A stretch of 59,790 nucleotides of DNA from assembly GCA_025927685.1 (NCBI GenBank), contig JAICKX010000005.1:1-59790 (forward strand). The letters are read 5' to 3'. The DNA comes from Thermoleophilia bacterium. Lineage in GTDB: Bacteria; Actinomycetota; Thermoleophilia; Gaiellales; JAICJC01. Below the pieces are notes generated by a model that was given only the letters and a program-made list of their open reading frames with translations, was not told where the DNA came from and did no database searches. The translations under genes were made by a program, and so were the position numbers. Of the stretch, positions 1 through 59,790 are shown one piece after another (position 1 is the first letter of the stretch; every line of letters begins with the position of its first letter).

Positions 1-1181
1 AGCAGCGCGGCTGCCAGAGGCTGGCCGGCGGCCGCGGCGATCGCCGCCGCGAGCGCAGCCGCAGCGGCGCCGGCGAAGAGCCTGCCGCGCCCGGTGGCGC
101 CGTGAGCGGCCGCCAGCGCGAGCGCATCGATCTCGGCGGCGTCCTGGGCGGCTCCGCGATGCGGAGCGAGCTCCTGGGCGCGCGCGGCGAGCCGGGCCTG
201 CTCGCGCTCGATCTCGGCCAGCCGCTGGGTGTCGAGCACGCGCTCGCCTGAGCGGCGGTCACGCTCGGCCTCGAGATCGCGGAGCCGATGGCGCAGCGCG
301 CCGATCTCGGGCGAAGGCTCGAAGGCGGCGTGCTCCGTCTCGCGTTCGATGGTCGCGGCGGCGGCGTCACGGGCTCGGCATGCCTCGTCGGCCCACTCGA
401 TGCGGCGCCGGAGCTCGCGCGCGCGGACGTGGGCGGCGGCATCGTCCAGCGCGCGCACCCGCCGCTCGGCGGCACCGACGGCGGCGCGGGCGGCGTCGCG
501 CTCCGCGGCCAGCTCATCGGAGGAGGCCCGGGCGGCGACCGCCGCGGACACCGCAGCCTCGAGCCGGTCGCGATCGGCCCGGGCCCGGGCGAGCGGCTTG
601 GTCGCCGCCGAGTTCAGGCCCACCAGGCGCGAGCGCTGCTCCTTGAGCGCGGCCACGGCGAGCTGTGCGGGCGAGTCGGCCGCGCCCTGACCGACGACGG
701 CCTCGATCGCGTGGCGCACGCCCGAGGGGTCGCCGATGCGGGCCAGCTCGGCCTGCTCGACGTGCCCGAGGCGCAGGTAGACGCCGCGGTCGACACCCCA
801 GACGGCCCGCACCAGCGCGCCGGGGTCGCCGGCCCCGAACTCGCGCGTGACGTCGGAGCCGGAGGCCGCATCGATCACCGCCACCCGGCAGCGGTCGAAA
901 TCCCACTCGACCCTGAGCCGGCGCCCGTCGCCCGCGACGACGTCGGCGGTGGCCGCGTACCGTCCGCCGCCCCAGGGGCGGTAGCGCTCGATGCGGGCGG
1001 TGTCCTCACGCTTCCTGCGGCCGCTCCCGACGAGCCCGAAGAGCGCGGCGGAGAGCGCGGCATGCAGCGTGCTCTTGCCGGCCTCGTTCGGGCCATGGAC
1101 GATGGTGAGGCCCGGGCTGAACCTGAAGTCCCGCCCGGCGAGTCGGCCGAAGCCGTGCAGGTGGACCGTCTCAACGTGCAC
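1..1181 (-). CDS. SbcC/Rad50-like AAA ATPase, N-terminal part (runs off window start)
   Basis: GTG start at 1181 overlapping the sbcD-like stop; translation has Walker A LTIVHGPNEAGKSTLHAAL followed by Ala/Arg-rich coiled-coil-like sequence, open to base 1. Not in the ORF track because it is truncated. Confidence 0.75.
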   Translation of the reverse strand, partial: MHVETVHLHGFGRLAGRDFRFSPGLTIVHGPNEAGKSTLHAALSAALFGLVGSGRRKREDTARIERYRPWGGGRYAATADVVAGDGRRLRVEWDFDRCRVAVIDAASGSDVTREFGAGDPGALVRAVWGVDRGVYLRLGHVEQAELARIGDPSGVRHAIEAVVGQGAADSPAQLAVAALKEQRSRLVGLNSAATKPLARARADRDRLEAAVSAAVAARASSDELAAERDAARAAVGAAERRVRALDDAAAHVRARELRRRIEWADEACRARDAAAATIERETEHAAFEPSPEIGALRHRLRDLEAERDRRSGERVLDTQRLAEIEREQARLAARAQELAPHRGAAQDAAEIDALALAAAHGATGRGRLFAGAAAAALAAAIAAAAGQPLAAAL

Positions 1182-2262
1182 CGAGCACCTCCGCGTGGCC
1201 GTCCAGCGCGCGCAGGCCGGCCAGCACCGCCTCGCTCGCCGCAGGATCGTCGCTCCCCAGCATCCGGGCCACGAACCGGCCCCGCACCGACGGCTCCCGG
1301 GCGATCGCCTCCAGGTCGTACGCCGGCCGGGTGCGGTCGACGAGCACCAGCTCCTCGAGCCCCCCGCCGAGCCGCTCGGTCAGGGCCCCGACGTCGAGGA
1401 CGCAGCCGGGCGCGACCTCGCCCTCGAGGACGAGCCGCAGGCAGGCGCCGGCCTCGCGTGAAGCCTCCGCGGAGACGAGCGCCTCGATGTCGGCCGAGCT
1501 CGCCGTGCCGGCGACCGACACGGACCGCTCGACGTAGCGGCGGGCCGCGATCGGGATGTGGCGAGCCGTCACCGAGGCACCGGACACGGCGACGATCGAC
1601 ACGCCGTGGTCGCCGTGTCGCTCGCCCCAGCCCAGCGGCTCGGGGCTCCCCGGGTAGCAGAGGAAGCCGTCGTCGTAGCCGTCGTGGAAGTGGCCCAGGA
1701 GGACGCGGGCGGCGCCGGTTGCCTCGAGCTGAGCCCGCGTCACCGTGCGATGACGGCCCTCGTCGGCCCAGCGCTCGCCGGTGAGCGCGGCGTGCAGCGC
1801 GAGCAGGTGGGTACGGCCGTCGTCCGGGGCGACGAAGCCGTCGGGGATGCCGGCCGGCGCGGTCGCCGCGCAGAACGCCGTGCCCCACACGACGAGGTCG
1901 TCCGCAAGCTCGAACGGCTCGACCCGGTCGGCGGCGAAGATGTGCACGTTCGCGGGCCAGGCGTGAAGCTGCCAGGCCGAGCCGGCGACATACGGATCGT
2001 GGTTCCCGGGGGTCACGAGCACCGGCACCGCCGCCCGCTCGAGCTCGCCCGCCAGGAAGGCGACCGTGTCGGCCGTGACGGACGCGTGCTCGTAGACGTC
2101 GCCGGCGAGGACCACGGCGTCGACGTCCTCCGCGCGCCCGGCCGCCAGCGCCCGCGAGAGCCCGTCGCGCAGGCCGGCGCGGCGCCGGACGGGATCGCGC
2201 CGGTCGTCGGCGGCGCCGAAGACGCGGTCGAGGTGCGTGTCTGCGAGGTGGAGAATCCGCAT
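1171..2262 (-). CDS. SbcD/Mre11-like DNA repair metallophosphoesterase
   Basis: MRILHLADTHLDRVFG...VVLAGDVYEH...VTPGNHDPY...LLGHFH motifs; 363 aa inside the longer ORF 1171..3561; start set at ATG 2262. Confidence 0.85.
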   Translation of the reverse strand: MRILHLADTHLDRVFGAADDRRDPVRRRAGLRDGLSRALAAGRAEDVDAVVLAGDVYEHASVTADTVAFLAGELERAAVPVLVTPGNHDPYVAGSAWQLHAWPANVHIFAADRVEPFELADDLVVWGTAFCAATAPAGIPDGFVAPDDGRTHLLALHAALTGERWADEGRHRTVTRAQLEATGAARVLLGHFHDGYDDGFLCYPGSPEPLGWGERHGDHGVSIVAVSGASVTARHIPIAARRYVERSVSVAGTASSADIEALVSAEASREAGACLRLVLEGEVAPGCVLDVGALTERLGGGLEELVLVDRTRPAYDLEAIAREPSVRGRFVARMLGSDDPAASEAVLAGLRALDGHAEVLGAR

Positions 2263-2382
2263 GAGCCGGACCCCCCACTGTACGGATGCGTCCGGACGGA
2301 GCCGCCCCCGATTGCGGAGATGCGACGCATTCGGCACGTGTCGTGACACCCATGTGGCACTTCGGCCCGTACGGTCACCGCC

Positions 2383-2886
2383 ATGCGTTCCGCAGCAGTC
2401 CGAGCCGGGATCCTGGCAGCCGTCCTCGCGCTGGCCGGCGTCGTCTGGGTGCGCACGTCGTCCGGCTCGCCGCTCGCAGCCGGCACGGTCGTCAGGGTCG
2501 TGGACGGCGACACGGTGATCGTCCGCGGCGCCGGCGGTCGCACCGAGGATATCCGCCTGATCGGGATCGACACGCCCGAGACGGTCGACCCGCGCAAGCC
2601 CGTGGGCTGCTTCGGTCCCGAGGCGTCCGCGTACGCGAAACACCTCCTCACAGGCCGGACGGTGGTGCTCCGCTACGACCGCGAGCTGCGCGACCGCTAC
2701 GGCCGGTTCCTGGCATATGTCTGGCTCGAGGGCCACGGCGGCGGGTTCGTGAACGCCCGGCTCGTCGAGCTCGGCTACGCGCGCGCCTACCCGTTCCCGC
2801 CCAACACGGCGCACGAGGCGCTGTTCGCTGCGCTGGAGCGCCGGGCCGCGATCCGAGGGCGGGGCCTGTGGGCGGCGTGCGGGTAG
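2383..2886 (+). CDS. Thermonuclease (SNase)-like protein with N-terminal membrane/signal segment
   Basis: VVDGDTVIVR...IRLIGIDTPET...RYGRFLAYVW...LVELGYARAYPF. Confidence 0.88.
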   Translation: MRSAAVRAGILAAVLALAGVVWVRTSSGSPLAAGTVVRVVDGDTVIVRGAGGRTEDIRLIGIDTPETVDPRKPVGCFGPEASAYAKHLLTGRTVVLRYDRELRDRYGRFLAYVWLEGHGGGFVNARLVELGYARAYPFPPNTAHEALFAALERRAAIRGRGLWAACG

Positions 2887-2895
2887 AATCCCCGC

Positions 2896-3096
2896 ATGCG
2901 CTGGATCCTCGCCATCCTGCTCGGGGCCGCGGCGGCCGCGGCGGCCGCGGCCTATCTGGGCGAGCGGGGCGAGCCCATCGCCGCGTCCGGCAACGGCCAT
3001 TCCGGCGACGAGGGCCGCCGGAGCATGCTGCGCGAGCGGATCGCGAGCGCCCGGAGCCGTCTGCGCGACGAGCTCGACTCCGTGCGTGGGGACTAG
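2896..3096 (+). CDS. Small single-pass membrane protein (66 aa), hypothetical
   Basis: MRWILAILLGAAAAAAAAAYLG hydrophobic N-terminus; TAGAAT-N6-ATG promoter-like spacing. Confidence 0.55.
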   Translation: MRWILAILLGAAAAAAAAAYLGERGEPIAASGNGHSGDEGRRSMLRERIASARSRLRDELDSVRGD

Positions 3097-3922
3097 CTCC
3101 CGGGCGCTGGGCGTCCTGGCTCTGGCCGGGGCGGGCGCCGCCGCGTGGGGCCTTTTCGAGTCGCAGTGGGTCGAGTGCCGCGCGCTCGACGTCGAGGTCG
3201 CCTCGCTCCCCGCCGGCCTCGACGGCCTCACCATCCTCCACGTCAGCGACCTCCATGCCGGAACGCCGTCGCTCAACATGCGCGCGTTCCGAAAGGCCGT
3301 CGACTTCGGCGCGAAGGCCCGGCCCGACCTGGTCGCGCTGACGGGCGACATCGTGAGCCACCCGCGCGCGACGCGCGCCGTCGTCGCCGAGCTCGAGCGC
3401 CTGCGGCCGCCGCTCGGGATCTCGGCGGTGCTCGGGAACCACGACGTCGGGGCGAGCAACGACCCTTTCTCCCGCGGCGTGGTCATCGAGGACTGGGGCG
3501 ACGCGCCGGTGACGCTCCTGCGCGGCCAGACGCACTCGATCGACCATCGCGGCGTGCGCATCGAGGTCGGCGGGCTCGACGCGGACGCCTGGCTCGCCGG
3601 CCGGGCGCCGCCGGCCGGCGAGCTCTTCTCGCCCGGCGCCGGGCTGCGCCTGCTGCTCGCCCACTTCCCGGAGGCGGCCGAGGCGATGGCGCCGGGATCG
3701 GCCGACCTCGTCCTGTGCGGGCACCTTCACGGCGGCCAGATCTGCCTCCCGAGCCCGTGGGGAAAGCTGCGCCTGGCCCACGGCGTGCATCGCTATCACG
3801 AGGGGATCTACCGCGAGGGGAGAACCACGATCGTCGTCACGCGCGGGCTCGGCACCACGCTCGTGCCGTTCCGGCTTGCCGCCCGGCCGGAGGTGAGCCT
3901 GCTACGGCTTCGGCCGGCGTGA
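3086..3922 (+). CDS. YkuE-like metallophosphoesterase
   Basis: ILHVSDLHAG...ALTGDIV...VLGNHDVG...LCGHLHGGQICLP. Confidence 0.88.
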   Translation: MGTSSRALGVLALAGAGAAAWGLFESQWVECRALDVEVASLPAGLDGLTILHVSDLHAGTPSLNMRAFRKAVDFGAKARPDLVALTGDIVSHPRATRAVVAELERLRPPLGISAVLGNHDVGASNDPFSRGVVIEDWGDAPVTLLRGQTHSIDHRGVRIEVGGLDADAWLAGRAPPAGELFSPGAGLRLLLAHFPEAAEAMAPGSADLVLCGHLHGGQICLPSPWGKLRLAHGVHRYHEGIYREGRTTIVVTRGLGTTLVPFRLAARPEVSLLRLRPA

Positions 3923-3948
3923 ACACCCGCAGCCGTATACTCGCGTCG

Positions 3949-4317
3949 ATGAGCGACGCGTCCGGAGGGGCACCGGCCGAGTCGGTGCACTCGGCCGGTG
4001 TCGCAGCGCATATCTCGCATGCCGTCATCGCGACGTATGCGGCGGCCGCGGCGCGCGAGGTGGAGGGCGTGCATGCGCTGGCGGCGAGCGGGTTCGGGCC
4101 GCTGGAACGCCGCGTCGATCCCGAGCGGGCCGGCGTCCGCGTCGAGGCAGGCCCGGACGGGCTCGAGGTGGAGCTGCACCTCGTCACGGCGTGGGGCGCC
4201 TCGATCCCGTCCGTCGCGGCACAGGTGGAGGGGGCCGTGCGGAGCTACCTGGAGTCGATGGTGGCGCTCGAGGTCGCGGTGGTCTCGGTCCACGTCGACG
4301 ACGTCGCGGCGCCGTGA
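3949..4317 (+). CDS. Asp23/Gls24 family envelope stress response-like protein
   Basis: ATG at 3949, 122 aa; ISHAVIATYAAAAAREVEGVHAL...LEVELHLVTAWGASIPSVAAQVEGAVRSYLESM. Confidence 0.75.
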   Translation: MSDASGGAPAESVHSAGVAAHISHAVIATYAAAAAREVEGVHALAASGFGPLERRVDPERAGVRVEAGPDGLEVELHLVTAWGASIPSVAAQVEGAVRSYLESMVALEVAVVSVHVDDVAAP

Positions 4318-4931
4318 GCAGCGCCGGCGTCGACCACCTGACCGGCGCGACCGTCGCCGACGCCCCGGCGCCGTGCCGCGAGTGCGTGTGGTGGCAGACC
4401 CGGCCCGGCCGCGACCCGGTGGAGAAGCGGCGCTGGATCAGCGCCGCCGAGGATGAGTTCGGGCCGTGGGGAAAGCTGTACCGGGACGGCGGCCGGGTGA
4501 TCGGCCTCGTCCAGTACGGGCCGGCCGACGCCTTTCCGCGCGCCCACGCCATGCCGGCCGGCCCGCCGAGCCGCGATGCCGCGATCATCACCTGCGCCTA
4601 CCTCATCGAGGCCGGCAGCCCGTGGGCGCTCCAGAGCCTGATCCTGGCGGCGATCGGCGAGTGCCGCGACCGCGGCCTGCACGCGCTCGAGGCCTACGCC
4701 TACCGCTACGGCCCGGACGCCGGCTTCCCGGAGCGGTTCGTCCGCCACCGCACGATCTTCCCGGCCGACTTCCTGCGGGACTTCGGCTTCCACACGCGCC
4801 GCTCGGCTGGCAGAATCGAGCTGATGCGGCTCGACCTGCGCGCGATCGTCCCCGCCCGCGAGCCCGGGCGGCTCGAGCGGCTGCGGTCGCGGCTTCAGGT
4901 CGTCGATCCGTCCCCTGCGGCGGTTCGGTGA
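4314..4931 (+). CDS. GNAT-like N-acetyltransferase
   Basis: GTG start overlapping the preceding stop; CRECVWWQ...GRVIGLVQYGPA...ALQSLILAAIGECRDRGLHALEAYAYR. Confidence 0.6.
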   Translation: MSSAGVDHLTGATVADAPAPCRECVWWQTRPGRDPVEKRRWISAAEDEFGPWGKLYRDGGRVIGLVQYGPADAFPRAHAMPAGPPSRDAAIITCAYLIEAGSPWALQSLILAAIGECRDRGLHALEAYAYRYGPDAGFPERFVRHRTIFPADFLRDFGFHTRRSAGRIELMRLDLRAIVPAREPGRLERLRSRLQVVDPSPAAVR

Positions 4932-4953
4932 ACCGGTTCGGGATCCCACGCGA

Positions 4954-5571
4954 ATGACCCCTGAACAGGAACCCAGGGAAGGACGCGTGGAGCATCTCTC
5001 CGATCACGGCCTCCTGGCGCTCGTCGGCCGGGGCGACCGCGAGGCCTTCGCCCGCCTGTACGACATGTACGGCGGCGCGGCCTATTCCCTTGCGCTCCGC
5101 ATCGTGCGCGACCGCGACCTCGCCGCGGACGTGGTGCAGAACACGTTCCTGGCCATCTGGACGCAGGCCCGGACGTTCGACTCGTCGCGCGGGCAGCCCT
5201 CGACGTGGATCTTGACCATGACACATCACAAGGCGGTCGACATGGTGAGGCGGGAGGAGCGGCGCCGGGCCGAGCCGCTCGACGACGCACCCGCTGCTCT
5301 CGATCCCGAGCCTCCCGTCGAGCACCAGGCCTGGCTGGGCGTCGCCCGCGAGCAGATCGCGACGGCGCTCGCCCGCCTTCCCGACCCCCATCGCGAGGTG
5401 ATCGAGCTCGCCTACTTTGCCGGGTATACGCAGTCGGAGCTGGCCGAGCGGCTCGCCGTCCCGATCGGCACCGTGAAGAGTCGCACCTTCGCCGCCATGA
5501 ACGCGCTTCGCGACGCGCTGGCGGCACTGGGCATGAGACCGGAGGACGAGTGGAACACGTCGACGAGCTGA
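4954..5571 (+). CDS. ECF-type RNA polymerase sigma factor
   Basis: Sigma region 2 (FARLYDMYGGAAYSLALRIVRDRDLAADVVQNTFLAIW) and region 4 (HREVIELAYFAGYTQSELAERLAVPIGTVKSR). Confidence 0.93.
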   Translation: MTPEQEPREGRVEHLSDHGLLALVGRGDREAFARLYDMYGGAAYSLALRIVRDRDLAADVVQNTFLAIWTQARTFDSSRGQPSTWILTMTHHKAVDMVRREERRRAEPLDDAPAALDPEPPVEHQAWLGVAREQIATALARLPDPHREVIELAYFAGYTQSELAERLAVPIGTVKSRTFAAMNALRDALAALGMRPEDEWNTSTS

Positions 5572-6248
5572 TCGCCGGCCACGCCCTGCGCGCGCTCTCC
5601 TCCGAGGACGAGGAGCGCGTCGTCGTGCACCTCGCCGAGTGCGAGCGGTGCCGCCGGCGCCTGCGCGAGACCGAGGCGGTCGCCGCGTCGCTCGCCTACA
5701 GCGTGCCCCAGATGGCGCCGCCGCCCGAGCTGCGAAGCCGGGTGCTCGCGATCGCGGAGCCGGTCGTGGCTGCGCCGGCCGCCGAGGCGCCCGCTGTGGA
5801 GGCGCCCGCCCGTCCCGGCCGCCCCCGCCCCCGGCACGGATGGTGGCCGCGGGTCTCGCTGGTGGCGGTGCCGGCGATGGCGCTCGCCCTCGGCGCGATG
5901 GTGGTGTGGAACGTGTCGCTTCGGAACGACCTCGATTCGAGCCGCGACGACTTCGCACACGGCGCCGCCGTGGCGCTCCCCGGCGTCGGGAACGTCGTCG
6001 CCCAGACGGACGGCAACGCAACGCTCTTCGCCCACCTGCGGCGGGCGCCGGCGGGGAAGACCTACGAGGCCTGGGTGATCCGCGGCACCGTCGCCCTCCC
6101 GGCGGGCGTCTTCGAGGGCGGCGGCACGGTCGAGCTCGAGCTGACGCAATCCGCGAAGCCGGGCGACAAGATCGCGGTCACGGTCGAGCCGAAGGGCGGG
6201 TCGAGGAAGCCCACCACGACGCCGATCGCGACCAGCCGGTCGGTCTAG
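5550..6248 (+). CDS. Anti-sigma factor (RskA-like, zinc-binding N-terminus plus TM)
   Basis: GTG start overlapping the sigma gene; HLAECERCRRRLRE HxxxCxxC motif; TM; C-terminal AWVIRGTVALPAGVFEGGGTVELEL. Confidence 0.87.
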   Translation: MEHVDELIAGHALRALSSEDEERVVVHLAECERCRRRLRETEAVAASLAYSVPQMAPPPELRSRVLAIAEPVVAAPAAEAPAVEAPARPGRPRPRHGWWPRVSLVAVPAMALALGAMVVWNVSLRNDLDSSRDDFAHGAAVALPGVGNVVAQTDGNATLFAHLRRAPAGKTYEAWVIRGTVALPAGVFEGGGTVELELTQSAKPGDKIAVTVEPKGGSRKPTTTPIATSRSV

Positions 6249-6319
6249 TAGATCGTTGACTCCCAATTGCCGGCGCGCCTGGATGCCCGGCTGTGGAGTG
6301 TCGAGCGACTGTCGTGGGG

Positions 6320-6784
6320 CTAGCGCGCCAGGAACGCCAGCGTGGCCGCAATCACGGCTGCGCCGCCCAGGAGCCGGGCGGTTCGGGCCGCGTCTGGCCA
6401 CGGGAGCGACTGAAGCTCGATGACCTGGGCGTCGCGGCGGGCGCGGGTGCGGCGGGCCAGGCGCATGCGGTGGAGGGCCGCCTCGCGCTGCGCCGTCGGG
6501 CCGAGCAGCTCGTCGACGCGGTAGGGCCCATGGCCGTCGCGGCTGTGGCCGTGCTCGACGCAGTGGAAGCCGAGCCGGCCGAGCGCGACCTCGCCGAGGC
6601 AGCGCGGGCAGGCCTGGACGCGCGGCTCGAACGGCTGGCGGACGGGGCTCGCCGCCGCCCGGCGGCGGTCGTCGCGGGTGAGCAGCTGATGCGGCTCCCA
6701 GGGGCCGTGCTCGTGGCAGCGGCCGGAGCCCGCGGGGCGGAGGCAGACCGGGCAGAGGGTGCCTCCCCGGGCCGGCGTCCCCAT
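6320..6784 (-). CDS. Two-zinc-ribbon protein with C-terminal TM, hypothetical
   Basis: CPVC...CHEHGPW and CPRC...CVEHGHS modules; C-terminal LLGGAAVIAATLAFLAR. Confidence 0.55.
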   Translation of the reverse strand: MGTPARGGTLCPVCLRPAGSGRCHEHGPWEPHQLLTRDDRRRAAASPVRQPFEPRVQACPRCLGEVALGRLGFHCVEHGHSRDGHGPYRVDELLGPTAQREAALHRMRLARRTRARRDAQVIELQSLPWPDAARTARLLGGAAVIAATLAFLAR

Positions 6785-7818
6785 CAGGCGGCCGCCCGGC
6801 CGGGGACGCGGACGAGGTCGCGCTCGACGAGCAGCTCGGCGATCTGGATGCCGTTCGTCGCGGCCCCCTTGCGCAGGTTGTCCGCGACGATCCAGAGCGC
6901 GAGCCCGTTCTGTCGCGACGGGTTGCGGCGGATGCGGCCGACGAGCACGTCGTCGGTCTCGGCCGCGTCGGAGGCGAGCGGATACTGCGCCAGGGCCGGA
7001 TCGTCGACCACGCGCACGCCCGGCGCGGCGCGCAGGAGCTCGCGGGCCTCGTCCGCTCCGAGCGGCGAACGCGTCTCGATCCAGACCGCCTCGGAGTGGC
7101 CGCGCCAGACCGGCACGCGGACACAGGTCGCATGGATCCCGATCGTCTCGTCACCGAGGATCTTCCTCGGCTCGAGCACGAGCTTCGTCTCCTCCAACGT
7201 GCTATCCCCTTCGAAGCTCTCGCACTGCGGAATCGCGTTGAACGCGATCGGATGAGGGTACACCACCGGGTCGGGCGTGTGTCCATCGAGCGCAGCGCGG
7301 GATTGCGATCGCAGCTCCTCGACCGCCTTCGCCCCCGTCCCGGAGACGGCCTGGTAGGTCGAGACCGTGACGTGCTCCAGTCCGGCGGCGGCATGGAGCG
7401 GCGCGAGGACGCAGACGAGCTGGATCGTGGAGCAGTTCGGGTTCGAGACGATCCCCTGGTGCGAGCCGGCGGCGTCGCCGTTCACCTCCGGGACGACGAG
7501 CGGCACCTCGGGGTCCATGCGGAAGGCGCTCGACTTGTCGACGACCACGCAGCCGCGGGCCACGGCCTCGGGGGCGAAGGCCCGCGAGGCCGAGCCGCCC
7601 GCCGAGAACAGGGCGAGGTCGAAGCCCTCGAAGGCGTCGGCCGTGAGCTCGCGCACCTCGATCTCCGAGCCGGCGTAGGGCACCCGCCGTCCGGCGGAGC
7701 GGGCCGATGCGAACGCCACGACCTCGGAGGCGGGGAAGCCGCGCTCGTGAAGGACGTCGAGCACCACCGGGCCCACGGCCCCCGTGGCGCCCACGACGGC
7801 AACGCGCGGCCTACGCAT
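6784..7818 (-). CDS. asd: Aspartate-semialdehyde dehydrogenase
   Basis: [18 protein letters not shown]...[13 protein letters not shown]...[11 protein letters not shown]. Confidence 0.95.
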
Positions 7819-9076
7819 CGACCTCGGATCCCTCCGCCTCGGCCAGCTCGGCCTCGAACGCCCCGTGGAGCGCCGCGACCGCCTCGGCGACGCGGTCGCG
7901 GCTGACGACGCACGACACCTTGATCGGCGAGGTCGCGATCATCCGCACGTTGATCTCGAGCTCGGCCAGCACCTGGAACATCTTGGCGGCCACGCCCGGA
8001 TGGCTCTTCATCCCGGCGCCGATCAGGCTGACCTTGGCGGCCGTGTCGTCGACCCGCCAGTGCAGCCCGAGCTCGCGGCAGAGCCCCTCGATCGTGTTGG
8101 TCATGAGCGGCAGGTCGTCGAGTGGGACCGAGAACGTGACGTCGGCGTCGCCGTGGGTGACGGCGTTCTGGATGATCGTGTCGACGTTGATGTGGGCGCC
8201 GGCCACGGCGTTGAAGATGCTCGCTGCCGTCCCCGGCTTGTCGGGCACGTCCGTGAGCGTCACGTACGCCTCGTCGGTCGTGTGCGCGATGCCCGAGATG
8301 ATCGGCGCCTCCATGCCCGTATCTTCCCGGATCCAGGTGCCGTCCGCGTCGGTGAACGTCGAGCGGACGTGCAGCGGCACGCCGTGGTTCCGGGCGAACT
8401 CCACCGAGCGCAGCTGGAGCACCCGCGCCCCCGAACCGGCCATCTCGAGCATCTCGATCGGCGACACGGTGCGCAGCTTGCGGGCGTGCGGGACGATGCG
8501 GGGGTCGGCCGTGAAGACGCCGGCGACGTCGGTGTAGATCTCGCAGTCGCCGTCGAGGGCCGCCGCCAGGGCCACCGCGGTCGTGTCGGAGCCGCCGCGT
8601 CCGAGCGTGGTCACGTCGTAGGCGGTCGAGACGCCCTGGAACCCGGCCACGAGCACGATCTCGCCGCGGTCGAGGGCCTCGGAGATGCGGCGCGGGCGGA
8701 TCTCGAGGATCTTCGCCTTGGTGTGGACGGTGTCGGTCACGATCCCGGCCTGCGATCCCGTGAGGGAGACGGCGTGGGCGCCGAGGTCGTTGATCGCCAT
8801 CGCACACAGCGCGGCGGTGATCCGCTCGCCGGTCGAAAGCAGCATGTCCATCTCGCGCGGATGCGGGCGGGGCGAGACGCCGCGGGCCAGCTCGACGAGC
8901 TGGTCGGTCGTCTGGCCCATCGCCGAGACCACGCCGACCACCCGCCGGCCGGCCGTCTGGGCGGCGACCAGGCGCGCGGCGACGCGCCGGATCTTGTCGG
9001 CGTCGGCGACGGACGTGCCCCCGAACTTCATCACGAGCACGCGGCCCGGAACGGGCTGGGCAGCGGCCTCGGCCAT
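7811..9076 (-). CDS. lysC: Aspartate kinase
   Basis: [15 protein letters not shown]...[16 protein letters not shown]-terminal ACT domains. Confidence 0.96.
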
Positions 9077-9143
9077 CGCGCCAGTGTACCGGCCGGGGTC
9101 GCCGGCGCACTCCGAGCGGAGGCCCGCCCAGCGGGATCGGCGG

Positions 9144-10520
9144 CTAGGCCATCGTGTCGAGGATCGCCGCGATGTCCGCGATCGTCGTGCGCGGGTTCAC
9201 GATGCACAGACGGGTTGCGGTCTCGCCGGCGAACGTCGTGGGAGTGACGAACGCCACGCCGTCGGCCAGGAGCCGCTCGGTCCAGGCCGTGTAGTCGGCC
9301 GCCGCCCAGCCGGTGCGGCGTAGCACGAGGGCCGTCAGCTCGGGCTCGTTCAGGAGCTCGAGGTGCGGGCGCGAGCGGATCTCGTCGGCCGCCTCGCGGG
9401 CCACGTGCAGGGTGTGCTCGATCGCCTCGGAGTAGGCGCGCGTGCCGTGCGCCGCGAGCGAGAACCAGAACGGCAGGCCGCGCGCCCGCCGGCTCAGGTG
9501 GACGGCGTAGTCCGACGGATTCAGCTCGCTGCCCTGGACGTGCTCCAGGTAGCCCGCCTGCTGGGTGTGCGCGGCGCGGGCCGGCTCGGCGTTCCGGTAG
9601 AGGAGCGCGCACGAGTCGAAGGGGGCGAAGAGCCACTTGTGCGGGTCGACGATGAACGAGTCGGCGTGCTCGATCCCGGCGAACCGGTCGCGGACGGACG
9701 GCGCGGCGAGGGCGGCGCCGCCGTAGGCGCCGTCGACGTGCATCCAGAGGCCGTGCTCCCGGCACACGGCCGCGATGCCCGTCAGATCGTCGATCGCCCC
9801 CGCGTTCGTCGTCCCGGCGGTCGCGGCCACGGCGAACAGCCCGCCGGTCCCCTCGCGCTCGAGCGCGGCCGCCAGCGCCCCGCCGGTCATCCGGCCGCGA
9901 GCGTCGGCCGCGACCCGAAGCATGTCGACGTCCATCACCGACGCGGCAGTGGCGACGGACGAGTGGGTCTCGTCGGTGCAGGCCACGCGCAGCCGGCCCG
10001 CTCCGGCGCCCCGCGCCGCGCGGTGGGCGTGCCGGGCCGCCACGAGCGCCGACAGGTTCCCGATCGTCCCGCCCTGCACGAAGCAGCCCGCGGCCGACTC
10101 GGGCAGCCCGGCCAGGCGGGCCAGCCATTCGAGCGCCTGGTTCTCGGCGTAGACGGCGCCGGCGGCCTCCATCCACGTCCCGGCGTAGATCGACGAGGCC
10201 CCGACGACCAGGTCGAACATCATCGAGAGCTCGGTCGGCGCCGCCGGGATGAAGGCCAGGAAGCGGGGGTTGTCGATCGAGATGATCGCCGGCGCGAGCA
10301 CGTCGGCGAAGAGCCGCATCGCGGCCTCGCCGCCGAGCCCGTCCTCGGTGATCGTGGCGCCCGCCATGTCCTCGAGCTCGGCGGCCGTCCGCGGCCCGTC
10401 GAGCGGGACGGGGTGCAGCCGCAGGCGGTCGCGGGCGTACTCGAGCGCCGCCCGGGCGACGCGCTCGGTCTCGTCCGTGTAGCGGTGCATCGAGGTGGGA
10501 TCCACGATGTGCCGCGCCAT
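9144..10520 (-). CDS. PLP-dependent group II decarboxylase (aromatic-L-amino-acid/glutamate decarboxylase family)
   Basis: [14 protein letters not shown]...[13 protein letters not shown]...[22 protein letters not shown]. Confidence 0.9.
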
Positions 10521-11110
10521 CACATCTCCCGCCGGCCGGCCAGCGCACGGCCGAGCGTCACCTCGTCGGCGTACTCCAGGTCGCCGCCGACGGGGAGTCC
10601 GCTCGCGAGCCTCGTGACGCGGCAGCGGCCGCGCAGGCGGTCGGCCAGATACGCCGCGGTCGCCTCGCCGGTCATCGTGGGGTTCGTCGCCAGGAGCACC
10701 TCGGCCACCTCGTCGCCCTCGACGCGCTGCAGCAGCTCGGCGATGCGCAGGTGCTCGGGGTCGACGCCGTCGATCGGCGAGAGGGCCCCGCCGAGCACGT
10801 GGTAGAGCCCGCGGTACTCATGCGTCCGCTCGAGCGCGATCACGTCGGAGGGATCCTCGACGACGCAGATCAGCGAGCCGTCCCGGCGCGCGTCGGCGCA
10901 GATCTCGCACAGCTCCTCCTCGGCCAGGTTGAAGCAGCGCGAGCACGGCCGGATCCGCTCCTTCACCTCGCGGATCGCGTCGGCCAGGGCGTTCGCGTCG
11001 GCCTCCGACGCCTTGAGCAGGTGGAACGCCAGCCGCTGGGCCGTGCGCCGTCCGACGCCGGGCAGGCGGGCCAGCTGTGCGATCAGGTTGTCGACCGACG
11101 GGGCGTACAA
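10520..11110 (-). CDS. recR: Recombination protein RecR
   Basis: LPGVGRRTAQRLAFHLL; CSRCFNLAEEELCEIC zinc finger; TOPRIM ICVVEDPSDV. Confidence 0.95.
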   Translation of the reverse strand: MYAPSVDNLIAQLARLPGVGRRTAQRLAFHLLKASEADANALADAIREVKERIRPCSRCFNLAEEELCEICADARRDGSLICVVEDPSDVIALERTHEYRGLYHVLGGALSPIDGVDPEHLRIAELLQRVEGDEVAEVLLATNPTMTGEATAAYLADRLRGRCRVTRLASGLPVGGDLEYADEVTLGRALAGRREM

Positions 11111-11113
11111 GCG

Positions 11114-11437
11114 CTAAAGGCCTGGCATCCCCAGGCCTCCGAGGCCGCCGAGCTGTCCCATCATCTTCTGCTGCTGGAGGGCCTGGGCGGCGCTGATCGC
11201 CCCGTTCACAGCCGACACGAGCAGGTCCTGGAGCATCTCCGGGTCGTCGGGGTCGATGGCCTCCGGCTTGATCGCGATCTCGGTGATCTCGAGGGTGCCG
11301 GACGCCTTGACGGTGACGGCGCCGCCCCCGGCGGAGTGCTCGACGTATGCCGTCTTCAGCTCCTCCTGGGCCTGGGCCATCTGCTCCTGCATCTTGCCGA
11401 GCTGGGCCATCATCTTGCTGGGGTCGATCTTGGTCAT
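11114..11437 (-). CDS. YbaB/EbfC nucleoid-associated protein
   Basis: MMAQLGKMQEQMAQAQEEL...VTVKASGTLEITEIAIKPEAIDPDDPEMLQDLLVSAVNGAI; between recR and dnaX. Confidence 0.93.
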   Translation of the reverse strand: MTKIDPSKMMAQLGKMQEQMAQAQEELKTAYVEHSAGGGAVTVKASGTLEITEIAIKPEAIDPDDPEMLQDLLVSAVNGAISAAQALQQQKMMGQLGGLGGLGMPGL

Positions 11438-13053
11438 GCGCGCTCCTCGATCTCGCGGGCGTCGAACTTCTCCTTGATCTGGATGAGGAGGTCGGCCTCG
11501 TCGAGCCGCTCCGGCCCGAGCGGCTCTGCCCCGGCCGGTTCCCCGGCCTCGCCGTCGGCGACCTCCATGCGCACGCGCACCGGCTCGCCGGCGGCCTGCT
11601 CGAGCACCGACTCGATGAGGCCGCGGTTCTGGGGCGTGTCCGCCGTCGTCTTGGCGAAGACCTGCGAGCGCGGGAACGTCAGGACGACGTCGCCGGACTC
11701 GGCCTCGGGCACGGCATGCTCGATCAGCGAGCCCAGCGCGGCCGAGCGGCGGGCCACCTCGGGCACGACGGCCTCGTGCCAGCGATCCGCCAGCCGGCGC
11801 GCGTCGGGCGCCGGCGGGGTGGGTGCGGGCGCCGGCGCGACCGCGGGCGCGGGGGCGGCGTCCGGCTGGGGGGCTGGAGAGGCCGGGGGAGGCGGCGGCG
11901 GCACGGAGCCACCCCGGAGGGCGGCCTCGAGGCGCGAGAGGCGCTGGTCGAAGGCCTCGACTGTGAGATCGCCCGCCGGGCGGCAGGTGCGCACGAGGGC
12001 CAGCTCGAGCGGAAGCCGCGGGTCGGCCCCGTCGCGCACGTCGTCGAGGACGTCGCGCAGGAGGTCGATCAGGCGGTGGACGGTCGCCGGCTCGAGCCGC
12101 TCGGCCTGGCCGGCGATCCGGGCCTGCTCGTCGTCGGTCACGGCTGCCTCGGCGGGCAGCGCGCCCAGCTGCTGCTGGAGGAAGAGCAGGCGCAGATGAC
12201 CCAGCAGGTCGGTGATCAGGGTGCCGAGGTCGGAGCCCGCGTCTGCCTGGGCGTCGACTGCGACGAGGCAGCCTGCGGCATCCGCGGCGGCGACCCGGTC
12301 GAGGAGGTCGAAGAGGATGCCGGCGTCCGTGGTCCCGAGGAGGGCGCGGACGTCGTCCACCGAGATCGGCCCGCTGCACGCGGTCGCGAGCTGGTCGAGC
12401 GCCGAGACGGCGTCGCGGAAGCTGCCGGACGCTGCCCGGGCGACCAGCGACACCGCCGCGGCGTCGATCTCGATCGACTCGGCGGCGGCGATCCGGTGCA
12501 GCAGGGTCGAGATGTCCGGCAGCCCGGGGCGGAAGAACGCGAAGCGCTGGCAGCGGCTCCGGATCGTCGGGAGCATCGCCCCCATCTCGGTGGTGCAGAG
12601 GACGAAGACGACGTGGTCGGGCGGCTCCTCGAGCGTCTTCAGGACCGCGTTCGACGCCTCCTTCGTCAGCATGTGCGCCTCGTCGACGATGTAGACCTTC
12701 TTGCGCCCGTGGACTGGGCGAAGCGCCACCCGATCGCGGATCTCGCGGATGTCGTCGATGCCGCGGTGGCTGGCCGCGTCCAGCTCGATCACGTCGACCG
12801 AGGTGGCATCGTGGATCGACCGGCAGGACTCGCACTCCTTGCACGGCGTCGGCGTGGGGCCGTGGACGCAGTTCAGCGACTTCGCCAGGATCTTGGCCAT
12901 CGACGTCTTGCCGGTGCCGCGCGGCCCCGCGAACAAATACGCGTGGGCGACGCGGTCGAGCTCGACGGCGTTCCGCAGCGTGCGGACGACGTGCTCCTGG
13001 CCGACGACCTGGTCGAAGTCCTGCGGCCGGTGCGTGCGGTAGAGGGCGGACAC
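11434..13053 (-). CDS. dnaX: DNA polymerase III subunit gamma/tau
   Basis: YRTHRPQDFDQVVGQEHVVRTL...LFAGPRGTGKTSMAKILAKSLNC; Cys zinc module; DEAHML. Confidence 0.96.
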   Translation of the reverse strand: MSALYRTHRPQDFDQVVGQEHVVRTLRNAVELDRVAHAYLFAGPRGTGKTSMAKILAKSLNCVHGPTPTPCKECESCRSIHDATSVDVIELDAASHRGIDDIREIRDRVALRPVHGRKKVYIVDEAHMLTKEASNAVLKTLEEPPDHVVFVLCTTEMGAMLPTIRSRCQRFAFFRPGLPDISTLLHRIAAAESIEIDAAAVSLVARAASGSFRDAVSALDQLATACSGPISVDDVRALLGTTDAGILFDLLDRVAAADAAGCLVAVDAQADAGSDLGTLITDLLGHLRLLFLQQQLGALPAEAAVTDDEQARIAGQAERLEPATVHRLIDLLRDVLDDVRDGADPRLPLELALVRTCRPAGDLTVEAFDQRLSRLEAALRGGSVPPPPPPASPAPQPDAAPAPAVAPAPAPTPPAPDARRLADRWHEAVVPEVARRSAALGSLIEHAVPEAESGDVVLTFPRSQVFAKTTADTPQNRGLIESVLEQAAGEPVRVRMEVADGEAGEPAGAEPLGPERLDEADLLIQIKEKFDAREIEERA

Positions 13054-13081
13054 CCCTTGCAGCTTACCGGCGGTATCTAGT

Positions 13082-13353
13082 GACCGTGCACCCGCCTTCG
13101 AAGCGTCGGACCCGGGCGGTGCCAGCGGCGCTCGCTCCCGCCAGGCTCGCCCACGGCACCCGGGTGACGTTGCTTAGCGCTGCTTCCTTCCGGACCTGAC
13201 GCGGTTCACAAGCCTCCGTTGCGTGGGACCTGGCGATCGACGCGGAGCGCGCCGGCCCTGATCCCGAACCCGGCACCCCTCAGGACGGGGATTCGGCCCG
13301 GCTAGAGCGGATTGCCGGAGGAGGGTACCGCTAGCTCCCCGCTTAGCACGGTC
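13082..13353 (-). ncRNA. ffs: Signal recognition particle RNA, likely large bacterial type (about 272 nt)
   Basis: Minus strand has the SRP domain IV core GTCAGGTCCGGAAGGAAGCAGC; 5' GACCGTGC pairs perfectly with 3' GCACGGTC; GGGGAGCTAGCGGTACCC...CAATCCGCTCTAGC block; located upstream of dnaX. Confidence 0.88.
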
Positions 13354-13366
13354 GCCCGTGATCGTA

Positions 13367-13795
13367 TCAGGCAGGCGCGGAGGCGCGCTCCTCGGCCTCG
13401 CGCAGCCGGCGGGCCAGGATCTTCGCGATCTTGATCGCGATCGAGGGGTGCTGCTCGAGCAGCGGCGTGAACTGCCAGGCCGTGATCCCGAACACCCGAA
13501 GCGGCGACTCGGCCACGACGCTCGCCGTGCGGCGGCCGCCCTCGTCGAGCAGGGCCACCTCGCCGAACGACGCGCCCGGGCCGATCGTCCCGCGGCGCTC
13601 GCCGGAGATCTCCACGCGGGCCGTGCCGTCGGCGACCACGAAGAAGCCGACACCGCCCTCACCCTCGCCCACGACGGTGTCCCCCGTGTCGAACCGGCGC
13701 TCCTTCGACGCGTTGGCAACCGCCTCGAGCTCGCGGTCGGACAGTTCGTCGAACAGCGCCACACGCCGCATGATCTCGATTCGCTCGTCGGGCAT
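13367..13795 (-). CDS. Cyclic nucleotide-binding domain (Crp-like effector domain) protein
   Basis: LFDELSDRELEAVANASKERRFDTGDTVVGEGEGGVGFFVVADGTARV...GPGASFGEVALLDEGGRRTASVVAE. Confidence 0.85.
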   Translation of the reverse strand: MPDERIEIMRRVALFDELSDRELEAVANASKERRFDTGDTVVGEGEGGVGFFVVADGTARVEISGERRGTIGPGASFGEVALLDEGGRRTASVVAESPLRVFGITAWQFTPLLEQHPSIAIKIAKILARRLREAEERASAPA

Positions 13796-13899
13796 ACCCC
13801 AAATCCTCGTCGTCGGGTTGAACGTGCCGGCGCGAGCCTACCACCCCGCTGCCCCGATCGGTGGGCTGCGTCCCCGGAGTGGCATACTCCAACCGCCCC

Positions 13900-13990
13900 G
13901 GAGAGGTGTCCGAGTTGGCTTAAGGAGCGCGACTGGAAATCGCGTAACGGGGGGTTTCCTCGTTCGCGGGTTCGAATCCCGCCCTCTCCG
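13900..13990 (+). tRNA. tRNA-Ser(GGA)
   Basis: GGAGAGG/CCTCTCC acceptor stem; CGCGACTGGAAATCGCG anticodon arm (GGA); long variable arm; GGTTCGAATCC T-loop. Confidence 0.95.
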
Positions 13991-13993
13991 CTG

Positions 13994-14974
13994 ATGCTCG
14001 TCCTGAGCAGACGCGACGTCGAAGCCGCGCTCGATCCCGATCGCCTCGTCGATGCGGTCGCCGCCGCCATGGCCGAGCTGAGCGCCGGCCGGGCCTCGGT
14101 GCCGCCCAGGACCGCCGCCGAGGTGGCCGGCGTCGGCGGCGTGCTGCTCGCCATGCCCGCCCACCTCCCCGGCCTGGGCGCGCTCGCCGCCAAGCTGGTC
14201 GCGCTCTTCCCGCAGAACGCCGCCCGCGGCATCCCCACGCACAGGGCGATCGTGGCCGCCTTCGACCCGGAGACGGGCACGCCCGAGGCGGTGATGGACG
14301 GCGAGGTCGTGACGGCGATGCGCACGGCGGCGGGGTCGGCGCTCTCCGCCCGGCTGCTCGCCCGCGAGGACGCGTCGGTGCTGGCAATCCTCGGGACCGG
14401 CGTCCAGGCCCGGGCCCACGCCGAGGCCGTGCGCCGCGTGCGGCCGGTCCGCGAGGTCCGGATCGCGGGCCGCGACGCGGGGAAGGCGGGCGTGCTCGCG
14501 GAGGAGCTGGGCGCCGTCGTAGCCGGGTCGTACGAGGAGGCGATCGCCGGCGCGGACATCGTGTGCGCGTGCACCCACTCGCCCGAGCCCGTCGTGCGCG
14601 GGGAGTGGCTCGATCCCGGCACGCACGTGACGTCGGTCGGCGTCAACCCGGCCGGGCGGGAGCTCGACGCCGATGCGGTGGCGCGGGCGCTCGTCGTCGT
14701 CGAGTCGCGTGCCGCGGCGGTCGAGCCGTTCCCGGTGGGCTCGAACGACCTGGCCTGGGCGATCCGCGACGGCGTCGTCGGTGCCGATCACGTCCACGCC
14801 GAGATCGGCGAGCTCGTCGCGGGTACGCGGCCCGGCCGCACGTCCGCCGGCGAGGTGACGCTCTACAAGTCGGTCGGCGTCGCAGCCCAGGACGCCGCCG
14901 CCGCGGCGCTCGTCCTCGACGTCGCTCGAGAGCGCGGCCTCGGCACCGAGGTCGAGATGTGGCCGGTCGGGTAG
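13994..14974 (+). CDS. Ornithine cyclodeaminase/mu-crystallin family protein
   Basis: MLVLSRRDVEAALD...GRASVPPRT...RTAAGSALSARLLAREDASVLAILGTGVQARAHAEAV; ATG 3 nt after tRNA-Ser. Confidence 0.88.
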   Translation: MLVLSRRDVEAALDPDRLVDAVAAAMAELSAGRASVPPRTAAEVAGVGGVLLAMPAHLPGLGALAAKLVALFPQNAARGIPTHRAIVAAFDPETGTPEAVMDGEVVTAMRTAAGSALSARLLAREDASVLAILGTGVQARAHAEAVRRVRPVREVRIAGRDAGKAGVLAEELGAVVAGSYEEAIAGADIVCACTHSPEPVVRGEWLDPGTHVTSVGVNPAGRELDADAVARALVVVESRAAAVEPFPVGSNDLAWAIRDGVVGADHVHAEIGELVAGTRPGRTSAGEVTLYKSVGVAAQDAAAAALVLDVARERGLGTEVEMWPVG

Positions 14975-14987
14975 ACTGGCCGTCCCG

Positions 14988-15060
14988 GGGCGCATAGCTC
15001 AGCTGGGAGAGCGTCCGCTTCACGCGCGGAAGGTCACAGGTTCGAGCCCTGTTGCGCCCA
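14988..15060 (+). tRNA. tRNA-Val(CAC)
   Basis: GGGCGCA/TGCGCCC acceptor; TCCGC-TTCACGC-GCGGA anticodon arm; GGTTCGAGCC T-loop; 73 nt. Confidence 0.93.
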
Positions 15061-15068
15061 TCGACCCC

Positions 15069-15081
15069 GGGGACAGTCCCT
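15069..15081. repeat. Short REP-like palindrome GGGGACAGTCCCT
   Basis: GGGAC-A-GTCCC inverted repeat just after tRNA-Val. Confidence 0.35.
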
Positions 15082-15252
15082 GAGCATTTCGCGTGACGGA
15101 GTCGCCACGGCTTCGCGACACGCCTCGGCCGCCACGGGGGCTCCGCTTCGGCTACCCCGGGACCCGGCGGAGCACAGCACGTCCGCGTCCCCGCCACGCC
15201 GGCCACGGCGGCGGGCTGCCAGTTCCAGGATGCCGTGCGAGCCGGGCGACCG

Positions 15253-16152
15253 CTACCGGCCGAAGAACCCCATCGCTCCGGCGCTCCGGTACGCGTCGAG
15301 CGCGCTCTGCGACGAGTCGGCCCGATAGTCGCCGCCCGCGGTCGGCGAGTTCGTCCAGAGGACGGCGGCGACGTTCCAGCGCCGGAAGGTGCCGGCGGCC
15401 TCGCCGATCCATGCCGCCTTCGCCGTCGCGTCGGACGGGCGCTCCTCGCAGCCTATCTCGCCGATGAAGAGCCGCGAGCCGCGCTTGGCCGCGAAGCGGT
15501 GCGCCGCGCCGAAGATCTGGGCCGGCGTGCGCCACTCGCGGGCCCGGTTGTACCCGTCCACGCCGATCAGGTCGTACCGCCTGGGCAGGAAGTGGCGGAC
15601 GCTCAGGGAGTGCTCCTTGAAGTAGCTCGCCGCGAAGACGACCACCCAGCGGGCGTTCGTCACGCGCTCGCGCGTGAAGATGTGCCGGATGTGCTTGTAG
15701 CTCGCCCGGTACTCGGCGGCCGTCCCCGTCCGGCACGTGTTCTCCATCTCGTGGTTCCAGGAGAAGTAGACCCGGTAGCGGTAGGCACGCACGGCGCGGG
15801 CGATGACGTGGAACCGGCGGTCGTAGCGGCCGGCCGTGACGCGCCGCCAGGCCACGCAGCGGCCGCGGAACTGCGACGTGATGTTCAGGTAGACGGGCTG
15901 GCCGCGCCGCCGCATCGCGTCGGCGACGCTGCTTCCCATGTCGCCGTTGTCGATGGGCCGGTAGAAGCGGTAGACGTGGAACCGGCGGTCGATCTTGGAC
16001 TCGAACGAGGTGAGCGCCCCGAGCGGCGACTGCCCCGGCGCAGGCTCGACGTACGTGCCCCAGTAGGCGCCCTTGGCGGCGTATGCGGGCACCGCGAGGA
16101 GCGCGAAGACGAGCACCGTCGCGGCAACGGTCGGCGCGGGGCGGATGCGCAC
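15253..16152 (-). CDS. Secreted GH26-like (mannanase-type) glycoside hydrolase
   Basis: Signal peptide MRIRPAPTVAATVLVFALLAVPAYAA; GAYWGTYVEP...YFSWNHEMEN...YDLIGVDGYN...LFIGEIGCEE. Confidence 0.65.
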   Translation of the reverse strand: MRIRPAPTVAATVLVFALLAVPAYAAKGAYWGTYVEPAPGQSPLGALTSFESKIDRRFHVYRFYRPIDNGDMGSSVADAMRRRGQPVYLNITSQFRGRCVAWRRVTAGRYDRRFHVIARAVRAYRYRVYFSWNHEMENTCRTGTAAEYRASYKHIRHIFTRERVTNARWVVVFAASYFKEHSLSVRHFLPRRYDLIGVDGYNRAREWRTPAQIFGAAHRFAAKRGSRLFIGEIGCEERPSDATAKAAWIGEAAGTFRRWNVAAVLWTNSPTAGGDYRADSSQSALDAYRSAGAMGFFGR

Positions 16153-16176
16153 GCCGTCACGATCCCCAGCCGACGT

Positions 16177-16213
16177 AAAGACGGTGTAAAGGCTCGCGAA
16201 AGATCGTGCAAAG
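16177..16213 (-). promoter_or_regulatory. Four AAAG motifs at exact 11-nt period upstream of the GH26-like gene
   Basis: AAAG at 16177, 16188, 16199, 16210, in the gap between the upstream gene's stop and the GTG start at 16152. Confidence 0.5.
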
Positions 16214-16221
16214 GCCGACGG

Positions 16222-17172
16222 CTACACCGGGCCGGGCCGCACCCAGTCCGACTCGGGGTAGAACGCGGCGGCGGTCCGCCCCGTTCGCGCCCGCACCCGG
16301 CCGATCTCCTCGGGCGTCAGGCGCTCGTGCCACGTGCGGACGCTGGCGGCGCTGTGCCGGTGGAGGGCGTGGACGACGCCCTCGCCGGCCTCGGCCGGGT
16401 TCGACGCCGAGGTCGTCTCCGCGACGAAGCGGGCGACGCCGGCCGAGTACTCGATGCCGAGCCGGTCGCACATCGCCTCGAATCCGGCCGCCGGCGAGGT
16501 GGCGAGGTCCTCGTGGCGCACGTAGGTCCAGTCCGGGTGCACGGCCCGGTAGCGGTCGACGACCGTGTAGACGATGTCCCAGAGGAGCGCGGCCTGGTCG
16601 ACGACGTGCGGCGGCCGCCGTGCGAACTCCGCGATGTCGGCGCGCAGCTCCGGGACGAGCTCGTCCACGAGGCCCGGCTGGTCCAGGAAGTGCGAGAAGT
16701 CGTGCGTCCAGTTGAGCCGGCGCAGGCTGGCGGCGTATGCGCCCGGATGGCGGATCATCACGACGACCTGCATCCCGAACTCGCGGGCGAGCCAGGGGGC
16801 GGCGAGGACGGCGATCGGGTCCTTCATGAGCGGGCGCGCGCCCCGGATGCGGTGGGCCGCGAAGCGTGCGGCGTCGCGACCCATCCTGCCGGCGTCGCGC
16901 ACCGAGCGCAGGCGGCGGATCTCGGCTGCGTAGGAGTACCGGAACTCCAGGGTGCGGCGCAGGTCGGTGGCGAGCCCGGGCGGCGGGGTGCCGTTCGCGT
17001 AGGTGAACCAGTGCGGCACCTCTGCGCGGAACGTCCCGCGCCGGTGGCCCGGGTTGAACGGCTCGTAGATCATGCCGAGGCCGGGCGCGTGCGCCAGCGT
17101 CCGGCCGACCCACGTCGTCCCCGACCGGTTGATCCCCGTGACGAGGATCGGCGCGCGGCCCGGGTCGCTCAC
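16222..17172 (-). CDS. P-loop sulfotransferase-like protein (A)
   Basis: ILVTGINRSGTTWVGRTL PAPS-binding loop; VVVMIRHPGAYAASLRRLNW; GTG start overlapping upstream stop. Confidence 0.85.
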   Translation of the reverse strand: MSDPGRAPILVTGINRSGTTWVGRTLAHAPGLGMIYEPFNPGHRRGTFRAEVPHWFTYANGTPPPGLATDLRRTLEFRYSYAAEIRRLRSVRDAGRMGRDAARFAAHRIRGARPLMKDPIAVLAAPWLAREFGMQVVVMIRHPGAYAASLRRLNWTHDFSHFLDQPGLVDELVPELRADIAEFARRPPHVVDQAALLWDIVYTVVDRYRAVHPDWTYVRHEDLATSPAAGFEAMCDRLGIEYSAGVARFVAETTSASNPAEAGEGVVHALHRHSAASVRTWHERLTPEEIGRVRARTGRTAAAFYPESDWVRPGPV

Positions 17173-18083
17173 CAGTCCTCGGGCCCGTACATCCCGTCCG
17201 CGATCGCGGCCGTCCCGGCCCGGACGCGCTCGATCTCGTCGTCCGTGAGCCGCTTCTTCCAGTTCCACACGTGCGCCGCGCTGTCGCGCCGGATCGAGTC
17301 GGGGGTGCTGGCCTCGGCCGGGTTCGACGCGTCGGACGTCTCGGCGATCAGCGCGTCGACCCGGTCGTCGCGAGGCAGGGAGAGCCGGTCGAACAGGGCG
17401 TGGAACTCCTGGGCCGGCCGGCGCGAGATGTCCTCCAGCCGCAGGAACGGCCAATCGGGGTGGCGGGCTCGGTAGGCCGCGAGCGCGTGGTGGATCACGT
17501 TCCAGAGCAGGATCGCCTGATCGACGATCTCCTGCTCGGCACGCGCGAACGCCTCGATCTCCGCGCGGAACGGGTCGAGCCAGTCGCGCATCATGAGCGG
17601 CTGGGCGAGGAAGTGGCCGAAGGGGTGGCGGAGGTGCAGCCGCTTCACGCTCGCCGCGAACGCGGCCGGATGGCGGACGAGGAGCACCGGATCGGTGCCG
17701 AACGCCGCGTTCAGCCACTCCGCCGAGAACACCGCGATCGGGTCCTTGAGGAGCGGGATCGCGGCCGCCCGCCGGTACCGCGCGAACCGGGACGCGTCGC
17801 GTGCCATCCGGGCGGCATCCCTCGGCGAGCGCAGGCTGCGGAGCTCCGCGCCGGCCGCGTAGCGCCAGCGGAGCATCTCGGCGACCGGGCCGCGCACCGG
17901 CCCCTCGTTCTCCGCGCAGACGTAGGGGAACCAGTGCTCGAACCGGACGGCGCAGGTGCCGGGCCGGTGCAGGATGCTGAAGGGCTCCCACACGTACCCG
18001 ACCGTCTCGGGCGAGGCGGCCAGCACCTGGCCCACCCAGCCGGTGCCGGACCGGTGCGATCCCGTGACGAGGATGCTGCGCAC
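17169..18083 (-). CDS. P-loop sulfotransferase-like protein (B)
   Basis: ILVTGSHRSGTGWVGQVL; VLLVRHPAAFAASVKRLHL; collinear with A; GTG 18083 six nt after GATACT. Confidence 0.85.
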   Translation of the reverse strand: MRSILVTGSHRSGTGWVGQVLAASPETVGYVWEPFSILHRPGTCAVRFEHWFPYVCAENEGPVRGPVAEMLRWRYAAGAELRSLRSPRDAARMARDASRFARYRRAAAIPLLKDPIAVFSAEWLNAAFGTDPVLLVRHPAAFAASVKRLHLRHPFGHFLAQPLMMRDWLDPFRAEIEAFARAEQEIVDQAILLWNVIHHALAAYRARHPDWPFLRLEDISRRPAQEFHALFDRLSLPRDDRVDALIAETSDASNPAEASTPDSIRRDSAAHVWNWKKRLTDDEIERVRAGTAAIADGMYGPEDW

Positions 18084-18118
18084 CGTGGCAGTATCACGCG
18101 CCCGCGGCGCGGCTCGCG

Positions 18119-18147
18119 TTGACACTCCCACCCATCGCGCCGATACT
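18119..18147 (+). promoter_or_regulatory. Sigma-70-type promoter TTGACA-N17-GATACT for sulfotransferase C
   Basis: TTGACA 18119-18124, 17-nt spacer, GATACT 18142-18147. Confidence 0.7.
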
Positions 18148-18150
18148 CGA

Positions 18151-19041
18151 ATGGGCATGGCGACGCTCTCGCAACTGATCGCACGTCACGCCGGGGTGAA
18201 GCAGCGTGCGGTCGTCCCGGCCTACCGCGCGATGGCGCGCGCGAACGTCTTCCTGCCGGGGCCGCGGGTGTTCGCGAACAGCTTCCCCAAGGGCGGGACG
18301 CACCTGCTCTCGGCGCTCCTCGGCGAGTTGCCGCGCATGATGTTCTCGGGCGTGCACTGCGCGGCCGGAGACTTCACCGCCGGCGCTCCGCGGGCCGACG
18401 CCGAGAACATGGACTGGGACCGGCTGCGGCGCACGCTGGGGCGCGTCAACCGGGGGCAGTTCATGACCGCGCACTTCCCGTACGTCGAGGGGCTCGAGCG
18501 GGAGCTCGACGAGCTCGGGTACAGCTCGCTCCTCATCCTGCGCGATCCGCGCGACGTGGTCGTCTCGGCCCAGCACTACGTCACGAAGATGGCCTCGCAC
18601 GACCTGCACCGGCGGTTCACGGAGCAGTACCGGTCCGCCGACGAGCGGATCCGGGTCACGATCGAGGGGTTCCCGGCCAACGAGCTCGGCCGCGGCCAGG
18701 ACTCGATCGGAGAGCGGCTCGGCCGCTACCTGCCCTGGCTCTCGATGCCGGAGGTGCTGGTCGTCCGCTTCGAGGACCTGATCGGCCAGGCAGGGGGCGG
18801 GAGCCGCGAGCGCCAGGACGAGCAGGTCGAGCGCATCGCGCTGCACGTCGGCCGCCCGCTCTCACCGGAGCGGGTGCGCGCCGTGGCCGGGCGGGTGTGG
18901 TCGGACCGGAGCTCCACCTTCCGGCAGGGCCGGGCCGGCGGCTGGCGCGACGAGCTGAGCCCCGACCACATCGCCCTGTTCAAGGCGGTGGCCGGGGATC
19001 AGCTGATCGCGCTCGGCTACGAAGCCGACCTCGACTGGTAG
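18151..19041 (+). CDS. P-loop sulfotransferase-like protein (C)
   Basis: VFANSFPKGGTHLLSALL; LLILRDPRDVVVSAQHYV; start may be ATG 18157. Confidence 0.83.
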   Translation: MGMATLSQLIARHAGVKQRAVVPAYRAMARANVFLPGPRVFANSFPKGGTHLLSALLGELPRMMFSGVHCAAGDFTAGAPRADAENMDWDRLRRTLGRVNRGQFMTAHFPYVEGLERELDELGYSSLLILRDPRDVVVSAQHYVTKMASHDLHRRFTEQYRSADERIRVTIEGFPANELGRGQDSIGERLGRYLPWLSMPEVLVVRFEDLIGQAGGGSRERQDEQVERIALHVGRPLSPERVRAVAGRVWSDRSSTFRQGRAGGWRDELSPDHIALFKAVAGDQLIALGYEADLDW

Positions 19042-19054
19042 CCGTGAGGCTCGG

Positions 19055-20053
19055 CTAGCGAGCGGCCGAGAGCGTCGCGGTCGGGCCGCCGGCGACCATC
19101 TGGTCGTGGATCCACCGGTACGTGCGCTCCATCCCGTCACGCAGGCTGATCGACGGCTCCCAGTCGAGCCGCTCCAGGATGAGCGTGTTGTCGCTGTTCC
19201 GGCCGCGCACGCCCTGAGGCGCGTCGAGCTTGTAGTTGCGCTTCAGCTCGACGCCGGCGATCTCCTCGACGATCGAGACGAGCTGGTTGATCGTGACGAG
19301 CTCGGAGCTGCCGATGTTGATCGGCTCGACCACGTCGCTGTCCATGAGCCGCTGCGTCCCGTAGACGCAGTCGTCCACGTACATGAAGCTCCGCGTCTGC
19401 TCGCCGTCGCCCCAGATCTCGATCTCGTTCGAGCCCGAGAGCTTGGCCGCGACGACCTTGCGGCAGATGGCGGCGGGGGCCTTCTCGCGGCCGCCGTCGT
19501 AGGTCCCGTACGGGCCGTAGACGTTGTGGTAGCGGGCCACCCGGGTCTGGAATCCGAAGTCCTCGAGGAAATGCCGGCACATCCGCTCGCTGAAGAGCTT
19601 CTCCCACCCGTAGCCGTCCTCCGGCATAGCCGGGTAGGCATCGGCCTCGGCCAGCGCCGTGACGTCGGGCGACGTCTGGTGCTCGGCGGCGTAGACACAC
19701 GCCGACGACGAGAAGAAGAACCGGTCCACGCCGGCCTCGCGAGCGGCCATCAGCATGTGGGTGTTGATGAGCACCGACAGCATGCACAGCGCCTTGTTGT
19801 TCTCGATGAAGCCCATGCCGCCCATGTCGGCGGCGAGGTTGAACACGCGGGACGCGCCGGCCACGGCCTGCTCGCACGCTGCGCGCTCGGAGAGGTCGAG
19901 GACGAGCGACTCCGCCTCGGGCGCCACCTGATACCAGGCGTCGAGCGGCTTCATGTCGACCGCGCGGACGCGCAGGCCCTTGCCGATGAGGTCGCGCACG
20001 AGGTGGCCCCCGATGAAGCCGCCCCCGCCGCCGACGACGACGAGATCGCTCAT
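19055..20053 (-). CDS. NAD-dependent epimerase, GDP-mannose 3,5-epimerase-like
   Basis: ADMGGMGFIENNKALCMLSVLINTHML...FFFSSSACVYAAEHQ...YGWEKL...NVYGPYGTYDGGREKAPAAICRK...IEIWGDGEQTRSFMYVDD. Confidence 0.8.
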   Translation of the reverse strand: MSDLVVVGGGGGFIGGHLVRDLIGKGLRVRAVDMKPLDAWYQVAPEAESLVLDLSERAACEQAVAGASRVFNLAADMGGMGFIENNKALCMLSVLINTHMLMAAREAGVDRFFFSSSACVYAAEHQTSPDVTALAEADAYPAMPEDGYGWEKLFSERMCRHFLEDFGFQTRVARYHNVYGPYGTYDGGREKAPAAICRKVVAAKLSGSNEIEIWGDGEQTRSFMYVDDCVYGTQRLMDSDVVEPINIGSSELVTINQLVSIVEEIAGVELKRNYKLDAPQGVRGRNSDNTLILERLDWEPSISLRDGMERTYRWIHDQMVAGGPTATLSAAR

Positions 20054-20742
20054 GACGCCACCGCCTCGTCCGTGTCGACCGTCCCGGCCGCGGCCTTGTG
20101 CGGGTCGGGCAGGTGCCGGTTGAGCGCGGAGGCGATCCGCAGCGTGCCGTCGGCGTAGTCGATGACGGTCGCCGAGCCGGTCGACAGCTTGAACTGCCAG
20201 TCGCCGATCGTCGGGCCGGCGATCCGCAGGACGGCCAGGCGCACCATGGCGCCGTGGCTCACTGCGGCCACCGCCTGGCGCGGATGCCGGCGGCAGATCT
20301 CGTAGATCGCGTCGACCATGCGGTCGGCCGCGTCCGCCAGCGCTTCGCCCTCGGGGCAGGCGGCCTGCTCGGGAGCCTCGGCATAGAGGCGGAAGGCGTC
20401 CGCGTCGTGGGCGGCGCACTCCTCCTTCGTGAGGCCCTCCCAGACGCCGTAGTCGAGGTTGGTCAGCCCCTGGTGGTCGTCGACCGCCTCGAGATTCGAG
20501 GCCGCGGCGACCGCCATGGCCACCTCGCGGGCACGAGCCAGCGGGCTCGTGTAGACGGCGCTCAGCCCGGCGCCGGAGAGCTGCCGGGCGGTCGCAAGCG
20601 CCTCGGCTCGGCCGACCGCATCGAGCGGCACCTCGAGCCGGCCGCGAAACCGCACCTCGGCGTTCATCACCGTCCGCCCATGGCGGACCAGATACAACCG
20701 GCAACCGTCGTCAGCGCTCACGCCGGTATGCGCAACCGTCAT
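20050..20742 (-). CDS. Histidine phosphatase (phosphoglycerate mutase-like) protein
   Basis: LYLVRHGRTVMNAEVRFRGRLEVPLDAVG...VYTSPLARAREVA...VAAVSHGAMVR; SD GGAGGGG before ATG 20742. Tracked start at 20802 coincides with a TTGACA element. Confidence 0.88.
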   Translation of the reverse strand: MTVAHTGVSADDGCRLYLVRHGRTVMNAEVRFRGRLEVPLDAVGRAEALATARQLSGAGLSAVYTSPLARAREVAMAVAAASNLEAVDDHQGLTNLDYGVWEGLTKEECAAHDADAFRLYAEAPEQAACPEGEALADAADRMVDAIYEICRRHPRQAVAAVSHGAMVRLAVLRIAGPTIGDWQFKLSTGSATVIDYADGTLRIASALNRHLPDPHKAAAGTVDTDEAVAS

Positions 20743-20773
20743 GTTCCCCTCCCACACTTCCGCTTGACCGTCC

Positions 20774-20802
20774 AAGTGTCCCACGACCTGTCGCTCTGTC
20801 AA
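20774..20802 (-). promoter_or_regulatory. Candidate promoter TTGACA-N16-GACACT for the phosphatase/epimerase operon
   Basis: TTGACA at 20802-20797 on minus, GACACT at 20780-20775. Confidence 0.5.
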
Positions 20803-21053
20803 GCCTTACCTGGCCCGCTCACCCCCCGGCCCAGGATGACCGATTCCCGCAGCCGCGGGGCGTCGCGCTCCGCGCACAGCGTACCGCACCTTTGCGCGGG
20901 TGACGACTCCACCGACAGCGTGTACCCTCGAGGCAGTGGTGTCTGCCCCCGTCCATCGCGTGGCGTGCGTGCCCGCCCGACCCCCTTCCGTCCTCAGCGC
21001 CCCGGCGCGCTGACGGCGGCGCACGAACCGGCGGGATCGGCGATGGTGCGGCC

Positions 21054-22427
21054 ATGAGCGTGAGCGCGGAGCCGCAGGGCGTGGCGGCGACGAACGCCGC
21101 CGCGGCGATCCGGCGGCGGCTCGTGCGCGGCTCGATGACCGTGTTCGTCGGCATGGTCGCCGGCACGATCCTGACGCTGGTCTTCAACGCCATGCTCGCG
21201 CGGATGGTCTCGCACGCCACGCTGGGCGCCTACTTCCTGGTATCGAGCATGGTGGTCATCGCGTCCACGATCGGCAAGCTCGGGCTCGAGAAGACGGTCG
21301 TCCGGTTCGTCGCCGCGGCGCGCGCGACCGGGAGGCCGGGGCGCGTGCGGCGCACCGTCATCCTGGTGTTCCTCATCGGCACGGCGGCATCCGCCGCGAT
21401 CGCGGTCGTCCTCGTGCTCGGGCTCGGCCATTTCCTGGCGGTGCGCGTCTACCACTCGCAGGCCGTCGCCGGCGTCATCGCGCTTGCGGCGGTCTGGATC
21501 GGCGTGAACGCGCTGCTCTCGCTCACTGCGGAGACGTTCCGTGGGTTCAAGCGGTTCTGGCCCGCGACGCTCTACGGCGGCCTTGCAGTCGACGTCCTGC
21601 TCGTGCTCGGCTTCGGGCCGCTGTGGATCGCGGGCGTCCGGCCGAGCCTGGCCCAGGCGGTGGGCCTGACGGTCGCGATGACCGGCGTGGCCCTGGCGGT
21701 GGGCATGGCCGACCTGTGGCGCACCGTCCTGCCGTTCCGAGGCGAGGGCACGGCCGGGCTCCGGGAGGTGACCGCCGTCTCGGTGCCGCTCCTGATCTCG
21801 AACATCGCGAACTTCGCCGTGGGGACCGGGGTCGACCTCTGGGTGGTCGGGCATTTCTCGAACACCTCGGACGTGGCGCTCTACGGGGCGGCGTCCCGGC
21901 TGGTCTTCTTCGTCGCGACCCCGCTGATCGTCGTGTCGCAGGTCGTGCCTCCGATCATCGCCGAGCTGCACGCCCGCGGGGAGCGCGACCAGCTCGAGCG
22001 CACGCTGCGCGGCGTCTCGACGGTCGCCGGGCTGCCCGCTGCTCTCGTCCTGGTGGCGTTCATCGTCGCGGGCGGATTCATCCTGTCGGTCGCCTACGGC
22101 CCCTACTTCCGCGGCGCCGCCACGGTGCTCGTCATCCTGAGCGTCGCACGGCTGACGGCGGTGTGCACGGGCTCGAGCGGCGTGACGCTGATGATGACCG
22201 GCCACCAGCGCACGATGATGCTGATCACGGTGGGCAGCGGGGCCTTCGCGCTCGTCGCCGAGATCCTGCTCGCGCCCCGGTACGGCATCACCGGCGTGGC
22301 GGCCGCCACCTGCACGGCCCAGATCATGCTCAACCTCCTCCAGCTCGTGTTCGCCCGCATCCACGTCGGGATCTGGACCCACTCCCGCTTCTCGCTCGAT
22401 CCGGTCCGGGAGCTCGTCCGCGGATGA
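21054..22427 (+). CDS. Polysaccharide flippase (Wzx/MATE-like), multi-pass membrane protein
   Basis: About 12 hydrophobic segments; LGAYFLVSSMVVIASTIGKLGLEKTVVRFV; VALYGAASRLVFFVATPLIVVSQVVPPIIAELHARG. Confidence 0.85.
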   Translation: MSVSAEPQGVAATNAAAAIRRRLVRGSMTVFVGMVAGTILTLVFNAMLARMVSHATLGAYFLVSSMVVIASTIGKLGLEKTVVRFVAAARATGRPGRVRRTVILVFLIGTAASAAIAVVLVLGLGHFLAVRVYHSQAVAGVIALAAVWIGVNALLSLTAETFRGFKRFWPATLYGGLAVDVLLVLGFGPLWIAGVRPSLAQAVGLTVAMTGVALAVGMADLWRTVLPFRGEGTAGLREVTAVSVPLLISNIANFAVGTGVDLWVVGHFSNTSDVALYGAASRLVFFVATPLIVVSQVVPPIIAELHARGERDQLERTLRGVSTVAGLPAALVLVAFIVAGGFILSVAYGPYFRGAATVLVILSVARLTAVCTGSSGVTLMMTGHQRTMMLITVGSGAFALVAEILLAPRYGITGVAAATCTAQIMLNLLQLVFARIHVGIWTHSRFSLDPVRELVRG

Positions 22428-22528
22428 GGAGGGCGCTCCAGGCCCTCTCGGATCTGGTGGACGCCGCCGATCGGGCCGTGCAGCGCGCGATCCGCGGATA
22501 CGTGAGGATCACGGACCGGCGTGGCTGA
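22424..22528 (+). CDS. Candidate 34-aa small ORF overlapping both neighbours
   Basis: ATGA overlap with flippase stop; stop at 22526-22528 inside the start of sulfotransferase D; MRRALQALSDLVDAADRAVQRAIRGYVRITDRRG. Confidence 0.35.
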   Translation: MRRALQALSDLVDAADRAVQRAIRGYVRITDRRG

Positions 22529-23387
22529 GGGCCGGCCGCACTCCGGCGACCGGACGGCGATCTTCCTGCACGTCGGGAAGACCGCGGGCTGGACGCTGCG
22601 CCAGATCCTCTACCGCAACGTGCCGCGCCGCGAGGTGATGCGCGTCCGCCCACCGAAGGACCGGCCGCGCGGCTTCCTGAACGACGATCCGCTGCGCGCG
22701 TTCGCGGCGCTGCCGGAGGCCGACCGGGCCCACCCGCGGCTGCTCGTGAGCCACATGATCTTCGGCATCCACGAGTCGGTGCCGCGCGAGTCCACCTACT
22801 TCACGATGCTCCGCGAGCCGGCCGCCCGCGCGCTCTCGCAGTACCGGCATGTCCTCCGTCGCCCCGAGCACCGGCTGCACGCGGCGGCCGCTGCCGGCGA
22901 GCTCTCGCTGGAGCGCTACGTCACCGGCGGCGTGGCGCTCGAGATGGACAACGGGCAGACGCGGGCGATCGCGGGCGACATCGAGACCCCGTTCGGGCAG
23001 TGCACGCCGGAGATGCTCGAGCGGGCGAAGCGGAACCTCGACCGGCACTTCGCCGTCGCCGGCGTGACCGAGCGCTTCGACGAGATGCTGGTCGCCCTCG
23101 GGCGTGAGTTCGGCTGGCGGAACCTGTTCTACGTGCGGGCGAACGCGGCCCCCGAGGGCCAGCGCGTGCCGGTGACCGAGGCCGACCGCGAGATGATCCG
23201 CGCGCACAACGTCTTCGACTGCGAGCTCTACCGCCACGTCGTGGAGCGCTTCGACGAGATGGTGGCCCGCGATCCCGGGTTCCCGTCCGACCTGCGCAGG
23301 TTCCAGCGTGGAAACCGGCTCTACCGCCCCTGGGGGCGCATCTCCTACGGGACGAAGCAGGCCGCCGTGCGGCGCACCAGGTCCTGA
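22521..23387 (+). CDS. Sulfotransferase family 2-like protein (D)
   Basis: IFLHVGKTAGWTLRQIL; YFTMLREPAARALSQYRHV; LEMDNGQTRAIAGD. Confidence 0.85.
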   Translation: MAEGRPHSGDRTAIFLHVGKTAGWTLRQILYRNVPRREVMRVRPPKDRPRGFLNDDPLRAFAALPEADRAHPRLLVSHMIFGIHESVPRESTYFTMLREPAARALSQYRHVLRRPEHRLHAAAAAGELSLERYVTGGVALEMDNGQTRAIAGDIETPFGQCTPEMLERAKRNLDRHFAVAGVTERFDEMLVALGREFGWRNLFYVRANAAPEGQRVPVTEADREMIRAHNVFDCELYRHVVERFDEMVARDPGFPSDLRRFQRGNRLYRPWGRISYGTKQAAVRRTRS

Positions 23388-24140
23388 TCAGGGCGGCGCG
23401 CCGATGAGCGACTCGTAGAGCGCGGCCGCCCGCCTGCGGACCGGGGCCAGGTCGGGCGCCTCGAGCGTGTGCCGGAGCGCCTCCTTGGCCGCCTGGCGCT
23501 CGACGGTCGGCCGGCCGAAGTGGAGGCTCGGGCGCCCCTGGTCGACGTGCCGCCGCCACATCTCCTCCTGCACGCGCTTGTCGAACTCCTCGGTTTTCGG
23601 CGGCGGCGTGAACGACGTTCCGAACTTCGCGTTCAGGCGCTCGATCGCACCGCCGTAGTCGCGGTCGAGCTCCTCCACCGAGATCACGATGACGTCGCCC
23701 GCGACCTCCGCCACGCCGCGGTGGAAGCGGATCCAGGCGTCCAGGATCGTCCGCGCGCTGAGGCCGGGGTGACGGACCATGTGCGAGATCGCCACGTCGT
23801 CGGGCTTCTTCACGATCACGATGGTCGGCAGGCCGAGCCGCGCGGCCCTCACGACCTGCGCGGACGCGTGCGTGTGATGGGCCGAGCGCACCGGCCGGTC
23901 CTGGGCGAGCTCGAGACAGACGACCGCGTACGACGACGCCGACCGCCCGAACCCCTCGATCACGATCTCGGTGTCGGCGCCGATCAGCCGGTCCGGCCGG
24001 TCGCGGTGCTTCCAGGCGATCAGCCGCAGGTAGGGCTGATAGCAGTTGAGGCGGTAGCGCAGCCGGTAGCGGGCGTTCGTCGCTCGGCTCGCCGCCGCCG
24101 CCCGCCCGCTCCCGGGCAGTGATCGTTCCGTCTGTCCCAC
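23388..24140 (-). CDS. P-loop sulfotransferase-like protein (E)
   Basis: IVIEGFGRSASSYAVVCLEL; TIVIVKKPDDVAISHMVRHPG. Confidence 0.65.
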   Translation of the reverse strand: MGQTERSLPGSGRAAAASRATNARYRLRYRLNCYQPYLRLIAWKHRDRPDRLIGADTEIVIEGFGRSASSYAVVCLELAQDRPVRSAHHTHASAQVVRAARLGLPTIVIVKKPDDVAISHMVRHPGLSARTILDAWIRFHRGVAEVAGDVIVISVEELDRDYGGAIERLNAKFGTSFTPPPKTEEFDKRVQEEMWRRHVDQGRPSLHFGRPTVERQAAKEALRHTLEAPDLAPVRRRAAALYESLIGAPP

Positions 24141-24156
24141 AGCGCCTGCAGGCTAG

Positions 24157-24489
24157 CTAACGGCGGGTAGCCGATCCGGAGTCACCGCTGCCGCCGGTGA
24201 CGAGCGTGTAGTCCCACGAGTAGGAGCCCGTGCCGAGCGTCAGCGAGAGGATGCCGTCGCGACCGGGGGCCCGCCGCCGTCTCGGTAGACGTGGTAGCCG
24301 GTGATGCCCGTGGTGCCCGGCGCGTCCCAGGTGAGGTCGATCTCGTCGGCCGAGACGCCGGTCGCGCTCAGGTTGGAGGGCGGGTCGATCGTCGAGACCG
24401 TCTGGGCGGTGAGCGAGAGGTTGTCGGCCGCCAGCGTGTTGACGGAGGCGGCGTTCTTCTGGATCTACGAGCGCTGGGGAACCTGTCAA
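24157..24489 (-). pseudogene. Doubly deleted, frameshifted remnant of an FnIII-metallophosphoesterase paralogue
   Basis: IQKNAA...DNLSLTAQTVSTIDPPSNLSATGVSADEIDLTWDAPGTTGITGYHVYRDGGG in one frame, then GILSLTLGTGSYSWDYTLVTGGSGDSGS in another; both parts match the gene at 24568..26262; TTGACAGGTTC element retained. Confidence 0.8.
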
Positions 24490-24529
24490 TCCTTCGCCGC
24501 CCGATGCATCGCCGCGGACGCCACACGTC

Positions 24530-24559
24530 GAGTGCGCCGGCCCGGAGGCCGGCGCACTC
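24530..24559 (-). terminator. Perfect 13-bp hairpin with UCCG loop downstream of the phosphoesterase gene
   Basis: GAGTGCGCCGGCC-N4-GGCCGGCGCACTC; about 9 nt past the stop; no U-tract. Confidence 0.65.
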
Positions 24560-24567
24560 GCTCGCGC

Positions 24568-26262
24568 TCAGTGGCAGGTGTCGCTGCCGGAGTCGCCGCT
24601 CCCGCCGGTGATCAGCCGGTAGTCCCAGGAGTAGCTGCCGGTGCCCAGCGTCAGCGCCAGGATGCCGTAGCCGGTCTTCCTGACCTGCGAGCCGGCGATC
24701 GGGGTCTTGGTCCCGAACGCTCCCTGGCTCTCGCCGCCGATGCCGGCGATGATCTCGCGCATCCCGGTCCCGTCGGCGACCGGCTGGCCGTTCGCGTTCA
24801 GGTCGGCGAACCGCTCGTAGTGGTGGAAGTGGCCGTTCAGGACGAGGTCGGCACCCGCGTCGTGCAGGGCCGCCCACATCGGGCGGGTCTCCGCAACGCC
24901 GCCGCCCCCGGTCGTCGACCAGGACGCCTGGTGCCAGAACGCGAGCGTGCAGGCGTTCGGGTGGGCGGCGAGGTCGTTCAGGAGCCAGTTCATCTGGGGC
25001 GAGCCGGTCCCGCAGCCGCCCGCGTTCGTGCAGTTCGCGTTGAGCGAGATGAGGTGCCAGCTTCCGAGATCGAAGCTGTAGTAGCCCTTCCCGTTCACAC
25101 CGTGCGCCTCCGGCACGCCGTGGTTCTGGAAGTACGTGTAGTAGCCGGAGCCCTTCGGCAGACAGGACTCGCCGAAGCTGCTCGTCCCCTGGAGCTCGTG
25201 GTTTCCGATCGCCGGCTCGGTCTTCGAGGCGAACCTGCCCCAGCTGGCGTCGTAGCTGGCGTTGAAGGCGGCCAGGGAACCGCAGTCGTACTGGAGGTCG
25301 CCGAGCGCCAGCACCTTGTCGTACGAGCCGGCGACCACGAGATCCGACGTCGCCTTCTGCATGCACACGGAGCCGTTGCCGTTCCCGTTGTTGTAGCCGG
25401 GCTCATCGGGGTGGCAGGCGATGTCGCCGGCCGCGGCGACGGACACGCTGCCGCCGCCCCCGGAGGTCGCGGCCGAGGCCTGGTTCGACGGGTCGGACTC
25501 GTCGCTGCCGTCGGTCGCCGTCACCGTGTAGGTGTACGTGGTGCCGGCGTTCAGGCCGGTGTCGGCGTACGCCGTCGTCGGGGCGTCAACCGTGGCCACG
25601 GGAGTCCCGCCGCCGTTGCGGTAGACGTTGTAGCCCGTGACCCCGGCGGTCGAAGATGCGTCCCAGGTCAGGTCGATCTCGTCTGCCGACACGCCGGTCG
25701 CCTGCAGGTTGGACGGCGCGTCGATGGTCGTGATCGTCTGGGTCGTGAGCGACAGGTTGTCGGTCACGAACGAGTTGCCGGAGACGGCGTTCTTCTGGAT
25801 CACCGAGAAGGTGAGGGAGGCGCCGTCGTGGGCCACCGTGTACGCGAGCTGGGGCAGCGTCTGCCAGGCGCCGGTGCCGTTGATGCAGGAGGTCTTGGTC
25901 GCCGACCCGCTGGTGCTGTCCTCCTTGATCTTGAGGCACACCGACTTCCCGGAGACGGCGTTGATGCGGCCGTCGGCGAGATAGACCGCGCCGGCGACCG
26001 CGTTCGTCACCGGCGGCGTGGGCTTGGTGATGATGCCGTACGTCGTGGCGGTGCCCGAACGCGCCGCCCGCGCACCGAAGCCGCCCCCGTCGCCGGCCAC
26101 GAGCGAGAGCGTCGCGCTCTGGCCCTTCCAGCCGGTGAGCGAGCCGCTGCCGGAGCCCTCGAAGGTGCCGTTCGGCAGCAGGTTCGTGGAGTCGGCCAGG
26201 GCCGACGACCCCAGCATCAAGAGCGACGCCAGAAGGGTCGCCAAGACGATTCGTGTGCGCAT
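24568..26262 (-). CDS. Secreted FnIII plus metallophosphoesterase protein
   Basis: Signal peptide; FnIII segment APSNLQATGVSADEIDLTWDAS; AAGDIACHPDEPG...LALGDLQYDCGSLAAF...IGNHELQG...LNGHFHHYERF. Confidence 0.87.
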   Translation of the reverse strand: MRTRIVLATLLASLLMLGSSALADSTNLLPNGTFEGSGSGSLTGWKGQSATLSLVAGDGGGFGARAARSGTATTYGIITKPTPPVTNAVAGAVYLADGRINAVSGKSVCLKIKEDSTSGSATKTSCINGTGAWQTLPQLAYTVAHDGASLTFSVIQKNAVSGNSFVTDNLSLTTQTITTIDAPSNLQATGVSADEIDLTWDASSTAGVTGYNVYRNGGGTPVATVDAPTTAYADTGLNAGTTYTYTVTATDGSDESDPSNQASAATSGGGGSVSVAAAGDIACHPDEPGYNNGNGNGSVCMQKATSDLVVAGSYDKVLALGDLQYDCGSLAAFNASYDASWGRFASKTEPAIGNHELQGTSSFGESCLPKGSGYYTYFQNHGVPEAHGVNGKGYYSFDLGSWHLISLNANCTNAGGCGTGSPQMNWLLNDLAAHPNACTLAFWHQASWSTTGGGGVAETRPMWAALHDAGADLVLNGHFHHYERFADLNANGQPVADGTGMREIIAGIGGESQGAFGTKTPIAGSQVRKTGYGILALTLGTGSYSWDYRLITGGSGDSGSDTCH

Positions 26263-26359
26263 CTACCCGTCCCCCTGAAGTTCAGTCGTACGTCACGGGA
26301 CGGGCAGGGCCGCCCCCTCGGCGCAGGTCTACGTCCCGCTCCTTGCGCACCTGCGCGCA

Positions 26360-26388
26360 AGGGTACGGTGCCTGGGAGAACCTGTCAA
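26360..26388 (-). promoter_or_regulatory. Promoter TTGACA-N17-TACCCT for the FnIII-phosphoesterase gene
   Basis: TTGACA 26388-26383, 17-nt spacer, TACCCT 26365-26360; -35 overlaps the stop of sulfotransferase F. Confidence 0.7.
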
Positions 26389-27245
26389 GCGCCGCCGTCC
26401 TCGGCGTAGAGGTCGCGGACCTCGGGCTTGATGCGGCGCTTGATCGCCGACGGCCACGTGTACGTGACCCGTCCCCACGTCCGGTAGCGGTGGTTCGCCC
26501 GGGCAAACCGCTCGAGCTCGTCTGCGAAGCCGTCCTCGGCGGCGATCCGGGTGTCCATGATCTGCTGTGCGTGCTCGTAGAGCTGCATGTCGAGCCAATT
26601 GGCGCGCTCGAGGAGCTCGCGCTGGGGCGGCGTCAGCTCGGCCCGCGAGCGCGAGACGTTGCGGCTCACGTAGCGCACGTCGCGCCAGTCGAACGTCCGC
26701 CGGAGCAGGAGGAGCGATTCGTCGAAGCGCTCGGTGATTCCGAACCACGAGAAGTGCTCGTCGAGGTTCCGCTTTGCGACCTCGAGCATCTCCTCGGTGC
26801 ACTCGCCGACGGGCGTGCCCAGGTCGCCGGCGATCGCTCGCGTCTGGCTGTTGTCCATCTCGAACGAGATCCTGCTCGCGACGTACTCCTCGAGCGTGAG
26901 GTCCTTCACGGCCTCGTGGTGGTGGTGCGACGGGATCCGCTGGACATAGCGGTACTGCGAGAAGGCGAGCTTCACCGGATGGCGGAGCATCGTGATGTAG
27001 GTGCAGGGGCGCGGCACGCCCTCGTGCAGGCCGTACACGGTGTGGCCCATGATCAGCCGCGGCCGCACCCGGTCCTCCGCGGGGAGGCGCGCGAAGTCGG
27101 CGATCGTGTCCGTCCGCGGCCGGCGACGGGCGCGGACGGTCAGCGTCTGGGAGGAGGGGAACTGGCGCTTCAGCACCTGCCGCAGCGTCGATCCGGCCGT
27201 CTTGCCGATGTGCAGGAAGATGACAGTGCGGTCGTCGCCGGTCAT
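26385..27245 (-). CDS. Sulfotransferase family 2-like protein (F), paralogue of D
   Basis: IFLHIGKTAGSTLRQVL; TMLRHPVKLAFSQYRYV; FEMDNSQTRAIAGD. Confidence 0.85.
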   Translation of the reverse strand: MTGDDRTVIFLHIGKTAGSTLRQVLKRQFPSSQTLTVRARRRPRTDTIADFARLPAEDRVRPRLIMGHTVYGLHEGVPRPCTYITMLRHPVKLAFSQYRYVQRIPSHHHHEAVKDLTLEEYVASRISFEMDNSQTRAIAGDLGTPVGECTEEMLEVAKRNLDEHFSWFGITERFDESLLLLRRTFDWRDVRYVSRNVSRSRAELTPPQRELLERANWLDMQLYEHAQQIMDTRIAAEDGFADELERFARANHRYRTWGRVTYTWPSAIKRRIKPEVRDLYAEDGGA

Positions 27246-28222
27246 CTGCCCGACGCCGGGTTCGGGTGCGAGGGCGAGCCGGCCGTCTCCGGTGCCCGCG
27301 GAGCGCTCAGGTTCCAAGGGGTCCTCCTCTGCGTGTACCCATACAGTCTGCGGGCGGCATCCGAAGCGAGCAAGGCCCCGCCGGTGCGAATCGACGACAG
27401 CTCGTGCTCGATCTCGGCCGCGTCGTAGCCCATCGCCCCCATCCGGTCCGGCCCGACGAACCGCAGATATCCGGCGCACCAGCGCTTCCGCAGCGGGTTG
27501 CGCATGGTCTCGCGCCAGCGGCTGACGGACTCCTCGGTCACCGTGTCGTAGCGCTTGCGCCCGGTGCGGTCGCCCATCCGTCCGGCCAGGTCGACCTCGG
27601 TGAACCGCGTCGCCGTGTCGCCGGCGGGCGGGAGGTCCAGGAACTCGAAGATGCCGGCGGTCACGCCCTCGGGGTCGGCCACGAGGTCCTCGTAGCGGAT
27701 CGAGCGCGCGCGGGGGTCGTTCCGGGCCTGCGCGGCGACCAGCCGGTCGAGCCCTCCGTAGAGGTCGACGCCGTAGCGGTCGATGTTCCAGTGGCCGCGG
27801 CCGAACGAGTCGACCACCGAGGCCGCCACGGCGAGCGGATGGCGCCACAGGAACACGAACCGCGCGCCGGGGAAGAGCTCCATGATCTCGTCCACGACCA
27901 GGTGGTAGCGCGGCGTCTTGTCGACGAACCAGGTCGCGCCGCCGGCCGCCTGCTCGTACAGCGCGAGCACCGTCCGCCGCACCTCCTCGAGGTAGGCGGC
28001 GCGGCCGCCGGGGAGGACGTCGCAGAAGTCGTGCAGCGCCCGGGCGGCGGTGCGGTGGCCGTACTCGGCCTGCGCGTCGTACGGCCGAAGCGCGTAGAGC
28101 TGCGGGAGGAGGATCCACGGCTCGGACGACGTGGCCACCTCGGGGTGCGTCGCCAGCATCCGCTGGAGCAGCGTCGAGCCGCTCCTCGGGAGCGACAGCA
28201 CGAAGAGGGGGCGGACGCTCAT
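27242..28222 (-). CDS. P-loop sulfotransferase-like protein (G)
   Basis: LFVLSLPRSGSTLLQRML; FVFLWRHPLAVAASVVDSF. Confidence 0.87.
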   Translation of the reverse strand: MSVRPLFVLSLPRSGSTLLQRMLATHPEVATSSEPWILLPQLYALRPYDAQAEYGHRTAARALHDFCDVLPGGRAAYLEEVRRTVLALYEQAAGGATWFVDKTPRYHLVVDEIMELFPGARFVFLWRHPLAVAASVVDSFGRGHWNIDRYGVDLYGGLDRLVAAQARNDPRARSIRYEDLVADPEGVTAGIFEFLDLPPAGDTATRFTEVDLAGRMGDRTGRKRYDTVTEESVSRWRETMRNPLRKRWCAGYLRFVGPDRMGAMGYDAAEIEHELSSIRTGGALLASDAARRLYGYTQRRTPWNLSAPRAPETAGSPSHPNPASGR

Positions 28223-29118
28223 GCCACCGCCGGATAGCAGGCGACGCGCACGCGCTCCCAGTCGCGGGCGGCGTCGTCCGACCGGAACCAGCGCAGGTCG
28301 GCGCCGTGGACGCGCTTCCCCCGCGCCTGCCGGGTGTACGCCCCGTCGGCCACCTTCAGGAGGCCGTGGGCGATGTGGCCGGCCCGGCGCATGCGCATCG
28401 CGCCGTAGCGGTCGCGCACCATGTCGTACTCGCGCCCGAAGCCGTCGCCCCGGTTCAGGCGCTGGAAGAACCCGCGCCGCTCGGTCGCGGTGACGCGGGT
28501 GTCGTGGGCCCGGAAGACGCCGATGGGCGCCTCGACGAAGCGGAACCCGGCTCCCTCTCGGAGGAGGCGCAGGTACAGGTCCCAGTCCATCATCCGCCGC
28601 ATCTGGACGTCGATCGGGTCGGCACCGAGCGCCGACGTGCGGACGATCGACGAGACCGTGCTGATGAAGCATCCGTACGAGCGCAGCACGAACGGCGAGA
28701 ACCGGTGCTGCGGCAGGAGGCGCGTGAGCCGGCCGTCGCCGTCGGAGAAGAGCGTGTCGCCGTAGACCACGTCCGCTCCCGTCCGGTCGCCCTCGCGCAC
28801 GAGCGCGGCGAGGCCGCCGGGCAGGTAGAACTCGTCGGCGTTCAGCCACGCGATCCAGCGCCCACGAGCACGGGCGATGCCGCGGTTCAGGGCGTCGGAC
28901 TGGCCCTCGTCGGGCTCGGAGCTCCAGTCGACCGCGTTGCCCAGGTCCTGGAGGAGCTCGACGGTCCCGTCGGTCGAGCCGCCGTCCTGGATCACGTGCT
29001 CGACGGTGATGCCGCGCTGCGCAGCCACGCTGTCGATGGCGTCCCGCAGGTAGTGCGCATAGCCGTAGGACGGCGTCACCACGCTGACGTCGGGCACCGG
29101 CTGCCCCTCGGATGGCAT
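28219..29118 (-). CDS. Glycosyltransferase family 2
   Basis: VSVVTPSYGYAHYLRDAIDSV...VIQDGGSTDGTVELL...ALNRGIARARGRWIAWLNADEFYLPGGL. Confidence 0.9.
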   Translation of the reverse strand: MPSEGQPVPDVSVVTPSYGYAHYLRDAIDSVAAQRGITVEHVIQDGGSTDGTVELLQDLGNAVDWSSEPDEGQSDALNRGIARARGRWIAWLNADEFYLPGGLAALVREGDRTGADVVYGDTLFSDGDGRLTRLLPQHRFSPFVLRSYGCFISTVSSIVRTSALGADPIDVQMRRMMDWDLYLRLLREGAGFRFVEAPIGVFRAHDTRVTATERRGFFQRLNRGDGFGREYDMVRDRYGAMRMRRAGHIAHGLLKVADGAYTRQARGKRVHGADLRWFRSDDAARDWERVRVACYPAVA

Positions 29119-29126
29119 CGGCGTCG

Positions 29127-30488
29127 TCAGGGGGCCGGGTCCGTGGTGAGCCGGGACCGCCAGCCGGGGGGATAGGCCATCGCGATCAGGCTGAAGATCA
29201 GGATGCCCTTCTCCCAGGTGCTGAACGCCCAGGGGTAGACGGTGCAGATGACGACGAAGTTCCCGAGCAGGAACGCCCCGCCGCCGAAGGCGAGGAGGTC
29301 CGAGATCCGTCCCCGGCGCCGGCGGCGCCAGATGTCGCGGAAGAGGACGAAATACGTGGCGAAGAAGATGATGAGGCCGAGGATGCCGAACTTGATCCAC
29401 ACCTCGATCGGGGCGTTGTGCACCATCCCGGCGTCGCCCTTCCAGGTCGCCGACCGGGTCGGGTGGTAGAGGACGCCCGCGCCGAGCCCGGTGACGGGGT
29501 TGGCCCGGACCTGGTCCCAGCCGTCCAGGATGTCGTCGATATGCCCCTGGTTCGTCGTGGCGTAGACGTTCTCGGCCCGGGTCTGGGTGGGATCGAGGCT
29601 GGCGAGGCGGCTGCCCCAGTCGAGGGCGGACCAGGTCGCGACGACCGTGATGATCCCGACGACGCCGACGGCCGCGATCGAGGCGAGGTAGCGCCGGCGG
29701 TTGGCGCCAGAGAGCATGACGAACGCCGCGAACACGGTGGCCAGCTCGACCCAGGCATACCGCCGGAACGCGAGGATGACCACGGCCGTCCCGACGATGA
29801 TGCCGGCCATCCACAGGAACCGTGTTCGCCGCGTTCTGAGCATCGCCATCGAGATCCCGACGGCGGCGACCATGAACTCCAGCGTGGCGTGGTCGCCGCT
29901 GGTCGTCCGCCCGTAGAAGGCGATCTCGCCCCCGCCCTTGGCGTAGTTCATCAGCTGGTCGACGCCGTAGACCGCCATGATGGCGACGAAGATCTGGGCG
30001 AACCGGAAGCAGTCGCGCTCGGTCTGGAGGATCGTCGACCAGAGGCCGAAGGCGAACAGGAGGCCGATCGCCAGGTAGCGCCAGTCGCCGAACGGGCTCG
30101 GTGTGGAGTTCAGGAGCCCGACTGCGACGCCCAGCGTCACGGCCACGACGCCGAGCCCGATGAGCCACGCCGTGCGCGTGTGGAGGTGCATGCGCCGCGA
30201 CGAGAGCCGCGCCACGGCGCCGATGTAGGCGAAGCCGATCACGGCCAGGTCGCCGGGCGTGAGCTGGCCGAACTTCTGCTGGTCCCACCAGGAGGGCCCG
30301 TAGTTCGTGATGGTGCCGTTGCGGATCGCGAACCGGACGCCGGGATCGGCGGTCCGCGAGTGGAAGTAGATCGCCGTGAAGATGATGAACGCGGCGAAGC
30401 ACCAGCCCGCAAAGCGGGCGATGTCGGCGGGCTCCGTCGTCGCCGAGACCGGGCGGGCGGTCGGCCGGCGGTCGAGGGCGACGCTCAT
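29127..30488 (-). CDS. O-antigen ligase/polymerase (Wzy/WaaL-like) membrane protein
   Basis: Many TM segments; VTGLGAGVLYHP...GDAGMVHNAPIEVWIKFGILGLIIFFATYFVLF; ATG at 30488. Confidence 0.8.
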   Translation of the reverse strand: MSVALDRRPTARPVSATTEPADIARFAGWCFAAFIIFTAIYFHSRTADPGVRFAIRNGTITNYGPSWWDQQKFGQLTPGDLAVIGFAYIGAVARLSSRRMHLHTRTAWLIGLGVVAVTLGVAVGLLNSTPSPFGDWRYLAIGLLFAFGLWSTILQTERDCFRFAQIFVAIMAVYGVDQLMNYAKGGGEIAFYGRTTSGDHATLEFMVAAVGISMAMLRTRRTRFLWMAGIIVGTAVVILAFRRYAWVELATVFAAFVMLSGANRRRYLASIAAVGVVGIITVVATWSALDWGSRLASLDPTQTRAENVYATTNQGHIDDILDGWDQVRANPVTGLGAGVLYHPTRSATWKGDAGMVHNAPIEVWIKFGILGLIIFFATYFVLFRDIWRRRRRGRISDLLAFGGGAFLLGNFVVICTVYPWAFSTWEKGILIFSLIAMAYPPGWRSRLTTDPAP

Positions 30489-31705
30489 CCGCCGACTCCC
30501 GTCGAGACCGGGGCGGCCGCCGGCGTTCCGGGACGGGCCGGGGTGTAGATCTCGAGCAGCCGCTCGACCGTGGCGCGCGGCGTCAGGGCGCGCTCGTACT
30601 CGCGGCGGGCCCCCTCCCCGAGCCGGCGCGCCTCCGCGAGGTCGCCGGCAAGGCGGCGCAGGGCCGCGGCGAGGCCGTCGGCATCCTCCGGCTCGAACAG
30701 GATGCCCGTCGCGCCGTCGTGCACGATCTCGGCGAGGCTCCCGAGCCGCGATGCGACCACCGGGATGCCCAGGGCGTACGCCTCGGCCACGATGCGGGGG
30801 AAGACCTCGTACCACCGGGACGGGACGATGAGCGCGCGGGCCTCGCCGAGGATGCGAAGGCCGTCGGCGCGTGGCAGCTGTCCGGTGAGCTCGACCCCGG
30901 CCAGCGATTCGGCGCGCCGGCGCAGGTCGGCCTCGAGCTCGCCTGATCCGACCACGCGGAGCCGCTCGCCGCCGTCCGGGAACGCCCGCCCCCAAGCGTC
31001 GAGCAGCAGGTCGACGCCCTTCTCCGGGTACAGCCGCGAGAGACACAGAAAGCCACCGCCGTACTCCGGCTCGGGCCGGCCGGGGTCGGGCGCCGTGTTG
31101 TACTTGACGGTGATCCGCTCGCCCGGCCAGCCGGCCTTCACGTAGCGGCTGCGCGCGAACTCCGACGGCGTGATGTAGGTGTCCACCGCCGAGCTCCACG
31201 TGCCGATCGCCGAGTGGAACGCGTCCTTCACGGCGATCGGGAGCGTCGCGGTCCGCGAGGAGCGGTAGCAGCCGTGGACGACGGCCGGCACCGGCGCCCG
31301 GCCCAGGCAGTCCTCGCACACGCGCCCGTCGCGCAGGAACGTCGCCGCCGGGCACAGCGGCCGGAAGTTGTGCAGCGTCTGGACGACGCGCACACCTTCG
31401 CCGTGGGCCGCCCGCAGCGCCGCGGGGCTGAGGAGCGGGAACGTGTTGTGGAAGTGCACGACGTCGGGCCTGAAGCCCCTGACCGCGCGCCGCACCGTCC
31501 GCGCACCGTCGCGCGACCACACCACCCGGCCCGGGAGGGTCAGGCGCTTGGCGGCGGGCCAGCCGGCGATGTCGTCGCTCTCGGCGGTCAGGAGCTCGAC
31601 CACGACTCCGGCGTCGCGGAGGAGCGCGGTCTCCTCCTCGACCACGGCGTTCTCACCGCTGGGCTGGGCGCTCCGGTAGCGGTTGTGCACGACCAGGACG
31701 CGCAT
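30485..31705 (-). CDS. Glycosyltransferase family 4
   Basis: MRVLVVHNRYRSAQPSGENAVVEEE...FLCLSRLYPEKGVDLLLDAW...ALIVPSRWYEVFPRIVAEAYALGIPVVAS. Confidence 0.92.
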   Translation of the reverse strand: MRVLVVHNRYRSAQPSGENAVVEEETALLRDAGVVVELLTAESDDIAGWPAAKRLTLPGRVVWSRDGARTVRRAVRGFRPDVVHFHNTFPLLSPAALRAAHGEGVRVVQTLHNFRPLCPAATFLRDGRVCEDCLGRAPVPAVVHGCYRSSRTATLPIAVKDAFHSAIGTWSSAVDTYITPSEFARSRYVKAGWPGERITVKYNTAPDPGRPEPEYGGGFLCLSRLYPEKGVDLLLDAWGRAFPDGGERLRVVGSGELEADLRRRAESLAGVELTGQLPRADGLRILGEARALIVPSRWYEVFPRIVAEAYALGIPVVASRLGSLAEIVHDGATGILFEPEDADGLAAALRRLAGDLAEARRLGEGARREYERALTPRATVERLLEIYTPARPGTPAAAPVSTGVGG

Positions 31706-31708
31706 GCA

Positions 31709-32512
31709 TCACCGGGACGGCCGGCCCGCGCCGACCGTGTCGCGGGTCACCTCGGCGATCGTGCTGGCGATGAAGAGCGTGTTCGCCGCCGCGTACCTGG
31801 GCGCGAGCTTGAGCGGGTCGTGCACCATGCGATGCACCCACTCGAGGCCCGAGTCCTGCATCCACATGGGAGCGCGAGGGCGGTTGCCGGAGATGAAGTC
31901 GAACGCCGCGCCGACGCCCATGGCGAGCACGGCGCCGAGGTCGGGCGAGAGCCGGTGCATCCACAGGTCCTGCTTGGGAGTCCCCAGGCCGACCCAGACG
32001 ATGTGGGGCGAGACGGCGGAGATCGCCGCCACCGCCTCGCGCTCCTCCGGCGCGTTCATCGCCCGGAACGGGGGCGAAGCCGTGCCGACGATCTGCGCGC
32101 CGGGGAACCGCTCGAGCAGGTTCGCCTCCAGCCGCTCCAGCACGGCGGGCGTCGCGCCGAAGAGGTAGTGGCGCAGGCCGTGCTCGCGGCCGCGGTCGAT
32201 CACGAGCGGCATCAGGTCGGGCCCGGCGATCCGCTTGGCGTGCCGGACGCCGTTTCGGCGCTGGCGCCACGCGACCGGCGCGCCGTCGGGGAAGTTCACC
32301 CACGCCTCGTGCAGGGCGTGCCGCAGGCCCGGGTCGCGCTGGGCGAGCGTCAGCCCGTGGACGCCCGTCAGGGAGGCGTATCCGCCCTGTCCGGAGAGTG
32401 CCCGCTCGATGACGGACCGGGACGCCTCGTCGAGGTCACCGGCGAACAGCTCGGTGCCCATCACGATGCACGTCGGGTGTCGGTTGCCGGTGCCCGTCAT
32501 CGCACCGGTCAT
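31709..32512 (-). CDS. WecG/TagA/CpsF family glycosyltransferase
   Basis: VHGLTLAQRDPGLRHAL...FPDGAPVAWRQRRNG...RIAGPDL...VWVGLGTPKQDLWM...AVLAMGVGAAFDFISGNRPRAPMWMQDSGLEWVHRM. Confidence 0.93.
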   Translation of the reverse strand: MTGAMTGTGNRHPTCIVMGTELFAGDLDEASRSVIERALSGQGGYASLTGVHGLTLAQRDPGLRHALHEAWVNFPDGAPVAWRQRRNGVRHAKRIAGPDLMPLVIDRGREHGLRHYLFGATPAVLERLEANLLERFPGAQIVGTASPPFRAMNAPEEREAVAAISAVSPHIVWVGLGTPKQDLWMHRLSPDLGAVLAMGVGAAFDFISGNRPRAPMWMQDSGLEWVHRMVHDPLKLAPRYAAANTLFIASTIAEVTRDTVGAGRPSR

Positions 32513-34176
32513 CGACTGGCGCGCGTTCTCGCCGTCTGGTCCGTCTGGCTGCCGTAGCCGCCGTAGCCGTAGCCGCCGCCGTAGCCATAGCCGGACTCCG
32601 CCTCGGCGTCGGTCACGACCACGCCGAGCCCGAGGGCGCGCGCGGTCCCGAGCTCACGCCGCATCTCGTGCAGCATCGGTCGCCGGATGAGATCGAGCTT
32701 GGAGACGACGACGTACGCGTCGGCCTGGGACGTGAGGCCCATGGTGTCGGCGACCGGCAGGACCGGCGGGGTGTCGATCACGACCATCTCGGCTCGCTCG
32801 CGCAGCTCGGAGAGCACCGTCGCGAGCGACTGTGACGCCAGCAGCGCCGACGGGTCGGACGGCGGCTCGCCGGCCACCAGCACGTGGAGCAGCGACCCGT
32901 GCGACGAGTGGCCGTGGCCGTTGCGGCGCGCGCCCGGGTCGGGGGCGCCGGGGACGACGACCGGCACGAGCGCCTCGTCGAGCGACGCGTTTCCGAGCAC
33001 GACGTCCGTGACGCCCGGGCGGCCGGTGAGGCCGAAGAAGCGGTCGAGGTACGGCGCGCGGAGGTCGAGGTCGACGAGCACGACGTTCTTGCCCGCGGCC
33101 GCCATCGCGACCGCCAGGTTGGCGGCGGTCGTCGACTTGCCCTCCTGCGCGACCGCGCTGGTCACGAGGATCATCTGGGCCTGCGGGTCGAGGTTCGCGA
33201 AGTCGAGGCTCACCCTGAGCTTCTTGTAGGCCTCGCTGTGGATCCCGTGCGGGTCGGCGAGCAGGGTCAGCTGGTCGTGCCTTCGCATGTCCTTGTCCGG
33301 GCGTGGCAGGCGGCCGAAGAGCGGCAGGCCGAGCTCCGACGCGACCTGCTCGGCCGAGCGGACGCGGGTGTCGAAGGCCTCGCGGGCGAAGACGAGCCCG
33401 ATTCCGAGCACGAGGCCCAGAATGATCCCGACCGCCGTGTTGCGCTTCGTGTTCGGGGCGAGCTGGGCCGCGCCCGAGGCTTCGCTCTGGACGCGGCTCT
33501 GGCCGAGGTTGTCCTGGGTGCTGGCCTTCAGGTCCGAGACGGCCAAGTCCGCGTCCGCTGCCTTCCTGATCAGCGAGCGGTACGTGGATTCGTCTTGCGT
33601 GGGATCAGTGCCGAGCTGCTTGTCGGTCTGGATCTGCTGGAAGGCGCGATCGGCTTGGTTATGCAGGTCGTCCGCGTGCGCCTGTGCTGTGGCGATCCGG
33701 TGCTGGGTCTGCTTCACGACGAGGTTGTGGCTGTAGGTCGCGAACGCATGCGCGTACGAGTTCGTCAGGAGGACTGCGCCGTCGCGTGTGTGGTAGCTCA
33801 CGCTGAACGAGACGATCGTCGCGACCGGATCGGCCGTGATGGTCGACGCCTTCAGGAGCTTGCGGGGCGTCATGTCCTTGATCTGCGGCGCGAGCGCCAG
33901 TGCCGCCGCCGCCACGTCTGGGCTCTGCGCGATCGCCGCCTGGGTGTTGACGTACTGGGTGATCTGGCTCGACGACGTCTTCTGGTTCGGGTCGAACGTC
34001 GGAGCGACGATCAGATCGTTGGCCGTCGCCTGGAAGCTCGGCTTCTGCTTCGACGACACGAAGTACGTAGCTCCGGCCACGATGAGGACAGTCGCGACGA
34101 CGATCCACCATCCTTTTTTGATGGTGCGAACGTAGTCGGCCATGGGGCGGCCCGGGCGCCCAATTTCGTCGATCAC
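32509..34176 (-). CDS. Wzz-type chain-length determinant fused to BY-kinase
   Basis: N-terminal Wzz TM region; MILVTSAVAQEGKSTTAANLAVAMA Walker A; VVLVDLDLRAP; EMVVIDTPPVL; Tyr-rich tail GYGYGGGYGYGGYG. Confidence 0.92.
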   Translation of the reverse strand: MIDEIGRPGRPMADYVRTIKKGWWIVVATVLIVAGATYFVSSKQKPSFQATANDLIVAPTFDPNQKTSSSQITQYVNTQAAIAQSPDVAAAALALAPQIKDMTPRKLLKASTITADPVATIVSFSVSYHTRDGAVLLTNSYAHAFATYSHNLVVKQTQHRIATAQAHADDLHNQADRAFQQIQTDKQLGTDPTQDESTYRSLIRKAADADLAVSDLKASTQDNLGQSRVQSEASGAAQLAPNTKRNTAVGIILGLVLGIGLVFAREAFDTRVRSAEQVASELGLPLFGRLPRPDKDMRRHDQLTLLADPHGIHSEAYKKLRVSLDFANLDPQAQMILVTSAVAQEGKSTTAANLAVAMAAAGKNVVLVDLDLRAPYLDRFFGLTGRPGVTDVVLGNASLDEALVPVVVPGAPDPGARRNGHGHSSHGSLLHVLVAGEPPSDPSALLASQSLATVLSELRERAEMVVIDTPPVLPVADTMGLTSQADAYVVVSKLDLIRRPMLHEMRRELGTARALGLGVVVTDAEAESGYGYGGGYGYGGYGSQTDQTARTRASR

Positions 34177-34229
34177 GACCTTCCTCCCTGAAAAGGCAAA
34201 ACGACGGGCCGAATCGTACCCGTTCGCCA

Positions 34230-34258
34230 GGGATACCTCAGTATCCGGACCGTGTCAA
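34230..34258 (-). promoter_or_regulatory. Promoter TTGACA-N17-TATCCC heading the wzz/wecG/GT/wzy/sulfotransferase operon
   Basis: TTGACA 34258-34253, spacer 17, TATCCC 34235-34230. Confidence 0.7.
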
Positions 34259-34296
34259 GCACGCACGACGTTACACCATTCGATTTCCAATCTGGC

Positions 34297-34896
34297 TCAC
34301 ACTGCGGGATCGCGCCGTCTCCTCCCCAGCTCCGCGAGCGGAGCGAGCGGGTCGCGGCCGTCTCCCTGGAGGAGCACCATCGAGTGGAACCACAGGTCGG
34401 CGACCTCCAAGACCAGGTGATCGCTCCCGGGCCGGGCGAGAACGGTCTCGACGGCCTCCTCGCCGACCTTGCGCTGGCGCGACTCGCGCGCCTCGGCCAG
34501 CAGGCCGGCGACGTATGAGCCGCCGTCGCCGGACGCCGCCCGTTCGGCGAGCGCGCCGGCCAGGTCGCACAGTGCCGGCGCGGCCGTGTCGAAGCACGAC
34601 TCGGCGCCCGTGTGGCAGGCCGGGCCGGCCGGCAGCGCCAGCATGAGGATGGCATCGCCGTCGCAGTCGCTCGCCAGGGACGTCACGGCCAGGACGTTGC
34701 CCGAGGTCTCGCCCTTCTTCCAGAGCCGCCCCCGCGAGCGCGAGTGGAAGTGGCCGAGGCCGGTCGCGACCGTCGCCTCGAGCGCCTCGGCGTCCATGTA
34801 GGCGAGCATCAGCACCCGGCCGGTGTCGGCGTGCTGGACGACGCACGGCACGAGCCCGCCCTCGGGGATCGTCACAGGCGGACGGGTAGGCCGCAC
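34297..34896 (-). CDS. hisI: Bifunctional phosphoribosyl-AMP cyclohydrolase/phosphoribosyl-ATP pyrophosphatase
   Basis: VLMLAYMDAEALEATVATGLGHFHSRSRGRLWKKGETSGN; second domain RKVGEEAVETVLA. Confidence 0.93.
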   Translation of the reverse strand: MRPTRPPVTIPEGGLVPCVVQHADTGRVLMLAYMDAEALEATVATGLGHFHSRSRGRLWKKGETSGNVLAVTSLASDCDGDAILMLALPAGPACHTGAESCFDTAAPALCDLAGALAERAASGDGGSYVAGLLAEARESRQRKVGEEAVETVLARPGSDHLVLEVADLWFHSMVLLQGDGRDPLAPLAELGRRRRDPAV

Positions 34897-35624
34897 GCGG
34901 CCGCCTCCTGCTTCACGTCCGCGACCGTCGCCTGGCCGTCGTGGAAGATCGACGCGGCCAGTGCCGCGGAGGCGCCCGCGGAGAGCGCGGCGGCCATGTC
35001 GGCGGGCCCGCCGGCCCCTCCCGAGGCGACCACCGGCACGTCCACCGCGCTCGACACCGCGGCTATGAGGTCGAGGTCATAGCCCGCGCGGCCGCCGTCG
35101 GCGTCGATGCTCGTGACGAGGAGCTCGCCCGCGCCCCGCTCGACGGCCTCCCGCGACCAGGCGACCGCGTCGCGGCCGGTCGGACGGCCGCCGCCGGCCG
35201 CGTGCGCCTCCCAGCCGCCGTTCGCGCGGGCCGCGTCGACGGCGACGACGACGCACTGCGAGCCCAGGTGCGCCGCCAGCTCGGTGACCAGCCCGGGCCG
35301 GTCGAGCGCGGCGGTGTTGACGCTCACCTTGTCGGCGCCGGCCAGGAGCAGGTCGCGGGCCCGCTCGAGCCCGTCCACGCCGCCACCCACGCACAGCGGC
35401 ACGTCGACCCGGCGGGCGGCGCGCTCGACGGCGCGCAGGAGCTCTGCCCAGGCCTCCTCGCCCGCCGAGATGTTGAGCCACACGATCTCGTCGGCGCCGG
35501 CCTCCGCGTATCGGGCCGCGGCGTCGACCGGATCGCCGCGGTCGCGCAGGTCGCGGAAGCGGATTCCCTTCACGAGCCGGCCACGGCGGACGTCGAGGCA
35601 CGGCACGATCCGCCTACGCAGCAT
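34872..35624 (-). CDS. hisF: Imidazole glycerol phosphate synthase cyclase subunit
   Basis: RIVPCLDVRRGRLVKGIRF...DPVDAAARYAEAGADEIVWLNI...SIDADGGRAGYDLDL. Confidence 0.95.
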   Translation of the reverse strand: MLRRRIVPCLDVRRGRLVKGIRFRDLRDRGDPVDAAARYAEAGADEIVWLNISAGEEAWAELLRAVERAARRVDVPLCVGGGVDGLERARDLLLAGADKVSVNTAALDRPGLVTELAAHLGSQCVVVAVDAARANGGWEAHAAGGGRPTGRDAVAWSREAVERGAGELLVTSIDADGGRAGYDLDLIAAVSSAVDVPVVASGGAGGPADMAAALSAGASAALAASIFHDGQATVADVKQEAAACGLPVRL

Positions 35625-36228
35625 CCGCCGCCCTCCGCAGGAACGCCGCCAGGACGGCCCGGCCGGCCGGGCCGCTGCGCTCGGGATGGAACTGCACCGC
35701 GGCCACGCGCCCGCGCCCGACCACCGACGCGAACGGCCGTCCCTCGAGCTCGGTGGTGGCAATGACGTCACCGGCGTCCGCGGGCTCGGCCACGTATGTG
35801 TGGGCGAAGTAGCAGACGGCCGGGAGCGCATCCCCGAGGGGGCCGGCCCCGGAGGGCGAGACGTCGTTCCAGCCCATGTGGGGCACCGTCCGGGCCCAGT
35901 CGATCCGGCGGACGGCGCCCGGCAGGAGGCCCAGGCACTCGATGTCGCCCTCCTCGCTTCGCTCGAAGAGGAGCTGAAGGCCGAGGCAGATGCCGAGGAC
36001 ATGCGCGCCGCGATCCGCCGCGTCCCGGATCGTCGTGGCCAGGCCCGCCGCCTCGAGCCGCTCCATCGCCGGGCCGGCCGCGCCCACCCCGGGCACGACG
36101 ACGATCTCCGCGCGCTCGACGTCGGCGGGGCGGTCGGTCACGTCGACGCGCGCATCCAGCCGCTCGAGCGCCGCGCGCAGGCTGCGCAGGTTGCCCGCGC
36201 CGTGGTCGACCACCGTCACGGCGCTCAC
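35614..36228 (-). CDS. hisH: Imidazole glycerol phosphate synthase glutaminase subunit
   Basis: VDHGAGNLRSLRAALERL...VLGICLGLQLLFERSEEG...VQFHPERSG. Confidence 0.95.
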   Translation of the reverse strand: MSAVTVVDHGAGNLRSLRAALERLDARVDVTDRPADVERAEIVVVPGVGAAGPAMERLEAAGLATTIRDAADRGAHVLGICLGLQLLFERSEEGDIECLGLLPGAVRRIDWARTVPHMGWNDVSPSGAGPLGDALPAVCYFAHTYVAEPADAGDVIATTELEGRPFASVVGRGRVAAVQFHPERSGPAGRAVLAAFLRRAADAA

Positions 36229-37865
36229 AGGCTGCCCTTCGTGGAGGGGATCGCGCCGCCCCGCCGCGGGTCAACCGCGACGGCCGCCCGCAGCGCGCGC
36301 GCCAGCGCCTTGAACGCAGCCTCCAGCACGTGGTGGTCGTCGGCGCCGGCCCCCGACACGTGGATGCCGATCCGGCCGCTCCGCGCCAGCGTGTCAAAGA
36401 AGTGGGGGACGAGGCTCGTCGGCAGGGCGCCGATCCGCTCGCCTGTGAACCGGAGCTCGACGGCCGAGACGCCGCGGCCGCCCAGGTCGACGGTCGCGTG
36501 CGCCAGCGCCTCGTCGAGCGGCGCGCGGGCGTCGCCGAACCGGGCGATCCCGGCCCGGTCGCCGAGGGCGGCGTCGACGGCCTGGCCGAGGACGATCGCG
36601 ACGTCCTCGACCGTGTGGTGCTCGTCCACCCACAGATCGCCGGTGCAGCCGAGCTCGACGTCGATCAGCGAGTGAGCGGCGAGCGCGGTCAGCATGTGGT
36701 CGAGCATCCCGATGCCTGTCGCCACGGCCGCGCGGCCGGTGCCGTCCAGGGCGACGCGGCAGCAGACGTCGGTCTCGGCCGTCCGGCGCCCGGCGGCCGC
36801 GGTCCTGGCCTCGGCCGCGACGGTGCCCGGCCCCACCTGCGCGCCCAGCGCGGCGAGCAGGAGGTCGTCGTCGGCGATCGTGGCGGGGCTGATGCGGACA
36901 TGGGTCGGGAGCAGCGGGTCGGCGAAGGTCCGCACGACCAGGCCCTGGTCGAGCAGACGCCTCGAGACCTCCGCCGCCGGCTCGCCGACGTCCACGAGCA
37001 GGAAGTTCGCGCACGAGCCGGCGACCGCGAGACCGGCGGCCCGGAGCGCCGCGGCCATGCGGTCGCGCTCGGCGACGGTCGCCGCGGCCCGGGCGCGCAT
37101 CTCGCCTGCCCCCCGCAGCGCCATCGCAGCCAGCGCGACCGAGAAGCTCGAGATCGAGGCCGGCGGACGGATGGCGTCGAGGCGCCGGGCGATGGCGGGC
37201 GGCGCCAGGATGTAGCCGATACGCGCGCCGGCGAGCGCGAACGCCTTCGAGAACGTGCGCAGGATCACCGTGTTCTCGCGCTCACGCGCGAGCGGCGCGA
37301 GGTCGCGGCCCCCGAACTCCACGTACGCCTGGTCGATCACCACGAGCCCGTCGCGCTCGGCGAGGTCGTCCTCGATCGCATCGGCACCGGTCGGGTTGTG
37401 GGGCACGCACGACCACCACAGCCGCACCCGCGGCGAGGGCTCGTGGACGAGCGCCGCCCCGGCCAGCCGGGTGACGTTGGCATACCAGGAGTAGAACGGG
37501 CGCCGCACGTACGCCTCGTCGCCGGGGCGCAGCGCAAGGAGCGCGCACAGCTGCGCCCCCTCGTCGGCCCCGCCGGTGAGGACGACGCACTCGGGGTCGA
37601 AGCCGGTGTGCTCGCCGATCGCCTGCTTCAGGCCGGTGTACGTCGCGTCGGGGTAGCTGTGCACGGGCACCCGGCCGAGCGTCGCCACCGCCCGGCCGTA
37701 CCAGGCCGGTGGCACGGGCGAGAGGTTCATGTCGAACCGCCGCAGCCGTCCCTCCGGAAGGCCCTCCTCCCAGTGGTAGGGCTCCGCGTCGAGCAGGTCG
37801 GCGCGGATCGGCAGCCGCGCAAGCGCGCCTGAAAAATTGGGGTCTGACCCCAATTTTTCAGTCAT
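36225..37865 (-). CDS. HisC-HisB fusion: histidinol-phosphate aminotransferase + imidazoleglycerol-phosphate dehydratase
   Basis: Continuous 546-aa ORF; HisC half NLSPVPPAWYG...VPHNPTGADAI...TFSKAFALAGARIGY; HisB half RRTAETDVCCRVALDGTG...GIGMLDHML...DEHHTVEDVAIVLGQA...DDHHVLEAAFKALARALR...PSTKGSL. Confidence 0.92.
   Translation of the reverse strand: MTEKLGSDPNFSGALARLPIRADLLDAEPYHWEEGLPEGRLRRFDMNLSPVPPAWYGRAVATLGRVPVHSYPDATYTGLKQAIGEHTGFDPECVVLTGGADEGAQLCALLALRPGDEAYVRRPFYSWYANVTRLAGAALVHEPSPRVRLWWSCVPHNPTGADAIEDDLAERDGLVVIDQAYVEFGGRDLAPLARERENTVILRTFSKAFALAGARIGYILAPPAIARRLDAIRPPASISSFSVALAAMALRGAGEMRARAAATVAERDRMAAALRAAGLAVAGSCANFLLVDVGEPAAEVSRRLLDQGLVVRTFADPLLPTHVRISPATIADDDLLLAALGAQVGPGTVAAEARTAAAGRRTAETDVCCRVALDGTGRAAVATGIGMLDHMLTALAAHSLIDVELGCTGDLWVDEHHTVEDVAIVLGQAVDAALGDRAGIARFGDARAPLDEALAHATVDLGGRGVSAVELRFTGERIGALPTSLVPHFFDTLARSGRIGIHVSGAGADDHHVLEAAFKALARALRAAVAVDPRRGGAIPSTKGSL
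37829..37861. repeat. Perfect REP-like palindrome CTGAAAAATTGGGG-TCTGA-CCCCAATTTTTCAG
   Basis: 14-bp perfect arms, 5-nt loop, AT-rich against GC-rich flanks; immediately after the hisCB start codon. Confidence 0.9.
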
Positions 37866-38722
37866 GGGATGAGGTTCTGGATCGGGAGCACGAGCAGCGA
37901 GCGGGCCCCGGCCGCCCGGAGCGGCGCCAGCAGGTCGGCCACCGCCTCGGCGTCCACGTCGGCGTGGACGGCGTGCAGGCCCCCGCGCGCCAGCGGCAGC
38001 ACGGTCGGGGAGTCCATCCCGGGCAGGAGCGCGATCACGTCGTCGAGCGACTCGTCGGGCGCGTTCAGCATCAGGTAGCGCTTGTCGCGCGCGGCGACCA
38101 CGCTCTCGATCACGGTCGCCAGCTCGCCGGCGACGGCCTGGGCCCGCCCGCCGAGGCCGCTGCGGGCGACGAGCACGGCCTCGGACTCGAGCACCGTCGC
38201 GATGGGGCGCAGGCCGTTCTGGCGCAGCGTGTCGCCGCTCGAGACGAGATCGACGATGCCGTCGGCCGCGTCGAGCCGCGGCGCCAGCTCCACCGAGCCC
38301 CGGATCGGGACCGTGTCGACCGTCAGGCCCTGCGAGGCGAAGAACGCGGCAGCGGTCCGGGGGTGGGCCGTCGCGACCCGGCCGCCGTCGAGCGCCCCGA
38401 CCTCGGCGATCGTCCCGCCGGCCGGCACCGCAACCTCGAGGGCGCAGCGCCCGAACCCGAGCGGCACGAGCTCGTCCACCTCCGCCGCGGCCTCGACGAT
38501 CAGGTCGCGCCCCGCCACGGCGGCGTCGACGGCGCCGTCGGCGGTCCACGCCGGGATGTCGTCGGCCCGGGCGAAGAGCACCTCGATGTCCCACCGCGAG
38601 CAGTGAGCGTGCAGCGCCCGCCCGTTCAGGTCGACCTCGACGCCGGCGGCGCGCGCCAGCTCGAGCGCCGGGGCGTGCAGCCGGCCCTTCGACGGCAGCG
38701 CCAGCCGGAACGGGCGCGTCAC
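37862..38722 (-). CDS. hisG: ATP phosphoribosyltransferase, long form
   Basis: FRLALPSKGRLHAPALELARAAGVEV...DGIVDLVSSGDTLRQNGLRPI; C-terminal regulatory domain; GTG at 38722. Confidence 0.93.
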   Translation of the reverse strand: MTRPFRLALPSKGRLHAPALELARAAGVEVDLNGRALHAHCSRWDIEVLFARADDIPAWTADGAVDAAVAGRDLIVEAAAEVDELVPLGFGRCALEVAVPAGGTIAEVGALDGGRVATAHPRTAAAFFASQGLTVDTVPIRGSVELAPRLDAADGIVDLVSSGDTLRQNGLRPIATVLESEAVLVARSGLGGRAQAVAGELATVIESVVAARDKRYLMLNAPDESLDDVIALLPGMDSPTVLPLARGGLHAVHADVDAEAVADLLAPLRAAGARSLLVLPIQNLIP

Positions 38723-39018
38723 GGCCGCCTCGTGGAGCGGCCGCGGCGGTCGAGCACCAGCCGGTAGCCGCCCTCGCCGTGGCGCAGCCAGTGGGCGACG
38801 CGCGTGACGGTGGCCGTCGAGCCCCGCACCGTCCTGGCCACCTCGGCGTAGGGGATGCCGCGGTCGAGGAGCTGGGCGGCGTGCCAGCGGTGGGCCAGCA
38901 CCTCGAGCTCGTGGAGCGTGCACACGTCGCGCAGGAACGCCGCCGCCTCGTCGCGGTTTCGCAGCGCCACGATCGCGTCGCAGAGGTCGTCCACCTCGGA
39001 GGTGCGCCATTCGCTCAT
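38719..39018 (-). CDS. TrpR-related YerC/YecD family regulator
   Basis: DLCDAIVALRNRDEAAAFLRDVCTLHELEVLAHRWHAAQLLDRGIPYAEVARTVRGSTATVTRVAHWL. Confidence 0.9.
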   Translation of the reverse strand: MSEWRTSEVDDLCDAIVALRNRDEAAAFLRDVCTLHELEVLAHRWHAAQLLDRGIPYAEVARTVRGSTATVTRVAHWLRHGEGGYRLVLDRRGRSTRRP

Positions 39019-39028
39019 CGTGATAGCA

Positions 39029-39044
39029 TTTTAGCATGCTAAAA
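39029..39044. promoter_or_regulatory. Palindromic operator candidate TTTTAGCATGCTAAAA between yerC-like gene and hisA
   Basis: Perfect 16-bp palindrome with flanking AGC/GCT half matches; overlaps a minus-strand TAAAAT element. Confidence 0.7.
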
Positions 39045-39752
39045 CGCTGGGGGATACATGCGGTGCCGGCGATCGACCTTCTCGGCGCCCGCGTGGTGCG
39101 GCTGCGCCAGGGCCGCTACGACCGGGCGACCGTCTACGCCGACGACCCGGTCGCCGTGGCGGAGGCGCTCGTCGCCGCCGGCGCCAGGCGGCTTCACGTC
39201 GTCGACCTCGATGCCGCCCGCGACGGCGCGCGCCCGCGCGCCCACGCGCGGATCCTGGAGCAGATCGCGAGCCTGCCCGGCGTCCGGCTCCAGGTGGGCG
39301 GCGGGATCCGCACCGAGGGCGATGTCGCCGCGGCGCTCGAGACCGGCGCCTGGCGCGTCCTGGTCGGGACGCTCGCCGCCCAAGCCCCCGAGACCGCGGG
39401 CCGGCTGGCGCGCGAGACCGGACGCGTCGTCGCGGCCGTCGACTGCCGGGACGGAAGCGTGCGGGTGCGTGGGTGGGCGGACGACTCGGGCGCCGATCCG
39501 CTCGCGCTGGTCGAGCGTCTCGCGGCCGCTGGCGTACGCGACGTCGCGGCGACCGCGATCGAGCGCGACGGCACCGGGGCGGGGCCCGACGTGCGTCTCA
39601 TCGGGCGCCTGCGCGCGGCCGTCCCGGGCGAGCTGATCGCCGCCGGCGGCGTCTACGCGCCGGTCGACGTGACCGCCGCGGTCGGCGCGGGCGCCGATGC
39701 GGTCGTCGTGGGACGCGCCCTCTACGAGGAGGGACAGTTCCGCGTTGCATGA
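39036..39752 (+). CDS. hisA: Phosphoribosylformimino-5-aminoimidazole carboxamide ribotide isomerase (HisA/PriA)
   Basis: VPAIDLLGARVVRLRQGRYDRATVYADDPVAVAEAL...LQVGGGIRTEGDVAAALETGA; true start may be GTG 39063. Confidence 0.93.
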   Translation: MLKRWGIHAVPAIDLLGARVVRLRQGRYDRATVYADDPVAVAEALVAAGARRLHVVDLDAARDGARPRAHARILEQIASLPGVRLQVGGGIRTEGDVAAALETGAWRVLVGTLAAQAPETAGRLARETGRVVAAVDCRDGSVRVRGWADDSGADPLALVERLAAAGVRDVAATAIERDGTGAGPDVRLIGRLRAAVPGELIAAGGVYAPVDVTAAVGAGADAVVVGRALYEEGQFRVA

Positions 39753-39759
39753 TCATGCA
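39746..39759. promoter_or_regulatory. ARG-box-like palindrome TGCATGATCATGCA over the argR promoter
   Basis: Perfect 14-bp palindrome overlapping TTGCAT (-35, 39745-39750), N17, TATGCT (39768-39773). Confidence 0.65.
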
Positions 39760-39782
39760 TATCTCGGTATGCTCATGCGCTC

Positions 39783-40241
39783 ATGCCCGACCGCCGCCAG
39801 CTGATCGCCTCGCTCCTCGACCGGCATCCGGTCACGTCCCAGCCCCAGCTCGTCGAGCTCTTGGCCGGGCACGGCGTCGCCGTGACCCAGGCCACGGTCT
39901 CGCGCGACCTCGAGCGGCTGGGCGCGGTCCGGGTGCGCAAGGGCGGCCACCTCGTCTACGCGCTGCCCGCCGAGGACGAGCCGGTCGAGCCGCTCGAGCG
40001 GCTGCGCGAGGCGCTGGTGCTGGTGCGATCGATGGAGGCGTCCGCCAACCTGCTCGTGCTGAAGACCGCGCCCGCCAACGCCATGCCGGTCGCGCGGGCG
40101 TTCGACGTCGCCGAGCTGCCGGAGGTCGCCGGGACGGTCGCCGGCGACGACGTGATCCTCGTCGTCGCGCGCGAGCCGCACACCGGCGCGGACGTCGCCG
40201 CGGCGTGCGCGGGCATCCAGTCGGGAGCCGTCGGTGCCTGA
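39783..40241 (+). CDS. argR: Arginine repressor
   Basis: RRQLIASLLDRHPVTSQPQLVELLAGHGVAVTQATVSRDLERLGAVRVRKGG; C-terminal hexamerisation domain. Confidence 0.94.
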   Translation: MPDRRQLIASLLDRHPVTSQPQLVELLAGHGVAVTQATVSRDLERLGAVRVRKGGHLVYALPAEDEPVEPLERLREALVLVRSMEASANLLVLKTAPANAMPVARAFDVAELPEVAGTVAGDDVILVVAREPHTGADVAAACAGIQSGAVGA

Positions 40242-41184
40242 GCTGGCCCTGGTCGAGGAGCGCCCGGGGCTGGGCGGCCTCTCCGGGCGCGACCTGCTGC
40301 GGATCGACGACCTGACCGCGGACGAGCTGCTCGCGCTGCTCGACCTGGCGGATCGCCTGAAGGCGCTTCAGCACGAGCGCATCCCGCACCCGATGCTCAC
40401 GGGTCGCTCCCTGGCCATGGTCTTCGAGAAGCCGTCGACCCGGACGCGGGTCTCCTTCGAGGTGGGGATGGCCCAGCTCGGCGGGCACGCCGTCCACCTG
40501 GCGAACGCCGAGAGCCAGCTCGGCCGCGGCGAGCCGATCGCCGACACCGGCGCGGTGCTGTCGCGCTACGTCGACGCGATCATGATCCGCACCCACGCCC
40601 ACGAGCGGGTCGAGGAGCTCGCGCAGGCGGCCTCCGTCCCGGTCGTGAACGGCCTCACCGACGACCACCATCCGTGCCAGGCGCTGGCCGACCTGATGGT
40701 GCTCCGCGAGCGCCTCGGCGAGCTGGAGGGCCGGCGCCTGGCCTGGGTCGGCGACGGTCGCAGCAACGTCTGCCACTCGCTCCTCACGGCCGCGGCGATG
40801 GTCGGCATGGAAGTCGTCGTCGCCGCGCCGCCGGGCTACGAGCCGGACGCGGACGTCGTCGCCGCGGCCGCCGGCCATGTCGACGTCGTCGCGGGCCCGG
40901 CGGCGGCGGTCGCCGGCGCGGACGCGGTCGTCACCGACACGTGGACGAGCATGGGCCAGGAGGACGAGCGCGACCGCCGCCTGCGCGACCTGGCCGCCTA
41001 CCAGGTGAACGCCGCCCTCCTCGAGGGCGCCGCCTCGAGCCACGTGGTGCTGCACTGCCTGCCCGCGCACTGCGGCCAGGAGATCACCGAGGACGTGCTG
41101 TGGGGGCCGAGCTCGGCCGCCTGGGACGAGGCCGAGAACCGGCTGCATGCGCAGAAGGCGCTGCTGGCCATGATCGTGGAATGA
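40234..41184 (+). CDS. argF: Ornithine carbamoyltransferase
   Basis: MVFEKPSTRTRVSFEVGMAQLGGHAVHL...GLTDDHHPCQALADLM...VLHCLPAHCGQEIT. Confidence 0.95.
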   Translation: MPELALVEERPGLGGLSGRDLLRIDDLTADELLALLDLADRLKALQHERIPHPMLTGRSLAMVFEKPSTRTRVSFEVGMAQLGGHAVHLANAESQLGRGEPIADTGAVLSRYVDAIMIRTHAHERVEELAQAASVPVVNGLTDDHHPCQALADLMVLRERLGELEGRRLAWVGDGRSNVCHSLLTAAAMVGMEVVVAAPPGYEPDADVVAAAAGHVDVVAGPAAAVAGADAVVTDTWTSMGQEDERDRRLRDLAAYQVNAALLEGAASSHVVLHCLPAHCGQEITEDVLWGPSSAAWDEAENRLHAQKALLAMIVE

Positions 41185-41199
41185 CCATGGGGGTGTCTG

Positions 41200-42411
41200 G
41201 TGTCTGAGACCATCGTGCTCGCCTATTCGGGCGGGCTGGACACGTCGGTCGCGCTGCGCTGGCTCGCCGAGGAGTACGGCGCCGAGGTGGTCGCGCTCCT
41301 CGTCGACGTCGGCCAGGGGGTCGACCGCGAGGCCGTGACGGCGCGCGCCACGGCCGCCGGCGCCGCCGACGTGGTCGTCGTCGACGCCAAGGAGGAGCTC
41401 GCACGCGAGTTCGTCCTCCCCGTCCTCCAGGCCGGCGCCCTCTACGAGGGCCGCTACCCGCTCGTCTCGGCGCTCTCGCGCCCGCTCATCGCCCGCCACC
41501 TCGTCGCCGTCGCCCGCGAGGCGGGCGCCACCGCGGTCGCCCACGGCTGCACGGGCAAGGGGAACGACCAGGTGCGCTTCGAGACGGCGGTGGCCGCGCT
41601 CGCGCCCGACCTGGCCGTGCGCGCGCCGGTCCGCGACTGGGGCATGACGCGCGAGCAGGAGATCGCCTACGCCGAGCGGCACGGCATCGAGGTACCGGTG
41701 AAGCGCGGCGCGGCCTACTCCATCGATCAGAACCTGTGGGGCCGCTCGATCGAGGCCGGCCCGCTGGAGGATCCCTGGACGGCTCCACCCGAGGAGGCCT
41801 ACGCGCTCACGCTCTCGCCCGAGCGCGCGTTTCATGCCCCGCAGGAGGTCGAGATCGAGCTCGAGGCCGGCGTTCCGGTGGCGGTGGACGGCGAGGAGCT
41901 CGGGCTGGTCGAGCTGATCGGCCGCGCGGCCGCGCTGGCGGGCGCGCACGGCGTCGGCCGGATCGACATGATCGAGAACCGGCTCGTCGGGATCAAGTCG
42001 CGCGAGGTGTACGAGACGCCGGCGGCCGCCCTGCTGCTCACGGCCTACGCCGGCGTCGAGGAGCTCGTCTGCGACCGCGACCTGGCCCACATGAAGGCCG
42101 AGCTGGCGGCTCGCTACGCGACGCTCGTCTACAACGGCCTGTGGTATTCGCCGCTGCGGGCGGCGCTCGACGCGTTCATGGCCCAGACCACGGCCGCCGT
42201 CACGGGAACCGAGCGCGTGACGCTCTACCGGGGCTCGTGCGCGATCGCGGGACGGCGGGCCGACTCCGCGCTCTACGACCACGGCCTCGCCACCTACGAG
42301 GAGGGCGACAGCTTCCAGCACGGGGCCGCCGCCGGGTTCATCCACATCTGGTCGCTTCCGTCCAAGACGTGGTCGGCCGCCGAGCGATCGCGGGAGGCGG
42401 CGCCGGCGTGA
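41200..42411 (+). CDS. argG: Argininosuccinate synthase
   Basis: VLAYSGGLDTSVALRWL...HGCTGKGNDQVRFE...IDQNLWGRSIEAGPLEDPW. Confidence 0.97.
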   Translation: MSETIVLAYSGGLDTSVALRWLAEEYGAEVVALLVDVGQGVDREAVTARATAAGAADVVVVDAKEELAREFVLPVLQAGALYEGRYPLVSALSRPLIARHLVAVAREAGATAVAHGCTGKGNDQVRFETAVAALAPDLAVRAPVRDWGMTREQEIAYAERHGIEVPVKRGAAYSIDQNLWGRSIEAGPLEDPWTAPPEEAYALTLSPERAFHAPQEVEIELEAGVPVAVDGEELGLVELIGRAAALAGAHGVGRIDMIENRLVGIKSREVYETPAAALLLTAYAGVEELVCDRDLAHMKAELAARYATLVYNGLWYSPLRAALDAFMAQTTAAVTGTERVTLYRGSCAIAGRRADSALYDHGLATYEEGDSFQHGAAAGFIHIWSLPSKTWSAAERSREAAPA

Positions 42412-43670
42412 CGACCGCGCTCTGGTCCGGCCGGCTGCCCGGGGGGCTCGACCCCGAGGTGCAGGCGTTCACCGCCTCGCTCGCCGTCGACCGCCGCCTT
42501 CTGCCCTACGACCTGCGGGCGACCGCGGCGCACGTCCGCATGCTCGCGGCGCAGGGCATCCTCGACGCGGAGCTCGCGATCCGGATCACCGCGGCGCTGG
42601 AGGACGTCGCAGTCGGCGCCGACGCCTCCGACGAGGACGTCCACTCCGCGATCGAGCGCGAGCTGGGCGAGCTGGGCCGCTGGGTGCACGCCGGCCGCAG
42701 CCGAAACGACCAGGTGCAGACGACCATGCGGCTGTGGGTCAAGGACGCGTGCGACGGACTCGCTGCCGGCATCCGCGCGCTCGCGCGGGCGCTGCTCGAC
42801 CGGGCCGAGCGGGACGGCACGGCCGTCCTCCCCGGCTACACCCACGGCCAGCGGGCCCAGCCGGTGTGGCTTGGCCAGCACCTGGCCGCGCATGTCTGGG
42901 CGCTCGCCCGCGACATCGACCGCCTTCGCGCCGTCCACCGCCGCGCCGATGCCTGCCCCTCAGGAGCCGGCGCGCTGGCCGGGTCGAGCCTGCCGCTCGA
43001 CCCGGCGGCGGTGGCGTCGGAGCTCGGGTTCGCAACCGTGCACGAGAACACGATCGACGCTGTCGCCGACCGCGACTACTGCGTCGAGCTCGTGTTCGCC
43101 TGCGCGATGGCGTTCTCGCATCTGTCGCGGATCGCCGAGGAGCTCGTGCTGTGGACGTCGGCCGAGTACGGGTTCGCCGAGCTCGACGATGCGGCCGCCA
43201 CCGGCTCCTCGATGATGCCGCAGAAGAAGAACCCCGACGCGGCCGAGCTGGTGCGCGGCCGGGCGGGCACCGCGGCCGGGCGGCTGGCCGGCCTCCTCGC
43301 GACGCTGAAGGGCCTCCCGCTCGCCTACAACCGCGACCTCCAGGAGGACAAGCGGGCCGCGTTCGACGCAGCCGACGACCTGGACGGCGCGCTGCGGGCG
43401 CTCACCGTGTGCGTCCGCGGCCTGACGTTCCACCCGGAACGGATGGCGGCCGCGGCGGGCGACGGCTGGAGCGTCGCCACCGACGTCGCCGAGGCGATGG
43501 TGCGCGCGGGCGTGCCGTTTCGCGAGGCGCACTCGGCGGTCGCAGGGCGCGTCGCCGCCGGCGAGCGCTTCGCCTCGCCCGCGCCGGCCGAGGCCGCGGC
43601 GGCCCGCCAGCCGCCCGACGCGCTCGCCCTCCAGCTGTCCCGGGCGCGGGCGGCGGTGGACGATGGCTAG
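42408..43670 (+). CDS. argH: Argininosuccinate lyase
   Basis: IERELGELGRWVHAGRSRNDQVQTTMRLW...GYTHGQRAQPVWLGQHL...GSSMMPQKKNPDAAELVRG; GTG at 42408. Confidence 0.95.
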   Translation: MTTALWSGRLPGGLDPEVQAFTASLAVDRRLLPYDLRATAAHVRMLAAQGILDAELAIRITAALEDVAVGADASDEDVHSAIERELGELGRWVHAGRSRNDQVQTTMRLWVKDACDGLAAGIRALARALLDRAERDGTAVLPGYTHGQRAQPVWLGQHLAAHVWALARDIDRLRAVHRRADACPSGAGALAGSSLPLDPAAVASELGFATVHENTIDAVADRDYCVELVFACAMAFSHLSRIAEELVLWTSAEYGFAELDDAAATGSSMMPQKKNPDAAELVRGRAGTAAGRLAGLLATLKGLPLAYNRDLQEDKRAAFDAADDLDGALRALTVCVRGLTFHPERMAAAAGDGWSVATDVAEAMVRAGVPFREAHSAVAGRVAAGERFASPAPAEAAAARQPPDALALQLSRARAAVDDG

Positions 43671-44739
43671 CCGGCGCCCGGGCCTGCGCCGGATCGTCGT
43701 CGTCAAGGTCGGATCGAGCACGATCGTCGACGGCGCGGGCCGCGCCCGGGCGGACGTCGTCGCCCGCCTGGCCGGCGAGTGCGCAGGGCTGCAGGCCGGC
43801 GGCGTCCCGGTGGTGGTGGTGAGCTCGGGCGCGGTCGCGCTCGGCATCGGTGAGCTGGACGGGCGGGCCCGCCGCCGCGGCGTCGGCGACCTCCAGGCCG
43901 CCTCGGCGGTCGGCCAGACGCTGCTCCAGGACCACTGGCGGGCCGCCTTCTCCGACCACGGGCTTCGCACCGCCCAGGTGCTCCTGACCGAGGCCGATGT
44001 CCACCGGCGCGTGTCCTACGTGAACGCCCGCCGGACGCTCCGGCGGCTGATCGGATGGGACGTGGTGGCGGTCGTGAACGAGAACGACTCGACCGCGACC
44101 GACGAGATCACGTTCGGCGACAACGACGCGCTCGCGGCGCAGGTGGCGATCATGCTCCAGGCGCGGATGCTCGTCCTTGTGACGGACATCGACGGCGTGT
44201 ACGACCGCGATCCGGCGCTGCCGGGCGCCCGCCGGCTCCACCGCGTCGACGAGGGGATCGAGGTGGGCGAGGCCGGCGGCCGGCGCTCGCGCTGGGGCAC
44301 GGGCGGGATCGGCAGCAAGGTGGCGGCCGCGCGCACCGCCGCTGCTGGAGGCGTGGAGGCCGTGATCGCGTCGGGGCTCGAGCCGGGCGCGCTCACCGCC
44401 GCCGCGAGCGGCGCCGGCGGCACGCGCTTCGCCGCGGCTGCGACCCTGCCCTCGGCCTACAAGCTGTGGCTGCGCCACGGGACGCCGGTGCGCGGGCGGC
44501 TCGTGGTGGACGACGGGGCGCGCCGGGCGGTGGAGGAGCGGGGCACGAGCCTGCTCCCGGTCGGTCTGGTGGGGGTCGACGGCTCGTTCGACGCCGGCGA
44601 CGCCGTGGAGCTGGTGGGGCCGGACGGCAGCCGCTTTGCGATCGGCGTCAGCCGCTACCAGGCCCGCGAGCTGGCGGGGCTGGCGGGCCGGCGCGGCCTG
44701 CCCGAGGCCGTGCGCCGCGACGACCTGGTGCTGGTGTGA
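43663..44739 (+). CDS. proB: Glutamate 5-kinase
   Basis: RIVVVKVGSSTIV...VVVVSSGAVALGIGEL...VVNENDSTATDEITFGDNDALAAQVA; C-terminal PUA domain. Confidence 0.95.
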   Translation: MASRRPGLRRIVVVKVGSSTIVDGAGRARADVVARLAGECAGLQAGGVPVVVVSSGAVALGIGELDGRARRRGVGDLQAASAVGQTLLQDHWRAAFSDHGLRTAQVLLTEADVHRRVSYVNARRTLRRLIGWDVVAVVNENDSTATDEITFGDNDALAAQVAIMLQARMLVLVTDIDGVYDRDPALPGARRLHRVDEGIEVGEAGGRRSRWGTGGIGSKVAAARTAAAGGVEAVIASGLEPGALTAAASGAGGTRFAAAATLPSAYKLWLRHGTPVRGRLVVDDGARRAVEERGTSLLPVGLVGVDGSFDAGDAVELVGPDGSRFAIGVSRYQARELAGLAGRRGLPEAVRRDDLVLV

Positions 44740-45938
44740 GCGCCACCGGCCTCACCCGGACGCCGGCGGCCCGCGCACGGGAGGCATCACGCGTCCTGGC
44801 GGCGCTGGACGGTCCGGCCCGGAACGCGGCGCTTCAGGCCGTGGCCGGCGCGCTCGAGCGGCGCGCGAGCGAGGTGCTCGCCGCCAACGCTGAGGACGTC
44901 GCCGGCGCCGAGGGCCGGCCGCCCGCGATCGTGGACCGGCTGCGGCTCGATCCCGGCCGGGTCGCGGGGATCGCCGCGGGGGTGCTCGCCATCGCTGATC
45001 TGCCCGACCCGATCGGGGCCGTGCTGCGCGACTTCACGCTCGAGAACGGGATCCGCATCCGCAAGCTCCGCGTCCCGCTGGGCGTCGTGCTGGTCGTCTT
45101 CGAGGCCCGTCCGAACGTCGCCGTGGACGCCGCGGCGCTGTGTCTCAAGTCAGGCAACGCCTGCGTCCTGCGCGGGTCGCGGCTCGCCGCGCGCACGAAC
45201 GCCGTGCTGGTCGAGATCGTCCGCGACTCGCTCCAGGCGTCGGGGATCCCGGCGGACGCGGTGGTGCCCGTCGGCGGAGGCCACGACGCGCTCGACGAGC
45301 TCCTGGCCGACCCGGCGACGGCCGACGTCGTCATCCCGCGAGGGGGCGAGGAGCTGAAGAAGCGGCTGCTGCGCGACTCGCGGATCCCGGTCCTGGCCGC
45401 GGCCGGCGGCAACTGCCACGTGTACGTGGACGCCTCCGCGGACGCCCGGGACGCCGTGGCCATCGCGCTCAACGCGAAGACGCAGCGCCCGGGGGTGTGC
45501 AACGCCGCCGAGACGCTGCTCGTCCACCGCGACCGCCCGGAGCTGCGCGAGGAGATCTGCGCGGCGCTGCGCGCGGCCGGCGTCGAGCTCCTCGAGGGCG
45601 AGGAGGCGTGGGAGACCGAGTTCCTCGACCTGCGCATGGCCGTCCGCACGGTCGACTCGCTCGACGAGGCGATCGAGCACGTGAACCGGTACGGCACCGG
45701 CCACTCCGAGGCGATCGTCACCTCGGACTACGCGGCCGCCGCCCGCTTCGCGAACGAGGTCGACGCCGCCGCCGTCTACGTGAACGCCTCGACCCGGTTC
45801 ACCGACGGTGGCGAGTACGGGATGGGCGCCGAGATCGGGATCTCGACCTCGCGCCTCCACGCCCGCGGCCCGATCGGCCTCGAGGAGCTGACGACCACCA
45901 AGTACGTCGCCTGGGGCGACGGGCAGATCCGCGGCTGA
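44736..45938 (+). CDS. proA: Gamma-glutamyl phosphate reductase
   Basis: RVPLGVVLVVFEARPNVAVDAAALCLKSGNACVLRGS...KTQRPGVCNAAETLLVH...STRFTDGGEYGMGAEIGISTSRLHARGPIGLEELTT; GTG at 44736. Confidence 0.96.
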   Translation: MSATGLTRTPAARAREASRVLAALDGPARNAALQAVAGALERRASEVLAANAEDVAGAEGRPPAIVDRLRLDPGRVAGIAAGVLAIADLPDPIGAVLRDFTLENGIRIRKLRVPLGVVLVVFEARPNVAVDAAALCLKSGNACVLRGSRLAARTNAVLVEIVRDSLQASGIPADAVVPVGGGHDALDELLADPATADVVIPRGGEELKKRLLRDSRIPVLAAAGGNCHVYVDASADARDAVAIALNAKTQRPGVCNAAETLLVHRDRPELREEICAALRAAGVELLEGEEAWETEFLDLRMAVRTVDSLDEAIEHVNRYGTGHSEAIVTSDYAAAARFANEVDAAAVYVNASTRFTDGGEYGMGAEIGISTSRLHARGPIGLEELTTTKYVAWGDGQIRG

Positions 45939-46022
45939 ACCCCGGCGCGCCACCGCGTCACAGCGTTCCAATTCTCTCCCGTTCGTCACGCCGCAGCAAC
46001 GAATCAGCGACGGCGGCGGAGG

Positions 46023-46035
46023 GGGGTCAGACCCC
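46023..46035. repeat. Short REP-like palindrome GGGGTCAGACCCC
   Basis: Same core as the palindrome at 37829-37861; convergent intergenic spacer between proA and the ABC permease. Confidence 0.7.
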
Positions 46036-46125
46036 ATGTGCGCGGCGTGACCAAACCGACACGGACTCGTGGCATCGCGGCGACGGTCGGCGCACATCGG
46101 TGCGCGGCAGACGCGGCGCGACGCC

Positions 46126-48936
46126 TTATTCGTACTGGAGCGCTTCGAGCACGTTCAGCTTCGCCGCGCGGCGGGCGGGGAGGATCGCCGCCAGGATGCC
46201 GAACAGCGTCGCGACGATCAGGAAGCCCACGAGCTGGCTGTACGGCACGACGAACACGAGCCCCTGGTCGGACAGGCCCTGGGCGACGATCCAGCCGAAA
46301 ACCAGCCCGACGGCGATTCCCAGGATCCCTCCGATGATCGCCGTGATCGTGGACTCGTAGCGGATCACGCGGCGCAGCTGGCGGCGGGTCATACCGACCG
46401 CCCGCAGCATGCCGATCTCCCGCGTCCGCTCGAACACCGACAGGGCGAGCGTGTTCACGATCCCGATCAGGCTGATGATGAGGCACATCGCCAGCAGGAC
46501 GTACAGGAACTGCAGGAGGCCGTTCACGAAGTTCTCGGCGTCCTTCTTGTACTCCGCGTTCGTCTGCACCTTCGCCGCCGGGAACGAGTTGAGCGCCTGC
46601 CGGATCGACCGCTCGGCCTGCGCCCCGGCGGGGCCCTGGTCGAACGAGACGAGCACGATCTGCGGATCCTTGCTGCCCGGCGAGAACGTGTTGAGCGTGC
46701 TCGAGGGAATGATGAACCCGGTCATCAGGCTCGGGTCCTTGTACTCCCCGTGCACGGTCAGGTGCAGCTTGTTCCCGTCGATGCTGGTGACGTTGAAGGT
46801 CTCGCCCGGGCTTAGATCGTGGGACTTCGCGAACTGCTCCTCGATCAATGCCTCGTCGGGCGTCAGGTTGCGCAGCAGCTCGTCCGAGCCGCCCTTCAGC
46901 CAGTCGAACCGGTAGACGTTCGAGAACGTGGTCGGGTCGACGCCGTTCACCGTGTCGATGCCGCCGTTCCCGATCTTGGCGTCGGCGAACTGGATGCCGG
47001 AGGCGGTCGCGACGCCCGGCACCTTGGCCGCGGCGTTCACGACCGGTGCCGGGATGGTCTGGAAGCTCTGTCCCTGGATGATCATGTCGCTCGTGATGGA
47101 GCGATCGATCGCGCCCAGGAACGACTCCTTGAAGCCGTTCACGAACACGGCCACGAACACGATCAGCGCGACGCCGATCATCAGCGCGGCGGATGTGACG
47201 GCCGTGCGGTTGGGGTTCCGCGAGGTGTTCTCGCGGGCCAGCACGCCGGCCGTCGGCGAGGACGCGTCCCACGGCCACTCGCGCAGGCGCCGCCGCCAGA
47301 GGACGGAGAACAGGATGCCGCCGATCGCCAGCACCACCGCGGCGCCGATCACGCTGCCCGTCGAGAGGCCGCCGCGCAGGATCGAGAGCAGGACGAGCGC
47401 CGTGATGATCCCGACCCAGACGTAGCCCAGCGTCAGGCCGTAGGCGACCCGCCGAACCAGCGGGCCGAGCACCGGAATGCGGTCGCGGATCAGGCCCAGG
47501 AATCGCGAGACCCGCAGCACCACCTCGAGCACGGCGCCGAGCGCGCCGGCGATCGGCACGATCAGAAGCTGCGAGAGCATGCTCATGCCGAGGAACGCGA
47601 TGATCGCGCCGGCGGCCATCGTCAGCAGGACCCGGGAGCCGCCGCCGCCCGCCCGGATGGCGAACGCGATCACGCCGACGCCGAGGACCGCCCCCGCGAT
47701 CCCGATGTAGGGGATGTAGGGCGCGAGCACCCCTCGAGGCAGCGTGAAGCCCTCGCGGAGCGCGGCGATCGGCGGCACGCGCGTCGCCTTCACCGCCGGC
47801 GCGACCGAGGCCACGAGCGCGGCCCCCAGGCCGACGCCGAGTGGAAGCAGCACGCTCCACACGATGGGGATCGTGAGCGCCGCGGTCGGCAGGTCGACGC
47901 CGACCGCCTTGAAGAGCGCGTTCAGCCCGATCGCGAGGAGGATGCCGAAGCCGATCCCGATCAGCGATGCCACCAACCCCATGAGGGCGGCTTCGAGCAG
48001 CACCGAGCGCATCACCTGGCGCCGGCTGGCGCCGAGCGTGCGCAGCATTGCGAACTCGCGCATCCGCTGCGCCACGGTGATCGAGTAGGTGTTGAAGATG
48101 ATGAACAGGCCGACGAACACCGCGGCGCCGGCGAAGGCGAGCAGGATGTATGTGAGGAAGCTGGTTGCGCCCTCGACGTCGTTGGTCTGCTGGTCGGCGT
48201 TCTCCAGGCCGGTCTGCACCTTGACGTCGTTCGACACCACGGCCTCGACGTTCTGCTTGAGCTCGGCCGGTGAGACGCCCTGCTGCGCGGACAGGTAGAC
48301 GACCGACGTCTTCCCGACCCGGTCGTACCACTGCTGGGCATTGTGGAACGTCGGCACGACGAGCGTCGCGCCGCCGATCGACGACACGCCCGCCAGCTTG
48401 AAGACGCCCGAGATCGTCACTGGTACCACGCCCGTGTCGGTGGCCAGCTTGACGCGGTCCCCGGTCTGCAGGTGCTCGTCGTTTGCGAGCTTCTGGTTGA
48501 TGGCGACCGTGTTGTCCGTGGGCGGGCCGCCGGAGATGAACTGCGAGTTCGAGAAGGGCTCGGTGACGTAGGAGAAGACGAGGTTCGGCGCGCCGCCGCT
48601 ACCGGTGACGTACTTGCCGTCGATGACGATCGAGCCCGTGGCCTGGATCTGGCCCTCGACCTTGTCGACGCCGTCCGCCGACTTCGCGGTGGCGATCACC
48701 GCCTCCGGCAGCGGCCCGGCGGTGGTGCCGTTGTCGGACGTGAAGGCGGTCTTCTTGGAGAGCACCACGTCGATGCCCTTGTTGCTCTCGTGGAAGATGT
48801 CGGAGAACGCGTTGTTGATCTGGTCGCGGAGGATGAAGGTGCCGGTAATCATCGCCGTGCCGAGCACGATCGAGAGCGCCGTCAGCACCGTACGGAGCTT
48901 GCGCCCCCACAGCCCGCGGATCGCGACCTGCATCAC
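46126..48936 (-). CDS. ABC transporter permease, FtsX/MacB-like (two FtsX domains)
   Basis: 936 aa; repeated FtsX signatures RMREFAMLRTLGASRRQVMRSV and RTREIGMLRAVGMTRRQLRRVI. Confidence 0.92.
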   Translation of the reverse strand: MMQVAIRGLWGRKLRTVLTALSIVLGTAMITGTFILRDQINNAFSDIFHESNKGIDVVLSKKTAFTSDNGTTAGPLPEAVIATAKSADGVDKVEGQIQATGSIVIDGKYVTGSGGAPNLVFSYVTEPFSNSQFISGGPPTDNTVAINQKLANDEHLQTGDRVKLATDTGVVPVTISGVFKLAGVSSIGGATLVVPTFHNAQQWYDRVGKTSVVYLSAQQGVSPAELKQNVEAVVSNDVKVQTGLENADQQTNDVEGATSFLTYILLAFAGAAVFVGLFIIFNTYSITVAQRMREFAMLRTLGASRRQVMRSVLLEAALMGLVASLIGIGFGILLAIGLNALFKAVGVDLPTAALTIPIVWSVLLPLGVGLGAALVASVAPAVKATRVPPIAALREGFTLPRGVLAPYIPYIGIAGAVLGVGVIAFAIRAGGGGSRVLLTMAAGAIIAFLGMSMLSQLLIVPIAGALGAVLEVVLRVSRFLGLIRDRIPVLGPLVRRVAYGLTLGYVWVGIITALVLLSILRGGLSTGSVIGAAVVLAIGGILFSVLWRRRLREWPWDASSPTAGVLARENTSRNPNRTAVTSAALMIGVALIVFVAVFVNGFKESFLGAIDRSITSDMIIQGQSFQTIPAPVVNAAAKVPGVATASGIQFADAKIGNGGIDTVNGVDPTTFSNVYRFDWLKGGSDELLRNLTPDEALIEEQFAKSHDLSPGETFNVTSIDGNKLHLTVHGEYKDPSLMTGFIIPSSTLNTFSPGSKDPQIVLVSFDQGPAGAQAERSIRQALNSFPAAKVQTNAEYKKDAENFVNGLLQFLYVLLAMCLIISLIGIVNTLALSVFERTREIGMLRAVGMTRRQLRRVIRYESTITAIIGGILGIAVGLVFGWIVAQGLSDQGLVFVVPYSQLVGFLIVATLFGILAAILPARRAAKLNVLEALQYE

Positions 48937-49673
48937 AGCGCGCTGACCTCCGCCATCGCGGCGAGCACCTCCGAGGCTTCCGAGCGACCCTGGTCGCGCA
49001 CGATCTCGCCATCCGCGAGGAACAGCACCCGGTCGGCCATCGCCGCGGCGTTTGCGTCATGGGTCACCATCACCATGGTCTGCCCGTGCGTCGTGACCAT
49101 CGTTCGCAGCAGGTTCAGGATCTCGCCACTCGTCGTCGAGTCGAGGTTGCCGGTCGGCTCGTCTGCGAACAGCACGGCCGGGCGCGACGCGAGCGCGCGG
49201 GCGATGGCGACGCGCTGCTGCTGGCCGCCGGACAGCTCGGACGGCCGGTGCTTGCGCCGGTCCGAGAGGCCGACCTGGTCGATGATCTCGTTCGCCCAGG
49301 TGCGGTCGACCGTCTCGCCCGCCAGCCGCAACGGCAGCAGGATGTTCTCCTCGGCCGTCAGCATCGGCAGCAGGTTGAAGAACTGGAAGATGAACCCCAC
49401 CTGATGCCGCCGCAGGAGGGTCAGGCGGCTGTCGGAGAGGTTCGTGATGTCGGTTCCGGCGATCTCGACGACCCCGGTCGTCGGCTTGTCCAGGCCGGCG
49501 AGGATGTGCATCAACGTCGACTTCCCCGAGCCTGACGGGCCCATCACGGCGGCGAACTGGCCGGGAACGATGTCGAGCGTCACGCCGCGGAGGGCGTCGA
49601 CCGCGGCGTCCCCCTCGCCGTAGCGGCGGGTGACGTCACGGGCGGAGACGACGGCGGTAGCGGTCGCGTTCAT
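48933..49673 (-). CDS. ABC transporter ATP-binding protein (LolD/MacB-like)
   Basis: VMGPSGSGKSTLMHILAGLD...ELSGGQQQRVAIARAL...LFADEPTGNLD; ATG 49673. Confidence 0.95.
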   Translation of the reverse strand: MNATATAVVSARDVTRRYGEGDAAVDALRGVTLDIVPGQFAAVMGPSGSGKSTLMHILAGLDKPTTGVVEIAGTDITNLSDSRLTLLRRHQVGFIFQFFNLLPMLTAEENILLPLRLAGETVDRTWANEIIDQVGLSDRRKHRPSELSGGQQQRVAIARALASRPAVLFADEPTGNLDSTTSGEILNLLRTMVTTHGQTMVMVTHDANAAAMADRVLFLADGEIVRDQGRSEASEVLAAMAEVSAL

Positions 49674-49951
49674 TCGCGGGCGGCCTCCCGTGTGCAGAGT
49701 GGCAGGATCACGCCGTACAGCTCGCGCAGCCCCTCGTCGGAGAGCGGTCCCGCGTTCGCGCGGAGGACGGCCGCAACGACCCGCTCCTCGCGGGCGGGAT
49801 CGAAGACCTCGTATCCCCTGGCACGCTTGTGGGCGTGCAGCGCTGCGACGGCCGCGGCGCGCCGGTTCACGGCCGCGACGATGTCGGCGTCGGCGGCGGT
49901 GATGCGGGCCCGGAGCTCGTCGACGATCGGGTCCTGGGCGACGTCTGGCAT
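49670..49951 (-). CDS. Chorismate mutase type II-like protein
   Basis: DELRARITAADADIVAAVNRRAAAVAALHAHKRARGYEVFDPAREERVV; overlaps the ABC ATPase start. Confidence 0.8.
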   Translation of the reverse strand: MPDVAQDPIVDELRARITAADADIVAAVNRRAAAVAALHAHKRARGYEVFDPAREERVVAAVLRANAGPLSDEGLRELYGVILPLCTREAARE

Positions 49952-50041
49952 CGGGGCAGTCTACGCAGGCCGGTCCGGGCAGGCGAAGCTTGCCGAGACC
50001 CCGGCTTGCGGCCTGATACCGAGCAGCCGACACTCCACACC

Positions 50042-50596
50042 ATGCACGCGCCCCAGGCCGCGTATGAGTGGGCGGACGGATGCGTCGAGCTCGACGCCTT
50101 CTGCGTGTCCGTCGCGGTCGGCTCCGACCCCGCTGAGGCGGCGGCTGGCTTCGCGGCCGACCTGTCGACGCAGCGGCGGGCGCGCTTCGGGGACGGGTGG
50201 GGGATCTCGCAGAGCTCGTTCGGCAACGACGTCGTGCAGATCGACGTGCTGGGTGACGCCGTGGTCTGCGTGGAGCCGAACGGCTGGGCCGGGATCGACG
50301 AGGATCGCGCCGCCCGGCTCTCCCGGGCCGGCCCGTATGCGGCGTTGTACCGGAGCGTGAACGCCGACATGGAGCTCGTCCTCGCCCGCGCCGGGCGGCT
50401 GGTGCGGAGATTCGACCCACTGCTCTACGACTCTGACGGGGCGATCCCCGAGGAGGAGGGCCTCGCGTTCGGCATCGCGGGCAAACCGGTGTCGGCGTCG
50501 CTTGCCCTGATCGAGCGGCTGACCGGCGTTCGGCTGTCCCGGGACTGGCTCCTCGACCTCGAGCGTTCGACGTTCCTGCGCGATCCGGACGCCTGA
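50042..50596 (+). CDS. Hypothetical protein, possibly DUF6461-like
   Basis: ATG 50042, 184 aa; AYEWADGCVELDAFCVSVAVG...VCVEPNGWAG. Confidence 0.5.
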   Translation: MHAPQAAYEWADGCVELDAFCVSVAVGSDPAEAAAGFAADLSTQRRARFGDGWGISQSSFGNDVVQIDVLGDAVVCVEPNGWAGIDEDRAARLSRAGPYAALYRSVNADMELVLARAGRLVRRFDPLLYDSDGAIPEEEGLAFGIAGKPVSASLALIERLTGVRLSRDWLLDLERSTFLRDPDA

Positions 50597-50601
50597 CCCG
50601 G

Positions 50602-51261
50602 TCACACGGTGAGGAAGGCGATCACCAGCGCGGCGCCGTTGAACGCCATGTGCACCCCCATCCCCGGGAGCACGGAGCTCGTGCGGCGCCGCAGCACGGC
50701 CAGCACGAGCCCGGCCACCGCCACCTCCACCACGAGCGACGGCAGGCCGTGGGCGATGGCAAAGAGGAGCGACGTGACCGGCACCGCGACCGGCCCGAAG
50801 GCCGCGAACCCGAGCCCGCGGAAGACGAGCTCCTCGGCGACGGGCGCGACCAGGACGAGCATGACGGCGGCCACCGCGACGGCGGCCCACTGGTGCGACG
50901 TCTGCGGGCTGTGGGTCGGCTCGATCCCCTGCTGCTCGCCGCCGTTGAAGATCGGGTCGAGCACGGCCTCCGATACCAGGATGACCCCCAGGCCGGCACC
51001 TGCGACGGCCAGGGCTGACCGCAGCGGGACGCGGCGAAGGGCGAGGATCTCGCCCACCGGCCCCTCGGAGAACCGGGCGGCAACCAGGGCGTAGCCGGCC
51101 AGCGCCGCCTCGACGATCCCCGACGCCACGAGGCCTGTGAGGTCGTAGACCTCGTTCGAGCGGTCGTCCCCGCCGCCCGTCACCCCGCCGACGAAGTTCA
51201 GGACGAACAGGATGGCCGGCAGCAGCATCCACCACGGCGACACCCGCCGTTCGGGGGTCAC
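50602..51261 (-). CDS. CPBP family intramembrane metalloprotease
   Basis: APVAEELVFRGLGFAAFG...SLLFAIAHGLPSL...MGVHMAFNGAAL; GTG 51261. Confidence 0.87.
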   Translation of the reverse strand: MTPERRVSPWWMLLPAILFVLNFVGGVTGGGDDRSNEVYDLTGLVASGIVEAALAGYALVAARFSEGPVGEILALRRVPLRSALAVAGAGLGVILVSEAVLDPIFNGGEQQGIEPTHSPQTSHQWAAVAVAAVMLVLVAPVAEELVFRGLGFAAFGPVAVPVTSLLFAIAHGLPSLVVEVAVAGLVLAVLRRRTSSVLPGMGVHMAFNGAALVIAFLTV

Positions 51262-52409
51262 CGAAGCGCCTGGTCGAGGTCCTCGATCAGATCGTCTGCG
51301 TCCTCGATCCCGACGGTGAGGCGCAGATCGCCCGGGCGGATCCCCGCCTGCTCGAGCTCCTCCGCTGAGAGCTGCCGGTGGCTGGTCGACGCGGGGTGCG
51401 AGACGCAGGTCTCGACGCCGCCGAGGCTCGTGGCGCGGAGGCACAGCTTCACGCCGTCCATCACCGCCTCGCCCGCGGGCCGCCCGCCCTCGACCTCGAA
51501 CGCGAGCATCCCGCCGAAGCCGTCCAGGATCCGGCGGGCGACATCGTGGGCCGGGTGCGACGGCAGGCCGGGGTAGACGACGCGGCTCACGCGCGCGTGA
51601 GACTCGAGGAACTCCGCCACGCGCAGCGCGTTCTGGCAGGCGCGCTCGACCCGCAGGTGCAGCGTGCGGATGCCGCGGCGGACGAGCCACGCCGAGTCGG
51701 GCGAGAGCGTCGCGCCGAGCTCCAGCGACGCGGTGTGGACTTGAGCGATCAGCGCCGCTGGGCCGGCGGCGACGCCCGCGAGCACGTCGGAGTGACCGTT
51801 CAGGTACTTCGTCGCCGAGTGCATCACCATGTCGGCGCCCCACTCCAGCGGCCGGCAGTTGACGGGCGTCGCGACGGTGTTGTCGACGAGGACGCGCGCC
51901 CCGGCGGCGTGCGCGATCTCGCAGATGGCCGGCAGGTCGGCGACCGCGAGGTTCGGGTTGGAGAGGGTCTCGACCACCACCAGCGCGCGGCCGGCCACCG
52001 CCTCGCGCAGTCCGTCCAGGTCCGCGATGTCCACGTGCGTCCCGTCCGGCCGCGAGCCCACCAGCGTGTGCGTCTGGCCGTAGATCTGCTTGGCGGCGAC
52101 GACGCCTGCGCCCGGCGGCGCCAGCACCGCCACGGCCGCCGACAGCGCCCCCATACCGGAGGCGAAGCACAGCGCGGCCTCGGCGCCCTCGAGCTCCGCG
52201 ACGGCGGCGGCCAGCTCGTCGGTGGTGGGGTTCCGGATCCGCGAGTAGAGATACCCGCGCCGCTCGTCGTCCATGATCTCGCCGAACTGGGCGGCCGACT
52301 CGAACTCGTAGATGGCAGAGCGGTGCACCGGCCCGACCACCGGGACGCCGGGAAGGTGGGGGACGCGGCCGGCGTGGACGGCGGTGGTTCCGATCCGGCG
52401 GGCGGTCAC
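51258..52409 (-). CDS. Cys/Met metabolism PLP-dependent enzyme (cystathionine gamma-synthase/lyase-like)
   Basis: GYLYSRIRNPTTDELAAAVAELEGAEAALCFASGMGA...VDNTVATPVNCRPLEWGADMVMHSATKYLNGHSDVLAG. Confidence 0.93.
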   Translation of the reverse strand: MTARRIGTTAVHAGRVPHLPGVPVVGPVHRSAIYEFESAAQFGEIMDDERRGYLYSRIRNPTTDELAAAVAELEGAEAALCFASGMGALSAAVAVLAPPGAGVVAAKQIYGQTHTLVGSRPDGTHVDIADLDGLREAVAGRALVVVETLSNPNLAVADLPAICEIAHAAGARVLVDNTVATPVNCRPLEWGADMVMHSATKYLNGHSDVLAGVAAGPAALIAQVHTASLELGATLSPDSAWLVRRGIRTLHLRVERACQNALRVAEFLESHARVSRVVYPGLPSHPAHDVARRILDGFGGMLAFEVEGGRPAGEAVMDGVKLCLRATSLGGVETCVSHPASTSHRQLSAEELEQAGIRPGDLRLTVGIEDADDLIEDLDQALR

Positions 52410-53080
52410 AGGAGCTCGAGCACGTCGGTCAAGGCCGCGATGGTATCCCGGCCGCCGCCCGCGCCGGTGCGATCCAGAATGCGGGCGTCGATCCCCGCTG
52501 CGGCCGCGCCCGCCCCGTCGGTGTCGCGGCTGTCGCCGACGTGAAGCGCCCGGCCCGGCTCGACGCCCAGGCGTCCCAGCGCCTCCAGGAAGATCCGCGG
52601 ATCGGGCTTGCGCACGCCCGTCTCCCCGCAGGTCACGATCGCGTCGAAGTCGAGCCCGACGCCGGCCAGCGTCCGCCTCAGCGAGAAGTCCCAGTTCGAA
52701 ACGACGGCGGCCGCGGCGCCGGACTCCGCCAGCCCGGCCAGGAGCGGCTCGACGTCCGGGAGCACGTGGAAGGAGACGGCGTCGGAGAGCACGCGCTCCC
52801 CGGCCTCCGCACCCGCCTCGATCCCGAGCTCGGCGAGGAGCACGCGAGCGCAGTCCGCCCGGAGCGCGGCGAGGCCCTCGGCGTCCCCCGCCAGGTGGCA
52901 GTGGCCGCTGTAGTACGCCATCTCCTCCCGGAAGGCGCGCTCGGCCTCGGCCGGCTCGACCTCGGCAGCCAGGTGGCGCCGCACGGCCGCGCGGAGGCGC
53001 GCGAACGGGTCGTCCAGCTCGACCAGCGTGCCGTACGCGTCCAGCAGGACCGCGTCGTAGCGACGTTGGTCTCTAGCCAC
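52406..53080 (-). CDS. HAD-superfamily hydrolase
   Basis: DAVLLDAYGTLVELDDPF...VVSNWDFSLRRTLAGVGL...GVRKPDPRIFLEAL...HVGDSRDTDGAGA. Confidence 0.92.
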   Translation of the reverse strand: MARDQRRYDAVLLDAYGTLVELDDPFARLRAAVRRHLAAEVEPAEAERAFREEMAYYSGHCHLAGDAEGLAALRADCARVLLAELGIEAGAEAGERVLSDAVSFHVLPDVEPLLAGLAESGAAAAVVSNWDFSLRRTLAGVGLDFDAIVTCGETGVRKPDPRIFLEALGRLGVEPGRALHVGDSRDTDGAGAAAAGIDARILDRTGAGGGRDTIAALTDVLELL

Positions 53081-53990
53081 CGAGGGGTGCGGACGGGTGC
53101 AGTGCGTGCGCGATCTCCCGAAGCGTCGCCACCACCCTCGGGCCGCGGTCGGTCAGGGCCGTCGGGTCGATCAGGAGGAAGCGGCCCGAGCGGACCGCCG
53201 GCAGGCGCTTCGTGGCCGGGCTCGTGCGCAGGCCCGCGAGCGTCGTCCCCCGGCCCGCCACCGCCAGGTAGGCCTGCGGCTTGGCCGCCCGGAGCTTGGA
53301 GATCGGGTAGGGCTTGCCCGGCTGGGCGTCGGTGGCGACGTCGATGCCCCCTGCGATCGAGATCAGCTGGCCCGCCGGCCCGTTCGGGTCGATCGTGTAG
53401 AAGAAGCCGCTGTCGACGAACACGCGCACCGGCGGCTCCTGCCCGACCGCCTTCGAGATCGACTCGACCCGCTCCTGCATGTGCTGCACGAGCGTGCGCC
53501 CGCGCATCGCATACCCGGTGATGACGCCGACCTGTGACACGTCGTGCTCGATCCCTTGGAGCGTCCCGTCGCCGCCTACGTAGACCGGGATGTGGAGGGC
53601 CGATCCGAGCGCCGTCGCCTCGCCCGAGAGCGACGCCGGCGCCAGGACGAGGTCGGGGTGGAGCTTCCGGATCCGCGCCGTCTCGGTGTGGCCGTCGCTG
53701 TCGAGGACGGCGGGCAGCCTGCGCGCCGCCGGCGGGTAGGTCTCGGCGCCGCTCGCGGCGACGACGTCGGCGCCCGCGCCCAGCGCGAACGCGGTCTCGG
53801 TCAGGCCCGGGTCGAGCGACACGATCCGCGCCGGCTGGTCCTTCACCGTCACCGTGCGGCCCGCGCCGTCCTGCGCCGAGCGCGGGAACGACGGCAGCAC
53901 GCCGACCGGCTCGGGCTTCATGCCGCACGCGGACGCAGCCAGCGCGAGCGCGGCCAGCGGCACGGCGAGGCGCGGGCGAGGGGAGCGCAT
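53073..53990 (-). CDS. Lipoprotein substrate-binding protein, BtuF/FecB-like
   Basis: Lipobox LALAASAC; ARIVSLDPGLTETAFALGAGADVVAASGAETYP...LHPDLVLAP; ATG 53990. Confidence 0.85.
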   Translation of the reverse strand: MRSPRPRLAVPLAALALAASACGMKPEPVGVLPSFPRSAQDGAGRTVTVKDQPARIVSLDPGLTETAFALGAGADVVAASGAETYPPAARRLPAVLDSDGHTETARIRKLHPDLVLAPASLSGEATALGSALHIPVYVGGDGTLQGIEHDVSQVGVITGYAMRGRTLVQHMQERVESISKAVGQEPPVRVFVDSGFFYTIDPNGPAGQLISIAGGIDVATDAQPGKPYPISKLRAAKPQAYLAVAGRGTTLAGLRTSPATKRLPAVRSGRFLLIDPTALTDRGPRVVATLREIAHALHPSAPLGG

Positions 53991-54000
53991 TGCCGCGTCG

Positions 54001-54010
54001 ATTCTAGACT
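54001..54010. promoter_or_regulatory. Overlapping divergent -10 elements (TAGACT + / TAGAAT -)
   Basis: ATTCTAGACT: plus TAGACT 54005-54010, minus TAGAAT 54006-54001. Confidence 0.55.
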
Positions 54011-54016
54011 TCGCCC

Positions 54017-54460
54017 ATGCCGAGGAGGGGCAGCCTGTTCTGGGCCATCGTGGCCGTGCTCGTCGCCGGGACGCTCGTGTACGGCCCCGCCGAGCTGGCG
54101 CGCCGATCGACCGGGCAGGGCGAGCCGGTCGACTTCCTGACCCACCCGCAGGAGGGGTGGAGGTTCGTGGCCGACGCCATGCGCGAGATCGGCTCGGCGC
54201 GGGCCGGCTCCCCCGACGCGGCCGGGGCGCTGGCAAGGCGTGCGTTCTCCGGCTCGGGCGTGCAGCCGGTGCGCGTCGACCTGCTCTACGTGCCCGACCG
54301 GCGGGTCGACCTCGGCGCAGGGAGCGAGCAGGCGATGGCGAAGGGACGGCTGGTGTGGAGGGTGTCGGGCCGCACCCGGCCGGGCGGCCCTGTGCACACC
54401 GTTGGGTTGATCGACTTCAGCACCGGGGAGCTGACCTACGACGTGAGGACCGCATCGTGA
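54017..54460 (+). CDS. Membrane-anchored hypothetical protein
   Basis: N-terminal TM LFWAIVAVLVAGTLVYGPAELA; TAGACT-N6-ATG. Confidence 0.65.
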   Translation: MPRRGSLFWAIVAVLVAGTLVYGPAELARRSTGQGEPVDFLTHPQEGWRFVADAMREIGSARAGSPDAAGALARRAFSGSGVQPVRVDLLYVPDRRVDLGAGSEQAMAKGRLVWRVSGRTRPGGPVHTVGLIDFSTGELTYDVRTAS

Positions 54461-55257
54461 CCCGCCACCAGGAGATCGTGCTCGGCGGGCTGGTCGTCCT
54501 CCTGGTCGCCATCATCGCGCTCGACCGGCTCGTTCTCGAGCGGTTCGGCACGCGCATCCTGGACCGGCTGCCGGACGCCGACCGGGCGGTCTTCACGACC
54601 CGCTACCGGCTGCTGCGCCGCGTGGTCGAGACGGTGATCGTGTTCATCGGCCTCGTCGCCGCGCTCTTCTCGTTCGACCAGACGCGGGCGGCCGCCCAGA
54701 CGGTGCTGGCGTCGTCGGCGCTGCTCGGGCTCGTGGTGGGGTTCGCCGCCCGGTCGACGCTCGCGAACTTCGTCGCCGGGGTGATGATCGCCGTGAACCA
54801 GCCGGTGCGGCTGGGCGACCGGGTCGTGATCGGCGACGCCGAGGGTACCGTCGAGGACGTCGGCCTCACATACACGCGCCTCAGGACGCCCGACAATAGG
54901 CGGGTGCTGATCCCCAACGAGGAGCTCGCCAACTCGCGGGTCGCGAACCTGACGGTGGTCGACCCCGTCAGCCTTGCCCAGGCCCGCGTGACCGTCCCGG
55001 TGACGGCCGACGGCACGCGCGTGCGCGAGGTGCTGTCGGAGCTCGCGGCCGCCGCGCCGGGGGCGCTGGCCGACCGGCCCGGACCGGGCGTGAGCGTCGC
55101 CGAGCTGACCGCGGCCGGGGCCGTCTTCACAGTCGGCGTCTGGACGGCCGACGCCGCCCAGGCGGCGCAGACGGCGGCCTGGCTGCGCGAGCGGGCGCTC
55201 GCCCGGCTGAACGACGAGGGCGTGCTGGCCGCGCTCGAGCCGGAGCCGGCCGGATGA
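54457..55257 (+). CDS. MscS-family mechanosensitive channel
   Basis: LGLVVGFAARSTLANFVAGVMIAVNQPVRLGDRVVIGDAEGTVEDVGLTYTRLRTPDNRRVLIPNEELANS; GTG 54457. Confidence 0.92.
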   Translation: MTRHQEIVLGGLVVLLVAIIALDRLVLERFGTRILDRLPDADRAVFTTRYRLLRRVVETVIVFIGLVAALFSFDQTRAAAQTVLASSALLGLVVGFAARSTLANFVAGVMIAVNQPVRLGDRVVIGDAEGTVEDVGLTYTRLRTPDNRRVLIPNEELANSRVANLTVVDPVSLAQARVTVPVTADGTRVREVLSELAAAAPGALADRPGPGVSVAELTAAGAVFTVGVWTADAAQAAQTAAWLRERALARLNDEGVLAALEPEPAG

Positions 55258-57404
55258 CGGGCCCCCCGCGCCGGCGCGCCTACGACGACGTGCTGGGCCA
55301 TGGGGCCGCGCGGAGGCGCAGGCGGCGGGCGGTGGCCAGGCGGCGGGGGCGGCGGTCGGCCGCCGCGACGGCGCTGGTGGCGATCGCGATCGCGATCACG
55401 GCCGTCGTCGCGTCCGGCGGCGTCGGCGCCACGCTCTACGTGGGGGACGTGCTGAACGGCTACGACCTGGCGAAGCTGAAGCCGCACTACCCGGGCGTGA
55501 CCACCCGGATCTTCGACCGCGACGGGCACCTGCTCGCGCTCATCCCCTCGGTGCAGAACCGTACGCCGGTGAAGTCGCGCGACATCTCCCACTACCTGAA
55601 GCTCGCCACCGTCGACATCGAGGACAAGCGCTTCTACGAGCACGGCGGCGTCGACTACCAGGGCGTCCTGCGCGCGGCGTACGAGGACCTCACCGCGGGC
55701 GGCGTGGTGCAGGGCGCCTCGACCATCGAGCAGCAGCTGGTGCGAAACGTCTACCTGTCCGACGAGCAGTCGGTCACGCGGAAGCTGCGGGAGGCGTACC
55801 TGGCGACGCAGATGGCCGAGCAATGGTCGAAGAACAGGATCCTCACCACCTACCTGAACACGATCCCCTACGGCGGGGTCACCTACGGATGCGAGGCGGC
55901 CGCCGCCGCGTACTTCAACACGCACTGCTCGAAGCTCAACCTGCGCCAGGCGGCGCTCATCGCCGGCCTGCCGCAGTCGCCGACCGACTACAACCCGCGC
56001 CTCCATCCGCAGGCTGCGAAGGCCCGCCGGAACCAGGTGCTGGCCGCGATGCTCTCCGCCGGCCACATCACCACGCAGGAGTTCGACCGCGCTGTCTCGA
56101 AGGGGCTCGGGCTCAGGAAGCCCACCAAGTCCACGCGTATCCGCCAGCCGTACTTCGTCGCGTACGTGCGCCAGCTGCTCAAGCACAAGTACGGCAAGTA
56201 CGCGCTGAAGCGGGGCGGGCTCCAGGTGCGGACCACGATCGACCCCGTGGTCCAGAAGGACGCGCGCGAGGCGATGACCGAGACGATGAGCTTCGCGAAC
56301 GCGCCCGCCGCGGCGATGGTCGCCATCGACCCGCGCACGGGTGAGATCCTGGCGATGCAGTCGTCCACCGACTACACGCAGAGCAAGTTCAACCTCGCGG
56401 TCGACGCCAAGCGCCAGGCGGGGTCGACGTTCAAGACCTACGGCCTTCTCGCGGCGATGGTCGACTTCGGCATCGACCCGTACACCACCATCTACTCGAC
56501 GGCGCCGCTCGACAACTACCCGCTCATCCCCGGCGCCACCGATCCCAACGAGCTGTGGACGGTGAACAACGCCGAGCAGACGGCGAGTGCCGCGCTCCCG
56601 CTCGACAAGGCGCTCGAGGCATCGGTGAACGCGGTCTTCGCCCGCCTGTCGATCGACATCGGGGCCTACAACGTGGCCGACATGGCCTACAAGCTCGGCA
56701 TCCCTCGGGCGGATCATCTGCCCGAGGTGCCGTCCGTCATCCTCGGCTCGGGGGCGGTGTCGCCGCTCGACATGACCCACGCCTACTCGACGATCGCGGC
56801 CAACGGCGTGCGCCGCGACCTGCTGGCGTTCACGCGGGTCGAGAAGTACGGCGGCGTGGTCCAGAAGTTCAAGCCCGACAAGGGGAAGGCCGTGATCCCC
56901 GACGGGGCGACCGCCGAGGTCACGAAGTTCCTGGATGCGAACGTCCACGTCTGCTGCACCGGCTTGAACGCGAACGTGGGCGACGGCCGGGCCCAGGCCG
57001 GCAAGACCGGGACGACCGACGACCACACCGACGCCTGGTTCTGCGGCTACACGCCCAACCTGGCCGCCTGCGTGTGGGTCGGCTACCCGCGGGGCGAGAT
57101 CTCGATGGATCTCGGCGGGCCGATCCCCGGGCCGGCATTCGGCGGCGGCTATCCGGCGACGATCTGGCGGGAGTTCGCGCAGAAGGTGTTCGCCACCGAG
57201 CCGGCCAAGTTCCCGCCGACGCCGTGGGCCGTCCCGCACCACTTCATCACGTACAAGCCGTGGCACTCGCCCAACTTCACGGTGCCGCCGCCCACGCCGA
57301 CCAGCACGACGAAGGGCGGCAAGCCGACCTCCGGGACGAGCGGTGGCGGCGGATCGAGCGGCGGCGGGACGACCACCGGCGCGCCGCCGACCTCCACGCG
57401 ATGA
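55254..57404 (+). CDS. Bifunctional penicillin-binding protein 1A-like
   Basis: VDIEDKRFYEHGGVDYQGVLRAAYEDL...QGASTIEQQLVRN; transpeptidase KRQAGSTFKTYG, AGKTGTTDDHTDAWF; low-complexity Gly/Ser/Thr/Pro tail. Confidence 0.95.
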   Translation: MTGPPRRRAYDDVLGHGAARRRRRRAVARRRGRRSAAATALVAIAIAITAVVASGGVGATLYVGDVLNGYDLAKLKPHYPGVTTRIFDRDGHLLALIPSVQNRTPVKSRDISHYLKLATVDIEDKRFYEHGGVDYQGVLRAAYEDLTAGGVVQGASTIEQQLVRNVYLSDEQSVTRKLREAYLATQMAEQWSKNRILTTYLNTIPYGGVTYGCEAAAAAYFNTHCSKLNLRQAALIAGLPQSPTDYNPRLHPQAAKARRNQVLAAMLSAGHITTQEFDRAVSKGLGLRKPTKSTRIRQPYFVAYVRQLLKHKYGKYALKRGGLQVRTTIDPVVQKDAREAMTETMSFANAPAAAMVAIDPRTGEILAMQSSTDYTQSKFNLAVDAKRQAGSTFKTYGLLAAMVDFGIDPYTTIYSTAPLDNYPLIPGATDPNELWTVNNAEQTASAALPLDKALEASVNAVFARLSIDIGAYNVADMAYKLGIPRADHLPEVPSVILGSGAVSPLDMTHAYSTIAANGVRRDLLAFTRVEKYGGVVQKFKPDKGKAVIPDGATAEVTKFLDANVHVCCTGLNANVGDGRAQAGKTGTTDDHTDAWFCGYTPNLAACVWVGYPRGEISMDLGGPIPGPAFGGGYPATIWREFAQKVFATEPAKFPPTPWAVPHHFITYKPWHSPNFTVPPPTPTSTTKGGKPTSGTSGGGGSSGGGTTTGAPPTSTR

Positions 57405-57417
57405 CGCCGGTGCCGAC

Positions 57418-58596
57418 ATGCTGACGCCGGCCGAGGCGCTCGCGCAGATCCTGGAGCGCTCCCCCCGGCTCGAGGTCGAGGCGGCGGACGTGACACCGGC
57501 GCTCGCGGGGCGGGTGCTCGGGGCCGACGTCCGCGCCGCGGTCAGCCTGCCGCCGTTCGCGACCTCGGCGATGGACGGCTACGCGGTGCGGGCGGGCGAG
57601 CTCGGCGACGGGCCCGTGCCGATCGCCTTCCGCATCGCCGCCGGCGACCCGCCGCGGCCGCTCCCGGCCGGTGCGGTTGCGGGGATCGCGACGGGCGCGC
57701 CGATGCCGCCCGGCGCCGACGCCGTCGTCCCCATCGAGGACGCCGAGGAGGTCGAGGGGGCGCTGCGCGCCGAGCGGCCCGATCCGGGCGCCCACATCCG
57801 GCCGGAGGGCGGCGACGTCGAGGCCGGCCGGTTGGTGGCCGAGGCGGGCCGCGTGCTCACGCCGGCGCTCCTGGCGGCGATCGCGGCCGTCGGTGCGGCC
57901 CGCGTGCGGGTCGCCCGCCGGCCGCGGCTGGCGGCCATCGCCACGGGGAGCGAGCTGGTCCGGGCCGGCCAGCCCCTGGAGCCGGGCCAGATCTACGAGT
58001 CGAACCTGACCGCGATCGTCGCGCAGGCCGACCGCGCGGGCGCCGAGGTGGTCGGGGCCGAGATCGTCGCTGACGACCGGGCCGCGACCGAGGCCGCCTT
58101 CGCGGCTGCGCTCGCGGCGGATGTGGTCGTGTCGTCCGGCGGCGTCTCGGTCGGCCCGCACGACCACGTGAAGGGCGCGCTCGACGCGCTCGGCGTCGCC
58201 GAGGTGTTCTGGCGGGTCGCGCACAAGCCGGGAAAGCCGCTCTGGTTCGGCGTGGCGCCGCAGGGCGCGCTCGTCTTCGGCGTCCCGGGCAACCCGGTCT
58301 CGAGCCTGGTCTGCTTCGAGCTCTTCGTGCGGCCGGCGCTCCGGGCGATGCAGGGCGCCTCGCAGGAGCCGCGCCCGGTCGCGCGCCTGGCCTCGCCGGT
58401 GGTGCGCCTCGAGAGCCGCGACCACGCCGTTCGCTGCCGCCTCCGGCCGGGCCCGGCCGGCCTGGAGCTCGAGCCCGGCGGGCCGCAGGACTCCCACCTC
58501 ATCGTGCATGCGGCCGGCGCGGACGCCGTCGCGCTGATCGGCGCCGGCACGGGCGACGTCGCCGCCGGCACGGTCGTCGAGTACGTCCCGCTCTAG
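57418..58596 (+). CDS. moeA: Molybdopterin molybdenumtransferase
   Basis: SLPPFATSAMDGYAVRA...IATGAPMPPGADAVVPIED...ATGSELV...SSGGVSVGPHDHVK...FGVPGNPVSSLVCFELFVRPAL. Confidence 0.95.
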   Translation: MLTPAEALAQILERSPRLEVEAADVTPALAGRVLGADVRAAVSLPPFATSAMDGYAVRAGELGDGPVPIAFRIAAGDPPRPLPAGAVAGIATGAPMPPGADAVVPIEDAEEVEGALRAERPDPGAHIRPEGGDVEAGRLVAEAGRVLTPALLAAIAAVGAARVRVARRPRLAAIATGSELVRAGQPLEPGQIYESNLTAIVAQADRAGAEVVGAEIVADDRAATEAAFAAALAADVVVSSGGVSVGPHDHVKGALDALGVAEVFWRVAHKPGKPLWFGVAPQGALVFGVPGNPVSSLVCFELFVRPALRAMQGASQEPRPVARLASPVVRLESRDHAVRCRLRPGPAGLELEPGGPQDSHLIVHAAGADAVALIGAGTGDVAAGTVVEYVPL

Positions 58597-59774
58597 CCGA
58601 GCACGCTGAGCGCGGTCAGCGCGTAGACCTCGGCGCAGCGCTCGAGCTCGTCCAGGTCGACGTGCTCGTCCGGGCCGTGCGCGACCTCGAGCGTGCCCGG
58701 CCCGTAGCAGTACGCCGGGATCCCGAGACCGGCGTAGAAGCGGATCTCGAGCAGCCCGGGGCAGAGCTCGAAGCGGAGCTCCCGTCCCTCCACGTCGGCG
58801 ACCGCGGCGGCGAGCGCCCGGCCGAGGTCCGTGTCTGCTGTCACGCCTGCGGCCGGCTCCTCCTGGAGCACCTCGACGTCGATCTCGTGCCCCTCGCCGC
58901 GGAGGCGCTCGAGCACGCCGAGCAGCCGGTCGCGCTCCCCGGCCAGGTCCTCCTCCGGGTTGATGCGCCGGTCGACGGTGAACGAGCAGGCGGCCGGCAC
59001 GACGTTGAAGCTCGCGCCGGACTCGGCCTGGCCGCCGAGCAGGAGGATCGAGCTCCGGGCGGCCTCCGGCTCGATGGCGTAGGTGGTGCGGCGAAGGCCG
59101 ACCTCGGCGGCCAGCTCGCGCAGGGCGCCCGCCACGTCCAGCATACGGGTGAACGCGTTCACGCCGGTGTGACTCAGGCCCACGTGGGCGCTCCGGCCGC
59201 GGACGGTCACGCGCAGCGAGATCGCCCCGCGGCAGGCGTTCCACGCGACGGAGCCGGTCGGCTCCGGGCTCAGCATGCCGATGCCGGCCTCGCCGAGGAG
59301 CCCTGCCCCGCTCAGCGCCGCCGACCCGCCGGCGCCGCCGGTCTCCTCGTCGGGCACGAAGACGAGCCCGAGCCGGCCGCGAAGGTCGGTGCCGGAGTCG
59401 CGGATGGCGCGGGTGGCGAGGATCATCGCCGCCAGGCCGCTCTTCATGTCGGCGCTCCCGCGGCCGTACAGCCTGCCGTCGCGCACGCCGGCCGCGAACT
59501 GGCCCGCCTCCTGCGCCGGGACGACGTCGTAGTGGCCGTGGAACCAGAGCGTGGCGCCGCTCCCGACGCCGCTCCGCACGACTGCGCGCGGCGTGCCGTC
59601 CGGCGCCGCGAGGTCGACGATCTCGGCCGGAAGGCCCGCGTCCTCGAGCAGCTCCCGGAGCGCCGCCGCGCACTCCGGATACGACCGGCCGGGCGGGTTC
59701 TCGGTCGGGATCTCGACCAGGCGCCGGATCGCCGCCACGAGCTCGTCCCGGCCCGCCGCGATCCTGGCCCGCAC
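58593..59774 (-). CDS. M20 family peptidase (ArgE/DapE-like); may extend past window end
   Basis: LWFHGHYDVVPA...GRGSADMKSGLAAMILA...LVFVPDEETGG. Confidence 0.9.
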   Translation of the reverse strand: MRARIAAGRDELVAAIRRLVEIPTENPPGRSYPECAAALRELLEDAGLPAEIVDLAAPDGTPRAVVRSGVGSGATLWFHGHYDVVPAQEAGQFAAGVRDGRLYGRGSADMKSGLAAMILATRAIRDSGTDLRGRLGLVFVPDEETGGAGGSAALSGAGLLGEAGIGMLSPEPTGSVAWNACRGAISLRVTVRGRSAHVGLSHTGVNAFTRMLDVAGALRELAAEVGLRRTTYAIEPEAARSSILLLGGQAESGASFNVVPAACSFTVDRRINPEEDLAGERDRLLGVLERLRGEGHEIDVEVLQEEPAAGVTADTDLGRALAAAVADVEGRELRFELCPGLLEIRFYAGLGIPAYCYGPGTLEVAHGPDEHVDLDELERCAEVYALTALSVLG

Positions 59775-59790
59775 CTCGCCGGCTGTGGCC

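Follow-up and report, generated by a model that had tools for sequence, protein, structure and literature searches.

Animals, algae and cyanobacteria are the best-known sources of heavily sulfated sugars. In a soil Thermoleophilia bacterium, however, seven sulfotransferase-like genes (A-G) accompany genes for Wzx, Wzy, Wzz/BY-kinase, WecG, GT4 and GT2 (Table 1). Are the seven products really sulfotransferases, and do they act on the polysaccharide that their neighbors would make? The window analyzed here is a stretch of 59,790 nucleotides from a metagenome-assembled genome that is 81.5% complete; gene families, motifs, the operon, PAPS genes and recurrence in relatives were read from sequence. 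Our answer is that the region is probably a Wzx/Wzy-dependent exopolysaccharide (EPS) locus in which PAPS-dependent sulfotransferases add sulfate to the repeat unit at several sites.

Table 1. Features of the locus in order of position in the window
Feature	Position	Strand	Evidence	Remark
GH26-like secreted glycoside hydrolase	15253..16152	-	phmmer vs PDB: Endoglucanase H (GH26) 2.3e-8 to 1.4e-7, residues 138-296	
Sulfotransferase A (Sulfotransfer_3)	16222..17172	-	PF13469 8e-11, 43 bits (cut-off 27)	motifs NRSGTTW / IRHPGAYAAS
Sulfotransferase B (Sulfotransfer_3)	17169..18083	-	PF13469 5.6e-7, 30.5 bits, above cut-off	motifs HRSGTGW / VRHPAAFAAS
Sulfotransferase C (Sulfotransfer_1)	18151..19041	+	PF00685 3.6e-10, 40.1 bits (cut-off 22)	motifs PKGGTHL / LRDPRDVVVS
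GDP-mannose 3,5-epimerase	19055..20053	-	phmmer vs PDB 8sg0 5.1e-91; Arabidopsis GME 2c59 3.7e-88	
Histidine phosphatase	20050..20742	-	PF00300 9.8e-47	overlaps epimerase gene
Wzx-type flippase (Polysacc_synt)	21054..22427	+	PF01943 7.4e-15	
Sulfotransferase D (Gal-3-O-sulfotransferase)	22521..23387	+	PF06990 1.4e-13, 51 bits (cut-off 27)	
Sulfotransferase E	23388..24140	-	AlphaFold pLDDT 92.8; Foldseek	family without Pfam model
Secreted calcineurin-like (purple-acid-phosphatase-like) metallophosphoesterase with fn3	24568..26262	-	fn3 1.1e-11; Metallophos 5.8e-5	
Sulfotransferase F (Gal-3-O-sulfotransferase)	26385..27245	-	PF06990 1.1e-16, 61.2 bits	last gene of operon
Sulfotransferase G (Sulfotransfer_3)	27242..28222	-	PF13469 2.9e-38, 132.8 bits	
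GT2 glycosyltransferase	28219..29118	-	PF00535 1.2e-24	
Wzy / O-antigen ligase-type polymerase (Wzy_C)	29127..30488	-	PF04932 5.3e-13	
GT4 glycosyltransferase	30485..31705	-	PF13692 3.6e-28	
WecG/TagA/CpsF (GT26) glycosyltransferase	31709..32512	-	PF03808 1.5e-53; TIGR00696 above cut-off	
Wzz chain-length regulator fused to BY-type tyrosine autokinase	32509..34176	-	TIGR01007 4.8e-32, above cut-off; Wzz 4.8e-5	first gene of operon

Layout of the locus

Wzx, Wzy, Wzz/PCP and glycosyltransferases, the set that marks a Wzx/Wzy-dependent EPS locus, are all present. An earlier note, made from the DNA letters alone, had listed the seven ORFs and named their neighbors as Wzz/BY-kinase, WecG, GT4, GT2, O-antigen ligase and flippase; all seven ORFs are in place, and profile matches returned the same neighbors. 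The operon it proposed is also borne out: wzz-wecG-GT4-wzy-GT2-G-F form a single run with junctions of -4, +3, -4, +8, -4 and -4 bases. Its ratio of two sulfotransferases to one glycosyltransferase holds across the entire 18 kb, which spans several transcription units, but not for the tight operon, where there are three glycosyltransferases to two sulfotransferases. A-B, C, D and E belong to units that are separate or run on the opposite strand, and the gaps reach several hundred bases. Scans for promoters and terminators gave figures close to chance.

The GH26-like gene, absent from the earlier list, is at the region edge, 69 bases from A; its product had no match in a Pfam search. Also new is the identity of the epimerase, which is nearer to GME than to other short-chain epimerases (5.1e-91 vs 2.5e-30 for the next group) and whose predicted role is to supply GDP-L-galactose / GDP-L-gulose. 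The histidine phosphatase was considered as a PAP phosphatase and set aside; PF00459 genes elsewhere in the genome could serve. The metallophosphoesterase has a weak carbohydrate-binding match (CBM_4_9, 0.0012, below cut-off) and a PDB match to purple acid phosphatase (7.9e-6).

The sulfotransferases and the family of protein E

Six of the seven proteins (A, B, C, D, F and G) score above curated Pfam cut-offs for sulfotransferases. The motifs on which the assignment was originally based also hold up: each of the seven retains a 5' loop containing R/K as well as the 3' motif [R/K]-x-P-(x5)-S, in which the basic residue and the Ser are spaced by 8; in C a His sits 23 residues ahead of the 3' Arg. 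A and B are 46% identical, the start of A overlapping the end of B by 4 bases. In the PDB, F matches heparan sulfate 6-O-sulfotransferase 3 (5t03, 1.6e-8), and G matches the CurM sulfotransferase (2.8e-10) and tyrosylprotein sulfotransferase (6e-5). An AlphaFold model of F, with D as sole partner sequence, had a pLDDT of 42.5 and was set aside. The seven window enzymes very probably add sulfate groups.

E is the most novel element of the locus. It had no match in a Pfam search, and sulfotransferase models match none of its 35 aligned homologues (36-member alignment); nor did searches of PDB sequences, with E singly and as a profile, give anything significant (the sulfotransferase StaL came up at E 0.75 and was disregarded). 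In Foldseek, however, the 50 best PDB matches of E are all sulfotransferases (best E 3.1e-5), with TM of 0.36-0.49, so that E appears to be a diverged version of the sulfotransferase fold. The best fold matches are to cytosolic sulfotransferases (SULT), in which the spacings from His to basic residue and from basic residue to Ser equal those of E. Unlike SULT, E is smaller, has Lys for Arg in this member and shows no detectable sequence similarity to them. The Lys, in the 3' motif where at least 90% of the family has Arg, is a conservative change.

Contigs were scanned for the E family with alignment A1, the wider alignment A2 being without a sufficiently conserved stretch. In Nocardioides and Kribbella, ATP sulfurylase sits in the same operon as E-family genes; at loci L053, L105, L110, L111 and L114 a histidine phosphatase adjoins the E-family gene. 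Because the family is unrecognized by Pfam, widespread, and found in operons with ATP sulfurylase, E probably belongs to a group not yet described as a sulfotransferase family. Such a possible new enzyme family could also provide sulfotransferases for the synthesis of sulfated glycans. The fold matches and the operons led us to reject the idea that E is some other kind of P-loop protein. A larger proposal, which we advance tentatively and would not yet bet on, is that E founds an undescribed sulfotransferase family, distributed across Actinobacteria, Proteobacteria, Rhodothermia, Cyanobacteria and Planctomycetes and coupled in some genomes to dedicated PAPS-synthesis genes. In soil actinobacteria E would then act together with the six other sulfotransferases and the GDP-mannose 3,5-epimerase to make an exopolysaccharide that contains L-galactose and carries multiple sulfates, the bacterial equivalent of sulfated galactans from algae or animals.

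Sulfate supply, recurrence and rival readings

As first noted, the window has no PAPS-synthesis and no phosphoglycosyltransferase gene, but both kinds occur elsewhere in the genome. Contig C128 carries ATP sulfurylase, APS kinase and, adjoining the latter, PAPS reductase; next to these genes is a second EPS cluster, which contains a sulfotransferase and a phosphoglycosyltransferase of its own. The idea that the genome cannot make PAPS was accordingly rejected. PAPS also serves cysteine synthesis, as the PAPS reductase beside APS kinase indicates, so PAPS genes alone are not specific for sulfation. Candidates for the initiating phosphosugar transferase are two PF02397 genes (C5, C128) and two PF00953 genes (C181, C51).

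How might the pathway run? Most likely an enzyme encoded elsewhere, either a housekeeping GlcNAc-1-P transferase or a phosphoglycosyltransferase, would begin an undecaprenyl-linked unit, which WecG, GT4 and GT2 would lengthen. One of the sugars may be L-galactose, for which the local 3,5-epimerase would convert GDP-mannose. Sulfotransferases of at least four sequence families would then sulfate the unit in the cytoplasm with PAPS from the C128 ATP sulfurylase and APS kinase, after which Wzx would flip it and Wzy and Wzz/BY-kinase would polymerize it. We infer in this scheme the sulfation of the polymer, the acceptor sugars, the order of steps, and whatever roles the phosphatases and the GH26-like enzyme have.

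Are such clusters conserved? Sulfotransferase and EPS parts recur in relatives, but the exact seven-sulfotransferase cluster does not, and an F-type relative was found in one of 60 related genomes. Congeners G001/G002 have E, another sulfotransferase, the epimerase, WecG, GT4 and Wzz, in a content and order that differ from those of the window. A third EPS cluster of the source genome, on contig C118 (wzz-alg14-alg13-ST-wzy-ST-ST-wzx), counts three sulfotransferases in its eight genes, and its synteny extends to two congeners, which makes three species of the genus. The C128-type arrangement, with PAPS genes beside an EPS cluster containing a sulfotransferase, is repeated in G003 and G004 (three genomes in total), and in G009 and G018, from another family, a sulfotransferase and PAPS genes are linked.

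Several observations were counted against the main reading: A/B, C, D and E do not belong to the tight operon and might act on other glycans, on lipids or on small molecules; the fold matches of E have TM <0.5; the genome is incomplete; and the seven-sulfotransferase set is not conserved. The separate units and their gaps would fit a narrower scheme, unlikely but to be taken seriously, in which only G and F sulfate the exopolysaccharide and A/B, C, D and E act on other acceptors (glycolipids, other cell-wall glycans, metabolites). The genome indeed has sulfotransferases apart from EPS genes (C113, C172, C95, C54), and Sulfotransfer_3 and Sulfotransfer_1 include small-molecule enzymes, G for example resembling CurM. 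Against this, D and the operon gene F share 48-50% identity, and homologues of B, C, G and E co-occur with EPS genes in unrelated genomes: L095 has E, GT4, G-like and B-like genes together, L096 has Wzx, two C-like genes, a G-like gene and E, and L097 has WecG, GH26-like, C-like, Wzz, E and GT4 genes plus three more sulfotransferases.

The differences between G001/G002 and the window, which are usual for EPS loci, could also mean that the polysaccharide is unsulfated and the sulfotransferases are passengers of an often reshuffled region. We think this improbable, since three separate EPS clusters in the genome carry sulfotransferases, the C118 cluster keeps its three in synteny across species, and three genomes have PAPS genes joined to a sulfotransferase-bearing EPS cluster. 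There is least to be said for A-G being other P-loop enzymes or inactive paralogues: the missing Pfam match of E, its Lys for the 3' Arg and its low TM would suit this, but the six profile assignments, the matches to heparan sulfate and tyrosine sulfotransferases, the uniform fold matches of E and the coupling of its family to ATP sulfurylase make it very hard to credit. Family, motif, fold and neighborhood evidence agree in supporting A-G as PAPS-dependent sulfotransferases that work with the Wzx/Wzy exopolysaccharide system.

Significance and comparison with known systems

According to PMC8205485 and PMC13390465, bacterial sulfated polysaccharides are known only from cyanobacteria; a sulfated Vibrio capsule has since been solved (PMC11641403). 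Our literature searches turned up no work on sulfotransferases in Thermoleophilia or Gaiellales; on L-galactose in bacterial EPS they returned only unrelated papers, judged by title. The seven window enzymes, with PAPS genes elsewhere in the genome, suggest that land-living actinobacteria also make heavily sulfated sugars. Sulfotransferase-rich EPS clusters occur in several related soil actinobacteria, one of them adjoining PAPS-synthesis genes, so that cultured relatives with the E-type operon, e.g. Kribbella antiqua, can be used to test the question.

Synechan (xss) of Synechocystis PCC 6803 is a Wzx/Wzy-dependent EPS with in-cluster sulfotransferases of distinct subfamilies, whose sulfate was found chemically; its cyanobacterial cluster has two sulfotransferases to eight glycosyltransferases, and the available text does not mention PAPS genes (PMC8205485). 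In the capsule locus of Vibrio sp. KMM 8419, PAPS-synthesis and sulfotransferase genes lie together inside the polysaccharide locus, a proposed hallmark (PMC11641403) that is seen in the C128 cluster but not in the window; that locus has three sulfotransferases, is ABC-transporter dependent and belongs to a Gram-negative marine host (PMC11641403). D and F resemble Gal-3-O-/heparan sulfate O-sulfotransferases (PF06990, HS6ST3), both being above the PF06990 cut-off and F aligning with HS6ST3, but are bacterial and short.

The closest parallel is wps-1 of Actinoplanes missouriensis, which comprises Wzx/Wzy/Wzz, GT2, WecG (GT26), a GH26 enzyme and sulfotransferases of two families, one of them heparan-sulfate-type (PMC13390465, 2026); a nearby ATP sulfurylase/APS kinase gene is needed for the same phenotype (PMC13390465). 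The locus has GT2, WecG, Wzx, Wzy, Wzz, sulfotransferases from two or more families and, at its edge, the GH26-like gene. It differs in having seven sulfotransferases rather than two, in adding the GDP-mannose 3,5-epimerase and the E-type protein, in having its PAPS genes on another contig, and in its Thermoleophilia host. By analogy of gene content as described, the locus is best read as an enlarged variant of the wps-1 cluster.

Sulfotransferases and polysaccharide genes of the locus

The window is one contig of a draft genome (3.34 Mb, 198 contigs, 81.5% complete; contig C176), and its same-family relatives are Thermoleophilia MAGs. The earlier note had described seven sulfotransferase-like ORFs, A to G, each with a P-loop and a downstream basic motif. 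All were confirmed, with scores that mark them as coding; 7/7 have an R/K-containing 5' loop and the 3' motif R/K-x-P-x5-S, and six exceed Pfam cut-offs (see table). A and B are 46% identical and D and F 48-50%, the other pairs not being close copies, which makes a minimum of four sequence families. In a search of solved structures F matched heparan sulfate 6-O-sulfotransferase 3 (1.6e-8), and G matched the CurM sulfotransferase and tyrosylprotein sulfotransferases.

The genes for Wzz/BY-kinase, WecG, GT4, Wzy, GT2, G and F, said to be close or overlapping, indeed form one run, in which the junctions measure -4 to +8 bases; a metallophosphoesterase gene follows 122 bases further on. Wzx is encoded upstream of D, on the strand opposite to this run. 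A metallophosphoesterase gene repeatedly adjoins sulfotransferase genes, and D and E stand tail to tail (23387/23388), with zero bases between their stop codons. The epimerase gene clearly encodes a GDP-mannose 3,5-epimerase (5e-91, against 2.5e-30 for the next group); homologues occur in the corresponding clusters of two related genomes (G001, G002), and another, 70% identical, adjoins an E-family gene in a different family of the class (L048/L072). This identity and recurrence suggest that the product contains L-galactose or L-gulose. The data show the protein families, the motifs, the operon, the predicted fold of E, PAPS synthesis genes in the genome and the parts recurring elsewhere; from these we infer sulfate on the window's polymer, the site of action of each enzyme and the roles of the two phosphatases.

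Sulfotransferase genes and associated features (L, fetched loci; G, genomes, G000 being the window's own; C, contigs)
Feature	Location	Remark
A, B, G	16222..17172 (-), 17169..18083 (-), 27242..28222 (-)	Pfam Sulfotransfer_3, over curated cut-off
C	18151..19041 (+)	Pfam Sulfotransfer_1, over curated cut-off
D, F	22521..23387 (+), 26385..27245 (-)	Pfam Gal-3-O-sulfotransferase, over curated cut-off
E	23388..24140 (-)	
GH26-like gene	15253..16152 (-)	resembles GH26 endoglucanase H
Epimerase	19055..20053 (-)	
Metallophosphoesterase	24568..26262 (-); L071:7529-9579; L125:4963-6666	beside A-like sulfotransferase (L071), E-like (L125)
Histidine phosphatase, E-type, ATP sulfurylase	L111:4089-9366; L105:334-3023; L114:5154-7786	Kribbella (L111), Nocardioides (L105, L114); apparent single operon
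Third EPS cluster, wzz-alg14-alg13-ST-wzy-ST-ST-wzx	L019:5290-13536 (G000:C118); L057:3543-11812; L058:7998-16317	three of the eight genes encode sulfotransferases (ST); synteny across three species, incl. G001, G002
Tandem arrays of several Sulfotransfer_3 genes	G084:C4:156577-168129; G200:C108:3673-9412; G214:C193:39272-51002	another family of the class
Sulfatase-like protein, alkaline phosphatase superfamily	L016:13411-14640	between EPS and PAPS genes

Protein E and its family

E has no match in Pfam or NCBIfam, and none of its 35 homologues from public genomes matches a sulfotransferase model. In the family alignment H89 and H91 are invariant, an R-S-A-N-T-F-like loop is conserved, and R is almost invariant at the 3' site, where E itself has K111. 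The basic residue follows the histidines by 22/20 positions and precedes Ser by 8, distances that we take to resemble those of classical sulfotransferases (SULT numbering). Foldseek, proposed earlier as a check, was run on an AlphaFold2 model of E (pLDDT 92.8, pTM 0.89); the best 50 PDB matches were solely sulfotransferases, many PAP-bound (best E-value 3.1e-5, probability 1.00). TM scores against these are only 0.36-0.49, and the predicted sulfotransferase fold is therefore a diverged, compact version.

Gene neighborhoods point the same way. In Nocardioides a histidine phosphatase gene is followed by E and then ATP sulfurylase, these two overlapping; in Kribbella antiqua the series is histidine phosphatase, GT4, E, ATP sulfurylase, beside a convergent gene with an APS-kinase-like domain. 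Possible substrates of the phosphatase are PAP and a sugar phosphate. By manual count, the fetched DNA of 13 of the 37 E-family loci also contains a PAPS-synthesis gene or a further sulfotransferase; chance would give about two sulfotransferases in as much DNA, even if they were as dense as in the window's sulfotransferase-rich genome. That figure is rough, and the loci are not independent. From motif spacing, predicted fold, operons and linkage, E is very likely a sulfotransferase of an undescribed, probably new family, which adds to the interest of the locus. Two or three tandem E-family copies occur in some actinobacterial MAGs (L100, L101, L102, L103).

Conservation, PAPS synthesis and other clusters

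When conservation was checked, the window's cluster as such proved not to be kept in congeners. In G001 and G002 a related group of genes, comprising those for epimerase, WecG, a membrane polymerase-like protein, GT4, Wzz, E and a sulfotransferase, lies at a different place, adjoining a DNA polymerase gene. D/F-type proteins are rare (1/60 relatives; 19/396 genomes of the phylum, the window's included); PF13469 occurs in at least 143 of 299 genomes of the class, the window's being among the richer in the matches listed.

The reported lack of PAPS synthesis and initiating transferase genes holds for the window but not for the genome. Contig C128 encodes phosphoadenylyl-sulfate reductase, APS kinase and ATP sulfurylase (NCBIfam matches), together with TauE-like transporters and dTDP-rhamnose genes (both named by reading) and a second EPS cluster (Wzz, GT4, sulfotransferase, FemAB-like protein, phosphoglycosyltransferase, GT2, Wzy; mostly named by reading). 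Further initiating-type enzymes are a phosphoglycosyltransferase on C5 and two PF00953 enzymes on C181 and C51. G003 and G004 share this arrangement of PAPS genes with an EPS cluster; in G009 and G018, members of a different family, APS kinase and ATP sulfurylase accompany a related sulfotransferase. The sulfatase-like protein appears by eye to have Thr at the nucleophile position, vs Cys/Ser in sulfatases. That sulfotransferases outnumber glycosyltransferases is clearest in the third cluster, on C118, and does not apply to the window's operon.

Comparison with known systems

Whether soil actinobacteria make sulfated EPS is a current question, for which the literature searched yielded one published candidate. 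This is wps-1 of Actinoplanes missouriensis, the closest published case, which contains GT2, WecG, GH26, Wzx, Wzy, Wzz and two sulfotransferases of different families, with an ATP sulfurylase/APS kinase gene nearby; its sulfated EPS is, like that of the window cluster, a prediction only (PMC13390465). Synechan is a chemically analysed Wzx/Wzy example with two sulfotransferases to eight glycosyltransferases (PMC8205485), and the capsule locus of Vibrio KMM 8419 combines PAPS genes and sulfotransferases with proven sulfate (PMC11641403). Given these parallels, the window cluster is an enlarged version of a known type of system, new in its enlarged make-up but not in kind.
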